Below are positions 1-64,000 of a DNA stretch of 64,000 nucleotides, piece after piece. Location of the stretch: assembly GCF_001624705.1 (NCBI RefSeq), contig NZ_JSEO01000002.1:372001-436000 (forward strand). The letters run 5' to 3'. The translations under genes were made by a program, and so were the position numbers. Under the pieces are notes generated by a model. It saw nothing but the letters and a program-made list of their open reading frames with translations. It had not been told where the DNA came from and searched no databases. Source of the DNA: Marinomonas sp. SBI8L. Its GTDB lineage: Bacteria; Pseudomonadota; Gammaproteobacteria; Pseudomonadales; Marinomonadaceae. Position 1 is the first letter of the stretch, and every line of letters starts with the position of its first letter.

Positions 1-1
1 G

Positions 2-802
2 TTCTTGCTTGTTGCAGCTTGTAATCAAGGTGACATTGTCATGGATGACTGGACGACTAATCAGTTAAACAAAATCGCCAAACGTAAATGGACAAGAACT
101 TTGAATGATAGAGTGGGCTTATCTCATCTCGAATTAGCGAGAAAACTCAGATCTGGCACAACACCAAACCTGCCTGTTCAAGAATTATTATTGGCAGATA
201 AGGAGGAACACAAGATCTTAAGGGATGAAGGGGACACTAGTGATAACTATCACAAGCTTGGCTTTAATATGAAACAACCTGAGTTGTTATATAACCGTGG
301 TGAGCTCTATTCACTTATGGTCAAACGTGGCACTTTAAATGAAGAAGAAAGATATAAAATCAATGAGCACATAATTCAATCAAGTTTGATGATGGACAAG
401 TTAAACTTTCCAAAACATTTGAAAAATGTACCAGAAATTGCCTGTGGTCATCATGAAAAGATGGATGGATCCGGTTACCCGAAAGGGCTTACAGCAGATG
501 AAATGTCGCCATTAGCAAAAATGATGGCAATTGCAGATATTTTTGAAGCGCTAACATCAGACGATAGGCCATATAAAAAACCAAACACCTTGTCTCAATC
601 TCTTGAGATCATGTCGAGAATGAGAGATCAAAAGCATATAGATGCTGAACTATTTGACCTATTTGTTGAAAACGGTGTTTATAAGGAATATGCAGTAAAA
701 TATTTGGATGAAAAACAAATTGATAGCATTCAACCGGAAAAATTTCTTAGTGAAAAAGGTAAAATTCACTATTTTAATATCGCCAGCCGCTATACAAGTT
801 AG
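2..802 (+). CDS. HD-GYP domain protein, C-terminal part (cut by window edge)
   Basis: The reading frame is open to the first base, so the gene very probably starts upstream; a TTG at position 5 is only the first possible start inside the window. The visible part holds the second half of an HD-GYP domain: GHHEKMDGSGYP followed by ADIFEALTSDDRPYK, both hallmarks of the family. HD-GYP proteins are c-di-GMP phosphodiesterases or related metal-dependent phosphohydrolases. The first HD pair and any sensory N-terminus lie outside the window, so activity cannot be judged. The first ~80 residues resemble the region that precedes this domain in tandem HD-GYP proteins. A hairpin terminator follows the stop. 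Confidence 0.85.
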   Translation, partial: FLLVAACNQGDIVMDDWTTNQLNKIAKRKWTRTLNDRVGLSHLELARKLRSGTTPNLPVQELLLADKEEHKILRDEGDTSDNYHKLGFNMKQPELLYNRGELYSLMVKRGTLNEEERYKINEHIIQSSLMMDKLNFPKHLKNVPEIACGHHEKMDGSGYPKGLTADEMSPLAKMMAIADIFEALTSDDRPYKKPNTLSQSLEIMSRMRDQKHIDAELFDLFVENGVYKEYAVKYLDEKQIDSIQPEKFLSEKGKIHYFNIASRYTS

Positions 803-816
803 TTAATTTAGAAATG

Positions 817-841
817 GAAGAGCCCGATAGGGCTCTTTTTA
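817..841 (+). terminator. Rho-independent terminator after the HD-GYP gene
   Basis: Perfect 7-bp stem AGAGCCC / GGGCTCT with loop GATA (819-836) followed by a run of T. It ends the rightward HD-GYP gene and abuts the stop codon of the convergent outer-membrane protein gene. Confidence 0.85.
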
Positions 842-2098
842 CCAACGATACATAGCGGTCAATTGATAAACAGTGTCTTTGGTGTATGCGTTTTGGTTTA
901 AATCTATTCGGTTGGCTTGAAAAGAGTTTAAACCCGTTACTTCAAACCTAAGGTTTAGCTCTGGCTTAATCTGGTTAGCTAAGGATAAAGTGATAGCTTC
1001 ACCATGGCCATTATTGTTATCCCCAGCAAGCTGATCTTTATCTATCGTTTCATAGTTATCATAACGAATACTAAGCTTATAGTTTTCAATATCGTGACTA
1101 ACTAAGCCAAACCATGCTCGGTAGTCAACATTGATTGCATTATCACCCATGATGGTGTTTCCTAGTAACCACTGGGCTAAGAATTGAGTGTCTTTAGCAA
1201 TAGGATAAAAAAGAGAGAGGGTGTCAAAACGCGTATCCCAAGCATATTGCTGATGCTTAACCACAAGCGGATCGCCATTATTATCATAATGGTAAAGTCT
1301 TATTTCTGCACCGCTTCTATGCTTAATATGACCACCAAAATAATGACCAATACGATCGTCCAACTCATAATATGGGTTTACCCAATTAGGTTGTCTAACC
1401 AAAGCGCCTGATTGGAGGCTAGGGTAGTTAGAAAAATATACTCTGTCGCCAACATTTGTTTGTGCTGAGTGTAGAGAAAAACCTCGCCAGCTGATAATAC
1501 TACCAATAGCATCGTTACCTACAAAAAGCCCACCAACACCTTTAAGGGAATACTTAGATCGAAATGCTCTTCCAGGTCGCGTAATAGACCATTCTAACCC
1601 AGACACCTTTAACTCTTCAGCAAACCAAGAGTTAATAGCGGAGAAGTTATTACTATAAGTGCTAGTCCAAGCCGTATCATTGTTTTCTAATGACATTGAT
1701 GGATAAAAGCTGCCGAATCGAAAATTATGACGATATTTTGAGCTGGTTATTGGGCGATAATTTGCCCAGAACTCTGTAACACCAAGTGCGGATTCTGTAT
1801 TTTCTGACACTTGACCATGAACTTTATAACTAAAGTTGGAGTCAGTAGCTATATCAAGACTAAAAACACTGTCAGCAATAGATATTCCAGATAAAGAATC
1901 TAGTTGGCCTGAATCTCTGTCATACCAAGCATTTGCCTGAGTGTCAGAAGCACCTAGGGTAAGGCCACCTTTAATTTCAAGATTCGTATATGGGGTCAAT
2001 TGCGCTGCGTAAACTTGATCTATACTCATAAAGGTTAATGAGTATGCTAGACACTTTTTAACGCTAGTTAGCTTGGTACTTTTACTATGATTGTTCAA
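839..2098 (-). CDS. Outer-membrane beta-barrel protein (porin-like)
   Basis: A 419-residue protein with a likely signal peptide: basic N-terminus, short hydrophobic stretch, cleavage near VYA-AQ. The mature part is rich in alternating polar and aromatic residues and ends in YRW, the C-terminal aromatic typical of outer-membrane barrels recognised by the Bam machinery. No cysteine-rich or enzymatic motif is visible. The start codon appears to be TTG at 2098; the next internal Met would remove most of the signal peptide. It is divergent from the cupredoxin and GGDEF-EAL genes, with 154 bp between them, and the three look like one functional cassette. The exact barrel family and substrate are not recognisable. 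Confidence 0.7.
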   Translation of the reverse strand: MNNHSKSTKLTSVKKCLAYSLTFMSIDQVYAAQLTPYTNLEIKGGLTLGASDTQANAWYDRDSGQLDSLSGISIADSVFSLDIATDSNFSYKVHGQVSENTESALGVTEFWANYRPITSSKYRHNFRFGSFYPSMSLENNDTAWTSTYSNNFSAINSWFAEELKVSGLEWSITRPGRAFRSKYSLKGVGGLFVGNDAIGSIISWRGFSLHSAQTNVGDRVYFSNYPSLQSGALVRQPNWVNPYYELDDRIGHYFGGHIKHRSGAEIRLYHYDNNGDPLVVKHQQYAWDTRFDTLSLFYPIAKDTQFLAQWLLGNTIMGDNAINVDYRAWFGLVSHDIENYKLSIRYDNYETIDKDQLAGDNNNGHGEAITLSLANQIKPELNLRFEVTGLNSFQANRIDLNQNAYTKDTVYQLTAMYRW

Positions 2099-2252
2099 AT
2101 TAACTTCTTTATTTAAGTATGTTTTTTATCATTATAAGCAGTGCATTAAAATACACACAAACTATCTGTATACTAGTGATATTACTGACAAAACTTTCTA
2201 TTAATTTACAGCGTTATAATAACGCCTTTAACGCCAAAGGAATATTAGATTC

Positions 2253-2927
2253 ATGTTCAATCTAGCACAGAAGGGACAAAAATTATTGTTAACTGGCCTT
2301 TTGGTTACGACTTCGCTAAATGTCTATTCATCTGATTTAAGTTTGGTAATGACAACGAAACAAGGCAGCTTACTAAGAGATGCTGTTGTTGAGCTCAAAC
2401 CAATCGAAGAAAACCTAGCTTACAACACATTAGCAGCGAGTCATGGCAAAGGTTTAGATCTAGTTTCTATCAGTCAAAAAGACAAAACTTTTATTCCATT
2501 TGTAAGTGTGGTCCCGACTGGAACGCCGATAGATTTTCCTAACATGGATAAAACCCGTCACCATGTTTACTCCTTTTCACCAGCTAAAACCTTTCAATTA
2601 CAGCTATACATAGGCAAACCTGAAACACCAATAGTATTTGATAAAGCAGGCGTTGTTGCGCTGGGATGTAATATCCATGACTTTATGGAGTCCTATGTAT
2701 ATGTCGCTGATGGTCCATTTGCTGAAAATAGTAATTTAGAAGGTGTGATCAGATTTAAAGGTGTACCTGACGGTAAATATGAAATGTCTTTTTGGCATCC
2801 TTGGCAGGACAGTGAAGAAGCAAGTCAGATAATTACGGTCGCTGGTAAAGATCTCACTATCCAGCAAAGTATGGATGTTTATGAAGAAGAATATCCAACA
2901 AATGAAGGCATAAACGACAATTATTAA
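2253..2927 (+). CDS. Periplasmic cupredoxin-like protein
   Basis: A 224-residue protein with a Sec signal peptide (cleavage near VYS-SD). It carries a type-1 copper-like ligand set: His103/His104 in KTRHHVYSF, then Cys139, His142 and Met145 in GCNIHDFM. The order His...Cys-x2-His-x2-Met is that of cupredoxins; family members are often labelled methylamine utilisation protein, a name that says little about function. The C-terminal part (FKGVPDGKYEMSFWHPW) looks like a carboxypeptidase-regulatory or Ig-like fold. Shine-Dalgarno AAGGA lies upstream of the ATG. It is followed 8 bp later by a GGDEF-EAL gene, so copper or redox sensing linked to c-di-GMP is a reasonable inference. Confidence 0.75.
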   Translation: MFNLAQKGQKLLLTGLLVTTSLNVYSSDLSLVMTTKQGSLLRDAVVELKPIEENLAYNTLAASHGKGLDLVSISQKDKTFIPFVSVVPTGTPIDFPNMDKTRHHVYSFSPAKTFQLQLYIGKPETPIVFDKAGVVALGCNIHDFMESYVYVADGPFAENSNLEGVIRFKGVPDGKYEMSFWHPWQDSEEASQIITVAGKDLTIQQSMDVYEEEYPTNEGINDNY

Positions 2928-2935
2928 GGGATAAT

Positions 2936-5272
2936 ATGTTTAAAAGTTTCCGCTCACAATTAATTGCCTTGCTTGTATTTTTCCTAGCAATGATACAGTT
3001 AATTTCAGGAACAGCCATTCTTGATACCATCAAGCGTGACAGTATTAATCAAGCGATTAAGCGTATTGATGTCGCTAAAAATGTCTTTCAATTAACTTTA
3101 GATAATAGAAACAAACACCTTGGTGTTGGTGTGAGTTTATTAGCATCAGACTTTGGCTTTAAAACAGCCGTGGCAACGCGAGATGAAGCCACAATAAGAT
3201 CTTCACTTGAAAATAACGCACAAAGAGTAAGTGCAGATTTTGGTATATTGCTCTCAAGTGATGGACAAACCATCAATTCTACGTTCGATATGGCTTATAA
3301 CAGTGACTTTACACAACTTATAAAGCGTAACCGTAGAAGCCGAACTATCAATGGCATCATAGAAGTTGACCATAAGCCTTATCAATTAGTACTTGTTCCA
3401 GTTAGAGCCCCAAATATCGTTGCTTGGGTTGGCATGGCATTTCAAATGGGTAATGAATTAGCCAACGAAATTAAGGGCATCACAGGTCTAGAAGTAAGTT
3501 TTGCAACATTAAAAGGTATTCATAATGTTGAAAAGCATGACAGCCACACAAGTACGTTAAATGTTACCGCTATTGATTCAATTCTAAATAAGTTCAAAGG
3601 GGATGATGTTGACGATAACACTACGTTATTTTCAGATGATGAGAACTTTTTAACCTCAAGGGTGAAGCTAGACCTTGATAATCACTGGGCTTTCTTGCAT
3701 TTACCTTATAGTTCTTGGATTCAAAATATCAATGAAGTTACCAACCGTCTAATCATTATTTTCTCAGTAATTTTATGTCTATCTATTCTCTTAAGTTGGT
3801 TTAGTGCACGTCGCTTACTAAAACCAATTCAAGTGCTCGTTTCTAAAGCTAAAAAAATAGGTCGTGGTGAGCATGTAGAAATTGAACATCAAGCAGGTGA
3901 ATTTGGCGTTCTTTCAAAAACCTTATCAGGTATGCAGGTTCGGATTGCAAAAAGGGAAGAAGAGCTCTCTTTTCAAGCCTCTCACGATAGTCTAACTGGC
4001 CTGAAGAACCGAAATGCAGTGGAGATTTTTCTCACAGAGAATTTAAATACCAGTTTGGGTGGCGTACTGCTTATTAATATTCGCCATTTTAAAGACATTA
4101 ATAGCATGATGGGCTTTGAAACGGGCGATACATTACTTTGCCAATTTGGACAAAGAATAGATGGTCTAATTACTAATAGTGATGTTGTTGCAAGACTAGC
4201 GGGAGATGAGTTTTTAGTTGTATTCAACAGTCAGCTTGATGAAATGACCCTGACTAAAATGCAGCAGGCACTGCAAGAAGAGTTTGATATATCGGGCTCT
4301 AAAATATGCTTACAGCTTTGTATGGGCGCTTTATTCTTTGCTGATCAGGATGACCTGAGCGTTAATGGCGTCATGCGACGAGTTGATATTGCAGCTGATG
4401 AAGCCAAGCAAAGCGAAAACGGCATAGCGATTTATGAGCAAGGGCAAGACGAAAGCCATAGACGTACCTTATCACTTATTCGTGATCTACCTAATTCATT
4501 AGAAACTAACCAGCTTTTTATTGTTTACCAGCCAAAAGTTAATATACAAAAGAGAAAGTGTTATGCCGCAGAGGCGCTAATACGCTGGATTCATCCTACC
4601 TTAGGCTTTATTTCCCCTGCAGAGTTTATCCCTCTATTAGAGAGATCTGGCAACATCCAGCTGGTAACTAAGTGGGTAATTGAGCAAGTATGCATGCAGC
4701 AATCTCATTGGCAAACGCAAGATATGCAAGTTCAAGTTGCGATCAATTTATCAGCGTTGGACTTACTTGATTTGAGTCTACCTGGTTTTATAAAAGGCAT
4801 GATGGAAAAGTATCATGTTAACCCTCAGCAACTTGCTTTTGAGGTGACTGAAAGCTCTGTGATGAAGGATACCAAGACCGTCATCCATGTACTAAACGCA
4901 CTGAAAAGAATGGGCTTCAAACTGTCTATTGATGACTTTGGAACAGGACAATCCTCTTTAGCTTACTTAAGAGATTTACCGGTTGATGAAGTAAAAATTG
5001 ACAGGTCATTCGTACATGATGTGGGTACGAATGAATCTAATGCCTTAATAGTTAATACAACCATTCAACTTTCACATAGCTTTGGATTCTCAGTGACAGC
5101 CGAAGGTATGGAGAATGTAGAAGGTTTATCTATCTTAGAGGATTATGGCTGTGAAACCATTCAGGGTTATTACTTTTCTAAGCCATTAAAACCAGATGAG
5201 TTCCTAAACTGGCAATCCAGTTTCAGTTACTCATCCGATGAATGGTGGCATGAAAATACAATGGAAAAATAG
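2936..5272 (+). CDS. Membrane GGDEF-EAL c-di-GMP protein
   Basis: A 778-residue inner-membrane protein. TM1 is at ~8-30, followed by a periplasmic sensor region (~31-270, Cache-like in style), TM2 at ~272-292 and a HAMP segment to ~345. The GGDEF domain follows, with its signature as AGDEF at 422-426, then an EAL domain beginning with EALIRW at 546. The EAL domain keeps DDFGTGQSSLAYL, KIDRSF and GYYFSKPL, so phosphodiesterase activity is plausible; A-for-G in the GGDEF motif is tolerated in some active cyclases but leaves cyclase activity open. It forms an operon with the cupredoxin gene (8-bp gap, Shine-Dalgarno AAGGG). The cupredoxin could supply the periplasmic signal; that link is inference. 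Confidence 0.9.
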   Translation: MFKSFRSQLIALLVFFLAMIQLISGTAILDTIKRDSINQAIKRIDVAKNVFQLTLDNRNKHLGVGVSLLASDFGFKTAVATRDEATIRSSLENNAQRVSADFGILLSSDGQTINSTFDMAYNSDFTQLIKRNRRSRTINGIIEVDHKPYQLVLVPVRAPNIVAWVGMAFQMGNELANEIKGITGLEVSFATLKGIHNVEKHDSHTSTLNVTAIDSILNKFKGDDVDDNTTLFSDDENFLTSRVKLDLDNHWAFLHLPYSSWIQNINEVTNRLIIIFSVILCLSILLSWFSARRLLKPIQVLVSKAKKIGRGEHVEIEHQAGEFGVLSKTLSGMQVRIAKREEELSFQASHDSLTGLKNRNAVEIFLTENLNTSLGGVLLINIRHFKDINSMMGFETGDTLLCQFGQRIDGLITNSDVVARLAGDEFLVVFNSQLDEMTLTKMQQALQEEFDISGSKICLQLCMGALFFADQDDLSVNGVMRRVDIAADEAKQSENGIAIYEQGQDESHRRTLSLIRDLPNSLETNQLFIVYQPKVNIQKRKCYAAEALIRWIHPTLGFISPAEFIPLLERSGNIQLVTKWVIEQVCMQQSHWQTQDMQVQVAINLSALDLLDLSLPGFIKGMMEKYHVNPQQLAFEVTESSVMKDTKTVIHVLNALKRMGFKLSIDDFGTGQSSLAYLRDLPVDEVKIDRSFVHDVGTNESNALIVNTTIQLSHSFGFSVTAEGMENVEGLSILEDYGCETIQGYYFSKPLKPDEFLNWQSSFSYSSDEWWHENTMEK

Positions 5273-5298
5273 GGCGTTTGTGTTCAATTTATACCAAG

Positions 5299-5820
5299 CT
5301 AGTAGTAAACAGCCCCTTCAGAAATATCTTTAGTCACAACCGCATTGGCGCCGATAATGGCGCCTTTGCCAATTTTAACACCCGGTAATATCTTCACTCC
5401 ACCTCCAACCCATACATCATCACCGATTTCTATCGGTTTGGCTGAACAAGCGCCTGTGCGTCTAAGCTCAGCTTCTTTAGGATGGTCGACAGTATATAGG
5501 TGGGTTCCTGGGCCTATTAAAACGTTATTTCCGATAATAATAGGTGCGGCATCTAGAAATACGCATTGAAAATTGACATAGACATTTTTCCCCAGACTGA
5601 TGTTTACGCCATAGTCACACTGAAACCCAGGCTCCAAAATGACAGAGTCAAAGGAAGCAAATAGTCGGGTTATATGCTTCATATTGCCTTTACTAGGATG
5701 CGCGTTGAATTTGGCGCAAGCTAAACGAGCTGATTCTCGTAACTGCCTTAATTCAAGGTCCAAAGTGTTGAAAGCATGGCCAAGACGCATTTTTTCTAGT
5801 TCAGTCATAAAGCAGCTCAT
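5299..5820 (-). CDS. Maltose O-acetyltransferase-like hexapeptide acyltransferase, C-terminus short
   Basis: A 173-residue protein with the N-terminal Mac domain ([14 protein letters not shown]...) and left-handed beta-helix repeats ([62 protein letters not shown]). Family members transfer acetyl groups from acetyl-CoA to sugars or similar acceptors. The expected end, around VVAGNPAKVI, is missing: the protein stops at EGAVYY, roughly 10-15 residues early, so the gene may be slightly truncated. Two starts are possible, ATG at 5820 or ATG at 5808; the second matches the usual family start MTE. Neither has a convincing Shine-Dalgarno. Confidence 0.8.
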
Positions 5821-6031
5821 CGAGATAAAATAAAATCGAAAGGATTATATATTAACGCGTATAAGATAAAATCGGTGATAACAATCTAGATACTATAAAT
5901 TCAAACTTAGAGACTTAGAGACTTACTTAATTTAAAGCAATAAGATAAATAAAATAATTTATATTCACTAATTATTTTTAAATTTACTTTATATCATTAC
6001 AGATCAATGAATTAAAAATTCATAATCCTGA

Positions 6032-6143
6032 GAACACAGAACACAGAACACAGAACACAGAACACAGAACACAGAACACAGAACACAGAACACAGAACAC
6101 AGAACACAGAACACAGAACACAGAACACAGAACACAGAACACA
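6032..6143. repeat. Heptamer tandem repeat, 16 perfect copies of GAACACA
   Basis: 112 bp made of sixteen uninterrupted identical 7-bp units. The unit length is not a multiple of three, so copy changes would shift a reading frame, but no frame crosses the array. The flanks are non-coding. Confidence 0.97.
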
Positions 6144-6181
6144 GGAGAAGTTAAGAAATAAGCCTATAAAGGAGTGTATTT

Positions 6182-6237
6182 ATGAATACTCACTATTTCC
6201 GATAATAACATTTATCGGAAATAAATATGATATTCAT
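6182..6237. repeat. Long interrupted inverted repeat
   Basis: Inner arms are a perfect 12 bp, TATTTCCGATAA (6194-6205) and TTATCGGAAATA (6212-6223), around a 6-base loop. Outer 7-bp arms ATGAATA (6182-6188) and TATTCAT (6231-6237) extend the fold. A Shine-Dalgarno-like AAGGAG and an ATG precede a seven-codon frame (MNTHYFR) that ends in the left inner arm. There is no T-run on either side, so it is not a simple terminator. Confidence 0.75.
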
Positions 6238-6810
6238 ATGCCCTTAATCCTACTAATAAGTTCTTAGCTGACTTTCACTTAAACCCTGTAATTGTATGGC
6301 TTTGAGTAATTAATAAAGCGCTTTCTATCTAACTCTTTGTGATCTGATTTCATTTCTTGTTTGATGCTGGGAATATTTTATTGCGGGAAATAACTATGGG
6401 CTCTGAGTTTGTTACTAGATACAAACGCTCACTAAATAAATTTGATAGTGTTTGCTGGTATAAGGCTTTTTACAACTATTGTATCAGTGAGGCTGCTCCA
6501 GAATTTTACTAATTAACTAAAGCGCTTTTGGATAAGACACAAATTAATGACAAGGGATTCTACTTATAGATAAATCAGTAATACCGAGGTCTCACTCATG
6601 AATTCTAGATAACATGCTAAAAAACTATCTCTAGTTCATTCTAAGAATGCACGCTTAACGATACAGCTAACGCCATTACCTCATTTGAAGCTCAAATTAT
6701 CACTGCTTACACTTGAGTTATATAAGCGACTAGATAGTTAAAATTACATAGAAGTTATATTGGGCATGTTAGCCCCCATGATATGTTAGAAAAGTTGATT
6801 GAGGATTTCT

Positions 6811-6866
6811 ACATGATCACCCTGCCCATTATTTTTATTGTTAATAAGCTAGCGTGAATTGAAGTG
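6811..6866 (+). repeat. Direct repeat copy 1 (~55 bp) flanking a solute-binding protein gene
   Basis: Begins ATGATCACCCTGCCCATTAT and continues with similarity to a second copy at 7891-7943 (ending ...GCTA..TGAATT.GAA). The first 21 bases differ at one position. Both copies have the same orientation. Confidence 0.6.
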
Positions 6867-6927
6867 TTTAAAGTATGTTTTCTCTAATCTTGTCTTATTT
6901 ATCTGCAAAGATGTCACACATTTAAAG

Positions 6928-7722
6928 TTACTGTAATGTGGAATAACGGTACATACTTTCTTTAGCAACGTCACCTCTACGCAACTTAATTTTCTCCCAT
7001 AATGCATCAGCTAAATCTGGATACCTATCGACAAACCTATTGCTGAGCACTAAAAAATAATCCTTTGTTTTAAGTGGCACGGTTGAACGCTTTATTCCTG
7101 AAAATTCTGCACTATCAAGTAATGGGGTCACTTTTACATCTTGTAAGGCAGCACCTACGACTTGAGGACGCTTAGTAAGCATTAATAACGCCTTATACGC
7201 AGAATCAGGCTGTTGAACTTTTTGTCCTATCTTTTCAAGGTCGCCAATGATGGAATCGCCATGCTCAGCAACAATAAAGCCCTTTGCCCCAGTTAAATTC
7301 GTGCCATCCCAGTCTAATTTGGCTTCTGTTAGTGAATAGAGCCAATAACTAAGGGTTGCGAGCCTTTTTGAACTATCAAGCTTGCCTTCTTGTGTCAGAG
7401 GATAGCGAGCTATTTTGGCTCTCTCGGCTTTATAGGAAAACATGAAAGCACCATCAATCTGGCCATGTTTAAGTAGATGCATTACTCGCACATTAGGGTA
7501 TCGTTTATACACAATCTTGATGTTAAGTTCTTGAGCGGCAGCATTAATAATATCCAAAGCAATACCGGGTGGCTCCATTATGTCTACCCCCGTACCCATT
7601 TGGTATGGCGGAGATGGATTAATTTGATATGACAAGGTTAGTTCAATGGGCTCTGATGACTGGCTGATTGCAGGAAACATCAAAAAAACAAAGAGCCAAA
7701 AATTAATCTTCTGCGTATTCAT
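6928..7722 (-). CDS. Extracellular solute-binding protein, family 3-like
   Basis: A 264-residue periplasmic binding protein-like protein with a signal peptide (cleavage near SQS-SE). It has the family layout of a first lobe (LTLSYQINPSPPYQM), a segment like GIALDIINAAAQEL, then RYPNVRVMHLLKHGQIDGAFMF and a C-terminal SNRFVDRYPDLADALWEKI. Such proteins bind amino acids or similar small ligands, either for ABC uptake or as sensor-like stand-alone proteins. No permease or ATPase is adjacent, so it looks like an orphan. A decayed relative of the same general family lies at 59505-60087. Both flanks carry copies of a ~55-bp direct repeat. Confidence 0.75.
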   Translation of the reverse strand: MNTQKINFWLFVFLMFPAISQSSEPIELTLSYQINPSPPYQMGTGVDIMEPPGIALDIINAAAQELNIKIVYKRYPNVRVMHLLKHGQIDGAFMFSYKAERAKIARYPLTQEGKLDSSKRLATLSYWLYSLTEAKLDWDGTNLTGAKGFIVAEHGDSIIGDLEKIGQKVQQPDSAYKALLMLTKRPQVVGAALQDVKVTPLLDSAEFSGIKRSTVPLKTKDYFLVLSNRFVDRYPDLADALWEKIKLRRGDVAKESMYRYSTLQ

Positions 7723-7890
7723 TGCGACAACTTTCTACTTTTAGAGTTATATGTATAGAGTAACCCCTTACATTTTAGCCTTACTAGATTACAGCAAAAA
7801 TACTCCCTGTACTGAACAATTGTAATATATAGGCATTCTAAAAGTGTATTCTGATAAGATTGAGTGGAATAAATGAAACTAAATATTTCA

Positions 7891-7943
7891 GTATGATCAC
7901 CCTGCTCATTATCTGCTTGATAATGAGCTAAGATGAATTCGAA
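7891..7943 (+). repeat. Direct repeat copy 2 flanking the solute-binding protein gene
   Basis: Begins ATGATCACCCTGCTCATTAT, matching copy 1 at 6811. This copy also contains a perfect hairpin, CTCATTATC / GATAATGAG with loop TGCTT, which copy 1 keeps only weakly. The 265-bp gap between the flanking genes holds nothing else recognisable. Confidence 0.6.
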
Positions 7944-7987
7944 TTTTGATCGAGGAAGTTGATGTATGAATTGACTTAAATGTCAGT

Positions 7988-8968
7988 CTACTTAAATGAA
8001 ATTGACGCTAAAATACGGCGATCACCTTCAAATGGCTGTCTAGCATGTAATACTGTGTGGTTATTAACCCAAAGTACATCACCATTTTGCCACTTAAAGT
8101 TTACACATTTATCATCCATCTGCTCAACTAAAGCATCGATGGTAGCTTCATCCATAAGCTCACCTTTGCCTGTTTCTACTGCTGTTTTACCTGTGTTACG
8201 GCTATCATTCCAACCTGTATATACAGCAACAACAGAATTGAAAAAGACTTTTTGCTGAGTTTCTTCATCAAATCGAATTGCAGATAAGGTATTAGTTTGA
8301 GTACGAAGGTCGCCATTATCTAGCCACTCCCAACTCATGCCAGCTTCTTTCATTTTTTCTTCTGCATCATCTTTGGTAGTGACTTGGAATGTATCTTTCC
8401 AAGAGCGACCAATAGCGGAGGTATTGTCTGTAACTTCAGGCATCACTCTGACATAACGAACACCATCCTTTTCAATTTTAGATGCGAAATCCGCATTCAA
8501 CTCGAATAAGGATTTACAAATTTCACCTGAGTGAAGAATCGATGTTGCTCCACCTTTAGGTGATGCTGTTTCACAATAAAAGAAAATATAACCAGGTGGT
8601 GTCGGTACCTGCGCCATTTCATGGTGGAAAGGAATTTTTTCAGTTGCAGGTGATTCATTCGCTGTGACAATACGTGATGCTGTAACTTGTTCACGTGGCG
8701 CTGCGCCGCCAACATAAGGCATATTTTTATAGTCAGTTTGATCTAACATCTTTTCAAATTCAGCGGCACTATCAAGTGGAAAGCCACGTAGCAACACTGC
8801 ACCATGCTTGATCAGGTATTCATGTAATTCTGCTTTATTTTCACTAATCCAGTTTAAAAATTCAGCTTTAGTCGCATTCTTTTGCGTCTCACTAGGTGTA
8901 ACCATTAAAGGAAAATCTAAACCATTTACTTGTTTTTGTTCTGCTAGTTTACCTATGACTACACTCAT
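7988..8968 (-). CDS. TauD/TfdA-family Fe(II)/2-oxoglutarate dioxygenase, SyrP-like
   Basis: A 326-residue enzyme of the clavaminate synthase/TauD superfamily. The iron-binding facial triad is visible as His115-x-Glu117 in FHHEMAQ and the distal His308 in VLHARQPF, with an Arg pair ~10 residues later (DRRILASI) for 2-oxoglutarate. The segment PPGYIFFYCETASPKGGAT is typical of the SyrP-like branch, some of which hydroxylate amino acids on NRPS carrier proteins while others act on free substrates. A good Shine-Dalgarno (AGGAG) precedes the ATG. It shares an upstream 22-bp element with the aldo/keto reductase-TRAP operon, so a catabolic role is more likely than a role in the NRPS cluster 6 kb away. 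Confidence 0.85.
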   Translation of the reverse strand: MSVVIGKLAEQKQVNGLDFPLMVTPSETQKNATKAEFLNWISENKAELHEYLIKHGAVLLRGFPLDSAAEFEKMLDQTDYKNMPYVGGAAPREQVTASRIVTANESPATEKIPFHHEMAQVPTPPGYIFFYCETASPKGGATSILHSGEICKSLFELNADFASKIEKDGVRYVRVMPEVTDNTSAIGRSWKDTFQVTTKDDAEEKMKEAGMSWEWLDNGDLRTQTNTLSAIRFDEETQQKVFFNSVVAVYTGWNDSRNTGKTAVETGKGELMDEATIDALVEQMDDKCVNFKWQNGDVLWVNNHTVLHARQPFEGDRRILASISFK

Positions 8969-9070
8969 TTTATCTCCTAAATCTAAATTATTATTGTTAG
9001 CTTAGTTATCTGAAACTATGCGAATCAATCATGTATCAATACTTAAAACTCTAATCTTTATATTTATAAA

Positions 9071-9133
9071 AGTAAATCAATAGTGAATGAATTGTCGTTA
9101 AATTTATACAATATACATTCAAACTATTGATTT
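9071..9133 (-). promoter_or_regulatory. Shared regulatory element upstream of the dioxygenase gene
   Basis: Bases 9072-9093, read on the minus strand, are identical over 22 bases to 11172-11193 on the plus strand (core CATTCACTATTGATTTAC). A related partial copy in the opposite sense, ATTCAAACTATTGATTTA, lies at 9117-9134. The element is ~105 bp in front of the dioxygenase start and has the same orientation relative to its gene as the copy in front of the aldo/keto reductase. An operator of the neighbouring GntR regulator or a conserved promoter core is likely. Confidence 0.7.
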
Positions 9134-9154
9134 AATTTAGAATTTTTTTAGAGG

Positions 9155-10276
9155 TTATTTTATGAAGGAATAGCCATTTTCTGTGATATTTACAGCTTGG
9201 CCTGTCATTGCTGAGTGTTGAGCCGCTAGACCAACAACAACGGCTTTAAGCCCATCTTCGATACTAACTTCAACACTTTTTTCTTGAGTAATAGCCTCAT
9301 AAAAGCCTAAATGTTGATAAAAAGTAGAGCCGTTATGGTCGCCTGCTGCAAGTAAAGTGTCATCCACTGGAATATCAGACTCAGTTGGTCCTTTTGGATC
9401 CCTTGGACTTAAAACGACTTTAGGGATTGGTGCTTCACCGAGCGTTTCAACAGGCCAGAAACGACCTGGGCCTGGCACAAAGCATTCAATTTTAGCCTTT
9501 TCGCCAACTGCGCAAATTTCTTCCTGATATCGTGACCCTTCAGCAAACATATTCAGATCTAAACTAGCACGTTTTCCATTTTCAAAATCAACGACAACAA
9601 ATGCATTATCAATGATATCTGGTTGCTCACCATCATAACTTTCGTCTAGATGATTTACATCTTGTCCTGTTGAGGCATAAACACGCTTAACTTCGGACTC
9701 TGCCAACAAACGCATCAAATCGAAAAAATGACAGCATTTCTCAACCAAGGTACCCCCGGTTTTATGATTAAATCGATTCCAATCTTGTACCTTTTCAAGA
9801 AAAGGGAACCTATGCTCTCTGATACTCAGCATTTTCATATCGCCAATTTCATTAAGTTGCTTTCTTAACTGAGCAACAGGGGGCATATAGCGATATTCCA
9901 TAGCAACCCAAACAGGTGAAGGGTGCTTATGAGCAGCCTCTTGTATTGCTTTTACTTGATCTAATTGAGTGATGACTGGTTTTTCAATCAAGATTGGAAG
10001 TTTAGTGTGTTCAAAAAGATAAAGAAGTTGTTCTGCATGCTGAAAATTAGGTGTCGCAACAACTATGGCACCTAATTCTGGTTCACCTTGAAGCATAAGT
10101 TCTAGTGAATCGTAAAAAGCAACATCAGGCACTATTTGCGTACATTTAATTCGCATATCAAGGTCTGGCTCTACAATTGCAACCACTTTAGCACCTTCAA
10201 TAAGGGCTATATTGTTAAGATGCTCTTGACCCATCATGCCGCAACCAAGCATGCCATAACGTACGCTATTGCTCAT
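9155..10276 (-). CDS. Gfo/Idh/MocA-family NAD(P)-dependent oxidoreductase
   Basis: A 373-residue sugar or cyclitol dehydrogenase-like protein. The Rossmann motif GCGMMGQEHL is at the N-terminus, the family EKPV motif appears as ILIEKPVIT, and the substrate domain includes EYRYMPP and KCCHFFDLMR with the His-x3-Asp pattern of this family. The start at 10276 (MSNSVRYGM) has a strong Shine-Dalgarno (GAGGTAAAG) and lies 26 bp after the GntR stop; a longer start at 10330 would overlap that gene. It is co-transcribed with the regulator, so its substrate is probably linked to the compound imported by the TRAP system. The exact substrate cannot be read from the sequence. Confidence 0.85.
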   Translation of the reverse strand: MSNSVRYGMLGCGMMGQEHLNNIALIEGAKVVAIVEPDLDMRIKCTQIVPDVAFYDSLELMLQGEPELGAIVVATPNFQHAEQLLYLFEHTKLPILIEKPVITQLDQVKAIQEAAHKHPSPVWVAMEYRYMPPVAQLRKQLNEIGDMKMLSIREHRFPFLEKVQDWNRFNHKTGGTLVEKCCHFFDLMRLLAESEVKRVYASTGQDVNHLDESYDGEQPDIIDNAFVVVDFENGKRASLDLNMFAEGSRYQEEICAVGEKAKIECFVPGPGRFWPVETLGEAPIPKVVLSPRDPKGPTESDIPVDDTLLAAGDHNGSTFYQHLGFYEAITQEKSVEVSIEDGLKAVVVGLAAQHSAMTGQAVNITENGYSFIK

Positions 10277-10302
10277 TTTCTTTACCTCATTTTTTTGTTG
10301 TA

Positions 10303-11022
10303 TTAACGCCAACGAGCAAAGTATCGACACTTACTTGGGTCAAACCAGGTTAAAGAGTATTCCTCAATTTTATCCTCGTTTGACCAGCCTCTTCTTTGCA
10401 CCCTTGGCAGTATTTGGTCTTTATCTAATTGAAGCCCTGCTGCAACCCAATCAGGAATAGGTGCGCAATCAATTTCATCTTCAACTCGGCTTATCCAGAA
10501 AGAAAAGTTTTCTCGATAATGTAAATATAAAGATTCGTGTAAATCTTCTAACGTTAATTTCTCTGCGTGTTTATGGCTAAACCAGATTTGTTCGGCTGCC
10601 ACTAAATCAGTATTTAAATATCGCAGACGCTTAATGCACCAGGTACTTGCATCAATTTGTTCTAACCTTAACTGTTGGTTTACATCCGTGTTTTGATCTT
10701 TTTCAACGCTTAAAGTATCGGCACTAGGTGCACCGCCACCGGCTAAAAGCTCTAAATGAAAAAACTGATAAATTGCCCTTCCACCTGGGGCTCTTTTAAC
10801 ATAAGTCCCCGAACCTTGGCGTCTTTCTAATAAACCATCAGTTTCTAATTTAGCGAGTGCTTTTCTTAGCGTGCCTACAGCAACGCCAAGCTTGACAGCT
10901 AATTCAGCTTCAACTGGAAGCCTCTCACCAGCCTGCCAATGACCTGCTGCAATTTCACGGTGTAATAACTCTCCGATTTGAATGTATAGCGGCAATTTCT
11001 TTTTTGTTTTTTTATCTTTCAC
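10303..11022 (-). CDS. GntR-family transcriptional regulator, HutC/UTRA type
   Basis: A 239-residue regulator. Residues ~10-75 form the GntR winged helix-turn-helix (LPLYIQIGELLHREI, LPVEAELAVKLGVAVGTLRKAL, LLERRQGSGTYV). Residues ~90-237 look like a UTRA ligand-binding domain (STWCIKRLRYLNTDLVAAEQIW). The start codon is GTG with a GGAG Shine-Dalgarno. It is divergent from the aldo/keto reductase-TRAP operon and is followed by the Gfo/Idh/MocA gene. HutC-type regulators usually repress adjacent uptake and catabolic genes until a sugar, amino acid or related ligand binds; the operators proposed here fit that. Confidence 0.9.
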   Translation of the reverse strand: MKDKKTKKKLPLYIQIGELLHREIAAGHWQAGERLPVEAELAVKLGVAVGTLRKALAKLETDGLLERRQGSGTYVKRAPGGRAIYQFFHLELLAGGGAPSADTLSVEKDQNTDVNQQLRLEQIDASTWCIKRLRYLNTDLVAAEQIWFSHKHAEKLTLEDLHESLYLHYRENFSFWISRVEDEIDCAPIPDWVAAGLQLDKDQILPRVQRRGWSNEDKIEEYSLTWFDPSKCRYFARWR

Positions 11023-11171
11023 ACACTCACTCCATATACTTATTTATCAGCCTATTTTACAGACTCAAACGACATTAGAAAGTACGCACTTAATGCAATC
11101 GCAACAATTGATAAATCGTAATAAGTAAGCTGTATATATTAGAAAGTGTTTAAAAAGCTAAAATTAAACAA

Positions 11172-11218
11172 AATTCATTCACTATTGATTTACATCATTA
11201 GAATACACTGATAGTGTA
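11172..11218 (+). promoter_or_regulatory. Operator/promoter region between the GntR gene and the aldo/keto reductase-TRAP operon
   Basis: The 302-bp divergent gap contains the 22-bp element at 11172-11193 shared with the dioxygenase promoter. Eleven bases later there is a perfect palindrome, TACACTGATAGTGTA (11204-11218, 6-bp arms). ATTTACA (11188-11194) and TGTAAAT (11215-11221) also form a wider inverted repeat. These are likely binding sites for the adjacent GntR regulator, but this is inferred from position and symmetry. Confidence 0.6.
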
Positions 11219-11324
11219 AATATACAAGTTGTGTCGATTTAGATTTTTGAACTGAATTGACGCTCATTTTCTAGAGCAAAAATAATCACTTCATTTATAA
11301 AGCGGTTATAGGGTGAGTTAAAAA

Positions 11325-12227
11325 ATGAAAAAAATAAAAATGGGTCAATCCGATATTGAATTAAGCCGTTTAGTGTATGGCGCATGGCGACTAGATGATG
11401 CTGAAGATACATCAAGCGCACATGTTAGAGAGAAAATTGACCTGTGTTTATCTCAAGGTATTACTAGTTTTGATCATGCTGACATCTATGGCGACTACCG
11501 TTGTGAAGCTATTTTCGGCAATGCTATAAAAAACGATAACTCTCTTCGTAAAGATATACAGCTTATTTCTAAGTGTGATATTGCTCTTTTATCGGATAAA
11601 TTTCCTGACCGCCGAGTTAAGTTTTACGACACCAGCGCACAATATATAACTACAAGTGTAGAACAGAGTCTTAGTAACCTATCAACAGATTATTTGGATC
11701 TTTTATTGATCCATCGCCCTGATCCATTTATGGATGCAGCTGAAACAGCATCCGCTTTAGATGCATTAGTTGATAGCGGTAAAGTACGTGGTGTTGGTGT
11801 TTCTAACTTTGGTCCATGGGATTGGAAGCTGATTCAAAAGCATATGAAGCATCCACTTTTAACCAACCAAGTTGAAATGAGTTTGCTTAACCGTGAAAGC
11901 TTTGTAGATGGCACTCTTGCTGCGATGCAAACAGATGAGATCACACCAATGGCATGGTCACCACTTGCTGGCGGACAGTTATTTAAAGATTCTGCTGCAA
12001 CCCAGCGCTTAGCGCCTATCTTTAAACGTATCTGTGATGCTCAAAACACCAGCATTGATCATGTTGCCTTAGCATGGCTGTTAGCTCATCCAGCTAATAT
12101 TTTACCTGTTGTTGGCACTAACAATCCTGAGCGTATTAAGCATTTATCAGATGCTTTAAACCTAGATATCGATCGTGAAACTTGGTTCGAGTTATGGACT
12201 GCCGCTGAAGGCCAAGAAGTGCCATAA
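11325..12227 (+). CDS. Aldo/keto reductase (YdhF-like)
   Basis: A 300-residue NADPH-dependent reductase with the (beta/alpha)8 family signature. The catalytic tetrad is complete: Asp50 and Tyr55 in FDHADIYG, Lys83 in LISKCDI and His130 in LLLIHRPDP. Cofactor-binding segments (GVGVSNFG, AWSPLAGGQLF) are present. The start has a weak Shine-Dalgarno (GAGTT). It is the first gene of the operon aldo/keto reductase-DctQ-DctM-DctP, so it probably reduces or oxidises a carbonyl on the imported substrate or its product. The substrate is unknown. Confidence 0.9.
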   Translation: MKKIKMGQSDIELSRLVYGAWRLDDAEDTSSAHVREKIDLCLSQGITSFDHADIYGDYRCEAIFGNAIKNDNSLRKDIQLISKCDIALLSDKFPDRRVKFYDTSAQYITTSVEQSLSNLSTDYLDLLLIHRPDPFMDAAETASALDALVDSGKVRGVGVSNFGPWDWKLIQKHMKHPLLTNQVEMSLLNRESFVDGTLAAMQTDEITPMAWSPLAGGQLFKDSAATQRLAPIFKRICDAQNTSIDHVALAWLLAHPANILPVVGTNNPERIKHLSDALNLDIDRETWFELWTAAEGQEVP

Positions 12228-12261
12228 AACTAAGGATTCACATTCTTTAATGGGAGGCAAA

Positions 12262-12798
12262 ATGATCGTACTAATGTCTTTGGTAAAATATCTCAGCAGT
12301 TTCAACCTTATGCTACATAAGGTTGGACGAAATATCGCATGGGTACTGGTTGCCCTAATGATAAGCGTAATACTGCTACAAGTATTCTTTCGCTATGTTC
12401 TTAACAACGCACTTCCTTGGCCAGAAGAAGCCGCTAGAGCCCTCATGATTTGGATGATGGCTGTCGTCGCTGGTGAGGCTTATAGAAAAGGAAGTTTTGT
12501 TGCTATAGATATGCTGATTCTTGCCCTCCCAGATAAGATTGCAAGCTTTTTAAAGCTTGCTCTCTATCTATTGGCAGGATTGGTTCTTTTCAAACTTTTC
12601 ACCTTAGGAATAGATTTTTTTGAGCGAGGATTCAGATCCAGAGCGGCTTCTATTCATATTTCTCGTGCCTGGATTTATTTAGCTATGCCAGTGTGCTTTT
12701 TTACCATGCTGTTATCCAACATTGAATTAGTGTTACGCGAAATTGGCTGCCTATTAGGTAAGGCAGATGAATACGCTTTGAATTTTAAAGAAAAGTAA
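12262..12798 (+). CDS. TRAP transporter small permease (DctQ type)
   Basis: A 178-residue membrane protein with four predicted helices: ~28-48, ~60-80 around PEEAARALMIWMMAVVAG, ~100-120 and ~140-160. The motif FRYVLNNALPWPEEAARALMIW is typical of DctQ subunits. The start at 12262 has a clear Shine-Dalgarno (GGGAGGC); the open frame begins further upstream inside the previous gene, which is unlikely to be used. It assembles with the large permease to form the Na+-driven TRAP channel. Confidence 0.9.
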   Translation: MIVLMSLVKYLSSFNLMLHKVGRNIAWVLVALMISVILLQVFFRYVLNNALPWPEEAARALMIWMMAVVAGEAYRKGSFVAIDMLILALPDKIASFLKLALYLLAGLVLFKLFTLGIDFFERGFRSRAASIHISRAWIYLAMPVCFFTMLLSNIELVLREIGCLLGKADEYALNFKEK

Positions 12799-12843
12799 TT
12801 AATACCCTTACTTTCTAAAAATAATAAAAACGAGAGAAAATTA

Positions 12844-14136
12844 ATGTTAGCTCTATTTTTACCCCTGTTTTTAGTCTTCTTGTTAATCGGCATGCCTGTC
12901 TTCTTTGCCATGTTAACGGCGCCTGGCATCATGCTATACGCAACTGGCATGGAAAGAGATGTATCCTTACTTTTTCGTAACATCTACAACGGTATTGATT
13001 CATTTCCTTTAATGGCAATCCCTTTCTTTATGCTAGCTGGCGAGATAATGAATCGTGGCGGCATCACGCTTAACCTTGTTCAATTCTCGCAATCTTTTAT
13101 AGGTCATGTTCGTGGTGGCCTTGCACATGTAAATATTCTTTCAAGTATGCTTTTTGCAGGTCTTTCAGGATCGGCAGTAGCAGACACTTCCGCCATTGGT
13201 TCCATGATGATTCCGGCAATGGAGAAGAATGGCTACAAACGTAAGTTTGCAGCGGCAATTACGGCGGCCTCTTCTGTAATAGGCCCAATCATACCGCCAT
13301 CAGGCATCATGATTATCTATGCATATACTATGGAAGTATCAGTCGCTGCCTTATTTGCGGCTGGTATTGTGCCTGGTATTTTAGTTGGTGTGTCATTAAT
13401 GCTTATGGTCGCTTTGATGGCTAAAAAGTATGACTTCCCCATAGCCGGTCCTAAATCCACATGGAAAGAAAGAGGCAAAGCCACTAAAGGAGCAATACTG
13501 CCATTATTTGCTCCTGTCATTATCCTTGGTGGCATCATTGGCGGTATTTTTACGCCAACGGAAGCGTCTGCAGTTGCCACCTTCTACGCTCTAATTATCA
13601 GTGTTTGGGTGATGAAAACCGTTAAGCTTTCTGACCTACCTGATATCTTTATCAAAGGTGCTCAAGCTTCAGCGGTTGTACTACTTCTCGTCGGTTCTGC
13701 TATCGCCTTTAAAACCGTCGTTAGCCTTTCTCACAGTGCTGAGATTCTAGCTGAATGGGTATTAGCGATCAGCGATAACCCACTTATGCTGCTTTTCTTG
13801 ATAAACATACTCTTGTTCGTTGTCGGTATGTTTTTAGATGCAGGCCCTGCCATCATTATTCTTGGTCCTATTTTAGGTCCTATTTTTATTAATCTTGGTA
13901 TAGATCCTGTTCATTTCGCCATCATCATGTCAGTCAACTTAACGGTTGGTCTTGCTACACCACCCATGGGGCTTGTTTTATTTGTGGCCTCTAGTGTCTC
14001 TGGTGAGCGAATCGAATCAATTTCAAAGGCAATTCTACCCTTCTTAGCGGTTGAGATTGTCGTGATATTTCTTATTACCTTTTTCCCATCTTTATCTATG
14101 ACGGTTCCCAGATTATTGGGGCTGGTGTCAGGATAA
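12844..14136 (+). CDS. TRAP transporter large permease (DctM type)
   Basis: A 430-residue inner-membrane protein with about 12 hydrophobic segments. Family hallmarks are FPLMAIPFFMLAGEIMNRGG, FAGLSGSAVADTSAIGSMMIP, FTPTEASAVA and NLTVGLATPPMGL. It drives substrate import using the sodium or proton gradient together with the DctQ and DctP proteins encoded on either side. The ATG is preceded by CGAGAG, and the gap to DctQ is 45 bp. Confidence 0.95.
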   Translation: MLALFLPLFLVFLLIGMPVFFAMLTAPGIMLYATGMERDVSLLFRNIYNGIDSFPLMAIPFFMLAGEIMNRGGITLNLVQFSQSFIGHVRGGLAHVNILSSMLFAGLSGSAVADTSAIGSMMIPAMEKNGYKRKFAAAITAASSVIGPIIPPSGIMIIYAYTMEVSVAALFAAGIVPGILVGVSLMLMVALMAKKYDFPIAGPKSTWKERGKATKGAILPLFAPVIILGGIIGGIFTPTEASAVATFYALIISVWVMKTVKLSDLPDIFIKGAQASAVVLLLVGSAIAFKTVVSLSHSAEILAEWVLAISDNPLMLLFLINILLFVVGMFLDAGPAIIILGPILGPIFINLGIDPVHFAIIMSVNLTVGLATPPMGLVLFVASSVSGERIESISKAILPFLAVEIVVIFLITFFPSLSMTVPRLLGLVSG

Positions 14137-14181
14137 GTAATTAGCTAAATCATTAAATAATAAAAAAACGAGGACGAATTC

Positions 14182-15252
14182 ATGTTTCTAAAAACAAAAA
14201 TAAGCAGAATGATAGGTACTGCAGTACTTGCTACCAGTGTGCTATTAGGCGCTCAAGCTCAAGCTGCTGATTTTAACCTTCGTGCTGTCGCAAACTCGAA
14301 TGAAAATGATGAAGATTATGATGGTCTAGTTGTTTTCAAAGACTTTGTAGAATCACATTCAAATGGCCGTATTAATGTAGATCTATATATAGGTACACAG
14401 CTTTGCGGTAATGGTGTTGAGTGTCTTGAAGCGCTTGAATACGGTTCTGTTGATGTTTACATTTCAACCTCTGGCGGAGCATCTGCCATGTACCCTTACG
14501 TTCAGGTGCTAGACCTACCTTATCTATTAAGAGACGACAGAATTGCTGAAACAGTTTTTGAAGGTGACTTTACCCGTGAGTTGCGTAAGCAGATCCTTAA
14601 AGATTCAGGTGATACTGTCCGTCTGATGACAATCGGTAATACTGGTGGCTGGCGTAACTTTGCGAATACCAAGCGTACGGTCAAATCACCAGATGATTTG
14701 GAAGGCTTGAAAATTCGTACCGTGGTATCAGATTTACCTCAAGAGTTAGTAAGATCATTAGGTGCTAGTCCTACTCCAATTCCATGGCCAGAACTTTTCA
14801 CTTCATTCCAAACAGGTGTTGTTGAAGGCTCTAAGAATGGCATCACAGACATCATGGGTATGAAGTTCACAGAAGCAGGTCTTAAGCACGTCACTCTCGA
14901 CGGACACGCTTATATGTCTGCGCTTTGGTATATGAGTAATGAATCTTTCATGGATATGCCTGAAGATCTACGTAAAGTTGTTGTTGACGGTTTCAGTGCG
15001 CTTCAGCAAGCAACGTTTGCTTCACCAAAACGTAAATCAATCCAAGCTTATCAGGACTTTGCTAAAGCCGGTGGCGAGCTTTATGTTCCAACACCAGCTG
15101 AAAAAGCTGAGTTCAAGAAATCAGCTGAGCCTGTTTATGACTGGTTCAAGGGTAATATAAAAGATGGCGAGAAGTGGTTTAACCTCCTTGCTAAATCTGC
15201 AGCTGATGCAGAAAAACAAGTCGATAACGCTTATGCAAATGACTTGAACTAA
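14182..15252 (+). CDS. TRAP transporter substrate-binding protein (DctP type)
   Basis: A 356-residue periplasmic binding protein with a clear signal peptide (cleavage AQA-AD). It has the DctP layout: an early Asn/Glu-rich lobe (LRAVANSNENDEDYDG), VDVYISTSGG, and the carboxylate-binding arginine region in KIRTVVSDLPQELVRSLGASPTPIPWPEL, where the Arg after LKI usually salt-bridges an acidic ligand. QTGVVEGSKNGI follows as in relatives. This suggests an organic acid, for example a sugar acid, as ligand. A strong terminator follows, closing the operon. Confidence 0.93.
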   Translation: MFLKTKISRMIGTAVLATSVLLGAQAQAADFNLRAVANSNENDEDYDGLVVFKDFVESHSNGRINVDLYIGTQLCGNGVECLEALEYGSVDVYISTSGGASAMYPYVQVLDLPYLLRDDRIAETVFEGDFTRELRKQILKDSGDTVRLMTIGNTGGWRNFANTKRTVKSPDDLEGLKIRTVVSDLPQELVRSLGASPTPIPWPELFTSFQTGVVEGSKNGITDIMGMKFTEAGLKHVTLDGHAYMSALWYMSNESFMDMPEDLRKVVVDGFSALQQATFASPKRKSIQAYQDFAKAGGELYVPTPAEKAEFKKSAEPVYDWFKGNIKDGEKWFNLLAKSAADAEKQVDNAYANDLN

Positions 15253-15275
15253 TAGTATTGCTCTTACTCCATTTA

Positions 15276-15299
15276 AGAGGCCTACGGGCCTCTTTTTTT
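15276..15299 (+). terminator. Rho-independent terminator of the aldo/keto reductase-TRAP operon
   Basis: Stem AGAGGCC / GGCCTCT with loop TACG, followed by seven T (15293-15299). It lies between the TRAP operon and the convergent end of the NRPS/PKS gene. Confidence 0.93.
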
Positions 15300-15313
15300 G
15301 GATTACTTTAAAG

Positions 15314-18300
15314 CTAATGTTTAGCTAATATTTGCTCTACCATCACTTCTACATTGCCCTGTTCCATGATCGAATAATGATCGGCATTTACTTCATAAAA
15401 ACGAACATCGCTTAAAATACTTGCCCATGTACTTTTAACGTTTTCAATCTCAAGTATGTCATTTCTATTCGCAATAAATATCTGTGTTTTTAAATTGATT
15501 TTAGTAACAGGTTCAAAGCTCAACATGGCCTTTTGATTCTTATTACAACTCAAAATAACATTTTGGAAAAATGAATGAACCTCCTGATTTAAAGTCGCAT
15601 TAATCTGGCTAGAACCTTTACCCAATATAGCTTCAATCACATTTGATACACCTAATTCATCAGAACCACTTTTGATCGATATAGGGTTAAGGCTATCTTT
15701 TAAATGTGGATATTGCTGTTTCAGTTCTTCAATAAATACATTTTGCCCAGTTGCTTCTTCTTTATGACTCAAATTCTGTTTAAGGCTAGGCGGGTCTATG
15801 AATATCAAGTCTAAATTTTCCAATAACGCACTTTCTTCCAGCTCTAGTAGACGTATTATTTCCCAAGCAATCAGTGCCCCAAAAGACCAAGCAATAATGC
15901 GCTTTGGCACATTCTTTTTAATGCTACCAAGATAAGCCGCTGCTAAGGTTTCAACACTGGTAAGAGTTTGTGAGTTATCATGAAATAAAGGATCCTTGAC
16001 ACCTAACGTCTCATCGGTGTCAGGCAATGCTTTTATCAAGGCTCTATAACCCCCTAACTCACCACCAATTGGGTGAATCAGCATGTTTTTAGCGCCATTT
16101 CCAGCTTTAAGTATCTGACTATAATCCAGTTTTTGGATCTCTGATTCAGATACTTCATCATTACTTATGAGTTTGGTTAAACGGGCGATAGTGACATCTT
16201 GGTTAAGCTCTTTAAGCGAGATTTTTCCAGGGAAGCTGGCTTCTAAAGCATCAAATAAATCTAAAACGGTTAGTGAGTCACCACCTAGATCATAAAAACA
16301 AACCGCCTTTGATATGTCATCTTGCCCCAAACAGTCTTTAAAAAGGTTTGTTATTAGACTCTCCAAAGTTTGAGCTTCTTTATTTTCTACTGCTCTTTGC
16401 GGAATGAGTTTATTGTCATTTATCTCTTTAAAAAATGCCGTTTTATCATGATCCCTTAAAGGAGAAATTAGATACTGACTTGAGCCCTGCTCAAGAGTAG
16501 ATGAAAACAAGCTAACCCCCTGTTCAGCCGTTATTGCAAAATCGTTTCTCTCAACCTCGCTAGCCATACCTGTTCCTTGCCAAGTAGGCCAGTTCACACT
16601 GATAAACTCTGTATCTGGGAAAATCTGGTTCTGATGTTTTGCTAATAAATCTAAAAAATGGTTTGAAGCACAATAATCCGTTTGACCCGCTATTGCATTC
16701 ACAGAAGACATTGATGAAAAGTACATTACCTTTTTAGGCTTAAGAGACAATAAGGTTTTTTCAACGTTAATTGCGCCAAGTACTTTGGCTGACATTTTAT
16801 CTATCGTCTTTTCTGTATCTAAAAGGCGCATCATGCCACTACCACTTTCACCCGCTAGGTGAATCAGTGCGTAAACCTCACCAAAACTTGCTTGAATTTG
16901 CTGCTTAACCCATTTCATCGACATAAGATCAGTGATATCACACTTGAGTCTGTTTACCGCTAACTTTGTATCTAACGTATTACCCATTGAAGAGCGGCTC
17001 AAACAAATAAGCTTATTATTTGAATCCTGACTTAGGTGTTTTATCAAGGCTTCGCCTATGCCTCCAGTCCCTGTGAGTACATAAACTTTGTCTTTTCTCC
17101 CCTTTTTATCGAGGGCCTTAAGGTAAGTCGTTTTATCAGATTCGGATAATAAATTGGGTGGATTTATAGACCTTTGATAATGCTTTTGCCACAAAAAATG
17201 CCCTCTGATTGCATAATGGCCGGATGATAGGTTTTCTAATTTAAGTAATGCATTAAGAACGAGTTGTTCTGAAGTAGGTAGCATGTCCAACACCGTGTAT
17301 TTCAAATTTTCAAACTCAATTGGGCAGGTTTGTAATAAGCCAAGCAATAATGCACTGGTTGGATTTAAGCTTTCATCTCCTAATATTTGAGCACTGCCTT
17401 GAACAAGATTAATGATTTTGATTGTCTGCTTAGAATGATTAATCAATTTGCTCTGAATAAGATTAATCAGATCATTCCAATCATTAAAAATTTGTTTAAA
17501 CCCAAATGGAGCTAAATCTAGGTCATTAGAAAACCCTTGAGACGCTGTTGATGAGTAAGACGCTAGCTGATTAAAATTTAGCAAGGTAACATCTTTTAAA
17601 GTTTCTAGATCAAGCTTTTCAAGGGTTTTAACAAAGTCATCTAGATTAGAAAAGTAACTAACCTGGGTGAACACAGAGAGTTTCTCTGCTAGCTTTTTCC
17701 CCTGTTGGTTTGGGTTATCAATAAGGACATAGTGCTTATTAAAAGATGCATTGTTCCCTTCAAGGCTTTCCCCCCTCAACCAGTTTTCCTGTAGAAACCA
17801 ATCAGTTTCAGGCAACTGTTTAAAGCTAGTAAGCGCCTTACTTTTTGCCCTCTCTAATGGCTCAATATTTAACAAAAAAGTATTTAACGAAGAAGCATTT
17901 AATGAAGAGGTATCATCAGTCTTGTCATGGTTGAATAAATCACTCGCGTAAGAGCGTTTATTGAATTCGATTTTTGGCGGTTTAAGCTCATTTCTCGAAT
18001 CCGAGTTCGGTGATTGCCCCATAATAAGGTGAGCATTTGTGCCACCAATACCAAAACTGCTAATACCGGCATATGGCTTTGACATATCTTGGTCAAGCAT
18101 GTGAGGGCTTATTTCAAATCCAGCTTTAATGAAGTCGATTTTAGTATTTAGCGTATTTACATGAAGACTGGCGGGTATTTTTTTATGATAAAGAGATAAG
18201 GCTGTCCGAATAAAACCTGCAACGCCTGCTGCTGCGCCCAAATGCCCCATTTGGCTTTTTAAAGAGCCTAAGTAGCGTTTATTTTGGTGATCGACAGTTT

Positions 18301-21300
18301 CAGTCTGTTCTTGTTTTTCTGATTTAAGAGCCTGTGAAAGCGCACTGACTTCTATCGGATCACCAAGCAAAGTGCCTGTACCGTGCGCCTCTATATAACC
18401 GACTTCAAAAGGTTCGATCTCAGCTCTTTTAAGTGCCGTTTTAATCACCTCAATTTGCCCTGAAAGTGAAGGCGCAAAGTAACTCACTTTATCACTGCCA
18501 TCATTATTAATCGCACTCGATTTTATGGTGGCATAAATCGTGTTTTGATCCTGTATAGCCTGCTCTAATGGTTTAAGCACAACGGCTGCCACACCATTTG
18601 CAGGGACAGTACCGTCAGCATCATCGCTAAATGGTCGGCATAATCCTGTTTTCGATAAAATCATGCCCTCGCGATATGGATAGCCCGATAATAAATTTAG
18701 GTCTATGTTTACACCGCCAGCAAGGCAAACCTGACTATCACCATTTAACAGTTGCTGACAGGCTTGATGGATCGCAACGAGCGAACTTGAACAGGCAGTT
18801 TGAACAGAGATAGCAGGGCCTTTAAGATTGAGATGATAAGCAAGGCGTGTCGCAATAAAGTCTTTTTCATTTAGCAGGGATATGTGAAATTTATCTAGAT
18901 GTTTATTTTCAAGCTTAGATAGAATCTTAGTTTGGTAATCGCTATCACCTTGACTAAATACAACGCCAACCTTATTCGAGCCGTCACCTGTAATACCAGC
19001 ATCAGCTAATGCTTGAGCCGAAGTCATAAGAGCATGTCTATGCTGAGGGTCCATTAGCTTGGCATCATTAATTGATATGCCAAAATAGTGAGGATCAAAA
19101 TCAAACACATCTTGGATGCTAGATACGCTATTCACCCAGTGAGTATCTGAGCGACCTCCTTTCTCATCTTGAGTTTTTATCGCGCAGGTAGCGTTTTTAA
19201 TCAGTTGCCAGAAAGTTTGTAAATTATTGGCTTGTGGCAAATTGACCGCCATTCCTATTACAGCAATTTTTTGAATGCCATTATTAGCTTTAGCACTTAC
19301 GGTTGTTTGTTTTTCAATTATGTTTTCAGCAACTAAACCAAGATCGTTACTTAAAGGGTCTTGATCAATGTCATTTTTATTAAGTTTTTCGGCTAACTGA
19401 TTTAAATTTGGTGTATCCAATAAGGTCATGAGACTTAGATCAAAAGAAGCAATTTGAGCGTTAGTTAACGCATGATGAAACTTCATCATGAGAATCGAGT
19501 TCATACCTGCTTCGAAAAAATGCTGCTCTTGGTCGATTTGGTAACCGAGAATGGGGGTTAAGATTTCATGTAGTTGGCTAACTAAAGCTTCTTTGCTTCT
19601 ATTTGGCTCATTGCTTTTATTTAGTTCACTGCATTTATCTAGCTCTGTATTTTTATCTAAGCTGGACGTCTGATTAGTCTTACTCTGACTTGCGTTACTC
19701 GTCTTTTTACCATCTTTGAAATTTGGAATTGGCAAGCTGTGTCTGTCTACTTTACCATTCAAGGTTAACGGAAATTCATCCATTACTATTATGTATGAGG
19801 GTTGCATATAACGAGGTAAATTATCCATTAGCATTCTGGATAATTCGGTTCTCAACGTTTTCGAACCGCGCGAAGTGATTAATTCAGCCTCTTGATTATT
19901 TTCAATTGGTACTGGGGGGACTCGAACTACATAAGCTAAAAGCTCACTACCCGCATTTTCATTTTCAATGCTGGTTACCAGAGCTTGAGATACGCTTTCA
20001 TGGCCTAAAAGGCAGGTCTCAATCTCTCCGGTTTCAATTCGAAAACCGTTTACTTTGATCTGAAAATCTTTACGTCCAACAAGTTCAATATTGCCATCAG
20101 CACCACGTCTGGCTAAATCGCCTGACTGATACATTGTTTGAAAAGGCGATGTACTAGATATAAAAGGATCTGATGTGAATTTAATATGGGTCAGCGCTTG
20201 GTTATTTAGATAGCCTCTGCCAACATTTGCACCACTAATATAAAGCTCACCCACTTCACCTCTCGCAACCATCTTTTTCGATTCATCAAGAATATAGAGA
20301 CGATTGTTCTCCAATGCTTTACCAATATGGATATTATCTTGCTCTTTTGTCATTTCAGCAGCAGAGCAATAGACAGACGTTTCAGATGGACCATACAAAT
20401 TGAATAGACGCGCTTCATTCACTATAAGAGCGTTTTTCAATGGTGATGATAGATGATCACCTCCTGTCAGCATTTTTAACCCTTTGGAGGGTTTCCAACC
20501 GATATCAACCAACAACTGCCAAGTTGCAGGTGTTGCTTGCATTAGACTTACGCCATAGTGCTTTTGCCTATTAGATAAAAGCTGAGGCGTATGCGCTTCT
20601 TCCCAAGTTAACAACGCGAGTTTTGCGCCACAAATTAAAGGCAAATAAATTTCAGTAACATGGATATCGAAGCTGGGTGCGGTGAGGTTCATAAAGGTAT
20701 CTTGATCTGAGATATCTAGCATGTGCCTCATGGATAAGAGTAAATTGGTGATATTAGCCTGAGTCACCATGACACCTTTTGGTTCACCAGTAGAGCCTGA
20801 GGTATAGATAATATAGGCAAGCTCATTAATTGCATCATTCGTTCTTGCCGGGTTAGATGGGGCTTCTTCTTTTACTAATGCCCCATGGTTAGCATCATCA
20901 AGCGGAATCAGTGTTAAGGCTTCACTCAAATTCTGTAAGTTTTCAATATTGCCTAAAACCGTTTTTACTCCAGCAATATTGAGCATGCTCATTAATCTTT
21001 TGCTAGGGTTTCTAGAATCCAGGGGTAAATAACAAGCGCCTATTTTTGCAATGGCTAGAATCGCCAAACAGCTCGTTGGAGACCAAGCTGAAGCAAGCCC
21101 TAAAATATCTCCCTGTTGATAACCTAAACGCTTAAGGTAATGAGCCAATTGATTTGCTTTTAAATTTAACGCTTTGTAAGTAAGACCTCTATCTTCACCA
21201 TTCTCTTTCCAAACTAATGCCGTTGAATCAGGTGTCCTAGCAACTTGCTGTTCAAACATATCGATAAAAGAAAGTGAAAGATCAAACCCTAAGTCACTAT

Positions 21301-24300
21301 GTGTTTTTTCAAAATTAAGAGATCCCTCGAAATCAAAAGATGAGCGGCTTTTCGGTAAGCTGATATCTGTCGGCTGGTAATCTGTTAAACAATCCAACTC
21401 CATAATAAATCTATCTAGTATGGCTTTGGCTTTTGTCTGATTAATACAAGAGATTTGATATTCAAGGCACAATTCAGCACTTTCATGACTTTTAATTAGA
21501 TATAAAGAGATAGGGAATTTAGCATCACCAGCAAATCCAGTTACCGCCTGAATCGTTTGATCTGCTAGCTTAAAATTATTCAAATCCGTATTTTCAAGTA
21601 CAAATAAAGCCTCAAACAAAGACGGCTTATTGCCAAGAGACTGACTTAACTCACTAATTTGCTGAAAGTCTAAATTCTGGTGCGACAAGGTATCGATAAC
21701 GAGATCTTGTACATAATTAACAAAGTCTGACTGTCCTTCTCTGGAGCTCTCCTTTAAATGGAAAATACTCGTATTAGCGAACATGCCGACGATCGATTCA
21801 TCTTCTAAAGATTGACGATTAGCGATTGGAGAGCCAATGGGAATATTTTTGTTATCAAAGATTTTGGCAAGCACTAAGTAATAGGCACCTAAAAATAGGC
21901 TAAACAAAGTTACATTATGCGTTTTAACAAAGTGTTCGATAGATTCCCATCTGGCTGAATCAATAGACGAATGAAGCTGAGCTCCATTTTTGCTATCACG
22001 TAAAGAAGTCGGAAATAACAAATTTTTATTTGAATAGGCTTTGAGTTGAGTGAGCCAGAAATTCTCGTCATCAAGGTGACTTTGATTTCCAGCTTTATTA
22101 CTATCCTGACTATATTGTCCGTAGTTCGTGTTAAGTGCGTTTAAAGTGTTGGTTTCTTGTTTTAAACCACTTTGATATAACTGGTTGAGCTCATCAAGAA
22201 TAAGATTAAGACTCCAACCATCAATGATTAAATGATGAAAGTTAAAACTGAGAATCTGTTTTGCTTGATGATTATCTGGATCAGATATTTTAAAAAGACA
22301 AACTTTGGCTAAAGGGCCCCTTTCTAGATCAAAAGGGGTTTTCATAAATCGCTCTAGTTCAGTATCTACTTCTGCTTGTTTTATCTCACAAACCTTAAGA
22401 GGCATAACTAAACACGTTTCAGAGACCATCAATTGATTATTATTTAACTGAAACTGACTTGTTAAGCCTGTATGGCGAGCAAGCAATTGTGACCATGCCC
22501 ATTCTAATACAGAAACAGATAAACCCTTTTCCAGAAAGAAATGATAAGGCGCATAATAAGCCTTAGAATCTGGCTCCATTTGTTGTAAGAAAAACAAACG
22601 TAATTGCTGCTTTGTTGCCACATAGTGTTTGATGTTTGTTGATGGGCTCGCGGTATTTCCTTCTAACTCTTTTGATAATTCTGGTAACTGCTCAACCTTA
22701 GCGATTAGGTCATAAATAGTCTCAGTTTCTAGTATCTCCCTTACACTCAGTTTTATCGATAAGGCACGTTTTACAGTGGAGGAAAGGTGCATAGCTTTTA
22801 AAGAATCACCGCCGCTTTGAATAAAACCTTTTTCTAAGGAAAGTTCAGACTGATTGAGCACTTCGAGCAATAAATCAACACAGATATTACCTCTTATTGG
22901 CGCTATCTGAGCTAACGTGCTTCTTAGCTCATTTAAGCTTTCTTTCTCTTTATTAAAGCTTGTCACTGATGTTTGGCTGGATGCGAGTTCAGATAGCTCT
23001 GATCTTGCTAGTGCTAGTGCCTTTCTATCTAATTTACCATTCGCATTTAATGGCAGTTTGGCTAACACAAACAAACGATGTGGCAGCATATAAGTTGGAA
23101 GTTGTTCTTTTAGGTAAGCTAGTACCGAATCTTTGTTTAATGAGCGGGTTTCCTTATAGCGACTTTCTTCTGAACTTGTCTCTTCATTAACACCTTGAGC
23201 AGTAACGATATAAGTGTAAAGGTCTTTATAGCCAAGTCCCGAATCCACCCCTAAGGTAACCACTTGCTTAATATTAGGGTAGCTTACTAGGTGATTATCT
23301 ATCTCTGCTGTTTCGACCCTATGACCACGTATTTTAACTTGATCGTCTGCACGCCCTAGATATTCAATTTCACCTTTATCATTACGTTTTGCAAGGTCAC
23401 CGGTTTTATACCAAACATTAGAATCCAGCTCTTTGTTTGCTTTGTAGGCTAATTCAATGAAAACCTTATCCGCCTCACTATTAGCGCTAATATAGCCTTT
23501 AGTCAGACTTGGACCTGCAAGGTATAAGTCGCCAACTTCATTCGTATCAGCCAAATCACCTGTATTATTTTGAATAATCGCTTTCGTTTTACCAATGACT
23601 TTCCCAATAGGCACAGATGCATTGGTGATATATTCTTCGAGACGACTTTCATCTAACTTATGACATAAGCTGAATGTAGTGCACTCTGTGGGGCCATAGG
23701 CGTTATATAATTGGCTTTTACTGGTTTTACCCGCTTGTGCCTGGTAGAAGGCCATGCAACTTTGTGGTGATAAAGCCTCTCCCCCAACTAATAAGTGTTT
23801 GATCGAGATTATTTCTTGTGGGTATTTAGCAACCATGAAGTTAAATAACGATGCCGTCATAAAAGCATAATCTAGCTGGCTATGGTGAAGCTTTTGAGCA
23901 AAGGTGTCAGTTTCAATTAACTCTGTTTGATTAAAAATAACCAAACAAGCACCATTTAAAAATGCGCCCCATATTTCAAACAACTGAGCATCAAATGTAG
24001 GATTAGCCCAACTAGCGACTCTGTCATTAGCTCTGATATCGACATAACCTGGCGTAATCACAAGATTAAGAATGGCATCTTGGTGAATTGGTACACCTTT
24101 AGGAATGCCAGTTGTCCCTGAGGTAAAAAATAAGCAAAAACCCTGCTTTAAGTCTCTCGCTGCAAAGCTCGTCGTTTCTTCAGTATGAAATAGTGAGACC
24201 TCATTTGTATGGATATCAATACAATTAACGCCTAATTCAGAGGGGATGTTACCCAAGCCAAGCTCTACCTTGGCAAGTGATAGCATGGTTTTTTGTCTAA

Positions 24301-24607
24301 CGATGGGCGCATCAGGGTCAAGGGGGAGATAACAAGCACCACATTTAGTAATCGCCAACAAACTAACACAAAGTGATAAAGATCTAGGTAAATATACTGC
24401 AACCTTATCACCCTGCTTAACCCCATTTTTGATTAAATGCTGGGCCATAATGTCAGATAAAGCATCTAACTCACGGTAACTCGTTGCTTTGTCATTGCAC
24501 TCAATCGCATTATGGTCACCGAACTGAGTAACCCTTTGTTTAAAGATTGAAATGAGTTTGTTGCCGTTATTTTGCTCAAACAAAGGCTTATTATTTTTCT
24601 TATCCAT
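15314..24607 (-). CDS. Hybrid NRPS / AT-less PKS megasynthase (A-T-C-A-T-KS-KR-ACP-TE)
   Basis: 3097 residues. Order: A1 (~20-530), T1 (~565-635, Ser602 in SGGDSL), C (~645-1090, HHLIIDG), A2 (~1115-1625), T2 (~1670-1740, Ser1704 in EAGMNSI), KS (~1775-2195, active Cys1939 in TACSSSL, then EAHGTGT and GHLGAAAG), KR (~2505-2680, LTGTGGIG, Tyr2645 in TDYCASN), ACP (~2745-2815, Ser2778) and TE (~2835-3097, Ser2908 in AWSFGAL). No acyltransferase lies between KS and KR, only a linker and the KR structural half, so extender loading must come from a trans AT. By eye, the A1 pocket code is DAFFLGATFK (Val/Ile-like) and A2 is DITQLGLVYK (nearest to Gly-type codes). It starts with A, without C or docking domain, and ends with TE, so it looks like a complete short line making a dipeptide extended by one beta-hydroxy ketide. 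It begins 30 bp after the previous NRPS gene. Confidence 0.95.
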   Translation of the reverse strand: MDKKNNKPLFEQNNGNKLISIFKQRVTQFGDHNAIECNDKATSYRELDALSDIMAQHLIKNGVKQGDKVAVYLPRSLSLCVSLLAITKCGACYLPLDPDAPIVRQKTMLSLAKVELGLGNIPSELGVNCIDIHTNEVSLFHTEETTSFAARDLKQGFCLFFTSGTTGIPKGVPIHQDAILNLVITPGYVDIRANDRVASWANPTFDAQLFEIWGAFLNGACLVIFNQTELIETDTFAQKLHHSQLDYAFMTASLFNFMVAKYPQEIISIKHLLVGGEALSPQSCMAFYQAQAGKTSKSQLYNAYGPTECTTFSLCHKLDESRLEEYITNASVPIGKVIGKTKAIIQNNTGDLADTNEVGDLYLAGPSLTKGYISANSEADKVFIELAYKANKELDSNVWYKTGDLAKRNDKGEIEYLGRADDQVKIRGHRVETAEIDNHLVSYPNIKQVVTLGVDSGLGYKDLYTYIVTAQGVNEETSSEESRYKETRSLNKDSVLAYLKEQLPTYMLPHRLFVLAKLPLNANGKLDRKALALARSELSELASSQTSVTSFNKEKESLNELRSTLAQIAPIRGNICVDLLLEVLNQSELSLEKGFIQSGGDSLKAMHLSSTVKRALSIKLSVREILETETIYDLIAKVEQLPELSKELEGNTASPSTNIKHYVATKQQLRLFFLQQMEPDSKAYYAPYHFFLEKGLSVSVLEWAWSQLLARHTGLTSQFQLNNNQLMVSETCLVMPLKVCEIKQAEVDTELERFMKTPFDLERGPLAKVCLFKISDPDNHQAKQILSFNFHHLIIDGWSLNLILDELNQLYQSGLKQETNTLNALNTNYGQYSQDSNKAGNQSHLDDENFWLTQLKAYSNKNLLFPTSLRDSKNGAQLHSSIDSARWESIEHFVKTHNVTLFSLFLGAYYLVLAKIFDNKNIPIGSPIANRQSLEDESIVGMFANTSIFHLKESSREGQSDFVNYVQDLVIDTLSHQNLDFQQISELSQSLGNKPSLFEALFVLENTDLNNFKLADQTIQAVTGFAGDAKFPISLYLIKSHESAELCLEYQISCINQTKAKAILDRFIMELDCLTDYQPTDISLPKSRSSFDFEGSLNFEKTHSDLGFDLSLSFIDMFEQQVARTPDSTALVWKENGEDRGLTYKALNLKANQLAHYLKRLGYQQGDILGLASAWSPTSCLAILAIAKIGACYLPLDSRNPSKRLMSMLNIAGVKTVLGNIENLQNLSEALTLIPLDDANHGALVKEEAPSNPARTNDAINELAYIIYTSGSTGEPKGVMVTQANITNLLLSMRHMLDISDQDTFMNLTAPSFDIHVTEIYLPLICGAKLALLTWEEAHTPQLLSNRQKHYGVSLMQATPATWQLLVDIGWKPSKGLKMLTGGDHLSSPLKNALIVNEARLFNLYGPSETSVYCSAAEMTKEQDNIHIGKALENNRLYILDESKKMVARGEVGELYISGANVGRGYLNNQALTHIKFTSDPFISSTSPFQTMYQSGDLARRGADGNIELVGRKDFQIKVNGFRIETGEIETCLLGHESVSQALVTSIENENAGSELLAYVVRVPPVPIENNQEAELITSRGSKTLRTELSRMLMDNLPRYMQPSYIIVMDEFPLTLNGKVDRHSLPIPNFKDGKKTSNASQSKTNQTSSLDKNTELDKCSELNKSNEPNRSKEALVSQLHEILTPILGYQIDQEQHFFEAGMNSILMMKFHHALTNAQIASFDLSLMTLLDTPNLNQLAEKLNKNDIDQDPLSNDLGLVAENIIEKQTTVSAKANNGIQKIAVIGMAVNLPQANNLQTFWQLIKNATCAIKTQDEKGGRSDTHWVNSVSSIQDVFDFDPHYFGISINDAKLMDPQHRHALMTSAQALADAGITGDGSNKVGVVFSQGDSDYQTKILSKLENKHLDKFHISLLNEKDFIATRLAYHLNLKGPAISVQTACSSSLVAIHQACQQLLNGDSQVCLAGGVNIDLNLLSGYPYREGMILSKTGLCRPFSDDADGTVPANGVAAVVLKPLEQAIQDQNTIYATIKSSAINNDGSDKVSYFAPSLSGQIEVIKTALKRAEIEPFEVGYIEAHGTGTLLGDPIEVSALSQALKSEKQEQTETVDHQNKRYLGSLKSQMGHLGAAAGVAGFIRTALSLYHKKIPASLHVNTLNTKIDFIKAGFEISPHMLDQDMSKPYAGISSFGIGGTNAHLIMGQSPNSDSRNELKPPKIEFNKRSYASDLFNHDKTDDTSSLNASSLNTFLLNIEPLERAKSKALTSFKQLPETDWFLQENWLRGESLEGNNASFNKHYVLIDNPNQQGKKLAEKLSVFTQVSYFSNLDDFVKTLEKLDLETLKDVTLLNFNQLASYSSTASQGFSNDLDLAPFGFKQIFNDWNDLINLIQSKLINHSKQTIKIINLVQGSAQILGDESLNPTSALLLGLLQTCPIEFENLKYTVLDMLPTSEQLVLNALLKLENLSSGHYAIRGHFLWQKHYQRSINPPNLLSESDKTTYLKALDKKGRKDKVYVLTGTGGIGEALIKHLSQDSNNKLICLSRSSMGNTLDTKLAVNRLKCDITDLMSMKWVKQQIQASFGEVYALIHLAGESGSGMMRLLDTEKTIDKMSAKVLGAINVEKTLLSLKPKKVMYFSSMSSVNAIAGQTDYCASNHFLDLLAKHQNQIFPDTEFISVNWPTWQGTGMASEVERNDFAITAEQGVSLFSSTLEQGSSQYLISPLRDHDKTAFFKEINDNKLIPQRAVENKEAQTLESLITNLFKDCLGQDDISKAVCFYDLGGDSLTVLDLFDALEASFPGKISLKELNQDVTIARLTKLISNDEVSESEIQKLDYSQILKAGNGAKNMLIHPIGGELGGYRALIKALPDTDETLGVKDPLFHDNSQTLTSVETLAAAYLGSIKKNVPKRIIAWSFGALIAWEIIRLLELEESALLENLDLIFIDPPSLKQNLSHKEEATGQNVFIEELKQQYPHLKDSLNPISIKSGSDELGVSNVIEAILGKGSSQINATLNQEVHSFFQNVILSCNKNQKAMLSFEPVTKINLKTQIFIANRNDILEIENVKSTWASILSDVRFYEVNADHYSIMEQGNVEVMVEQILAKH

Positions 24608-24637
24608 GAATAATATCTCTTCAAACAGTCTAATCTA

Positions 24638-27600
24638 TTACGTCAGTTCAGTCTTAATAATGTCAGCTACTTTTAAGATGCTTGGTGCCTGCAACATGGT
24701 TGAATGATCACCATCCACCAGCTCAAGTTGAAAATCAGCTTCTGCCTTACCAGCCCAAAACGCGGTCAAAGAATCAATATATGCATCAGATTTGTCACCT
24801 GTAGCTATCACTGTAATTGTTCTTGCCTCTGATTTAGCTAAAGACATGGTTTTTAGAGACAGCAAATGGTGATTATAAATTCTGAAATAACGATCTATTT
24901 GAGCATCATCGATATGCGGATACATACCGTTATAGGTAACGAGTTTTTGCTTAAATACATCTAGACTAACAGGTGAAATTTGATCTAAAACAGCTTGATC
25001 ATGTGTCCCTTCACTGTCTAATAAAATGGCAACTGATTTATGGCCAGCGGCGTTTAAAATTCTTGCCATTTCATAGGCGATATAACCGCCATAAGAACAA
25101 CCCACAAAAACATGTGGTTTTGATGTTAAATGAGAGACTAATGTTAAGTAATACTCTGCCATTGCCTGTACATCAGGTAAAAACACACCATCCGTATCCA
25201 CACCTTTTGCCTGAATGCCGTACACACCAAATTCATCAGGAAGTACTTTAGCCAAAGACAAATAGCCAAATGCCGTACCACCCCCTAAGTGAGGACAAAT
25301 AACATTTAACTCTCCTTCCCCTTTTCTAAATTCAATCAACTCATTTCTTACGGCTTCAATATCTGAACCTTGATTTTGCCTAATGATGCCACCTAGGGCT
25401 TCAATACTTGGGGCCTTTAGTAATTCAGAAACAGATAGCTTAATCGGCCAAACTTGCTCAATTTTGTGTATAAGTTTGATCGCAGAAATCGAGGTACCAC
25501 CAATATCAAAAAAATTATCCGTAATGCTAATGTCTTTGGTGGTGAGAATATCTAGCCAAATTTGATACAAGGCCATTTCAATCTCATCCCTTGGACTTGC
25601 GGTGTTGACCTGTTTATTGGCTTTTTGTGTTTTCAGCCGTTCAACAATTTTTTTACGATCAAGTTTGCCATTTTGGGTAAGAGGAAGTTCATCATAAAGA
25701 TGAAACTCACTAGGCAACATATAGCTTGGAAGTTTTAATCTAAGTTCCGCTTTTACCGTCGCTAGCGCTTCATCTTTCTCTGCTTGTGTTTCAATCACGT
25801 GTAAGCTTGTGAAAACAGCCGCTAATACAGGCTCTTTTTCACGCTCGATCAGTTCGATACTTGCCTTAGAGATGAGGTCAATCGTCATTAATTGGCTAAG
25901 TACTTCTAACCTTTCAATCCTAAAACCCCGTAGCTTTATCTGATCATCTAACCTTGCAACAAACTCAATATCACCATTGGCTAAATATCGAACAAGATCC
26001 CCTGTTCGATAAAGTATTTGTGACTGATCGAATGGAGATTCGATAAATTTTGTATGAGTTAAAGCCGCTTGATTCAAATAACCAAGCGCTAACCCTTGGC
26101 CACCAAGATAAAGCTCACCCACTTGACCAAAAGGAGTAAGGTCTAAAGACTTTGAAAGAATGTAAGTGCTTGTGTTTGAAATAGGCTTACCAATCGGATA
26201 CTCATCAGCCTTTTCTTTAATTTCATGAAAGGTACTAAAGGTGGTATTTTCTGTCGGACCATAAACATGTACAAGATGCTTAGGTTTACCTGAATCAAGC
26301 ATATGGTTAATGGTTTGCTTATTCACTTTTTCGCCACCGAATAACAAGGTGTCCAAGCCTGCAAATATCTTGGGGTTAATGGATATCATCTGATTAACCA
26401 GTGCAGTCGTCATAAACATGATATCTATGTTTTCAGATTCAATCTTATTAGAAAGTGCTTGAGCATTCTTGATTACTTCATTGGGTAAGATAACAAGCTG
26501 AGCACCATTTAATAAGGCTCCCCAAATTTCGAAAGTAGCCGCATCAAATGAGAAATTGCTTATCTGAGCGATTTTTTTATCTTGGTTAAGCTCGACATAA
26601 TTAGTTTGTTTAACTAACCGTTTTATCCCAGATTCTGGAATCATGGTGCCTTTAGGCAAGCCAGTTGAGCCAGAAGTGAACATAAGATAAGCAGGTATAG
26701 TTTTATTTTTCACATCAAACTTATCTAATTGTGTTTTATCCACATTTTCTTTGGATAACCCAGAGGGTAAGTGGGGAAAAGCGACAAATGTCAGTTCGAT
26801 ATCTGATTGAATGTTGGTCGTATCCTGATCACAAATGATGTGGGAGATACTTGCACTCTCTATCATATGAGTGAGGCGTGATGCAGGATAGCTTGTATCC
26901 ATAGGCACATAGGTTGCCCGCAATTTCATAACCGCCAGCATGGCAACGACCATTTCGATAGAGCGTTCTGTATGAATGCCTATGTTATCACCAGACTTGG
27001 CGCCTTTTGCAATCAAATAATGGGCTAAGGTATTGGCTTTCTCATTTAACGTTTGGTAACTCAGTTTTATTTGATTAAAGCTAATTGCCGTATTGAATGG
27101 CGATGATTGAACAATCGCTTCAAAGCATTCAATTAAAGAGCGCTTATCTAGCTTTTGATTGGTTTCTTCACAAGGTGTGACTTGTTTATGCTTATCCTCA
27201 TGAATAAGCATTTTCACATCATTCAGCTTATTTGCCTGAGACATATGGACAAGAAGTGTCTTGAAGTGATTAAGGATTTGATCCACTTGCCATTGCGCTA
27301 AATGCTGATCATTAGACAAAAGCTTAATTTCTATTTCGCCCTCTTCAACGATGACTATCGTTAGAGGATAATTAGTTTGCTCTTCACTCTTTAGGCCGGC
27401 AAGCGTTAAGCCATTTTTAGTTGATTTTAAGCCTTGATCAAGTGGATAGTTTTCAAACACAAGCAGTGAATCAAACATTGCTTGATTACCCGTTACGGTT
27501 TGTTTCCATATATCCTGCAAAGGAAGATAAGTAAAGCTCTCAGCTTCGACATGTTCCCTGTGTAGCTGTTTCAACCAAGTCTTAATGTCCGCATTTTTAT

Positions 27601-30600
27601 CAAGTGACATAACGACTGGTAAGGTATTAATACAAAGACCTACCATCTTCTCAATATCGTGAACTTGAGAGTGTCGCCCTGAGACGATACTACCGAAAAC
27701 AATATCATTTGAGTCTGTATAGTTTGACAGTAAAAGCCCCCACGCAGCTTGGAATAAGGAATTAAGTGTACATTGTGCTTCTTGCGCTAGGACTTTTAAG
27801 TCGCTAGTTTGGCCGCTATTTAAGTAACACTGACTCTTAATCGCCTTCGCTTTTTCGCTTTGTGTAAGATCATGTGGTTTAGATGAAAGAGACCTTGATG
27901 AAATAGGCCTAGTTGAAAGAGGTTTATAGTCAGCAATAGCTTGTAACTTAGATTGCCAAAATTCATTTGCCGTTTGTACATCCTGCTCATCTAACCATTT
28001 CACAAAGTTTTGATAGGATGGCGCTTCTTTTAAAGTGATCGCGGTTTCATTCTTTAACGCATGGTAAATGTGATTTAGCTCTGATAACAATATGGGCAGG
28101 CACCATCCATCAATAAGAGCATGATGATTTGTCCATATAAGGTGATAGTCACCTAACGCTGTCTTAATGAGACTAAAGCGCATTAAACAAGGTTCTTCAT
28201 GATTAAAGCCTCTTGTCTTATCTTCAGCTTGAACGCTTTTAAAGCGTGCGGTGTAATCGATAGCCTTGAGATGGCTTAAATCCAATGTACGCCAGTCTAA
28301 AGGCGTTTTATTGATAACTACTTGGTACTTGTCACCTGCCGTAGTTGTCATAAATCCTGTTCTAAATATGTCATGACGTTGAATAAGCTGATACCAGGCG
28401 AGTTTGAAAATTTCTATATCAAGTTCATGGTAGTGTAAGTCTAATTGAGTAATATAGGCGTCTGACTCAAGCTGGTTCTGATATAAGAGCCCTGCTTGCA
28501 TACCCGTTAACGGATAGACATTAACGAGATTAGCCTCTTCTTTAGAGATCCTCTTCTGCCAAATATCTAGATCTTCTTGAGTTAAGTTAACCACTGGGAA
28601 ATCAGAGGGTGTGTATCTGACACTTTTTTGTTCGAGGTTATGTTCAATAATACGAATCAGGTAACCATAAACGCCAGCCTTAAACTGGCGGATATCATTA
28701 TCTGAGTAAATGCCTGTCTGATAGGCTAATTCAAAGCATAAAACGCCATCAGACACTCTTGCGTTGATTGCCATTTTTTGTGGTGTCATATGATTATAAG
28801 CACCATCTTCAAGAGTCACTTTGTGCGGTGTAATCCCTTTCATGGCTGAGTTTTCGTTAAAGCCTTCTTGATCTGAATGAGTTTGACCAAAAAAGTTAAA
28901 AAGAACATCTGTCTCTATTATTGCTTGTTTAGGTTTTTCACCCAGCCAATTAAGCACACCATATCCAATGCCTTTGTTTGGCACTTGTTTAAAGCTCTCT
29001 TTTACTCGGCAAATAACCGCACCTAAATCTGATGTTTCTAACGCCTTTTGTTTTTGAGCATCAACTTCTATCAACAATGGGAAAGTCGCGCTAAACCATC
29101 CCATTGTCTGGCTAAGATCAGGTTCTGCTTTTAAGAGACCATGGCTCATGAGCTGTTTCACTAAACCTGTACTGAGACCTTCACGACCATGGCTTTCTAA
29201 AGTGAAAGAGACTGGCCGTTTTTCATCCTCTTTCTGCATTTTTGCCAAGGTCAGACTTATCGCGGTAATTAATAAAGTCTGAGTATCTGTGTGATACGCC
29301 TTGTTTGCCTTATTCAATAAATCTTGAGTGTCATTGAGGTTCAATTCAAATTGATCAATTGCTATCTGAGGCCGTTCAGTTTGATTAGACCTGATGTGAG
29401 TTTTCGGAATTTGCTTAATTTGATTAGAAACTTTAGCCCAATAGTTGGCTTCATGTTTCTCAAAATATTCCATTGTCACCTTATGGTTTAGCAGTTTCCC
29501 CCAATCTTGATAAGACAGGGTTTTAGCGGCCAACAGATTATGGGATGGAATTTTTGCTTGATAAAGCTTAACAAAATCTGAGATGAGAATTTGCCATGAC
29601 ACCGCATCTATCACGAGATGATGAGAAAGGATAAAAAGCTTTGTTTGGTTATCACAATAGAGTCTCACCAGTTTAAAAACAGACCCTTTAGCAATATCTA
29701 ATGAGTGATTAATCTGATTACAAACTTTATTGAGAGACTCGTTATCCATCTTACTCATATAGGTTTCATAGCAAGCTGAATTTAGATCCTTTTCCACATG
29801 GTATGCTGCCTGATTATTATCAAAGCTAAGCCTTAACGCATCATGACGATTGACTAAAATATCAAAACAACGCCTCATCGTCTCAAGGGAAAAATGCTGG
29901 TCCACATCAAACAAATAGTACTGATCAAATTGATTCGACTTGTTCGCAGCAAAATGAAAGAACTCGTGCTGTATGGGTAATAAGGCTTGCTTACCTAGAC
30001 TAGCGCCTTGTTCTGCTTCTAGGCTATTCGAGTTTTTAATATGAGGGATAAGGCTTGCAATACTTGGGTATTCAAATAAGTTTTTTGTACTAAAGTGCAA
30101 ACCTAATTCGACAGCCCTAGCAACCAGTTGCATTGCGAGTATTGAGTCTCCACCTAAAGCAAAGAAGTTATCATTAAGCCCGATTGATTCCAGTTTGAGC
30201 ATGTCTTGCCATAAATTGAGTAAAGTCTGCTCTTGTGCTGTTAAATCATTTTCTGAGTATTGTTGGCTAAGTTGTTGGCTAAACTGAAGATGGCTAAGTT
30301 TTGGTAAAGCGGCTTTATCTAATTTACCGTTAGCATTCAATGGCCAAGACGATGTTTTTGCCCATAATTTAGGCAACATATAATCTGGCAAGCTAAAGGC
30401 TAGGCTTTCATAAATGGCTAAAAGTAATTGAGGATCATCTTGGTAAGTTAATACATAAGCCCCTAACTGTTTTGTGCCTTGGTTTTCAACGAGCACAACC
30501 TTAGCCGTTTTTACTCCTTCAACTTTTTGAATTTCAGCTTCTATTTCACCAAGCTCAACCCTAAAACCACGAATTTTTATTTGTTCATCAATCCGAGAAA

Positions 30601-33600
30601 CAAAGACAAGTTGAGCATTTTTATTTGTCTTAACAAGGTCGCCTGTTTTATAAAGCCTGCCAAAATGAGTATCGATAAAACTCACCTGATTTAATTCATC
30701 TTGATTAAGATAGCCTCTGGCTAAACCGACCCCAGACAAATAGAGTTCACCAGTAACACCTTGTGGTACAGGATTAAAAAATGAGTCTAATACATAGGCA
30801 TTTACCCCATTAATACACTGACCTATGGTGTTTGCATCATCACCTGCTTGATAGATATGAAAGCTTGAGCAAACAGAATTTTCCGTTGGGCCGTATTCAT
30901 TAATTAAACAGGTATGTTCTACATATTTATCAACGACAGACTGTGAAACAGATTCTCCCGAGACAATAATATTTGGAATCAATTTTGACGTATCGTCAGG
31001 AGTTAGCTTGTCTAAAAGAATGGGCGGAATATAAGCAACAAGATACTTATCACCTTGGCATAAGAATCGTTTTAACTTAGCCAAATTAAACCTATCTTCT
31101 TCACTCACTATCTCAAGATGATGGCCACTGGTTAGAGCGCCCCAGATACTGCCAACAGAGGTATCAAAGGCAAAGTTCGTTAAATATAAAAAGCGTGATG
31201 GTGCTTTTAATCCATCTACCTTGGGCTTATCAAGTTTTAGATAAGCAGATTGCGCTTTAACATAATTAACCACTCCTTTGTGCTCGAGCTGCACGCCTTT
31301 TGGTTGTCCGGTTGAGCCCGATGTATAGATGATATAAGCAAGATCGGTTGCTGTGGGTTTTATGGCTGATTTAGGGTGAATTTCAGAACTTAAATCAGGA
31401 ATATATTCAGAATAAGTTGATACATCAAATTCAGGTAAATATAGAAAATCAGCTTTATCACATAAAGACGATAACTCGGTATTGTCACAAATTAATAAAC
31501 GGCTATCGCTGTCGTTTAAGATGAAAGACAACCTGTTTGCCGGTGTTTTGGTATCAATCGGAAGATAAGCCGCTCCTGTTTTTATTACAGCAAGCATGCT
31601 AACAATCATATTCAGGGATCTTTCAAGGCAGATAGCGATAATATCTCCCTGACTATCTCCCAGACAAATGCCTTTATCAATTAAGGCGTTTGCTAACTGG
31701 TTTGAACGAGCTTCAAGTTCATCGTAACTCAGCGTTTCACCTTGATAGGAGATGGCGGGGTCACTCCCATGTGTCTTAACCTTTTGCTGAAATAGATCTA
31801 ATAAACTTGTATTAGGAATTATATCTAAGGACGAGTGCCCTGCACTGTTTACATTTGATTGATCGTGCTCACTCATCTTCATTGAAGTAGTCAATAACGC
31901 TGGTTTGAAAACATCCTCGTCTAATGAACGAATGCTTAGCTCAACTAAATGGCTTAGTTGTTTCGCAAAACCTTCAATAGTTTCTCGAGTAAAAAGATCT
32001 AAAGCATAGTTCCAGTTAAACTCCACTTTATTCGGATGAATCCTCACACCTAGGCTGATATCAAACCTTGCTTCTTTATGTTTAATCGATAACGGTGTTA
32101 CCTGTGTTTTCTCAAACTCAAACTCCTTGTTACTGGCATGTTCAAGCACCATCATAATTTGAAATAACGGTTGCTTTAATTGTTTCGCTGAGAGTTTTAA
32201 GAGCTTAGTTGCCTGCTCAAAAGGAAGAGACTGATGCTCAAAATCAGACAAAAGATTTTGATGAGAGCTTTGAATAAGTGCCTTAAAACTTATCTTTTCA
32301 GGCAGATGGGTTCGCAGGGCTAAATTATTCACAAAAAAGCCAATCAGATGATTGAGCGCTTCTTTTTCACGGTTTGCACTGACTGTCCCAACAAGTACGT
32401 CCTTCTCTCCTGAGTATCGGCTTAATAAAACAACCAAGGCTGAGTACAGGATAGAAAATGGTGTCACTTTTAATTGCTTTGCCGTTTCGAGCAAATGATG
32501 TGAAGTACTTTCATCTAATGCCGTTGAAACATTTTCCCCCTGGTAACTCGAAACCTCAGGACGCTTTAAATCCGTATTTAAAAATGTTTTAGGCTGATAC
32601 TCAGCTAACCTTGTTTGCCAATAGTCTTGTTGTTTACTTGATGGATTAGTTTCATGTTCATTTCTTTGCCAAGCGGCATAATCTTTATACTGAAAGGCTA
32701 ATGGCTTTGGTTGGTAGTCCTTTCCAGAAACAGATGCGTTATAGGCATTTTGTATCTCGTTTAAAAGAATATCACTAGACTCACCATCGATAGCAATATG
32801 ATGAACGCCAACATAGAGATGGTATTTATTATCAGCAACTTTGGCCAAACCTACTCTAAAAACATCGCCTTTTGCTAGATCGAAAGGACGCTCAAAAATA
32901 TTAGACTCAAAATGACTCACCAGATCATCTAAATCACGCGCTTTAGTGACGTCTTGATAATCTAATAATTGTTTAACAAGGTTAGAATTAACCGATTCAT
33001 GCTTAACCACTCTTTGATAAACTTTTTCCTGCTCTGAATGATATGAAGTTGTTAATATCTGATGACGTTTTATTAGAGCTAAGAGGCTTTCTGACAAAGC
33101 TTTAAGACTCAATTCGCCCTTTATTTCGAACTTAAAAGGCACACAATAGTGCTTACCTTTTGTTTCAATTTGGTCGAGAGTCCAGAGTCTTAATTGCGAG
33201 AAAGATAAAGGGCTTTCTTGCTTTTCACTCAGCTGAACAGGCGTTGTTTTAGGAATGATATTAGTGTCATTATCTCCACTTAACTTATCACTTAGTTCAT
33301 CTATTAGCTTAGCCAGTTCATACACAGTGCCAGCTTGTATCAAACTTCTTAATGATACTTCGTACCCTACTTTGTCACTGATACGATTAACCATCTTTAT
33401 TGCTAGAAGTGAATGACCACCTAGGCTGAAGAAGTTTTTATTAATATCAAGCTTGGCAATGCTTAACATCTCCTCCCATAACGCCGCTAACCATGTTTCT
33501 CTGTTTGTATTAGCGTGAAGCACTAATGTCTGATCAGTATTTTCTGCACCTGCTTTATCTATATCAGGTAATGGGAGAGCAAGTCTGTCTACCTTGAGGT

Positions 33601-36600
33601 TTTGGGTTAGAGGAAAAGCCCACAGTTCAACAAAATAACTAGGAACAAAACTTGAAGGCAAATGCCTGGTTAAATATCGACGAATTTCAACAAGATCAAG
33701 TAGCTCACCTGACTTGGGAATCAGATAGGCAACTAAAGCTTGATAATCTGGCTTAATTTCTTTGATCGTCACAAGCGCATTATCAATGCTGTTGATCTGC
33801 AATAGATGATGCTCTATTTCACCAGCTTCAATACGAATGCCGTTTAACTTAAGCTGGAAATCTTTTCGAGAGATTAACTCAACACTGCCATCTTCTAATC
33901 GCCTTGCAAGGTCTCCTGTTTGATACATGCGCTCACCGGCATCGTCACAAAAGATATCTGGCTTAAAACACTGTCTTGTTAATTCATCATTAGCTAAGTA
34001 ACCTCTGGCGAGGTTTTTACCTGATATGTAAAGCTCACCAATACAGCCAATGGGCAATTGATGCTCATTTTCGTCCAAAATATAATAACGATTATTGGCG
34101 AAGGGCTTACCAATATTCACCTTATCTTGATTAAGGCTGACTTGATTACCTGAGCAGTAAACTGTTGCTTCTGAAGGGGCATACAAGTTAAAAAGTTTGG
34201 CCTCTGGATGGCTGTTCAATAAAGCTTGTTTCAAGCTCTCAGGTAAATGATCCCCTCCTGTTATCATTTTAAAATCAGAATTGGGCCTGAAGCCTTCATC
34301 GTAAAGCAGCTGCCATACTGACGGTGTCGCTTGCATTAAGCTGATATTATCTTGCTTTACCCTGTTTAAAATCGTTTTAGGTGATCTAGCTTGATCCCAA
34401 CTTAAAAGACTAATGCTGGCGCTGCTGACAAGCGGCATTAAGATTTCGGTAATATGAATATCAAACCGTGTTGATGTCATGCAGGCCACAATATCATGAG
34501 TTTGATAATTCACTCTTTCTTGCATGGCATCCATAAAATTATTCAAGCTGGCGTGCTCTAACATAACGCCTTTTGGTTGCCCGGTAGAACCTGAAGTAAA
34601 GATTACATAAGCAAGATCTGATGCGTGACTTTTGGATGTAGGATTTGTGTTTGGAAAGTTCGCAAGTATGTCTTCTGCTGTGTGCGATGATATATCCATC
34701 ACATTAAGCGATTGCATGCCTGCTTTAGCTCTATCTGGGCCAAGCATCAATTTAATCGAGGCATTTTCCAGCATGCCTTTCAGTCTTTGTTCCGGCTGCT
34801 CCGTATCAATTGGCACATAAGCTGCGCCTGATTTTAAAATTGCTAAAATGCTAATAATCGCATCAATATGCCATGAATAACCCATGGCGATACAAACATC
34901 TCTTTTAGCAACTTTGCTTATTAGGTAATGTGCAATACGGTTAGCTTTTTTGTTGAGTTCAGCATAGCTTAGGGTTTGCTTCTTTCCCTCTAAATACCAG
35001 ACACAAGCAAGTTTATCTGGGTTCTGACTGACATTTTTCTCAAACCTTTCAATAAAACTTAAGTTTGGATGGAAGTTTTGTTGAGTATTATTCCAAGCTT
35101 GAATTTGTTTTAAATCAGTTTGACTAATTAATGAAAAAGAAGCGATGCTTTTATTAGGCGCTAGAATGAGCTGCTCTAACAAGGTTTTATAACTTTGTTT
35201 AAATGCTATGATACTCGTTTCTTTGAACAAGGCTTTTGCATATAGCCAATATAATTCTAAGCAATCTCCCTTATCCGTAACGTGCAGCTCTAATTCAAAA
35301 TTAATCCGTTTTCTATCCACTAGAAGCTTAGTGACATTAGCACTATCTAACGCTAACGATGCTTTGTCAGTTTGATTAAGCACGAATAGCAACTGCAATA
35401 TCGGTGCATGTAACTCACTTCGTTCTAGTCCAATCTGATCAACAATTTTCTCAAAAGGCATGGCTTGATGCTGAAATGCTTCTGCTAACCCTTGCTTGGT
35501 TGTTTCTAATATTTCGGAAAAACTTTTATCTGCCGCAATTTGATTTCTTAAGATAAGCGTATTTGCAAAAAAACCAATTAAATCACTTACCCCTGAGATG
35601 TCCCTGCCTGAAACAGGTGTACCTATCACCACGTCTTCGTTTTCAAGCCAGCGGCCAACCAACACACTATAAACACTCATTAAAACCGTATAGAGACTGA
35701 CGCCTTGCCTCTGAGCAAAAGCTTTGACTTGATTAGTCATTGCCTGATCTAGCTGATCTTCAATCAAAACACCCTCAGATAGGGTCTGATTAGTCCGTTT
35801 ATAATCTGTCGGTAAGCTATTTAAGCTTTGCACCCCAGACATTTTTGCTTTCCAGTAATTTAACGTTTTTGTACTTAACTTGCTCTGCTCGCTTTCTTGC
35901 CAATGTGCGTAATCAGCGTACTGAAACTTTAATGAAGGCAGTTTCACTTCAGAAACGGGTTTATTAAGCGCGTAAGCTCGGTAAATGTCATTCAACTCTG
36001 AAAAGAAACAAGAGTAGGAATAGCCATCGAAAATTAGGTGATGAAATACAAACGTTAAAATAGTTTCTTCTGGTGCTAGCTTTAACAGGGAAACTCTAAA
36101 TAAAGGAGGCTTACTTAAATCAAACGGTTTATTTGCTTGTTTAACTAACCAATCGGACTCTGTTAGATCACCCTTTTCTTCCACTTTGATCGGGCATTCT
36201 ACTTGGTTTTGGCAAATTACCTGTTTTATGTCTTTGTCTATAGAGGCTATGGCCGTCGACAAAATACTATGCCTTGCCATGATCTGCTTAATGCTGGCTT
36301 CTAGCCATTCGATATTTAATGGTCCAGAGACTTTAAACGCCGCCACCATGTGATATAGAGCGCTATCGCAAGCTAATTTTTCAAGAAAATACACACGGCT
36401 TTGGGCAAAGCTAAGAGGCGCTTTATTTGAGTTTAATGCCTGAATTTCTAGCGCTAAATCAGGCTTTTTATGACTCTCCAAAAAATCAATTAAGGCCTGT
36501 TTTTGTTCCTTTAACTCCGCCGCTAAACTTTTAGTTAACTTGCCTTTTTCAGCTTTGTATTTTAGTGAACCATTTTCCACATATAGATAAACACCTTGTG

Positions 36601-36631
36601 ACTTAGCCCGGCTAATTAGCTTATGTGGCAT
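24638..36631 (-). CDS. NRPS, three modules with epimerase and thioesterase (docking-C-A-T-C-A-T-E-C-A-T-TE)
   Basis: 3997 residues. A TubC-type docking domain occupies ~1-52 (RAKSQGVYLYVENGSLKYK...). Then C1 (HHLIFDG, ~200), A1, T1 (Ser1074), C2 (HHIAIDG, ~1277), A2, T2 (Ser2163), an epimerisation domain (~2215-2660: HHLVIDAVSW, ESHGRE, MGWFSATFP), C3 (HHALIDGWC, ~2837), A3, T3 (Ser3714 in IGGTSI) and TE (~3765-3997, Ser3846 in GCSYGGY). Codes read by eye: A1 DITQIGLVYK (Gly-like), A2 DTGYISEVCK (not recognised, residue converted to D-form), A3 DAFFLGVTFK (Ile/Val-like). C3 should be of the D-accepting type, since it follows an E domain. The start overlaps the upstream NRPS stop by one base (TAATG), which implies translational coupling. 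A1 has YAPSE where YGPTE is usual. Confidence 0.95.
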   Translation of the reverse strand: MPHKLISRAKSQGVYLYVENGSLKYKAEKGKLTKSLAAELKEQKQALIDFLESHKKPDLALEIQALNSNKAPLSFAQSRVYFLEKLACDSALYHMVAAFKVSGPLNIEWLEASIKQIMARHSILSTAIASIDKDIKQVICQNQVECPIKVEEKGDLTESDWLVKQANKPFDLSKPPLFRVSLLKLAPEETILTFVFHHLIFDGYSYSCFFSELNDIYRAYALNKPVSEVKLPSLKFQYADYAHWQESEQSKLSTKTLNYWKAKMSGVQSLNSLPTDYKRTNQTLSEGVLIEDQLDQAMTNQVKAFAQRQGVSLYTVLMSVYSVLVGRWLENEDVVIGTPVSGRDISGVSDLIGFFANTLILRNQIAADKSFSEILETTKQGLAEAFQHQAMPFEKIVDQIGLERSELHAPILQLLFVLNQTDKASLALDSANVTKLLVDRKRINFELELHVTDKGDCLELYWLYAKALFKETSIIAFKQSYKTLLEQLILAPNKSIASFSLISQTDLKQIQAWNNTQQNFHPNLSFIERFEKNVSQNPDKLACVWYLEGKKQTLSYAELNKKANRIAHYLISKVAKRDVCIAMGYSWHIDAIISILAILKSGAAYVPIDTEQPEQRLKGMLENASIKLMLGPDRAKAGMQSLNVMDISSHTAEDILANFPNTNPTSKSHASDLAYVIFTSGSTGQPKGVMLEHASLNNFMDAMQERVNYQTHDIVACMTSTRFDIHITEILMPLVSSASISLLSWDQARSPKTILNRVKQDNISLMQATPSVWQLLYDEGFRPNSDFKMITGGDHLPESLKQALLNSHPEAKLFNLYAPSEATVYCSGNQVSLNQDKVNIGKPFANNRYYILDENEHQLPIGCIGELYISGKNLARGYLANDELTRQCFKPDIFCDDAGERMYQTGDLARRLEDGSVELISRKDFQLKLNGIRIEAGEIEHHLLQINSIDNALVTIKEIKPDYQALVAYLIPKSGELLDLVEIRRYLTRHLPSSFVPSYFVELWAFPLTQNLKVDRLALPLPDIDKAGAENTDQTLVLHANTNRETWLAALWEEMLSIAKLDINKNFFSLGGHSLLAIKMVNRISDKVGYEVSLRSLIQAGTVYELAKLIDELSDKLSGDNDTNIIPKTTPVQLSEKQESPLSFSQLRLWTLDQIETKGKHYCVPFKFEIKGELSLKALSESLLALIKRHQILTTSYHSEQEKVYQRVVKHESVNSNLVKQLLDYQDVTKARDLDDLVSHFESNIFERPFDLAKGDVFRVGLAKVADNKYHLYVGVHHIAIDGESSDILLNEIQNAYNASVSGKDYQPKPLAFQYKDYAAWQRNEHETNPSSKQQDYWQTRLAEYQPKTFLNTDLKRPEVSSYQGENVSTALDESTSHHLLETAKQLKVTPFSILYSALVVLLSRYSGEKDVLVGTVSANREKEALNHLIGFFVNNLALRTHLPEKISFKALIQSSHQNLLSDFEHQSLPFEQATKLLKLSAKQLKQPLFQIMMVLEHASNKEFEFEKTQVTPLSIKHKEARFDISLGVRIHPNKVEFNWNYALDLFTRETIEGFAKQLSHLVELSIRSLDEDVFKPALLTTSMKMSEHDQSNVNSAGHSSLDIIPNTSLLDLFQQKVKTHGSDPAISYQGETLSYDELEARSNQLANALIDKGICLGDSQGDIIAICLERSLNMIVSMLAVIKTGAAYLPIDTKTPANRLSFILNDSDSRLLICDNTELSSLCDKADFLYLPEFDVSTYSEYIPDLSSEIHPKSAIKPTATDLAYIIYTSGSTGQPKGVQLEHKGVVNYVKAQSAYLKLDKPKVDGLKAPSRFLYLTNFAFDTSVGSIWGALTSGHHLEIVSEEDRFNLAKLKRFLCQGDKYLVAYIPPILLDKLTPDDTSKLIPNIIVSGESVSQSVVDKYVEHTCLINEYGPTENSVCSSFHIYQAGDDANTIGQCINGVNAYVLDSFFNPVPQGVTGELYLSGVGLARGYLNQDELNQVSFIDTHFGRLYKTGDLVKTNKNAQLVFVSRIDEQIKIRGFRVELGEIEAEIQKVEGVKTAKVVLVENQGTKQLGAYVLTYQDDPQLLLAIYESLAFSLPDYMLPKLWAKTSSWPLNANGKLDKAALPKLSHLQFSQQLSQQYSENDLTAQEQTLLNLWQDMLKLESIGLNDNFFALGGDSILAMQLVARAVELGLHFSTKNLFEYPSIASLIPHIKNSNSLEAEQGASLGKQALLPIQHEFFHFAANKSNQFDQYYLFDVDQHFSLETMRRCFDILVNRHDALRLSFDNNQAAYHVEKDLNSACYETYMSKMDNESLNKVCNQINHSLDIAKGSVFKLVRLYCDNQTKLFILSHHLVIDAVSWQILISDFVKLYQAKIPSHNLLAAKTLSYQDWGKLLNHKVTMEYFEKHEANYWAKVSNQIKQIPKTHIRSNQTERPQIAIDQFELNLNDTQDLLNKANKAYHTDTQTLLITAISLTLAKMQKEDEKRPVSFTLESHGREGLSTGLVKQLMSHGLLKAEPDLSQTMGWFSATFPLLIEVDAQKQKALETSDLGAVICRVKESFKQVPNKGIGYGVLNWLGEKPKQAIIETDVLFNFFGQTHSDQEGFNENSAMKGITPHKVTLEDGAYNHMTPQKMAINARVSDGVLCFELAYQTGIYSDNDIRQFKAGVYGYLIRIIEHNLEQKSVRYTPSDFPVVNLTQEDLDIWQKRISKEEANLVNVYPLTGMQAGLLYQNQLESDAYITQLDLHYHELDIEIFKLAWYQLIQRHDIFRTGFMTTTAGDKYQVVINKTPLDWRTLDLSHLKAIDYTARFKSVQAEDKTRGFNHEEPCLMRFSLIKTALGDYHLIWTNHHALIDGWCLPILLSELNHIYHALKNETAITLKEAPSYQNFVKWLDEQDVQTANEFWQSKLQAIADYKPLSTRPISSRSLSSKPHDLTQSEKAKAIKSQCYLNSGQTSDLKVLAQEAQCTLNSLFQAAWGLLLSNYTDSNDIVFGSIVSGRHSQVHDIEKMVGLCINTLPVVMSLDKNADIKTWLKQLHREHVEAESFTYLPLQDIWKQTVTGNQAMFDSLLVFENYPLDQGLKSTKNGLTLAGLKSEEQTNYPLTIVIVEEGEIEIKLLSNDQHLAQWQVDQILNHFKTLLVHMSQANKLNDVKMLIHEDKHKQVTPCEETNQKLDKRSLIECFEAIVQSSPFNTAISFNQIKLSYQTLNEKANTLAHYLIAKGAKSGDNIGIHTERSIEMVVAMLAVMKLRATYVPMDTSYPASRLTHMIESASISHIICDQDTTNIQSDIELTFVAFPHLPSGLSKENVDKTQLDKFDVKNKTIPAYLMFTSGSTGLPKGTMIPESGIKRLVKQTNYVELNQDKKIAQISNFSFDAATFEIWGALLNGAQLVILPNEVIKNAQALSNKIESENIDIMFMTTALVNQMISINPKIFAGLDTLLFGGEKVNKQTINHMLDSGKPKHLVHVYGPTENTTFSTFHEIKEKADEYPIGKPISNTSTYILSKSLDLTPFGQVGELYLGGQGLALGYLNQAALTHTKFIESPFDQSQILYRTGDLVRYLANGDIEFVARLDDQIKLRGFRIERLEVLSQLMTIDLISKASIELIEREKEPVLAAVFTSLHVIETQAEKDEALATVKAELRLKLPSYMLPSEFHLYDELPLTQNGKLDRKKIVERLKTQKANKQVNTASPRDEIEMALYQIWLDILTTKDISITDNFFDIGGTSISAIKLIHKIEQVWPIKLSVSELLKAPSIEALGGIIRQNQGSDIEAVRNELIEFRKGEGELNVICPHLGGGTAFGYLSLAKVLPDEFGVYGIQAKGVDTDGVFLPDVQAMAEYYLTLVSHLTSKPHVFVGCSYGGYIAYEMARILNAAGHKSVAILLDSEGTHDQAVLDQISPVSLDVFKQKLVTYNGMYPHIDDAQIDRYFRIYNHHLLSLKTMSLAKSEARTITVIATGDKSDAYIDSLTAFWAGKAEADFQLELVDGDHSTMLQAPSILKVADIIKTELT

Positions 36632-39600
36632 TAGATTTCTCCTTCTTCTAGATCTAACGCTAATTCAGGACTGTCTTGGCTAACATTGCTGTCGATTACG
36701 GCCTGAATGAAGCTCGCTTGAGCTTTAATGCTGGGGTTATTGAAGAAGTCACTAATACTTAGCTGCACAAAGAATTGTCGCTGAATCTCTGCAATGATGT
36801 TCATCGCTAAAAGTGAATGCCCACCAAGTGAGAAAAAGTTTGCTTGAATACTTAATTCAGTTCTATCAAGATGCTTTTGCCATATTAAACTTAACTCTTT
36901 TTCTAGCATGCTTGAGGCAGGCTCAAATGGTGTATCAGTGCTTAGAGGAGAATCCAATTTGGCTTTATTTACCTTGCCTTGTGCTGTCATTGGGATCTCA
37001 TCCATTAAGATAATGGCATTTGGGCACATGTATTCAGGCAGTTTCGCTTTTAGTTGTCTTCGAAGCTGTCTTACGAGTTTCCTTTCACTTCCTTGTCCTG
37101 CTAACCAAGCCTGTTTGACCTCATTTTCTACAACAACATAAGAATAAATAGCCGCATCACTCACAATTGAATAAGCTTGCTTAACATCTAGGCTAGTTTC
37201 TAATTGGTAATTAATTTCTCCCAAAGCCACTCTAAAACCACGGACTTTTATTTCATCGTTGAGTCTACCTAAAAAGATAAGCTGTCCATCTTGATTCCAT
37301 TTAACTAAATCACCTGTTCGGTAATATCTTTCTTGAGTGGAAATCTGAGCCGAAGCTGACATTGGATTAGTATTTGGGTCTATGGCTTTGCCTGGTAAGG
37401 CACAATCCGGGATAAAGACTTTTTTATTAAGTTCGTCATTATTTAGATAACCTTTGGCAATACCATCTCCTGCAACATATAGCTCTCCCGGTACCCCAAT
37501 AGGTGCTATTTGACCATTAACAAGGACTCTTACTTTGGCATGAGATACAGGACGACCAATTGGCACGTCTTTAATATTGTGAAGATCAACCTTGTAGAAA
37601 CAGGCATCAACGCAGGTTTCAGTTGGTCCATATAAGTTATAGAAAGCAGCATCAAAGCCCTCTGGTAAACGAATGTCTCCTAGGACATCGCCACCAGTGA
37701 GCAAGGTTTTTAAACTCCTTGGCCACTGGACTTGGTTAGCACATACATGAGTCAGCAAACCTGTCGGTAAGCATGTGTGAGTAACTTGTTGAGCATTTAT
37801 TAATTGTATTAGAGTACTTGGGTTATCTCTTTCTGCATCAGGTACAAGCACCAATTTCCCGCCTGCCATTAATACCGGCCAGACCTCGGCCATAAAGGCA
37901 TCAAAGCCAACATAGGCAAGGCTTGTACCCACACTGTTTTCATCTAATTTAAATTCATCGATATGCCATAAGCTCATTTTATAAAGAGCAAGTTGGCTGA
38001 TTTCAATGCCTTTGGGTTGTCCGGTTGAGCCAGATGTATAGATAACATAAGCACTTGCATCTGGTTTGTACTGACTTGCTTCAAAATGTGTATCTTGAAT
38101 GCTTGTGAAAAGCACGTTATTTAAAACAATCTGATTACATGGCAGGTTATTAACGCCAACTAACGAGCCATCATCAATGATGAGCTTTGCTTGGCTATCA
38201 AGTAAAATATGCTTCAATCTCTGTTCTGGTAAATCACTCCCCACCATAACGGCACAAGCACCGAGCTTAAACACAGCCAGCATAGCAATTAGATTAAAGG
38301 TATTTCTTTGACAATGAATGGCGATTTTATCGCCTTCTTGGTAACCATTATTTTTAAGCTGATGTGCTAACGCATTCGAGTAAATATCTAGCTTGGCATA
38401 AGAAAGGGTTTCTTGGATATCTTGAATAGCCGTTTTGTCTTTAAGGCTCTTAGCCTTTTCTCTAATCGAAGTAACTAACCCATGTTCTTTAAACGTTTCA
38501 CTTGTATTATGAGATAAAGGAGCACCTTGACCCCAAACACTTAGTATTTGTTTTCTCTCTTGTTCTGTAAGGACATCTATTGCAGAAATCGGTTGATGAG
38601 AGAGAAAACGATACTCATCTAGAATATTTAAAAAACTGGTTTTGAAAGCAGACAAAAATCGCTGCATCTCATCTTGGGTGTAAATGTCATTACGGTATTC
38701 CCATAAAAAGTGGACTTCTTCACTTTCGTTAAAGGTTTTACCTCTTGGAACGACAAGACAATCAATATCAAATTTTGAAGTATCTGAGATAACGGTTTCG
38801 TCTTTATACCAAGTCAATCCCTCAATTTCGCGCTCATTAACCGGTGTATCATGAAAGCCTAAAAGAACATTAAAAAATGGATTAGATGCACTACCGCGCT
38901 CTGGATTAAGTGCTTTTACCACAAGGGGGAAAGGTAATTCTTCATTCGCCTGAGCCTGATCAACGATATTCTGTGTATTTTGAAGAAATTCAAACAAGGG
39001 GGTTTCAAGATTAAGTTTATGTCTAAGTACAACCGTATTCACAAACATACCTAATGTGGCATGTGAGTCCGCCCAGTTACGATTAGCAAAAGCTGAACCA
39101 AAACTTAGATCTTGTTCACCTGAAAAACGCCCAAGGCAAAGATACAAAATAGAGGATGTATAACTAAAGGGAGTAATGCCTATATCACGGCATAAAGTCT
39201 CCATTGCATGCCATTGTTCACGCGTGAAAATCATTTTCTCATGAGAACCTGCAAAGCCTAAGCTATGCGATTTTTTACCAAAAAGAGCCACACCTTGCGG
39301 TGCACCTTCTAACTGCTTTTTCCAATAACTTTTCTGTTTTTCAGCATGCTTTGAATCTAACCAAGCTTGTTGCGATAAAACAAAGCTAGAGTATTGGCTT
39401 GCCTCTTGATAAGAGGTTTTAAACTCAGCATTAACAAAACTATGGTAATGATGTATTAGTTCGTTGGTGAACTCGTTCGCACTCCAACCATCATGGATAA
39501 TATGATGTTCTTGATGCAGTAAGACATGATGCTCTTTATCAAATCTTACCAAGATAAATTCAGCTAATGGTAACTGACTTAAATCCTCGATACGGTCTAA

Positions 39601-41793
39601 TTCTGTCTTAAAAGTATGTTCTAAAAAGGCCTCTTTATCTTCCTCTGTCACAGTTAGAGCATCAATACTTCTTAGACTCATCTTATATTCTGGCAATATA
39701 GTTTGGACAATGCGGCCATCTATTTCCGTGAATCTTGTGCGATAAATATCGTGATTAATAATAATTTGGTTAATTGACTTCTCAAGAGCATCACTTACGA
39801 ACCTCCCTTTAAAGTGCGTTGCGGCTTCAGCCAGATAAGCTTTGCTATCTGGCTGGTTCTTATGCATGTACCAAGCAACCATTTGCTGGTTGGAAAGTGG
39901 AAATTCAGTTTTACCTTTATCGATTGCCTTTGTTGTTAGACCATCTATTTGCTCAAGCTGACTATTCGCTAACACACCTTGTATTGTTGCATCTTGTTTA
40001 AATTGCTTCATGGTGAGATGACGGTTCAGCAAGCTTCGTAATCTACTCATAAAACGTATTGCGGTGATTGAATCACCACCTAGAGCGAAGAAATCATCAT
40101 TTACCCCAAGCTCATCAAGATCAAATATATTTTTCCATTCATTTACAAGTATTTCTTCATCTGGTGAGTTCGCTAAAATGAGTTCACCTTTTCTTAGTGG
40201 CGCAAAGCCTGTAGGAAGTTGCTCGTGATCGATTTTACCCGCCAACGTCAGTGGCCACTTTTCTAATGGAACGAATAGGCTTGGAATCATGTAGTCTGGC
40301 AAACTTTTAGCCAATTTCTCTTTAATCGCGGTGATATCTGAGTCTTTAAGGTCTTTTCCTACCAGATAGGCGATTAATTTATGCGTTTCTTTTGTGGTCA
40401 CTGCTTTAACAAGTGCCTGGTCAACCAGGCTATCAAGGCAAAGGCTTGCTTCAATTTCAGCAGGCTCAATACGATAGCCTCTTACTTTTACTTGCCTGTC
40501 ATTTCTGCCGATGTACTCATAGCTGCCATCTTGCTGACAAACAACCAAATCACCTGTTTTATATAGAATCTCATGACCAACTTCGCTATAGGGATTTGAC
40601 ATGAAGTGGTTTTGAGTGAGCGTCTCTTGATTCAAGTAGCCATTAGATAAGGCGATACCACTAATATAAAGCTCCCCCATCTCGCCTATTGGCAAGCGGT
40701 TCAAGCTTTGGTCCAAAACATAAAAGTTCACCTTATCGATAGGCTTACCAATATTGTTTTTAGCTTTTGAAATATCATGACAAAGATTCATAGAAACTGT
40801 CACAGTGGTTTCAGTTGGACCATATGAGTTAACAAGTCTCTCACCCCAAATTTGCTGAAGCGATTTTGGGCATTTATCTCCCCCTGTGACAATGCGTTTT
40901 AAATTTGGCAGTTCTCCACAATCGCCCAATGCCGATAAAAATGATGGCGTTGCATGTAGGTGGGATATTCTATTGAATTCGAGCATTTGCTTGAAAATCG
41001 TTGGGTCTTTTATGTCATCACTTGAAGGGATGAAGAGCTTGGCACCATTGAGTAAAGCTAAGAATATATTTTCAATTGAGGCATCAAAGATATGGTTAGA
41101 AGATAAAATGATGCTTTCATCTTCGGTAAAGTGATACGCCCTAGTTTGGTTTAATATTAAGTTAATAAGACTATCCTGTCTTACCATCACTCCCTTGGGT
41201 TTTCCTGTTGTTCCTGATGTATATAATAAATAAGCTAAATCAGTAATTTCATTAGTTTTAGTAGGTCTTTTTATGCCATCAAAAGTAAATTCTGTAATTT
41301 GGTGTAATTGACTGTTTTCTTTTTTGTATCTGATTTTATTTAAATAAATTTTATCACAAACTATTATATCTGCACCTGAATCTTCTATTATGTATTGAAT
41401 TCTATCTTCTGGATAATCTGGTGAAAGAGGAATGTAAGCCGCGCCTGATTTTATTACACCTATAATTGCGATTATTAAGTCAATACCTTTATCAAACAGA
41501 ATAGGAATGAATGTTTTATCATCTATGTCTTTTCCATTGAGTTGGTGGTAATCCCATCTTATTCGTTTAGCCAAGGTATCTGATAGCTTATTAAGCTCTT
41601 GATAAGAAATGGTTTTATCTTTATAAATTAAAGCTTCTTTAGCGGCATATTGCTCGAATTGGTAGTCTATCAGCTCGACTAACGAGAAACTTTCAAACTC
41701 CATCATTAGCTTTTTTTTGACATCAAATATACTGTCTTTAGTTGTTGTTTTCTTGTCTTTTTTATTATTATTTTCTTTGATCAAGTCTTCCAT
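36631..41793 (-). CDS. NRPS initiation protein, two modules (A-T-C-A-T)
   Basis: 1720 residues. A1 (~35-530; LLYTSGTTGKPKG, NSYGPTET), T1 (Ser575 in LGGDSI), C (~630-1075; HHIIHDG), A2 (~1105-1600; IYTSGSTGQPKG, NLYGPTET) and T2 (Ser1660 in LGGHSLL). There is no N-terminal C domain, so it most likely loads the first residue. By-eye pocket codes are DAEHVGSVTK for A1 and DAACLGLVDK for A2; I recognise neither and make no substrate call. The N-terminus is unusually Lys/Asn/Thr-rich. The C-terminus ends in an acidic tail, LALDLEEGEI, fitting a linear docking motif for the TubC-type domain of the next protein. It is first in the leftward three-gene operon and is divergent from the ATP-grasp gene. 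Confidence 0.95.
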   Translation of the reverse strand: MEDLIKENNNKKDKKTTTKDSIFDVKKKLMMEFESFSLVELIDYQFEQYAAKEALIYKDKTISYQELNKLSDTLAKRIRWDYHQLNGKDIDDKTFIPILFDKGIDLIIAIIGVIKSGAAYIPLSPDYPEDRIQYIIEDSGADIIVCDKIYLNKIRYKKENSQLHQITEFTFDGIKRPTKTNEITDLAYLLYTSGTTGKPKGVMVRQDSLINLILNQTRAYHFTEDESIILSSNHIFDASIENIFLALLNGAKLFIPSSDDIKDPTIFKQMLEFNRISHLHATPSFLSALGDCGELPNLKRIVTGGDKCPKSLQQIWGERLVNSYGPTETTVTVSMNLCHDISKAKNNIGKPIDKVNFYVLDQSLNRLPIGEMGELYISGIALSNGYLNQETLTQNHFMSNPYSEVGHEILYKTGDLVVCQQDGSYEYIGRNDRQVKVRGYRIEPAEIEASLCLDSLVDQALVKAVTTKETHKLIAYLVGKDLKDSDITAIKEKLAKSLPDYMIPSLFVPLEKWPLTLAGKIDHEQLPTGFAPLRKGELILANSPDEEILVNEWKNIFDLDELGVNDDFFALGGDSITAIRFMSRLRSLLNRHLTMKQFKQDATIQGVLANSQLEQIDGLTTKAIDKGKTEFPLSNQQMVAWYMHKNQPDSKAYLAEAATHFKGRFVSDALEKSINQIIINHDIYRTRFTEIDGRIVQTILPEYKMSLRSIDALTVTEEDKEAFLEHTFKTELDRIEDLSQLPLAEFILVRFDKEHHVLLHQEHHIIHDGWSANEFTNELIHHYHSFVNAEFKTSYQEASQYSSFVLSQQAWLDSKHAEKQKSYWKKQLEGAPQGVALFGKKSHSLGFAGSHEKMIFTREQWHAMETLCRDIGITPFSYTSSILYLCLGRFSGEQDLSFGSAFANRNWADSHATLGMFVNTVVLRHKLNLETPLFEFLQNTQNIVDQAQANEELPFPLVVKALNPERGSASNPFFNVLLGFHDTPVNEREIEGLTWYKDETVISDTSKFDIDCLVVPRGKTFNESEEVHFLWEYRNDIYTQDEMQRFLSAFKTSFLNILDEYRFLSHQPISAIDVLTEQERKQILSVWGQGAPLSHNTSETFKEHGLVTSIREKAKSLKDKTAIQDIQETLSYAKLDIYSNALAHQLKNNGYQEGDKIAIHCQRNTFNLIAMLAVFKLGACAVMVGSDLPEQRLKHILLDSQAKLIIDDGSLVGVNNLPCNQIVLNNVLFTSIQDTHFEASQYKPDASAYVIYTSGSTGQPKGIEISQLALYKMSLWHIDEFKLDENSVGTSLAYVGFDAFMAEVWPVLMAGGKLVLVPDAERDNPSTLIQLINAQQVTHTCLPTGLLTHVCANQVQWPRSLKTLLTGGDVLGDIRLPEGFDAAFYNLYGPTETCVDACFYKVDLHNIKDVPIGRPVSHAKVRVLVNGQIAPIGVPGELYVAGDGIAKGYLNNDELNKKVFIPDCALPGKAIDPNTNPMSASAQISTQERYYRTGDLVKWNQDGQLIFLGRLNDEIKVRGFRVALGEINYQLETSLDVKQAYSIVSDAAIYSYVVVENEVKQAWLAGQGSERKLVRQLRRQLKAKLPEYMCPNAIILMDEIPMTAQGKVNKAKLDSPLSTDTPFEPASSMLEKELSLIWQKHLDRTELSIQANFFSLGGHSLLAMNIIAEIQRQFFVQLSISDFFNNPSIKAQASFIQAVIDSNVSQDSPELALDLEEGEI

Positions 41794-41912
41794 AATTCAA
41801 CCTAAACTAAATTTTTTTAAAAACTTTTTACTTGTTATTTATGCATTTGTAAAGTTATTGTTAGTAAAGAAAATTATCAATCTTGACTATTAAGTTAAGC
41901 TCGTGAGGTTAA
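41794..41912. promoter_or_regulatory. Divergent promoter region of the NRPS operon and the ATP-grasp gene
   Basis: 119 bp, very AT-rich, between two outward-facing genes. It must carry the start signals for the 26-kb leftward operon and for the rightward ATP-grasp gene (Shine-Dalgarno GAGG just before 41913). A TTGACT hexamer lies at 41883, close to the ATP-grasp start. No clear operator symmetry was seen, and no regulator gene lies within the cluster. Confidence 0.5.
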
Positions 41913-43229
41913 ATGAAGAGTGTAAACAAAGAGTTTTGGTATTCTTTTTTTGATGAGAATCCAGAGTCAGATGATGTTGCTGATGCTATTAAATCTGTAG
42001 GAAGTTTAAGTCGATTTACACGCCCTGATTGGAGTTTAATCCTTACTCCTAGCCTATTTACTGAGACGGAAATCTCTAAAAATACGCTTGAGCTAAATAC
42101 GCTTTTCCAACTCATAAAAAAACTAGTACTAAAACTTTATGATGGAGATTATTACGCTTTTTCAAATGCTGTAGGCTTTAAAAATATAAAGTTACAAGCC
42201 CTTTTTGATAGCTATGCTAAGCGTCATCTCAATGTCATAACCCCTTGTCGCTGGGATCTCATTAAATCAGATTCCGGATTAAAAGTTTTAGAGCTTAACG
42301 CTGGTGGATCTCTAGGTGGCTTTGCCTTCGATCAAGTCCAGAAAGTATATGATGACTGCTTTAACAAAGCCCAACTAGAAACAGATCGCTCGCTTGATAA
42401 TGAAGTTTGGGCTGCACCTTTCGATGAAATTGCCAATTTTATGATCCAAAAACTTACCAAGCTAAACAACCCACTTGTTTTAGTGATTGATGATGAAACC
42501 ATGTATCAAGACAGCCCTCTGATTGCGAATAGTATCTCTATGGCTCTTGCCACTAAATTGCAGATTCAGGTTAAAACCATAGTACATACGGATTTTGAGA
42601 AATCGTTAGATGAACATGATGGTGATGTTATGACTTTTGAAGTCTTTAGCATGAGTCATATTGCTAAGGCTGAAGATGAGTATCATGGATACTTTTGCGC
42701 CATAGACAATGATGAGATCACACCAACAATTGATCTTTTAAGCGAGCTCTATATGAGCAAAGCCATGCTTGCTCTCATTGCTGATAAAAATCACTTCCCA
42801 CTCTTTTCGACAGATGAAGTTAAAGCCATTGAATCGCTCGTACCAGAAACCTATCTGTTAGAAAACGCATCTGAACTCGATCTAGGCAATGATTGGTTGC
42901 TCAAGCCGGCTAATGGTTATGGTGGTCAAGGTGTTATCTGCAAATGGGAAACACAGAATGAGTCTTGGCAACAAAGTTTAAATAATGCCAAAGATATTGA
43001 CTCAGCATTTATATTACAGCGTAGAGTCAACGCCACCCAAGAAAAACACATCGCAATGACAGCCAGAGGGGACTTTGTAGAATCTACTTATCCTAGTGTT
43101 TATGGATTCTTCAATATTAACAATCAATTTGCTGGCGGCAGTGTCAGACAGTCACTTACCGCTAGTGGTGTGATTAATGCGAGCAGAAACGCCGCGGTGG
43201 GGATTGTTAGACATCACAAAGACAGTTGA
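41913..43229 (+). CDS. ATP-grasp superfamily protein of the NRPS cluster
   Basis: 438 residues. RWDLI (~112) followed by LKVLELNAGGSLGGF (~124-138), then much later WLLKPANGYGGQGV (~328-341) and FILQRRVNA. This order, an Asn-containing ELN strand before the lysine/glycine-rich loop, suggests a circularly permuted ATP-grasp fold like that of glutathionylspermidine synthase-type ligases. Such enzymes form amide bonds through an acyl phosphate. It is divergent from the NRPS operon and convergent with the MFS gene (15-bp gap), so it is probably part of the cluster. It could add an amino acid or amine to the peptide, make a precursor, or give self-protection by modifying the product. The function is inferred only at the fold level. 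Confidence 0.7.
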   Translation: MKSVNKEFWYSFFDENPESDDVADAIKSVGSLSRFTRPDWSLILTPSLFTETEISKNTLELNTLFQLIKKLVLKLYDGDYYAFSNAVGFKNIKLQALFDSYAKRHLNVITPCRWDLIKSDSGLKVLELNAGGSLGGFAFDQVQKVYDDCFNKAQLETDRSLDNEVWAAPFDEIANFMIQKLTKLNNPLVLVIDDETMYQDSPLIANSISMALATKLQIQVKTIVHTDFEKSLDEHDGDVMTFEVFSMSHIAKAEDEYHGYFCAIDNDEITPTIDLLSELYMSKAMLALIADKNHFPLFSTDEVKAIESLVPETYLLENASELDLGNDWLLKPANGYGGQGVICKWETQNESWQQSLNNAKDIDSAFILQRRVNATQEKHIAMTARGDFVESTYPSVYGFFNINNQFAGGSVRQSLTASGVINASRNAAVGIVRHHKDS

Positions 43230-43244
43230 AAGACTGACATAGGC

Positions 43245-44498
43245 TTAACTTGGGTCAGCAATCGCGCTTCCTTCTCGTGTGTTTAAAGTTTGATTCAAAA
43301 ATATCACACTGGCAAAGGACGCGATTGCAGCACCAACTAACCAAGTATTAGTTAGTCCCATGTAGCTAGCACCTAATGCGCAAAGCAGAGTACCAAGCAC
43401 TCCCCCAGTCCTAGAAACAAAAGACATAATAGAGTCAACCGTTGATCTCACTTTATCTTGTGTCGCATGACCAACTAAGTGGCTACGAGCAGATGCACCC
43501 AGCTCAAGTGAGAAATCAAAGGCGATAAATGAAATGAGAAACAGAATAATATGATTAGAAAGACTTAACGCAATGACACTAAGGAGCTGGCACATCAAAC
43601 CAATAAATAGCACCTTGCCCATTTGCTGATTTAAAATATCGCATAGCCATGTTGTTACGCGTGCTGCAAGTCCTGCAAGAAATAGAGTAACGGCAAAAAC
43701 TAATCCAAACATCCATGCAAGCGATTCACCTTGAGTAATATCATAAAACTCAACCTGCCAAAATTTTTCAATTGCACTAGCAAGTGGAATAGCGAGCAAA
43801 CCAGACATTAAGATTCGCCATAAAACCGGATGTGAAACGGCAATAATTCCATTTTTTAACTGCAAACTCACGCCATTAAAACTCGACTTTGACATAGTGT
43901 TAAACACCCTCTTTTCTTTAATCCAAACAAAAGAAGCGATAGACACCAAAAAATAGCAACTTGCTGCAGCTAACAATAAGATTCGAAATAGAGTCAATTG
44001 ATCAATTGATATCCAAATGCCTATATAGACAAAAAGAGAGCCCAGTAATGCGCCGCAAGCCCCCATTAAATTCGTTCTAAAACCTACCATGGCAAAACCT
44101 TTTTGCAGGCTCTGCTCTCCTTCTGATGCTTGGTAGGTTTCAACAAACCAAGCAGTTATTGTTCCAGAACTTAATGAGATCCCTGCGCCCCAAAATAGCA
44201 TGCTTAAAATTGCACCTATGACACTTGGATAAACACACAAAATTAGTAGTGAACAGATATTAAGAACTAACGAAGATATGAATAATTTCTTTCTTCCTAT
44301 CTCATCAGCTAATCCCCCTGTTGGTATTTCTAAGAGGATAACTGTGCCACCCATTACCGCCATAATGACGCCAATCTCTTCAATATTGGCGCCCATTTCG
44401 ATAAATAACGGCGTTAAAATGGGCAGAGCTAAGAACTGTCCGAAGAAAAATAGCCCTAAAAGAAGTCCATAATAATGGCTTAATTGTTTTCGATTCAT
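43245..44498 (-). CDS. MFS transporter, probable exporter of the cluster product
   Basis: A 417-residue membrane protein with about 12 hydrophobic segments. The MFS motif A appears between helices 2 and 3 as GGLADEIGRKKLF. The first helix region (YYGLLLGLFFFGQFLALPILTPLF) and the wide cytoplasmic linker near residues 195-215 (KEKRVFNTMSKSSF) fit a 12-helix drug-efflux-like carrier. It sits between the ATP-grasp and cupin genes and is divergent from the latter. Export of the NRPS product or resistance is the likely role; no substrate can be read from the sequence. Confidence 0.85.
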   Translation of the reverse strand: MNRKQLSHYYGLLLGLFFFGQFLALPILTPLFIEMGANIEEIGVIMAVMGGTVILLEIPTGGLADEIGRKKLFISSLVLNICSLLILCVYPSVIGAILSMLFWGAGISLSSGTITAWFVETYQASEGEQSLQKGFAMVGFRTNLMGACGALLGSLFVYIGIWISIDQLTLFRILLLAAASCYFLVSIASFVWIKEKRVFNTMSKSSFNGVSLQLKNGIIAVSHPVLWRILMSGLLAIPLASAIEKFWQVEFYDITQGESLAWMFGLVFAVTLFLAGLAARVTTWLCDILNQQMGKVLFIGLMCQLLSVIALSLSNHIILFLISFIAFDFSLELGASARSHLVGHATQDKVRSTVDSIMSFVSRTGGVLGTLLCALGASYMGLTNTWLVGAAIASFASVIFLNQTLNTREGSAIADPS

Positions 44499-44566
44499 CC
44501 ATAAATCCTATCAAGTACTAAATACTGACCACTTACAAAAAAATTTATTTTTAATTTTGCATTAAT

Positions 44567-44582
44567 GTTATAACCATATAAC
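44567..44582. promoter_or_regulatory. Palindrome in the MFS/cupin divergent promoter
   Basis: GTTATA-ACCA-TATAAC, 6-bp perfect arms, in the middle of the 139-bp gap between divergent genes. The position suits an operator acting on both genes. The binding protein is unknown. Confidence 0.4.
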
Positions 44583-44637
44583 AAAGATTAAACAATTATC
44601 ACAATAAATTAATCACTTAGGATTTAGGTTATAGCTC

Positions 44638-45576
44638 ATGGATGAACAAATCTTAAACAACATACCTGGCATGGATAGCGCTAAACAGGTCGTTTGCATT
44701 GATGCTGATGCACTAACTGAGTCATCTTTTTACGACAATTTTGTCTCATTAAACAAGCCTTGTTTAATTAAGAATGCCATATCCCATTGGCCAGCAATGA
44801 ATAAATGGTCAGATAAAGAATACTTAAAGACTTTGTGTGGAGAGAATACCTCTAACTATTACCCCCACATGAATTATGACGATGAAAAGAATATGTTGGT
44901 TGATGAGACAAAAGTCAGTTTTTCTCAGATTCTAGATCTTCTTTCTGTCGACTCTGACGAAATAATTAGTGCTCCTTCCATTTTATTAGAAAGAACGCCT
45001 TATAATGTCCTGGCTACAGATATGGCTGGGTTCAACTTTTTACCACAGCCTTCAAAACCAATTGCCTATCCAACAAGTCGTGCCTTCTTTTATAAGAAAG
45101 CAGGTACTGGTTGGCACTATCATTTTGTAGATGAAACTTTAATGTGCCAAGTAAAAGGCACAAAACGAGTGGGCCTTTTACCACCCGATAAAATTACAGA
45201 TGATATTGTTCATGATATTTTCACAACAGATGCTTATTTGTTAAAGGATGCTTTTAAAGATAAAGACAAGGAGAAAATACAACCTCTCATTGCACAGGTC
45301 GAACCTGGTGACGCGCTTTATATCCCTCCTTTTTGGTGGCACGGTGTTGAAACCTTAGATAAAGAGTACGGCATCACTGTTGCCAATTGTTGGCGCTCAC
45401 CTTTTCATGTTATGGGCGACCTTTCATATCCTACTGTTAGAAAAATTTGGAAAAAATCTCTTACCAAACCTAATAAAAACACACCTTTTGTTGTTGCTTT
45501 TGGCTCACTTAGTTTTATTGCTCAAGCAATACGACTGTTTCAAATCCCATTTAAGCCTAAAAATCTAAATAATTAA
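44638..45576 (+). CDS. Cupin-8/JmjC-like oxygenase with an altered metal motif
   Basis: 312 residues. It resembles FIH-type cupin-8 proteins: PCLIKNAISHWPAMNKW at the N-terminus, GWHYHFVDETLMCQVKGTKRV in the core and GDALYIPPFWWHGVETL near the end. The usual first iron motif HxD reads His160-Tyr-His162 here, with an Asp three residues later (Asp165); the distal His is His235. If His162 replaces the Asp ligand, the site would be three-His rather than two-His/one-carboxylate. Relatives hydroxylate Asn, Asp or other side chains using Fe(II) and 2-oxoglutarate. In this cluster it may beta-hydroxylate a residue, but the odd motif makes the reaction uncertain. Confidence 0.7.
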   Translation: MDEQILNNIPGMDSAKQVVCIDADALTESSFYDNFVSLNKPCLIKNAISHWPAMNKWSDKEYLKTLCGENTSNYYPHMNYDDEKNMLVDETKVSFSQILDLLSVDSDEIISAPSILLERTPYNVLATDMAGFNFLPQPSKPIAYPTSRAFFYKKAGTGWHYHFVDETLMCQVKGTKRVGLLPPDKITDDIVHDIFTTDAYLLKDAFKDKDKEKIQPLIAQVEPGDALYIPPFWWHGVETLDKEYGITVANCWRSPFHVMGDLSYPTVRKIWKKSLTKPNKNTPFVVAFGSLSFIAQAIRLFQIPFKPKNLNN

Positions 45577-45588
45577 CTAACCATATTA

Positions 45589-45635
45589 GACAATGAACTG
45601 ATTATGTTTCATACAGTTACGCTCAATTCATTGTC
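45589..45635. repeat. Inverted repeat downstream of the cupin gene
   Basis: Arms GACAATGAA (45589-45597) and TTCATTGTC (45627-45635), with inner arms AACTG/CAGTT. There is no T-run, so it is at best a weak transcript end structure. It sits between the NRPS region and the FMN riboswitch. Confidence 0.4.
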
Positions 45636-45760
45636 GAAATACGGACAAATTATGTCTATATTGTGAAATCATCTAAAAAAGTGCGAATTAGTTCACTTTC
45701 TCCTTTGACACCTGCCTGATAAACCAATACATTTTGCCTGCTGGTACAAAACCAGCTTCG

Positions 45761-45896
<136 letters not shown>

Positions 45897-46023
45897 TGAT
45901 AGACAAGATAGTCCCATGGCAGTTAGTCAACTAATTGCTTGGTAACTCTGTGTGAGTTCGCTCAACATGGTTATTTTTGCCTGTCCGTTCGCCCTGATTC
46001 AATATTTTATATAGGATTTACCA

Positions 46024-46512
46024 ATGAATCAGAGCTTAACGAATAACTCTACTTTTAATGCTGAAGACCAACGTATTGCTTTTTTATACGGTTCTTGGCA
46101 CTCAGAAATTGTTTTAAACTGCCTAGAAGGCTTTAAAGCAGAATTAGCCAAACGTGGATACAATACAGACAATATTGATGTCTTCCCTGTTCCAGGCGCT
46201 TACGAAATTCCATTACAAGCAAAAATCTTAGCTAAAACTGGCAAATATGCAGCTATTGCAGGTTCAGGTTTAGTTGTTGATGGTGGTATTTATCGCCATG
46301 ATTTTGTTGCTCAAGCAATTTGTACTGGTCTTATGCAGGTTCAGTTAGAAACTGAAGTGCCTGTTTTAACAGCGGTATTAACACCTCATAACTTCCATGA
46401 GCATGCTGAGCATAAAGACTACTTTAGCCGCCACTTTGTGGTAAAAGGTACTGAACTAGCTAATGCTGTTGATGAAACAATCAAACTTACGGCTCAAACT
46501 AAAGCTCTCTAA
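46024..46512 (+). CDS. ribH: 6,7-dimethyl-8-ribityllumazine synthase, type II
   Basis: 162 residues. It makes the lumazine precursor of riboflavin from the pyrimidinedione and dihydroxybutanone phosphate. Recognisable segments are WHSEIVLNCLEGF, VFPVPGAYEIPLQAK, GSGLVVDGGIYRHDFVA and VLTPHNFHEHAEH. The sequence GGIYRHDFVAQA is that of the type-II (RibH2) branch rather than the usual icosahedral RibH. It stands alone behind an FMN riboswitch and is followed by a strong terminator, so it is a single-gene, flavin-controlled unit, probably an extra or specialised copy beside a main rib operon elsewhere. Confidence 0.93.
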   Translation: MNQSLTNNSTFNAEDQRIAFLYGSWHSEIVLNCLEGFKAELAKRGYNTDNIDVFPVPGAYEIPLQAKILAKTGKYAAIAGSGLVVDGGIYRHDFVAQAICTGLMQVQLETEVPVLTAVLTPHNFHEHAEHKDYFSRHFVVKGTELANAVDETIKLTAQTKAL

Positions 46513-46530
46513 GTTTAAATTTGTTATTAA

Positions 46531-46559
46531 AAAAGCCGATCAAATGATCGGCTTTTTTT
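46531..46559 (+). terminator. Bidirectional terminator after ribH
   Basis: AAAA-GCCGATCA-AA-TGATCGGC-TTTTTTT: a perfect 8-bp stem with A-run and T-run on the two sides. It can end both ribH and the leftward histidine kinase gene. Confidence 0.95.
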
Positions 46560-46589
46560 GTAGTTAGAGTGTCTTGTCGTATTGCTTGA

Positions 46590-48014
46590 CTATTTAATTG
46601 GCAATACTAACTCTACCGTCAAACCGCCACCAAATGTGTCTGTAAAGAGCAAATCGCCATTTAATTTTTCAATAATATTATGGACAATTGAGAGGCCTAA
46701 TCCTGCGCCTGCTTGGGAACCATCCCGATAGAAACGCTCGATTAAACGATGTTTTATACTAGCCGCTCCACCTGTTCCTTGAACGCCCACACCGTGGTCT
46801 TGTACTTTAACAGAGTAATGCGTATCCGTTTGCGCTAATAATACGTCTATAGAACCGCACTGGTGGGAGTGCTTAATAGCATTCGATATTAAATTTTGCA
46901 TTAAGATATCGAAAATACCTTCAGACATGGTTAAGGTCCAATTATCAGACTCTTCAACATCTAATGTTATTTCAATTGATTTCTTGTTAGCTAACGGAAT
47001 TAGCTCTGCCAGACATTGCCTTGAATGTCTCGCCAAGTGTATTGTCTCTGCTACTACAGGTTTACCCTGCTCTAACCTAGCTAAAGTTAGCAACTGAGCC
47101 ACAATACGTGCAGATCTATCCACTCCTTGCTCAAGTTCGTTAAGGGCTTTTTCTTTATCGGCTAAATCATCTATTTGAATAGCATTTTGAGCATGAATTT
47201 TAAGCACTGCTAGAGGTGTTCTTAATTCATGAGCAGCATCACTGATAAAGCGCTGCTCCCTTGCCATCATGTCATCAATATTAAATAACAAATCATTTAA
47301 CTTGTTCTGAATTGGTTCTAGTTCATCTGGCAATGGCGAGATTTGAACAGGCTCTAACTTTTTAGGGTTACGGTTAGATATTTCATTAGCCAAAGCGGCG
47401 ATAGGAGAAAGACCACGTTTAATCGCTAACATCAACAGAAAAGCTAAAATAGGTAATGATATCACTTGGGGAATGACAGTTTGTAAGACAATATACTCAA
47501 CCATTTCATTACGAATATCTTCACGTTCAGCAACAAGAACACTGATATCTCTACCATCTATTTTACTGATAAGGTGGTAAGTTCTCCAAGATTTGTCATG
47601 GCTTTCGACATAAGAAAATCCCTGCTTTGAGTTTGAAAGGTCGCTAATCAAGGCATGACTTGAGCCTATCCAGTTTTTACCATTTACTTTAATCTCAAAA
47701 TAGACCTTATGTTCATACTCATGGGGCTCAGTTGAACTGTCTGTTTTGTTATTTAAAGAGTTCTCAATCACATCTAAAAAGTTTTTGCGTTGTGACAAAT
47801 TTAGATCATTAATAATGCTGCCTGTAACTAGCGTTCTAAGTGTTCTAGCTTGTTGTGACAATCTAGCATCAAATATTTCTTCCACTTCATGATTTGCGTT
47901 TACAATTCCAGTGATAGAAATAATGCTACCTACTAGCACTAAGCAAGTCATTACTAAAAATAAGGTACGCCTAAGAATTGATTGATAAATATATTGCTTC
48001 AACTTTACTCTCAT
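46590..48014 (-). CDS. Sensor histidine kinase, QseC/TctE type
   Basis: 474 residues. TM1 is at ~16-38, then a periplasmic two-component sensor N-terminal domain (EIFDARLSQQARTL...), TM2 at ~178-200 and a HAMP-like linker. The HisKA domain has phospho-acceptor His262 in AAHELRTPL; the HATPase domain has NLISNAIKHS, QDHGVGV and AGAGLGLSIVHNI. It starts directly after the response regulator stop (TAA-ATG), so the two are one operon. Decayed apbE- and thioredoxin-like remnants next to it suggest that it once controlled a flavin or redox-related set; that is inference. Confidence 0.93.
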   Translation of the reverse strand: MRVKLKQYIYQSILRRTLFLVMTCLVLVGSIISITGIVNANHEVEEIFDARLSQQARTLRTLVTGSIINDLNLSQRKNFLDVIENSLNNKTDSSTEPHEYEHKVYFEIKVNGKNWIGSSHALISDLSNSKQGFSYVESHDKSWRTYHLISKIDGRDISVLVAEREDIRNEMVEYIVLQTVIPQVISLPILAFLLMLAIKRGLSPIAALANEISNRNPKKLEPVQISPLPDELEPIQNKLNDLLFNIDDMMAREQRFISDAAHELRTPLAVLKIHAQNAIQIDDLADKEKALNELEQGVDRSARIVAQLLTLARLEQGKPVVAETIHLARHSRQCLAELIPLANKKSIEITLDVEESDNWTLTMSEGIFDILMQNLISNAIKHSHQCGSIDVLLAQTDTHYSVKVQDHGVGVQGTGGAASIKHRLIERFYRDGSQAGAGLGLSIVHNIIEKLNGDLLFTDTFGGGLTVELVLPIK

Positions 48015-48680
48015 TTATGCAGATTCTTTATCTAAAACATACCCTATACCACGAACCGTGCGAATGACTTTTGGAAAAAGTTTCTTACGGATATGATGAA
48101 CATGGACTTCTAAAGTATTACTCTCAACATCATCTTCCCAGCCATAAAGCAGTTGCTGTAAAGTGTCTCGGGTAAAAACATGTCCAGGCTGGCTCATCAT
48201 TTCTTGAAGCAAGGTGTATTCACGACGAGTTAGGGAGACTGGGCTTCCAGCATATGTAACTAATTTTGCACTGGGATTAAGCTCAATTCCGGCATGAGAA
48301 ATGTGGGCTTGAGTACGACCTGAGTTACGTCGTAATTGAGCTCTTATGCGGGCTTTTAACTCAGTAATATCAAATGGCTTTACTAGATAATCGTCTGCGC
48401 CTGCATCAAGACCAGCAATTCTATCGTCTATGGCATCTCTTGCCGTTAGTATAATCACAGGCATATTCTTATCTGCAGACCTTGCTTGTTTCAAGACAGA
48501 GATACCATCTAAATTTGGTAAACCTAGATCTAAAATAACAAGATCAAACGTTTCATTCAAAAGCGCATGTAACGCTTGGTTGCCGTCAGTAAGCCAATCA
48601 ACCACATAGCCTTCTGGCTTTAATGCCATACGCATCCCTTCACCCAAAGAATGGTCGTCTTCTACTAATAATATTCTCAT
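48015..48680 (-). CDS. OmpR/PhoB-family response regulator
   Basis: 221 residues. The receiver domain has the acidic pair EDD near the N-terminus, phospho-acceptor Asp51 in VILDLGLP, Thr in ILTARD and Lys in DDYLVKPF. The C-terminal winged helix follows (LTRREYTLLQEMMSQPG, VEVHVHHIRKKL-like segment, IRTVRGIGYVL). It is of the QseB/TctD type and is translated just ahead of its kinase. A thioredoxin-like remnant lies immediately upstream on the same strand, hinting that the operon once had another first gene. Confidence 0.95.
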   Translation of the reverse strand: MRILLVEDDHSLGEGMRMALKPEGYVVDWLTDGNQALHALLNETFDLVILDLGLPNLDGISVLKQARSADKNMPVIILTARDAIDDRIAGLDAGADDYLVKPFDITELKARIRAQLRRNSGRTQAHISHAGIELNPSAKLVTYAGSPVSLTRREYTLLQEMMSQPGHVFTRDTLQQLLYGWEDDVESNTLEVHVHHIRKKLFPKVIRTVRGIGYVLDKESA

Positions 48681-48702
48681 GCTCTTTAAACCTTAACTTA
48701 TT

Positions 48703-48834
48703 CTAATTGTGCTTTTTGTGATTTTGTAAAAATGAAACTACTTGCTTCAAAGTTGGTACACCTTTAAACCTTGCTACTTCTTGTGAATCTTCATTCAAAA
48801 ACATCATTTTCAAACTTTGGCACGACACGCCACC
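48703..48834 (-). pseudogene. Remnant of a thioredoxin-like protein C-terminus
   Basis: An open frame after an in-frame TAG at 48835 encodes GGVSCQSLK, MMFLNEDSQEVARFKG and VPTLKQVVSFLQNHKKHN, then stops 22 bp before the response regulator start. The pattern of a strand with N-E-D, then EVARFKGVPT and a helix, resembles the C-terminal part of thioredoxin-like domains. No start region or CxxC motif is left, so it is called a fragment. The family is inferred from a short match and is uncertain. Confidence 0.35.
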
Positions 48835-49077
48835 CTATATTTGAGCCAATGAGTCAGGCTTTTAATCCTATTAATTTTAAATGCATCATTCGTTTTTGAA
48901 AAATCTACTGATACAGTTCATTTTTTAATGATTATTAATTAACCAATTAGCACTTAAGAGTTTACGAATACTCTTGCCTGATAGGATGCTTATATTTTTC
49001 AATCATGAAAGATAAAATCTGATTACTTAATTGTAAAAGTGCCTCCTATTGTTACCAACTAAACTTAAGGAAATATT

Positions 49078-49822
49078 ATGTCTCTCTTAATCTAGAGGTA
49101 ATTTTTCAATTCTATAGTGTTTCAAGATTAAGACTCAGGCCTAACATTCACTTTAAACAGTAAAAACTAGATGAAAACCTAATGTTAAGCACTCTATTAA
49201 AAAGCTTAATGAAGGCAATTTGAGGAATTGCTGAAACTAACTAATGGCATGTTCAACATTAGTTCAGGCAATTTACACCTAATTCAAAAGTCACCAAGCA
49301 AGGTAAGATTGATCAAGTATTAGGCAATGTTGGATGGAAAAAAGTCGATTTAGATAAGATATAAGGCATAAAATTGCCTCCCTAAATGGAATTAGATTTA
49401 GGTGGCATAGGTAAAGAGTATGCTGTTGAGAGTTTTTACAGCTTGTTAATCAGCACTATAAGCAAGTCCCAAATCTAGTTAACTTTGGTGGAGACATAGT
49501 TTGTAATTTAATAATCAGCTTGGTTAGCTGGAATTGAATCACCTATTGGTTTAAATGCTCAAACAAGTATGCCTTTAACCTGCGAAGCCCTTGCAACATC
49601 AGGCGATAGTAAGCGTTTTATTTAGCATAAGGGGAAGCGATATTCTCATGTATCAAATCCTAAAACAGCTTGATCTGCTTCAACTATCCACGTGCCATAA
49701 CGGTTGCCACGCCAGCATGCACTCAAGCAGGTTTATTGGCAACATTGAGCTTAATACAAGGTAAAGGTGCTGAAAAATATTTACAAAATATAGGCTTCAA
49801 ATATTCTATATATCTATCTTAA
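49078..49822 (+). pseudogene. Decayed apbE-like FAD:protein FMN transferase gene
   Basis: Family motifs are readable only by switching frames: TNGMFNIS, VGWKKVDLDKI, ELDLGGIGKEYAVE, VPNLVNFGGDI, ALATSGDSKRF, GKRYSHVSNPKT and the end SLIQGKGAEKYLQNIGFKY. In-frame stops follow VDLDKI, the AVE segment and KRFI, and several frameshifts are present. ApbE enzymes attach FMN covalently to membrane proteins through Mg2+-dependent chemistry. The likely original start is ATG 49078 (Shine-Dalgarno AAGGA), but that frame stops after five codons. The 3' end is 1 bp from the convergent membrane-protein gene. Confidence 0.85.
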
Positions 49823-49823
49823 G

Positions 49824-50147
49824 TTATTGTTCTAAATGCGTTTCAATAACATCTTCAAACTCTAGTTTAATACTAAATATCTGGGAAAAAAGCCAAAGAC
49901 CGGAAGCGCTTAATGCCCAAAGTAAACTCGTAAGTAACAAACTGATTAAAGGCCAAATAATGATGAAGACGATAAAAACATAGCTGTAATGGTACGCTTT
50001 CCCGAAAAAATCGATACCTGAGCTGTAACTTAAAACAGCAACGAGAATTGAGATGATGAGTAGTAGAACAAATAAGCTACTGCTTAGCGCAGTTAGAAGT
50101 AGTTTAAATAAGGATAATTGAGACAGTCTTTCTGCTTTTACAAACAT
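49824..50147 (-). CDS. Small two-to-three-helix membrane protein, unknown function
   Basis: 107 residues with two long hydrophobic regions: ~15-42, and ~58-90 containing a Pro and possibly split into two helices. It has a charged N-terminus (MFVKAERLS) and an acidic tail (EFEDVIETHLEQ). A good Shine-Dalgarno (GGAG) precedes the ATG. I do not recognise the family. It is convergent with the apbE-like pseudogene and might once have been linked to it, but nothing shows this. Confidence 0.6.
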   Translation of the reverse strand: MFVKAERLSQLSLFKLLLTALSSSLFVLLLIISILVAVLSYSSGIDFFGKAYHYSYVFIVFIIIWPLISLLLTSLLWALSASGLWLFSQIFSIKLEFEDVIETHLEQ

Positions 50148-50300
50148 TCAAAATCACTCCAATAGCCAATTATATAAGCGGCATAGCCAGAGTCTGATGA
50201 GAAAGTCGCATGAAACAGTTTGCGGCTAACTAAAACTACTTTAATCAGAAGGCAAAGCGTTAATCTGTACCAATTAAGGTACTCAGTTTGTTATAAGCAA

Positions 50301-50326
50301 AAAAAACGCCAAGTTGGCGTTTTTTT
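50301..50326 (-). terminator. Terminator of the esterase gene
   Basis: A-run, CGCC-AAGTT-GGCG, T-run. It is symmetric and can stop transcription either way; it lies 18 bp beyond the esterase stop codon. Confidence 0.9.
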
Positions 50327-50344
50327 GATCAAGCAAGAAAGAAG

Positions 50345-51241
50345 TTATTGCTTGTTTACTGGATTGTTCTTGAAAAGTTTATAAATGAAACCCTCTACAG
50401 TATTTGTATATTGGCTTGATAAGCCTAATGTGTCGATCATATCAAACTCATCTAATTCGAGTTTTATTATTTCTGTACTTCGAGCCAACCCCTGACCTTT
50501 AAGTTTAAATGCCTCAGAAGTGGCACAGTTATCTGGTGTTTCTATGATGGAGCAGACGAGTAACACTGGTGATGCTGAAGCTTGCATAACATGCATTGGT
50601 GATACACTCGCCCAATAATTTTGATCGGACCCAAACGCATCACGTTCAGCATAATTTGAATCGTTTTGCATTAGGTTAACGGTATCTAAACCAATAGGGT
50701 TAACCGCAATTGTACCTAACCAAGGCTTAGCGCCTTGTTCAAATGCCATTTGTGGGTTTGCAGCTAATAGAGATGTTAGATAAGCACCAGACGAGTGTCC
50801 CATCAAGATAACATTACTTGGGTCCCCTCCCCATGCAAGCATTTTTCTCTGCACCAAAGCGATTGCCTTAGCAACATCCCTAGCTTGATCATCTGGTTTA
50901 ACACGATTAATGGAGCGGTAATTAGTTGAAGCAAATACCATCCCATTAGGAACCCAACGTGAAAGCTTATTCGATGTAAAAATCGAATCAGACTTATCAC
51001 CAAATGTCCAAGCCCCACCATGCACCATAAGTATAGCTGGGCGATTTTTTGTATTAATTGGATAAGACGGTAAATAAATATCTAAGGTTTGCTTGTCATC
51101 ATCACCAAAAGGCTGATCTTCCAAAAAGAAGACTTTTGGCTTTTGAACCTGATCTTGGATAGGTGCAATTTGAGCTTTTGCTGGCAGTGATGTTAATAAA
51201 GCACTGGCTAGCATTAAACCTAGCGAAATTTTTGAAATCAT
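50345..51241 (-). CDS. Secreted alpha/beta-hydrolase, esterase/lipase type
   Basis: 298 residues with a signal peptide (cleavage AKA-QI). Oxyanion-hole motif HGGAWTFGD and nucleophile elbow GHSSG with Ser150 mark it as a carboxylesterase-like alpha/beta-hydrolase of the HGG type (BD-FAE-like layout: DIYLPSY, ILMVHGGAW, STNYRS, IALVQRKMLAWGGDP). It probably acts in the periplasm. Neighbours do not suggest a substrate. It is alone, with its own terminator. Confidence 0.85.
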   Translation of the reverse strand: MISKISLGLMLASALLTSLPAKAQIAPIQDQVQKPKVFFLEDQPFGDDDKQTLDIYLPSYPINTKNRPAILMVHGGAWTFGDKSDSIFTSNKLSRWVPNGMVFASTNYRSINRVKPDDQARDVAKAIALVQRKMLAWGGDPSNVILMGHSSGAYLTSLLAANPQMAFEQGAKPWLGTIAVNPIGLDTVNLMQNDSNYAERDAFGSDQNYWASVSPMHVMQASASPVLLVCSIIETPDNCATSEAFKLKGQGLARSTEIIKLELDEFDMIDTLGLSSQYTNTVEGFIYKLFKNNPVNKQ

Positions 51242-51832
51242 CTATTTGAACCGTTCAAGCATTAAGTTGATTGCAATTATAAGCACTTAGATTCCTTAAA
51301 GAAAAGTTAAAAAAAGAAAAAAGCGTAGAAGCATTAAGGAGTCTTCGAATAAGCCACCACTTCTCAGTCTTATCAGAAAAAGTATCAGTTATGACGGCGC
51401 TCTAAAGTAATCTAGGGAACCTACTAATAAGCTCCCCCGCCTCAGCGCAACATTAAAAAAACCATTTAATAGCCACTTAGCCAAGCCTTTGACATCGAAA
51501 AAGTAATTTATAAGCGTTCTTTTCAACGCTTTCATATGAATTAGATTGTAAAAATTTTACATATGGTCAAAAATATCGATTCTCATTGTAATTTTATGAC
51601 ATAATGAGTGCGGTTAACGACTATCTTAAACCGTTTAAGTTAATAAAATGAAATTTTATAACATGATGTTTTTGTCAGTATAAGCATTAAAACACATGCA
51701 TTTATGACATAATTAGCGCTAATAAAGTTAGCGCTTGATAAGGGATCTATAAAAGATACTCATTAAGCCCTAAACCTTTTAAATACGTACACTTACGTTA
51801 CTGACTGACAACATCTATTACTAAATAATTTT
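51242..51832. other. 591-bp non-coding region before dusA
   Basis: No gene was seen on either strand. The first ~300 bp show nothing recognisable. The dusA-proximal part holds a duplicated promoter-like block and a palindrome, listed separately. Confidence 0.6.
51594..51736 (+). promoter_or_regulatory. Duplicated promoter-like block and palindrome upstream of dusA
   Basis: TTTATGACATAATGAGTGC (51594-51612) recurs as TTTATGACATAATTAGCGC (51702-51720), with 2 mismatches in 19 and 108 bp apart. The CATAAT hexamer in each could be a -10 box. The second copy runs into a perfect inverted repeat, AGCGCTAA-TAAAG-TTAGCGCT (51716-51736). Two tandem promoters, or a repressor site over the second one, are plausible. 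Confidence 0.5.
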
Positions 51833-52879
51833 ATGCAAGAAAATACCAAAAACACCAAACCAGCATCACAAAATAGTCTAAACCGCCGTTTCTCCATTGC
51901 GCCAATGTTGGATTGGACAACTTCTGATTACCGTGTTTTTGCAAGAGCCTTAACTAAGGAAACCTTGCTATATACAGAAATGGTTACAACCGGTGCGCTC
52001 TTAAAAGGAGATAACCCAGAGCGTTTTTTAAGATTTGAAGATGTGGAGCACCCAATTGCCCTTCAACTTGGTGGCTCTGATGCGAAAGCACTTGCGCAGT
52101 GCGCTAAGCTAGCTGAGAGTTTTGGTTATGACGAGGTAAACCTAAACGCGGGTTGCCCAAGTGATAAAGTGCAACATAGTTTGATTGGCGCCATTCTAAT
52201 GGCTCACCCAGAAAAGGTGAAAGATGCCATGAAGGCAATGCAGGATGCTTGTTCAATTCCAGTTACACTCAAGCATAGAATCGGTTTAGATGATCAGCAA
52301 GAATACAGCATAGTTAGAGATTTTATCGGTGATGTTGCCACAACAGGCACTAACACCTTCATTGTTCATGCAAGAAATGCCATTTTAGCTGGGCTAAGTC
52401 CTAAGCAAAACCGTGAAGTTCCACCTTTAAAGTACGATTATGTTTATCGTTTAAAACAAGACTTTCCTGATTTAGAAATCATCATTAATGGTGGTATTAA
52501 AACACTTAATGAGTGTGAACAGCATCTAAACCACGTTGATGGCGTCATGGTTGGGCGAGAAGCCTACAATAATCCGTGGATTTTAAGTCATGTTGACTCA
52601 CGTCTATTTGATCAAACAGATCAAGTAACGGATCGAATTCAGGCCTTATTAAATTTTGTTCCTTTTGTTGAACAAAGATTAAATAACGGCGAAAGGCTAT
52701 CCCACTTAACTCGTCATATTATGGGGATATTCTTAGGACAGCCTGGAGGTAAGCAGTTTAGACGTTATCTTTCAGAGCAAGGACATAAAAAAGACGCATC
52801 GATAGATGTGCTAAAACAAGCCATTGATTTGGTAATTGAACAGTTAACTAGAGCGAAGGAAATTAAAAATGAGCAATAA
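51833..52879 (+). CDS. dusA: tRNA-dihydrouridine(20/20a) synthase
   Basis: 348 residues. An FMN-dependent enzyme that reduces uridine in the tRNA D-loop. DusA-type motifs: [50 protein letters not shown] with catalytic Cys108, TLKHRIG, and NGGIKT plus [15 protein letters not shown] at the FMN phosphate site. The segment after the Cys ([13 protein letters not shown]) is slightly different from the common RFGACLM form. The ATG at 51833 has no clear Shine-Dalgarno. The last codons overlap the tal start by 11 bp. Confidence 0.95.
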
Positions 52880-53819
52880 GCTTTCTCAACTAAAAGCCTT
52901 TACCACAATTGTGGCTGACACTGGTGATATCGCAGCCATTAAAGAATACATGCCTGAAGATGCAACGACTAACCCATCCTTGATGCTGAAAGCTGCACAA
53001 ATCCCTGAGTATGCTCCATTTATTGATCAAGCAATCACTTGGGCTAAAGCACAAAGTGATGATTTGAACCAACAGATTATTGATGCGTCAGATAAATTAG
53101 CTGTCATTGTGGGTGCTGAAATCCTTAAAACAGTACCAGGCCGTATTTCAACAGAAGTTGATGCACGCCTATCTTTTGATAAAGACGCTACTCTTGCTAA
53201 AGCGCGTAAATTGATTGCTTTATATGAAGAAGCAGGTGTTTCAAAAGACAGAGTACTTATTAAAGCCGCTTCAACTTGGGAAGGTATCAAAGCCGCTGAA
53301 GAGTTAGAGAAAGAAGGCATTAACTGTAACCTAACGCTTCTATTTTCTTTTGCTCAAGCAAAAGCATGTGCTGAAGCAGGTGTATATCTAATTTCTCCAT
53401 TTGTTGGCCGTATTCTTGATTGGTACAAAAAATCTACTGGAGAAGAGTACACAGCAGAAACAGACCCTGGTGTAGTTTCTGTTACTGAGATTTATAACTA
53501 CTACAAACAACACGGTTATAACACTGTCGTAATGGGTGCTAGCTTCCGTAACATAGGCGAGATCGAGCAACTTGCAGGTTGTGATCGTTTAACTATCGCA
53601 CCAGCTTTATTAGGTGAGCTTGAAAAAGACACTGGTACACTAGAGCGTAAACTGACGCCTGTAACTGATATTGAAGAAGCGCCAGAAGCCATTACAGAAG
53701 CTGAATTCCGCTGGGAAATGAACCAAGATGCAATGGCAACTGAAAAGTTATCTGAAGGCATTCGTAACTTCGCTATCGATCAAAACAAGTTAGAAGAAAA
53801 ACTAGCAGCATTACTATAA
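52869..53819 (+). CDS. tal: Transaldolase (TalB type)
   Basis: 316 residues, the full family length. It transfers a dihydroxyacetone unit between sugar phosphates in the non-oxidative pentose phosphate pathway. Schiff-base Lys132 lies in [12 protein letters not shown]; other hallmarks are DATTNPSL near the N-terminus, [15 protein letters not shown] and [11 protein letters not shown]. The start lies inside the dusA end (11-bp overlap) with Shine-Dalgarno AAGGA, so the pair is translationally coupled. A strong terminator follows. Confidence 0.97.
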
Positions 53820-53871
53820 TGCAAGTTATCACCTTTACTTTGATACATAAATGATAAAGGCAATACACATT

Positions 53872-53904
53872 AAAAAGCCGTAATAATTTTTATTACGGCT
53901 TTTT
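53872..53904 (+). terminator. Terminator after tal
   Basis: AAAAAGCCGTAATAA / TTATTACGGCTTTTT, a 15-bp perfect inverted repeat with a 3-base loop. It works in both directions by symmetry. Confidence 0.95.
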
Positions 53905-53998
53905 AATGTCTGATTTCCTAGGGAAGCTAGGATTAAGTCACCTCTTCTCAATTTGCTCTTTTATGCCATATTGCTTGAAGGGCATTGTCTAAAAAACG

Positions 53999-54697
53999 TT
54001 AAGCATCCTTTATTGCTTTCTCAACTGCTTTTTGAGCATGAATCAGGCTTGTGTCATAAATCGGCAAATCCAGATCTTGTTGTGAGATTAGCAAACCAAT
54101 TTCAGTGCAACCTAAAATGACGGCTTCAGCGCCTTCACTTTTTAGCTTATCAATAATTGCAAGATATTCTTCTTTAGATTTTTCAGCGCAAATACCCAAA
54201 CACAGCTCATTATAGATAACATCATGAACAGTTTTAGCATCATCTCCAGTTGGTACAATGACATCTAGTCCGTATTCCGATTGAAGAACTTTTTTATAAA
54301 AAGTTTCTTCCATTGTGAATCGGGTCCCTAATAAAGCTAGCTTGGATATCTTGTCTTGCTTTAGCTCATCCCCGGTTGCACGTGCTATATGCAACAAAGG
54401 AATTGAAATGGCCTCTTCTACCTGACTCGCTACTTTATGCATCGTATTGGTACATATGAGAACAAAATCTGCTCCAGCGACTTCTAATGATCTTGCTGCA
54501 TCAATCAAAGTGTCACTAGCGGTTTGCCAATCACCTCTTTGTTGACAAGCTTCAATCTCTGCAAAATTTAAGCTAACCATACATATTTTGGCACTGTTCA
54601 AGCCACCTAACGCTTCCTTAACCTTTTCATTAATTTGTTTATAGTAGGTCGCAGTCGACTCCCAGCTCATTCCACCAATTAATCCAATTGTTTTCAT
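53999..54697 (-). CDS. Aspartate/glutamate racemase family protein (YgeA-like)
   Basis: 232 residues. A cofactor-independent amino-acid racemase fold: MKTIGLIGGMSWESTATYY at the start, catalytic Cys82 in LICTNTMH and Cys197 in ILGCTEIG. Both catalytic cysteines are present, so it is probably active. YgeA-type members racemise amino acids such as homoserine or aspartate; the exact substrate is not readable. The Shine-Dalgarno is strong (GGAGGTG). It could supply D-amino acids, but nothing ties it to the NRPS genes 9 kb away, whose D-residue is made by an internal E domain. Confidence 0.88.
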   Translation of the reverse strand: MKTIGLIGGMSWESTATYYKQINEKVKEALGGLNSAKICMVSLNFAEIEACQQRGDWQTASDTLIDAARSLEVAGADFVLICTNTMHKVASQVEEAISIPLLHIARATGDELKQDKISKLALLGTRFTMEETFYKKVLQSEYGLDVIVPTGDDAKTVHDVIYNELCLGICAEKSKEEYLAIIDKLKSEGAEAVILGCTEIGLLISQQDLDLPIYDTSLIHAQKAVEKAIKDA

Positions 54698-54867
54698 GAC
54701 ACCTCCAATTTTTAAACTGATTGGGTATTTAAAACGAAAAGATAAAGTCTTTATTAGTGACAGTTTTTTATTGTATGAGAATACAGATGTATTTGAGAAA
54801 TGAAGCCGTTTGTTTAGAGAGAAGCCATGAAGATACTTGGCTTAGATTTTTAGTAGGAGTGTTTCAA

Positions 54868-55167
54868 CTAACTATTAAACTTCATATATGTTGAACCATG
54901 GTGCTGGTAAATTGATAATTGGGAGATATTTGGACAACCTTCACAGCTTAAATGTAAAGTTAACCCTTGGCGTCTTGGGCTTGGGTTGTCAGCAATATTG
55001 GTGTCTGTCATTACTTTTTCATCAACTACGACATGCAATCCATTTCTATCATCTTCATTACGTTGAAATACTTCTACTTTTTTCTGGTGCATATAACTAG
55101 AACCGCAATTTGGGCACTCTAATGGTAAGCCAATGTCATTTTTATAATCACCAAATGCTAATTTCAT
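54868..55167 (-). CDS. Small zinc-ribbon-like protein, unknown function
   Basis: 99 residues. Two cysteine pairs, CPNC (residues ~18-21) and CEGC (~75-78), could bind one zinc ion. Between them lies a strand-rich segment (VEVFQRNEDDRNGLHVVVDEK) and a basic patch PSPRRQG. The Shine-Dalgarno GAGGA precedes the ATG. No known family was recognised; the size and cysteine layout are common among small nucleic-acid or metal-binding proteins. Confidence 0.6.
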   Translation of the reverse strand: MKLAFGDYKNDIGLPLECPNCGSSYMHQKKVEVFQRNEDDRNGLHVVVDEKVMTDTNIADNPSPRRQGLTLHLSCEGCPNISQLSIYQHHGSTYMKFNS

Positions 55168-55275
55168 AGATCGTCCTCGTTTCTAAAAATGTTTAGTTCA
55201 ATAAAAAGTACCGTCTTAAAAGTTTCTTAATTTGTTTATACAGCAGAATTTCATACCTGTATAAAAATATCAATG

Positions 55276-55530
55276 TTAAATATTTTCAACACCAAATTGC
55301 TGATACAAGCCATGAGCGTCTGATATAGCAAGCATAATTTGCTTTAACCCCTGTAGCTCATCGCGCTCTATGCTTTCTAAACCCTGCCCTCTGTTCACCA
55401 AAAACATAAAGATTGACTAAACGCCTTCTTAAATACGCCAAATGTAATTGCTTTGGTCCAGTAACTATTGCTGATGAAATCTTAAAATTTTGGAATATCA
55501 ATGTCATTCTGGTCGCAACTAACCCTGTAC
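55276..55530 (-). pseudogene. Frameshifted gene remnant, unknown family
   Basis: Two overlapping minus-strand frames read like one broken protein. The first gives MTLIFQNFKISSAIVTGPKQ then LHLAYLRRRLVNLYVFGEQR. A frameshift near 55395 leads into GQGLESIERDELQGLKQI then MLAISDAHGLYQQFGVENI, and a stop at 55276. Codon content and the natural join at GEQR/NRG suggest former coding. No start region is left and I do not recognise the family. The rest of the 503-bp gap between 55168 and 55670 shows nothing else. Confidence 0.45.
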
Positions 55531-55670
55531 TTCTTTGTCTTAGTTAAAGTTTGACACATAATTTACGCATTCATTCCTTGGTATTTTGGAAAAATTATTA
55601 GGATTTAACCCATTAACCTTTATAATGAGTATGTTTTTAACCTGAAATGCAAGTGTTTTAAGAGAGATAA

Positions 55671-56090
55671 ATGTCCAATCTGAACCTTAATATATCTTTA
55701 TTAATGGAAACTTTTATAAAGAAGTTTTTTAAAGCGATGGATAACGCAGTTAAAGAACTAGATCTGCCAATAACGCATCAAGACACTATGCTTATCATGG
55801 TCACTTTTCGATCTCCTGGGCTTACAATTGGGGAATTAGTGGAGTCAGTTTGCCGAGATAAATCTCAAATCACAAGAAAAATTAAAGAATTAGAATCTAA
55901 AAATCTCTTAATTCGTAAATCAAGTGAAACAGATGCTAGAGTGTCAAAAATGTATCTGACCGATGAAGCTAAAATTATTGCAGAAAAACTAGACGTTACT
56001 CGCAGCCAAGTGCTAAATAAAATGTTAGTCGGATTAGATAAAGAAGAAGCATCAAGCTTGGCCATGATACTTGGAAAGCTCTCTGTTTAA
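55671..56090 (+). CDS. MarR-family transcriptional regulator
   Basis: 139 residues. The winged helix region is LPITHQDTMLIMVTF, LTIGELVESVCRDKSQITRKIKELESKNLLIRKSS, then the wing DARVSKMYLTD. The long N-terminal helix and C-terminal dimer helices match MarR size. It is rightward, with the peptidase gene 266 bp downstream; a hairpin sits just after its stop. Its targets are not evident. Confidence 0.88.
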   Translation: MSNLNLNISLLMETFIKKFFKAMDNAVKELDLPITHQDTMLIMVTFRSPGLTIGELVESVCRDKSQITRKIKELESKNLLIRKSSETDARVSKMYLTDEAKIIAEKLDVTRSQVLNKMLVGLDKEEASSLAMILGKLSV

Positions 56091-56096
56091 GCTCAC

Positions 56097-56121
56097 TTTA
56101 TGAGCCTTAAAGGCTCATAAA
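56097..56121 (+). terminator. Hairpin after the MarR gene
   Basis: TTTATGAGCCTT and AAGGCTCATAAA are inverted arms around a single base. The T-run is missing on the plus strand, so termination is likely weak. Confidence 0.5.
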
Positions 56122-56356
56122 ACCACCCCGCAAACGTAAGACCCCACTCACTTCACAACGCGTTATGATAAATTTAAACTGATTAGATTACACATAAAGT
56201 TAATAAAAGTGTATTTTAAGTAAATTAATCAATTACTTAGATTTTTACAAAGTGATTAGGCTTGTTAGCCACAAACACATTTCTACTTAATTACACAGAT
56301 TAAAAGCAAATCGCCTAGATTTATTTAATACACGTAAAACTAACAAGGATGAAATT

Positions 56357-58213
56357 TTGACTCTTACTATGAATAGCCATGATGCCAAAGATTACTTCAA
56401 TCAACTTAATGATGAATATCTTAGTCTACATAAAGAAAAAGAAAATTTATTTTGGCAAACATACATGGGGACAAGCGATCAGCATGACGTATTTGCTCAA
56501 GCAGAGTCCGATCTGAATGCTTTTATTTCTGCGCCTATTCGTATTACACAAACTCGTGAATTTATGGCTCAGGTAGACAAAAATGACCCTGATACATTGC
56601 ATGGTTTAAAAGGTTGGTTATCATTTTTTGAGGCTAATGCGATAGAAAGTGAATCTGGTAGAGAAAAGATGTCAGCACTGATTAAAAGCGAGGCTGAATT
56701 ATTTGCTAAAAGACAGAAATACATAATGCACTTTCAAAATGATAATGGCATTACAACGCCAGCATCATTGACGGTTCTATCTGCAAACATCAATAATAGC
56801 GATTCAGAGGGTGTCAGACAAACATCACACCAAGCCTTACTAAACCTTGAACAATGGGTGCTTGAAAATGGCTATATTGAGCTCGTAAAACAAAGAAATG
56901 AATTTGCTCGTGATCAGGGCTATAAAAACTTTTTTGATTATAAAATTAATAAAACTGAGCAAATGAGCTGCGATGAACTTTTTAGAATCTTAGATGATTT
57001 TGAAAAAGAAACACGTGATGGAAACCTCAAAAGCATAGAGACTTTAGTTCATGCAAAAGGCATTAAAGCTAAGCTAGGACATAACTTTCGTTTCATGTAC
57101 TCAGGAGATGCTAATCGTGAGTTAGATGCTTATGTACCATTTGCTAAGTCACTACAACGTTGGGTCAAGTCATTTGGCCGATTAAATATTGACTATTCAG
57201 GTGCCGAGTTAACTCTTGATCTACTAGATAGAGAAGGTAAGTTTCAGAACGGTTTTTGCCATGGTCCTATTCCTTCTTTTATGAATAATGGCGATTGGCA
57301 AGCAGCAAAAGTTAACTTTACAAGTAACGCCAAGCCAGACCAAGTAGGGAGTGGTTATAACGGTATTAACACACTGTTTCACGAAGGGGGACATGCGGCT
57401 CATTTTGCTAACGTAAAACAAAATGCGCCTTGCTTCTCACAAGAGTTTGCACCAACGTCTATGGCTTATGCTGAAACACAATCCATGTTCTGCGATAGTT
57501 TATTAAATGATGCAGATTGGCTAAAGCTTTACGCTAGCAATAACGATGGGCAAACAATACCCGATGAGTTGATTAAATCTTTAATAGAATCAAATCAACC
57601 TTTTCAATCTTATGAAGAAAGAAGTATTTTAGTTGTCCCTTATTTTGAACATGCCGTCTATAGCGCTGATGAATCAGATTTAACACCTGAATACTTAACA
57701 AAGTTAGCGAGAAAAACAGAGAAATCTATTTTAGGGTTAGAAACGAGCCCAAGGCCACTACTCGCAATACCTCATCTTTTATCTCAAGAGGCAGCCTGTT
57801 CTTATCAAGGTTATTTATTAGCGCATATGGCTGTGTACCAAACACGCGCTTTCTTCATAAGCGCCTTTGGCTATTTAACTGATAACCCAAAAATAGGTCC
57901 TCTTTTAGCGGAACATTACTGGAAGCCAGGAAACAGCATTAACCATAATGCCACCCTAGAAAGCCTTACGGGTGAAGGGTTCACAGCAAAGTTTTTGGCT
58001 GAACAATGCAACCTAACAAGTGAACAAGCTTGGCAGATTGAAAAGCGCAAAATAGAAGCATTAAAAACGCGGGATCAAGTAGAAGCGGCGAGTTTAAATG
58101 CAGACATTAAATTAGTTGATGGCGATCATGTCATCTGCTCAAATCAGGTCAACGATAATGAAATGTGTGATCAATTTGAGCAATATATTAATTGTCGTTA
58201 CTTTGCATCTTAA
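56357..58213 (+). CDS. M3-like zinc metallopeptidase (oligoendopeptidase-like)
   Basis: 618 residues. Zinc motif HEGGH at 342-346 with third ligand Glu373 in AYAETQSMF, as in gluzincins of the M3 clan; substrate-binding segments resemble oligoendopeptidase F and peptidyl-dipeptidases (RNEFARDQGYKNFFDYK, MAVYQTRAFF). There is no signal peptide, so it probably trims peptides in the cytoplasm. The start is taken as TTG at 56357, because the Shine-Dalgarno AAGGA is 7 bp upstream; the next ATG (56369) is too far from it. It is monocistronic. Confidence 0.85.
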   Translation: MTLTMNSHDAKDYFNQLNDEYLSLHKEKENLFWQTYMGTSDQHDVFAQAESDLNAFISAPIRITQTREFMAQVDKNDPDTLHGLKGWLSFFEANAIESESGREKMSALIKSEAELFAKRQKYIMHFQNDNGITTPASLTVLSANINNSDSEGVRQTSHQALLNLEQWVLENGYIELVKQRNEFARDQGYKNFFDYKINKTEQMSCDELFRILDDFEKETRDGNLKSIETLVHAKGIKAKLGHNFRFMYSGDANRELDAYVPFAKSLQRWVKSFGRLNIDYSGAELTLDLLDREGKFQNGFCHGPIPSFMNNGDWQAAKVNFTSNAKPDQVGSGYNGINTLFHEGGHAAHFANVKQNAPCFSQEFAPTSMAYAETQSMFCDSLLNDADWLKLYASNNDGQTIPDELIKSLIESNQPFQSYEERSILVVPYFEHAVYSADESDLTPEYLTKLARKTEKSILGLETSPRPLLAIPHLLSQEAACSYQGYLLAHMAVYQTRAFFISAFGYLTDNPKIGPLLAEHYWKPGNSINHNATLESLTGEGFTAKFLAEQCNLTSEQAWQIEKRKIEALKTRDQVEAASLNADIKLVDGDHVICSNQVNDNEMCDQFEQYINCRYFAS

Positions 58214-58231
58214 CTATTTATATCAATAACT

Positions 58232-58262
58232 TATGCACGACCTATAATCTAGGTCGTGCATA
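58232..58262. terminator. Hairpin between convergent genes
   Basis: TATGCACGACCT / AGGTCGTGCATA, perfect 12-bp arms with loop ATAATCT. It lies midway between the peptidase stop and the stop of the convergent hypothetical gene. There is no T-run, but the position suits a shared transcript end. Confidence 0.6.
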
Positions 58263-58266
58263 GAGA

Positions 58267-58758
58267 TTAGATGTTTGGTTGATGAAAGCCTGTATAGCTA
58301 GATACAGCATCTAAATTAAGGGTCTCTTCCCTATCCTGTAGTTCTACTAGCGCATATTCAACTTCGTACCATTCCCCTTCATAGAGATAGTTAAAACTTG
58401 CAGAACCAGTTTGCCAGTCTTCTGAGATTGCAATTTTTAAAGTAAGGTTTTTACTTTCCATGGGCTGGCCACCAAATTGAATAGTCGAAAGGTCGAATCC
58501 ATCCAGTACAATCAGAACATGATTGTCACTATTGTTAGATAAATATGACCATTCGCCATTAAGGTGTGAAATAACATTTACGGGAGGGTTTGTTGCTTGG
58601 TATACATTACCAACGCCATTTACTGTTTTATCTGGGCCATTTATTACTAAGTTTAATCGGAGTGTGGCACTACCTAAATGAGTTTGCTCTGAGATTTTTT
58701 GTGTAATGCAATATGATACGTGAAACATTCCCTGTTGATTTTCAGCTTGTATACTCAT
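58267..58758 (-). CDS. Hypothetical protein, beta-rich
   Basis: 163 residues from the ATG at 58758, which has Shine-Dalgarno AAGGA at the right spacing; a start 7 codons earlier would place that site inside the gene. There is no signal peptide or membrane segment. The sequence looks like an all-beta domain (SATLRLNLVINGPDKTVNG, NHVLIVLDGFDL, KNLTLKIAISEDW, GSASFNYLYEGEWYEVEY). It might belong to a DUF1842-like group, but that is a weak impression. The neighbours give no hint. Confidence 0.55.
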   Translation of the reverse strand: MSIQAENQQGMFHVSYCITQKISEQTHLGSATLRLNLVINGPDKTVNGVGNVYQATNPPVNVISHLNGEWSYLSNNSDNHVLIVLDGFDLSTIQFGGQPMESKNLTLKIAISEDWQTGSASFNYLYEGEWYEVEYALVELQDREETLNLDAVSSYTGFHQPNI

Positions 58759-58887
58759 GTGTTCATCCTTATATGTCAATCTGACTTAATTGATTACAAA
58801 CATGACTACGCATCCTTGTTAAGGCTGTAATCTATTTTGAGCATAGTAAGCTTTTGTGAAAAAGCTAATTACATTGAATTACATCTG

Positions 58888-59322
58888 TTATTCACGGTGA
58901 ATATGATTCAGTTTAAGTTCAAACTTATAATATTCAATATCCATTTTATAAAATGCCTGACCAATAATGTTAAAGCCAAGTTCTTTATAGTACTGCTGGT
59001 TATCTTTTCGTGCATCACACCAAAAATAATCTACGCCTAACGATGTTAAGTCTTGAATAATATGAGATAGGAGTTTTTTGCCGACACCTTTACCTTGATG
59101 AGATTGAATCGTTGCAAACCTTCTTAATCTCACTCGGCAAATATCATTAATTGTTTTCGAATAAAGAGAAGCAACACTGACTAATTGATTATCAATATAA
59201 ACGCCGTAGTGTTTTGCGTCTTTATCTTCTTCTGTTTGACAAAAGATTTCAGGCAGATTCGGCCATAAAACTTGTTGCCTTATAGGTAAGCATTCCTGCC
59301 AGGTGATAGCTTGTATGATCAT
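58888..59322 (-). CDS. GNAT-family N-acetyltransferase
   Basis: 144 residues. The acetyl-CoA motif A appears as RFATIQSHQGKGVGKKLL, and the C-terminal half has YYKELGFNIIGQAF. It is of the short ElaA-like or general GNAT type. The acceptor is unknown. It is a single gene. Confidence 0.85.
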   Translation of the reverse strand: MIIQAITWQECLPIRQQVLWPNLPEIFCQTEEDKDAKHYGVYIDNQLVSVASLYSKTINDICRVRLRRFATIQSHQGKGVGKKLLSHIIQDLTSLGVDYFWCDARKDNQQYYKELGFNIIGQAFYKMDIEYYKFELKLNHIHRE

Positions 59323-59504
59323 AAACTCTAGATTTTATACCTGTATTTATATATACCAATTTTTGCCTTTTATAACAGATATACATGAGCAAACGAACTT
59401 GAATTTAATTTGGGTACAATTTTCTACATTGAATGAATTATCTAACAATTTTTTGTGATTTAGTTACAATAAACAGCATTTGTAACTTTAAGATAATCAT
59501 ACAT

Positions 59505-60087
59505 TTAATCGCTATTTTTTTGATAATGACATTGTTCCACGGCCTGATTAAACGTCTCTAAAAATGTTGGGTATTTAGCTAAGAATGGATGGTTAAAATC
59601 ATACTAACCATATTATCAAGAGCCATTGTCTCTGCAGACACATTGTAATTATTTTTTTTAAGCCAATGAACAATATTTGAACCTCTAGTTCCTGCAACTT
59701 TTGCTGTTTTTTTAAAGTCACTCGAACTTGTATCCGTGCCTGAATCTTTTAAGGTGTACCAGACCCAATTTTGGGGAGCGATATCAACAGATCGTGTTGC
59801 ATACTCATCCCTAGAAGCATTCCATGAAGCAGAAAAAAAAACATCACTTATGCCCATTTGAGTATGTTGTTGCGCTCTACCCCAAGGCACGACCTCGATT
59901 GTTAGATTAATGCCCGTAGAAGCAAAGCTACAATTCAAATGCTTAACACTTATCCCAGTTAACTCACCTTGAGCATCAAAGTAATGATATGGAGGCCAAA
60001 TTTTAGTAGAAAGTTTTACATTGTTTGGGAGGGCTTGGATGGATTGACTTGCGATAAAAAAACGCAAGCAGGTATTAACCTATACAT
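59505..60087 (-). pseudogene. Decayed family-3 solute-binding protein gene
   Basis: A signal peptide-like start at 60087 (MYRLIPACVFL) is out of frame with the next segment; the shift is at a run of seven T. The body reads NVKLSTKIWPPYHYFDAQG, VPWGRAQQHTQMGISD and FSASWNASRDEYATRSVD, typical of family-3 binding proteins. It ends abnormally at about ALDNMVSMI. The true C-terminus, HPFLAKYPTFLETFNQAVEQ, follows directly in another frame and stops at 59505. Some 60-70 residues that normally lie between are missing, so there are two frameshifts and one internal deletion. Confidence 0.8.
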
Positions 60088-60188
60088 AGCTTTTACCTGT
60101 TTATTTTTGCTTAGTATAGGTTAATACGAAGGGAGGAATCAGTGGTATTATCAATTATTAAAAAGTTATAAATTCAGTTAACACAGCG

Positions 60189-61181
60189 CTAAAAGATCTC
60201 TCTGTAGGCAAATAAACCTTGGCTTCCACCGGTATGAATAAAAAGAATATTTTCACCTGATGTTATTTTTCCAGAGCGACAATAATCGATTAGTCCAGCC
60301 ATGCCTTTACCCGTATAAACCGGATCTAGCAATATACCTTCTAGCTGGGCACATAGATTGATTGCTTCAACAACAGCTGGAGTGTGAATACCATACCCTT
60401 CTCCAACATAAGCGCCATCTGTTATCACATCTCCTTGCGTTCCAGTACCTTCTAAACCGACTAATTTAAGTGATTCGGCTAACAATGCAGTGACTAACTC
60501 ACTTTTTGTCTGGCTGTCTTGGCTCACACACATACCATAAACAGGAAGCTTATAGTCTGCCGCTTTAAAACCTGCTAATAACCCAGCTTGTGTACCAGCA
60601 CTGCCTGTCGCTAAAAAAAGTTTATCAAAGCTAATCTTGTTAGATTGTGACTCGTCTAAAATCTCATTAGCGCATTGAACATAGCCCATACTTCCAATCG
60701 CACTTGAACCTCCAAGGGGAATAACAAATGCCTTATGCCCCTTCTTGGCTAATTCTGCTTTAAGTTGGTAAGCATAATCTAAGCAATCAACGCCCTCATT
60801 AACTCTATGGATATTTGCTCCAAATAATTTGTCTAACAAAATATTACCATTGGCGTAGTAATCTTGTTTTACAGTTCCTTCAACATCTTCTAGTACAAGT
60901 TCACAATTAAAACCGTATTTTGCTGCTGCTGCAGCCGTCTGGCGTGCATGGTTTGATTGTATGCCACCTAAGGTGATTAATGTATCAGCTCCTTGGGATT
61001 TTGCTTCTCCTAACAGAAACTCCAATTTCCGTGTTTTATTACCACCACCAGCAAGACCAGTACAATCATCACGTTTAATATATAGGTTGATCCCAAGGTG
61101 CTTAGAAAGCCTTGGCATATACTCTATTGGGGTTGGTTGATGGCATAGAGATACACGAGGTAACTGATCAAATAAACTCAT
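60189..61181 (-). CDS. D-cysteine desulfhydrase / ACC deaminase family PLP enzyme
   Basis: 330 residues. A fold-type II PLP enzyme: KRDDCTGLAGGGNKTRKLEF with the PLP-binding Lys49, GGIQSNHARQTAAAAA, LATGSAGTQAGL (phosphate-binding) and HTGGSQG near the end. The overall pattern is that of D-cysteine desulfhydrase, which splits D-cysteine into pyruvate, H2S and ammonia; ACC deaminase is the alternative. The Shine-Dalgarno is strong (AAGGAG). The decayed binding-protein gene just downstream on the same strand may have been its uptake partner, as amino-acid binding proteins often neighbour this enzyme. Confidence 0.85.
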   Translation of the reverse strand: MSLFDQLPRVSLCHQPTPIEYMPRLSKHLGINLYIKRDDCTGLAGGGNKTRKLEFLLGEAKSQGADTLITLGGIQSNHARQTAAAAAKYGFNCELVLEDVEGTVKQDYYANGNILLDKLFGANIHRVNEGVDCLDYAYQLKAELAKKGHKAFVIPLGGSSAIGSMGYVQCANEILDESQSNKISFDKLFLATGSAGTQAGLLAGFKAADYKLPVYGMCVSQDSQTKSELVTALLAESLKLVGLEGTGTQGDVITDGAYVGEGYGIHTPAVVEAINLCAQLEGILLDPVYTGKGMAGLIDYCRSGKITSGENILFIHTGGSQGLFAYREIF

Positions 61182-61381
61182 TAATCACTCCTTAATTCAG
61201 GTATAAAACAGAGTTAATAAAAACAAATAGCATGTTCAGATGAAGATTTTAGTAGAAACCAAATGATAAATAGAGGTTAGTTTTTATACAGAATAACCAC
61301 ATCAAGATTAAGTTATTATTTCAAAAAGAAATAAACTTATCACATTTTAGAATATAATAATTTAAGGATACCCTTAAATGA

Positions 61382-63691
61382 CTATCGATTACTTGAAACT
61401 TTTACAAGCTTGGTATGTTTTGGATTAAAACGCTTATATCCAACACCTTCAAATTCTACAAAGATCATTTCGTGCCCATCACTCTCTTGCCTTATGACCA
61501 CACCTTGGCCAAATTGATCGTGACGTACTTTTTCACCCGGTTTGAGCCTTCCACTAAATTGACTCTCCACTTGATTTAATTCTTGAACTAAAGACAGTCC
61601 AGCAAGTGAAAAATAAGTTTTAACTTGGGCTGCATCCTTTACTTCTAAAGTGTCTGTGTGACCTTCGATATGTCTTGTTAAAACTTTTTGAGACAAAATT
61701 GGTTGGGACTCAAAAATAAATCGAGATAGATCTGATGCTTTTTTCGTGTTTACTGCTTTTTCAGCAAGTGTTAATCGCTTTAACTCTTTCTTATCGGGTT
61801 TATTAAGTAATACAAGCCTTTGTTTCGCACGGGTAATTCCAACATAAAAAAGACGTCTTTCAGCTTCTATTAATCTTGTATCCATTTTATTCGCTTCATA
61901 ATAAGGAAACTGTCCTTCCTTAAGCCCTGCCATGATCACCAGATCAAACTCTAATCCTTTGGCCTTATGCAAGCTCATTAAGTGCAAACCATCTAAATTT
62001 TTATCTTGTTCTTTTTGTTTATCTTGAATGGCAAGCTGCTTAAGTTCATTAAGTAAGGATGGTGCATCAAGCTGAACACCCGCTATGTAGGCAATGAAAG
62101 ATTCGCAGGTCGCAACTTTTTCATTATATTGGATATCTTTACTACTGGTATTTTCAAAATATCGATAAATCCCCAGTTTCTCTAAAGTATTGATAATGCC
62201 TTTATCCGGCTGTTTTTTATAAAGCGTTAGACTTCTTAACCAGTCTGCACGCTCAAGTAGTTTTTTAGCACGCCACCCACCCGCTTCATCAGCCATGCTT
62301 TCGAGCATTTGCGGGATAAGGTGAGGTGATGCGATCGCCCTTTGGTTAATTGTTTTTCTTTGATTAGGTGGAATACCTAAGCTTGGTACTGTCATTAAAT
62401 AACTAATGTCATCCCTATCATAAAAAAGGCTCGCATCATCAAAACCACCAGCCATGACGGCAATATAGGCCATTAACATACGGATTTGTCGATTTTCAAA
62501 TAAGGGTGAATCACCATGTAATTGATAAGGAACCTTTCTATGCATCAATGCCAATTGAATGGGGACCATATCACTGTATAAACGCACTAACACGGCTGCA
62601 TTAGATAGAGTACCAACCCTATTTCCCCAAAGCTTTAGCTCAGAAAGAAGCGCTTTACCCGTTTTATCATACTGAGCAAATGCAAACTCAGTTTCTTGCC
62701 CTTTACCAATAACGCATGGTTGCAAAGAACTGGCAGGTTGGCTTGCCTCTTTTCTAATGTTATATGCCAGTAAATTCGTTGCCATTAATCCAATTTGGTG
62801 CCCAAATCGAAAACTTGTACTTAAATCAAATCGTGTTATTGGCTTGAAGTCTTCATCAATTTGATTCTGCATAATATCTGGCTTTGCACCACGCCATTCA
62901 TAAATGCATTGCTCAACATCACCAACCATCATCCAGTAACTAGAGTCTTGATATAACTTCTTTAACAAAGCATATTGGCTGTCATTAATATCCTGGAATT
63001 CGTCAATTAACAAATGACTGTATTTAGGTACCAAGCCCTGATACAAGGCTGTTTGTTCTTCGTTTGCTGCTTGTATAAAAGCTAAAGGGTCACTAATCAG
63101 GTCGGAGAAAAAGCGTATTTTTTTGCGCTGCCGTAAGGCTTCAAATTGCTTATATAAAGCGGGGAAAAAAGCTCTTTCTTTTGAGAGCTTAACGTCGTGG
63201 AATACCGCTTTAGCAGATTGTGTAGATGACTTCACTTGATCAAGAAACAAAATAGCATCTTCTAGCCAATCTTTTTCATCATGCAGTTCAATGCTCACAT
63301 TAAGGCGAACTAGCTGTTGCATGGCCTCTCGTAAAAGCTTAACTAAAGAAAAGTCATCTGTAACGAGTTGAGCGCGCTCAATTAACTGCCTCTGCTCCAT
63401 CCTTCTCGCTAACTTCATGCCAAAACTATGAAATGTCATTACATCTGGTTTTAGGGCGCTTGTTCTTTCTGCACTTAAAGCTAACCTTTGGCTAAACTCT
63501 TCTTGAGCACTTTTATTAAACATAAATACAGCAATACGATCAGGCTGAACCCCTTGTTCAATTAAGTGATTAATTCTTGAGATCAAGGTGGTTGTTTTAC
63601 CAGCTCCAGCAACAGCGATAATTTTTGAATGGCTATCGATATCAGACTCGACAACAGCTTGCTGCTCTTTCGTTAACGGGTTTAGCATCAT
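61382..63691 (-). CDS. UvrD/Rep-like superfamily 1A DNA helicase
   Basis: 769 residues. Walker A is AVAGAGKTTTL (~28-38), then motif Ia (VFMFNKSAQEEF), Walker B LLIDEFQDIN, motif III (VGDVEQCIYEWRGA), motif V (LMSLHKAKGLEFDLV) and motif VI (ERRLFYVGITRAKQRL). The order is complete, so it should be an active 3'-5' ATP-dependent helicase. The C-terminal ~60 residues (GEKVRHDQFGQGVVI...) resemble the Tudor-like tail of PcrA/UvrD relatives. It is shorter in the 2B region than classical UvrD; a stand-alone repair or replication-restart role is likely. Confidence 0.92.
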   Translation of the reverse strand: MMLNPLTKEQQAVVESDIDSHSKIIAVAGAGKTTTLISRINHLIEQGVQPDRIAVFMFNKSAQEEFSQRLALSAERTSALKPDVMTFHSFGMKLARRMEQRQLIERAQLVTDDFSLVKLLREAMQQLVRLNVSIELHDEKDWLEDAILFLDQVKSSTQSAKAVFHDVKLSKERAFFPALYKQFEALRQRKKIRFFSDLISDPLAFIQAANEEQTALYQGLVPKYSHLLIDEFQDINDSQYALLKKLYQDSSYWMMVGDVEQCIYEWRGAKPDIMQNQIDEDFKPITRFDLSTSFRFGHQIGLMATNLLAYNIRKEASQPASSLQPCVIGKGQETEFAFAQYDKTGKALLSELKLWGNRVGTLSNAAVLVRLYSDMVPIQLALMHRKVPYQLHGDSPLFENRQIRMLMAYIAVMAGGFDDASLFYDRDDISYLMTVPSLGIPPNQRKTINQRAIASPHLIPQMLESMADEAGGWRAKKLLERADWLRSLTLYKKQPDKGIINTLEKLGIYRYFENTSSKDIQYNEKVATCESFIAYIAGVQLDAPSLLNELKQLAIQDKQKEQDKNLDGLHLMSLHKAKGLEFDLVIMAGLKEGQFPYYEANKMDTRLIEAERRLFYVGITRAKQRLVLLNKPDKKELKRLTLAEKAVNTKKASDLSRFIFESQPILSQKVLTRHIEGHTDTLEVKDAAQVKTYFSLAGLSLVQELNQVESQFSGRLKPGEKVRHDQFGQGVVIRQESDGHEMIFVEFEGVGYKRFNPKHTKLVKVSSNR

Positions 63692-63752
63692 GAATACAAT
63701 CTATTTACATGGCCTAAGTACTTTGAGGTTAGTAATTAAGCTTAATTAAAAT

Positions 63753-63776
63753 AAAGGCGTATCTTGTTAGGCCTTT
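63753..63776 (-). terminator. Possible terminator after the aspartoacylase-family gene
   Basis: Read on the minus strand: AAAGGC, 12-base loop, GCCTTT, then ATTTTAATT. The stem is short and the T-run imperfect. Confidence 0.4.
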
Positions 63777-63777
63777 T

Positions 63778-64000
63778 TTACTTATCTTCGAACAGGTTGC
63801 CAATCTCTCGATAAGCCAAGTGCTCTTTACCAGCTATTTTACCTATAGCTTCGCCACAAATGACAAGCCGTCTCTGTAGCCTCGCAAAAAATACGCCATT
63901 CGTTCTCGCTATCAAAGGTAAACTTGACTGATTAACATCATCCGCCATGAGGTCGACAACTTCGCCAATTTTCTCACCAACTTCAACCATTTCCCCGATA
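63778..64000 (-). CDS. Succinylglutamate desuccinylase/aspartoacylase family protein, C-terminal part
   Basis: The open frame runs past the right edge of the window, so the N-terminus with the zinc-binding residues is missing. The visible ~73 residues match the C-terminal beta domain of the family: IGEMVEVGEKIGEVVDLM, then ARTNGVFFARLQRRLV and GEAIGKIAGKEH. Family members remove acyl groups from N-acyl amino acids or similar amides through zinc-dependent hydrolysis. The substrate cannot be inferred from this fragment. Confidence 0.75.
   Translation of the reverse strand, partial: IGEMVEVGEKIGEVVDLMADDVNQSSLPLIARTNGVFFARLQRRLVICGEAIGKIAGKEHLAYREIGNLFEDK

Follow-up and report, generated by a model that had tools for sequence, protein, structure and literature searches.

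Convergent nonribosomal peptide synthetase (NRPS) pathways of the thaxteramide type merge two NRPS products into one molecule, and a text search returned no usable literature on convergent NRPS lines. Synergistic pairs of metabolites that arise from one cluster have been published for griseoviridin/viridogrisein (PMC5655939) and the laxaphycins (PMC7524897). Both systems are likened to the Marinomonas locus by description only, the likeness being two products from one cluster, and the available parts of their descriptions mention no ATP-grasp joiner. The ATP-grasp ligase Cp1B of E-64 biosynthesis joins a small acid and an amino acid, as stated in the available part of its report (PMC12568646).

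The window analyzed here, a stretch of 64,000 nucleotides from Marinomonas sp. SBI8L, harbors a six-gene cluster (15314-45576) that is conserved in Marinomonas. It would encode two assembly lines whose released acids may be joined by an ATP-grasp enzyme; we infer every chemical step of this reading and consider its chances nearly balanced. The three large genes are intact open reading frames (ORFs) on the minus strand, namely gene 1 (36631-41793, 1720 aa), gene 2 (24638-36631, 3997 aa), and gene 3 (15314-24607, 3097 aa). Pfam resolves gene 1 into A-T-C-A-T (two AMP-binding, one Condensation, and two PP-binding stretches) and gene 2 into TubC_N-C-A-T-C-A-T-E-C-A-T-TE (TubC_N, four Condensation-family, three AMP-binding, three PP-binding, and one Thioesterase stretch), where one of the Condensation-family domains carries the E-type motif HHLVIDAVSW, as seen by eye. 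Gene 3 reads A-T-C-A-T-KS-KR-ACP-TE (two AMP-binding, one Condensation, and three PP-binding stretches, the N and C parts of a KS, a KR, and one Thioesterase stretch). Upstream of the first A domain of gene 1 or gene 3, Pfam places no Condensation domain. The domain orders given in the initial annotation are correct, and so is its statement that each set starts with an A domain lacking an upstream C and ends in its own thioesterase (TE). With A, C, T, KS, KR, and TE domains that carry their active-site motifs, the proteins belong to the modular NRPSs and NRPS-polyketide synthase (PKS) hybrids. A tblastn search of a gene 1 stretch against plasmids gave generic NRPS matches alone (best listed, 33% identity). 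The KR-ACP-TE part of gene 3 has matches in 6 of 369 genomes of the class at 1e-20, the own genome included, and the best one outside the own genome reaches 112 bits versus 1965 for the part itself.

Marinomonas sp. MED121 (NZ_CH672432.1; L071, L080, L081) contains the complete set of six genes with order and strands unchanged, and a contig profile scan with the cupin alignment found the MED121 gene as its sole locus. A text search found no literature on a biosynthetic gene cluster of this strain. Its gene 2 has the same Pfam domains as that of the window, including TubC_N, the E motif, and the TE. The same holds for the part of gene 1 that follows an assembly gap, the very start of the gene lying inside the gap. 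In its gene 3, which also starts on an A domain and keeps the KS-KR without an acyltransferase (AT) and the TE, two PP-binding domains pass Pfam versus three in the window, and the third is visible by motif. The active-site motifs of the A core, C, E, T/ACP, KS, KR, and TE domains in the window are likewise kept. Amino-acid identities are 58.8% for gene 1, 52.9% for gene 2, 48.5% for gene 3, 48.5% for the ATP-grasp-like protein, 68.4% for the transporter, and 74.7% for the cupin protein, whereas nine neighboring genes reach 79.4-98.6%. Fourfold degenerate sites are identical at 30.8-39.8% in the six cluster genes (31-35% in genes 1-3) and at 32.1-54.4% in the neighbors, mostly higher than in the cluster; composition alone predicts about 28%. 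Because the full layout recurs at 48.5-58.8% identity in genes 1-3 with fourfold sites near this background, a chance layout can be dismissed, as can an artefact, a frameshift, or decayed genes. Judged from this sequence comparison, the layout is real and under selection, since order, TEs, motifs, and near-identical A-domain codes are kept at 49-75% protein identity. The motifs kept throughout argue that selection maintains the two lines with their TEs and the AT-less module.

The two loci differ in their surroundings. Read from right to left, the window runs lumazine synthase, cupin, MFS, ATP-grasp, genes 1, 2, and 3, TRAP, aldo-keto reductase (AKR), GntR, Gfo, TauD, acetyltransferase, and GGDEF/EAL, with other ORFs interspersed. 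MED121 runs lumazine synthase, TRAP, AKR, GntR, Gfo, TauD, cupin, MFS, ATP-grasp, genes 1, 2, and 3, five other ORFs, acetyltransferase, and GGDEF/EAL. The catabolic TRAP block (window 7988-15252) and the NRPS cluster (15314-45576) have thus swapped positions with their strands kept, which delimits the cluster as one unit. The genes that lie beyond gene 3 (TRAP transporter, aldo-keto reductase, GntR, Gfo/Idh, and TauD) were named from their translations, and TauD and the aldo-keto reductase were also scanned. TauD (7988-8968) was rejected as a cluster gene, as it travels with the Gfo-GntR-AKR-TRAP block to the other side of the cluster in MED121. Since cluster proteins are 49-75% identical and neighbors 79-99% while their fourfold sites overlap, faster evolution of the proteins at a single shared location may be enough to explain the divergence of the cluster; an older split of the two cluster copies or independent horizontal acquisition by each species is possible on the same sequence data. 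Direct repeats were absent from two 601-base stretches at the cluster edges, and the promoter-like sites beside the cluster numbered eight, fewer than the shuffled mean of 13.7. A further genome of the genus (G032) carries the ATP-grasp-like, MFS, and cupin genes with the same order and strands, followed by one other ORF and then dus and transaldolase, which are also found farther along in the window. In that genome a run of 40,000 N with round ends (G032:C2:1056001-1096000) immediately precedes the ATP-grasp-like gene and occupies the place expected for the NRPS genes. The own genome holds a second NRPS-type locus (C45:273229-304436; L031, L032) with frames of 1355, 3230, 3346, and 1740 aa and one of 714 aa.

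Genes 1 and 2 probably act as one assembly line and gene 3 as another. Two A-first, TE-terminated lines, as first proposed, remain the simplest reading, and it is strengthened by the conservation of both TEs, the A start of gene 3, and the gene 1 tail and gene 2 dock in MED121, with the operation of the lines inferred from this layout. The TE of gene 2 (24674-25303, minus strand, Pfam 1.8e-19) would release line 1; its GCSYGGY motif and its Asp and His motifs are kept in MED121. The TE of gene 3 (15317-16081, minus strand, Pfam 1.4e-10) would release line 2, keeps its Ser, Asp, and His motifs in MED121, and matches the TE of enterobactin synthetase EntF at 6e-4; its GxSxG motif, intact in MED121 (IGWSFGAL), has Ala in place of the first Gly in the window (IAWSFGAL). 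Gene 2 starts with a TubC-type docking domain (36476-36625, minus strand, Pfam TubC_N 3.7e-13; 4.2e-14 in MED121), which matches solved NRPS docking domains at 1.3e-7 (Kj12B-NDD) to 5e-4. Its putative partner is the acidic C-terminal tail of gene 1, which ends in EEGEI and is kept in MED121, an arrangement that resembles the TubC-type pairs of Kj12B-NDD and AerJ. Gene 3 opens with its A domain, and Pfam finds no docking domain at its start.

The three genes follow one another on a single strand, with one base common to the gene 1 stop and the gene 2 start and a 30-bp gap between genes 2 and 3, and are probably expressed together. This tight spacing would also suit a single non-colinear line, in which genes 1-2 would take over the chain of gene 3, or gene 3 that of gene 2, and one TE would serve as a transfer or editing domain. 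We regard such a line as unlikely: the proteins at both junctions carry a terminal TE whose Ser-Asp-His motifs are conserved across two species, genes 1 and 3 have no C domain in front that could receive a chain, and the sole dock found, in gene 2, would pair with the gene 1 tail.

The nine-residue codes of the A domains, extracted at what we take to be the code positions, are near-identical across the two species for all seven domains. They read DAEHVGSVT (DAEHVGSIT in MED121) for the first A domain of gene 1 (g1A1), DAACLGLVD (DAACLGMVD) for g1A2, DITQIGLVY (DIAQIGLVY) for g2A1, DTGYISEVC (DTAYVSEVC) for g2A2, DAFFLGVTF (DAFLLGITF) for g2A3, DAFFLGATF in both species for g3A1, and DITQLGLVY (DITQIGLVY) for g3A2. 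By our reading, DAFFLGVTF and DAFFLGATF fit the Ile/Val-like residue that had been assigned to the final position of line 1 and to the opening position of line 2. The assignment of a Gly-like second residue to gene 3 holds up less well: DITQ(L/I)GLVY resembles what we take to be a Gly code, but pocket positions differ. g2A1 and g3A2 form one clade (100/100) with near-identical codes, and their split is older than that of the two species; the two lines therefore probably share a building block. When six of the seven codes were searched for in the literature, only DAFFLGVTF was found, in two papers, one of them on cyanopeptolin (PMC2533009).

The PKS module of gene 3 consists of a KS (18158-19270, minus strand, aa 1780-2150), whose Cys-His-His is kept in MED121 and which is not followed by an AT, and a KR (16577-17086, minus strand, aa 2508-2677, Pfam 1.1e-25), whose Ser-Tyr-Asn region is kept as well, together with the ACP. 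The score of the best KS match, 7zma, is the sum of two KS copies (231 and 239 bits), and a text search with its PDB codes found no literature. A hidden AT was ruled out, as Pfam detects no Acyl_transf_1 or other AT domain in gene 3 of either species; two 100-residue blocks in the KS-KR interval rank among the least conserved of the gene (25% and 19%). The PF00698 profile has one match in the own genome (5.19 Mb, 99.98% complete), a FabD-like frame of 312 aa whose neighbor on the contig is a 424-aa fab-type KS, and likewise one in the MED121 genome (313 aa); a second AT was found in neither. The module thus resembles those of trans-AT PKSs in lacking its own AT, a gap that the initial annotation does not mention, but a dedicated discrete AT was found in neither the cluster nor the genome. 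With no other AT found, FabD is the most likely loader of malonate onto the ACP of gene 3, a supply route that we consider rather probable, and a text search returned no usable literature on FabD with AT-less modules. The own genome has three ACPS-family matches (frames of 128, 280, and 281 aa). The same scarcity of ATs, with a single AT-family match in either genome and none in the module, would agree with a KS-KR that merely relays the chain without extending it, so that line 2 would make a plain dipeptide. That outcome seems very improbable to us, as the diverged species share the Cys-His-His of the KS, the KR motif, and the serine of the ACP, which fits an active module.

Divergent from gene 1 lies a gene for a 438-aa ATP-grasp-like protein (41913-43229, plus strand) with an E-x-N motif (127-129) followed by a glycine-rich loop (331-340), which is the candidate amide ligase of the cluster. 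At 1e-3 it has no Pfam or NCBIfam match, and the MED121 and G032 proteins have no significant Pfam match of their own. Weak links point to a distant relationship with circularly permuted ATP-grasp amide ligases. A member in G496 scores CP_ATPgrasp_2 at 1.6e-5 and one in G1090 scores CP_ATPgrasp models at 1e-4 and 2e-4, in both cases below the gathering scores, and a profile from a five-member alignment (A6) matches Cp1B (PDB 9cjn) at 1.1e-4 over its C-terminal part (profile 278-437). The alignment A1 alone found no relative among solved structures up to E 1, and two predicted structure models have pLDDT values of 31.8 and 34.3, too low for fold comparison. Cp1B is a pseudodipeptide-forming amide ligase, but it belongs to a fungal, NRPS-independent pathway and its sequence link to the 438-aa protein is weak. 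From the relatives with CP_ATPgrasp matches and the Cp1B match, the protein is likely an amide ligase and possibly the joiner of the two NRPS products; this candidate joiner, which the initial annotation did not name, is conserved next to the NRPS genes in both species.

Relatives of the protein were sought with several profiles. A1 matches 4 of 369 genomes of the class and 8 of 390 of the order, the own genome included, the others weakly. A5 matches 3 of 49 genomes of the genus (the own genome, G032, and G782, whose match has the coordinates of the MED121 gene), and A6 matches 116 of 398 genomes of the phylum, where most listed matches are short pieces near the glycine-rich loop. Contig profile scans with the ATP-grasp alignment came back empty even though the collection scanned includes MED121, which has a relative, and given this insensitivity we make no claim of rarity. 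NRPS genes accompany one of six distant members (G229, G329, G496, G1040, G1090, and contig C69 of the own genome), so the family is not tied to NRPSs. In G1040 (L097:34-14068) the member is flanked by two NRPS genes, all on one strand; the first has three A, two C, and three T domains and opens with A-T, and the second reads C-A-monooxygenase-T. A luciferase-like monooxygenase domain is inserted in the A domain of the latter. No NRPS-size ORF was seen around the members in G229, G329, G1090, and C69, and the G496 member lies in a phosphonate-type cluster (G496:C11:33000-52999; L062) with PEP mutase, a TPP enzyme, aminotransferases, PhyH, another ATP-grasp protein, and MFS.

Next to the ATP-grasp-like gene are a likely MFS exporter (43245-44498, minus strand, Pfam MFS_1 2.6e-16) and a Cupin_8/JmjC protein (44638-45576, plus strand, Pfam Cupin_8 1.2e-25; JMJD7 4.2e-13). 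JmjC/Cupin_8 hydroxylases carry an HxD...H iron triad. By its domain, the protein is a candidate member of these 2-oxoglutarate hydroxylases; H160 and H235 are present, and in the alignment with JMJD7 the Asp of HxD falls on His162, or on Asp165 with a shift, so an unusual metal site is possible. The iron motif HYHFVDE has the same letters in G032, and MED121 matched this pattern or its alternative.

In the proposed pathway, gene 1 would load a free amino acid and hand over a dipeptidyl chain, by way of its acidic tail and the TubC-type dock, to gene 2, which would add three residues, epimerize residue 4, and release a pentapeptide through its TE. Gene 3 would load an Ile/Val-like residue and then a residue of the type incorporated third in line 1, after which one extension would follow with malonate that FabD most likely puts on the ACP. 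After reduction of the ketone by the KR, the TE would free a short acid whose terminal unit is a gamma-amino-beta-hydroxy one. Both products had been predicted earlier, and a pentapeptide carrying its D-residue at position 4 as well as a dipeptide with one reduced ketide follow from the domains through co-linearity only. Off the lines, the ATP-grasp-like enzyme most likely forms an amide bond. Its simplest use would be to join the two released acids, a role that we find plausible while leaning slightly against it. The cupin protein would probably hydroxylate a residue, and the MFS protein would export the product. As a whole, this convergent scheme of two TE-terminated lines that release two acids, amide joining off the lines by the ATP-grasp enzyme, and a PKS module fed by housekeeping FabD is put forward tentatively.

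The two lines could also yield two distinct metabolites, acting jointly or independently, with the ATP-grasp enzyme capping one of them with an amino acid or some other group, an alternative that deserves serious though less than even weight. Each line is complete from its start to its TE, synergistic pairs from one cluster are on record in the available parts of the griseoviridin/viridogrisein and laxaphycin reports, and relatives of the ATP-grasp-like protein occur away from NRPS genes too; yet the common ancestry and code of g2A1 and g3A2, the one transporter, and the one hydroxylase fit one product slightly better.

If two lines do feed one ATP-grasp ligase, the cluster would be a natural case of NRPS fragments joined off the assembly line, which would be useful for combining peptide modules. 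The pathway would, if true, also include a terminal PKS module that lives on FabD alone.
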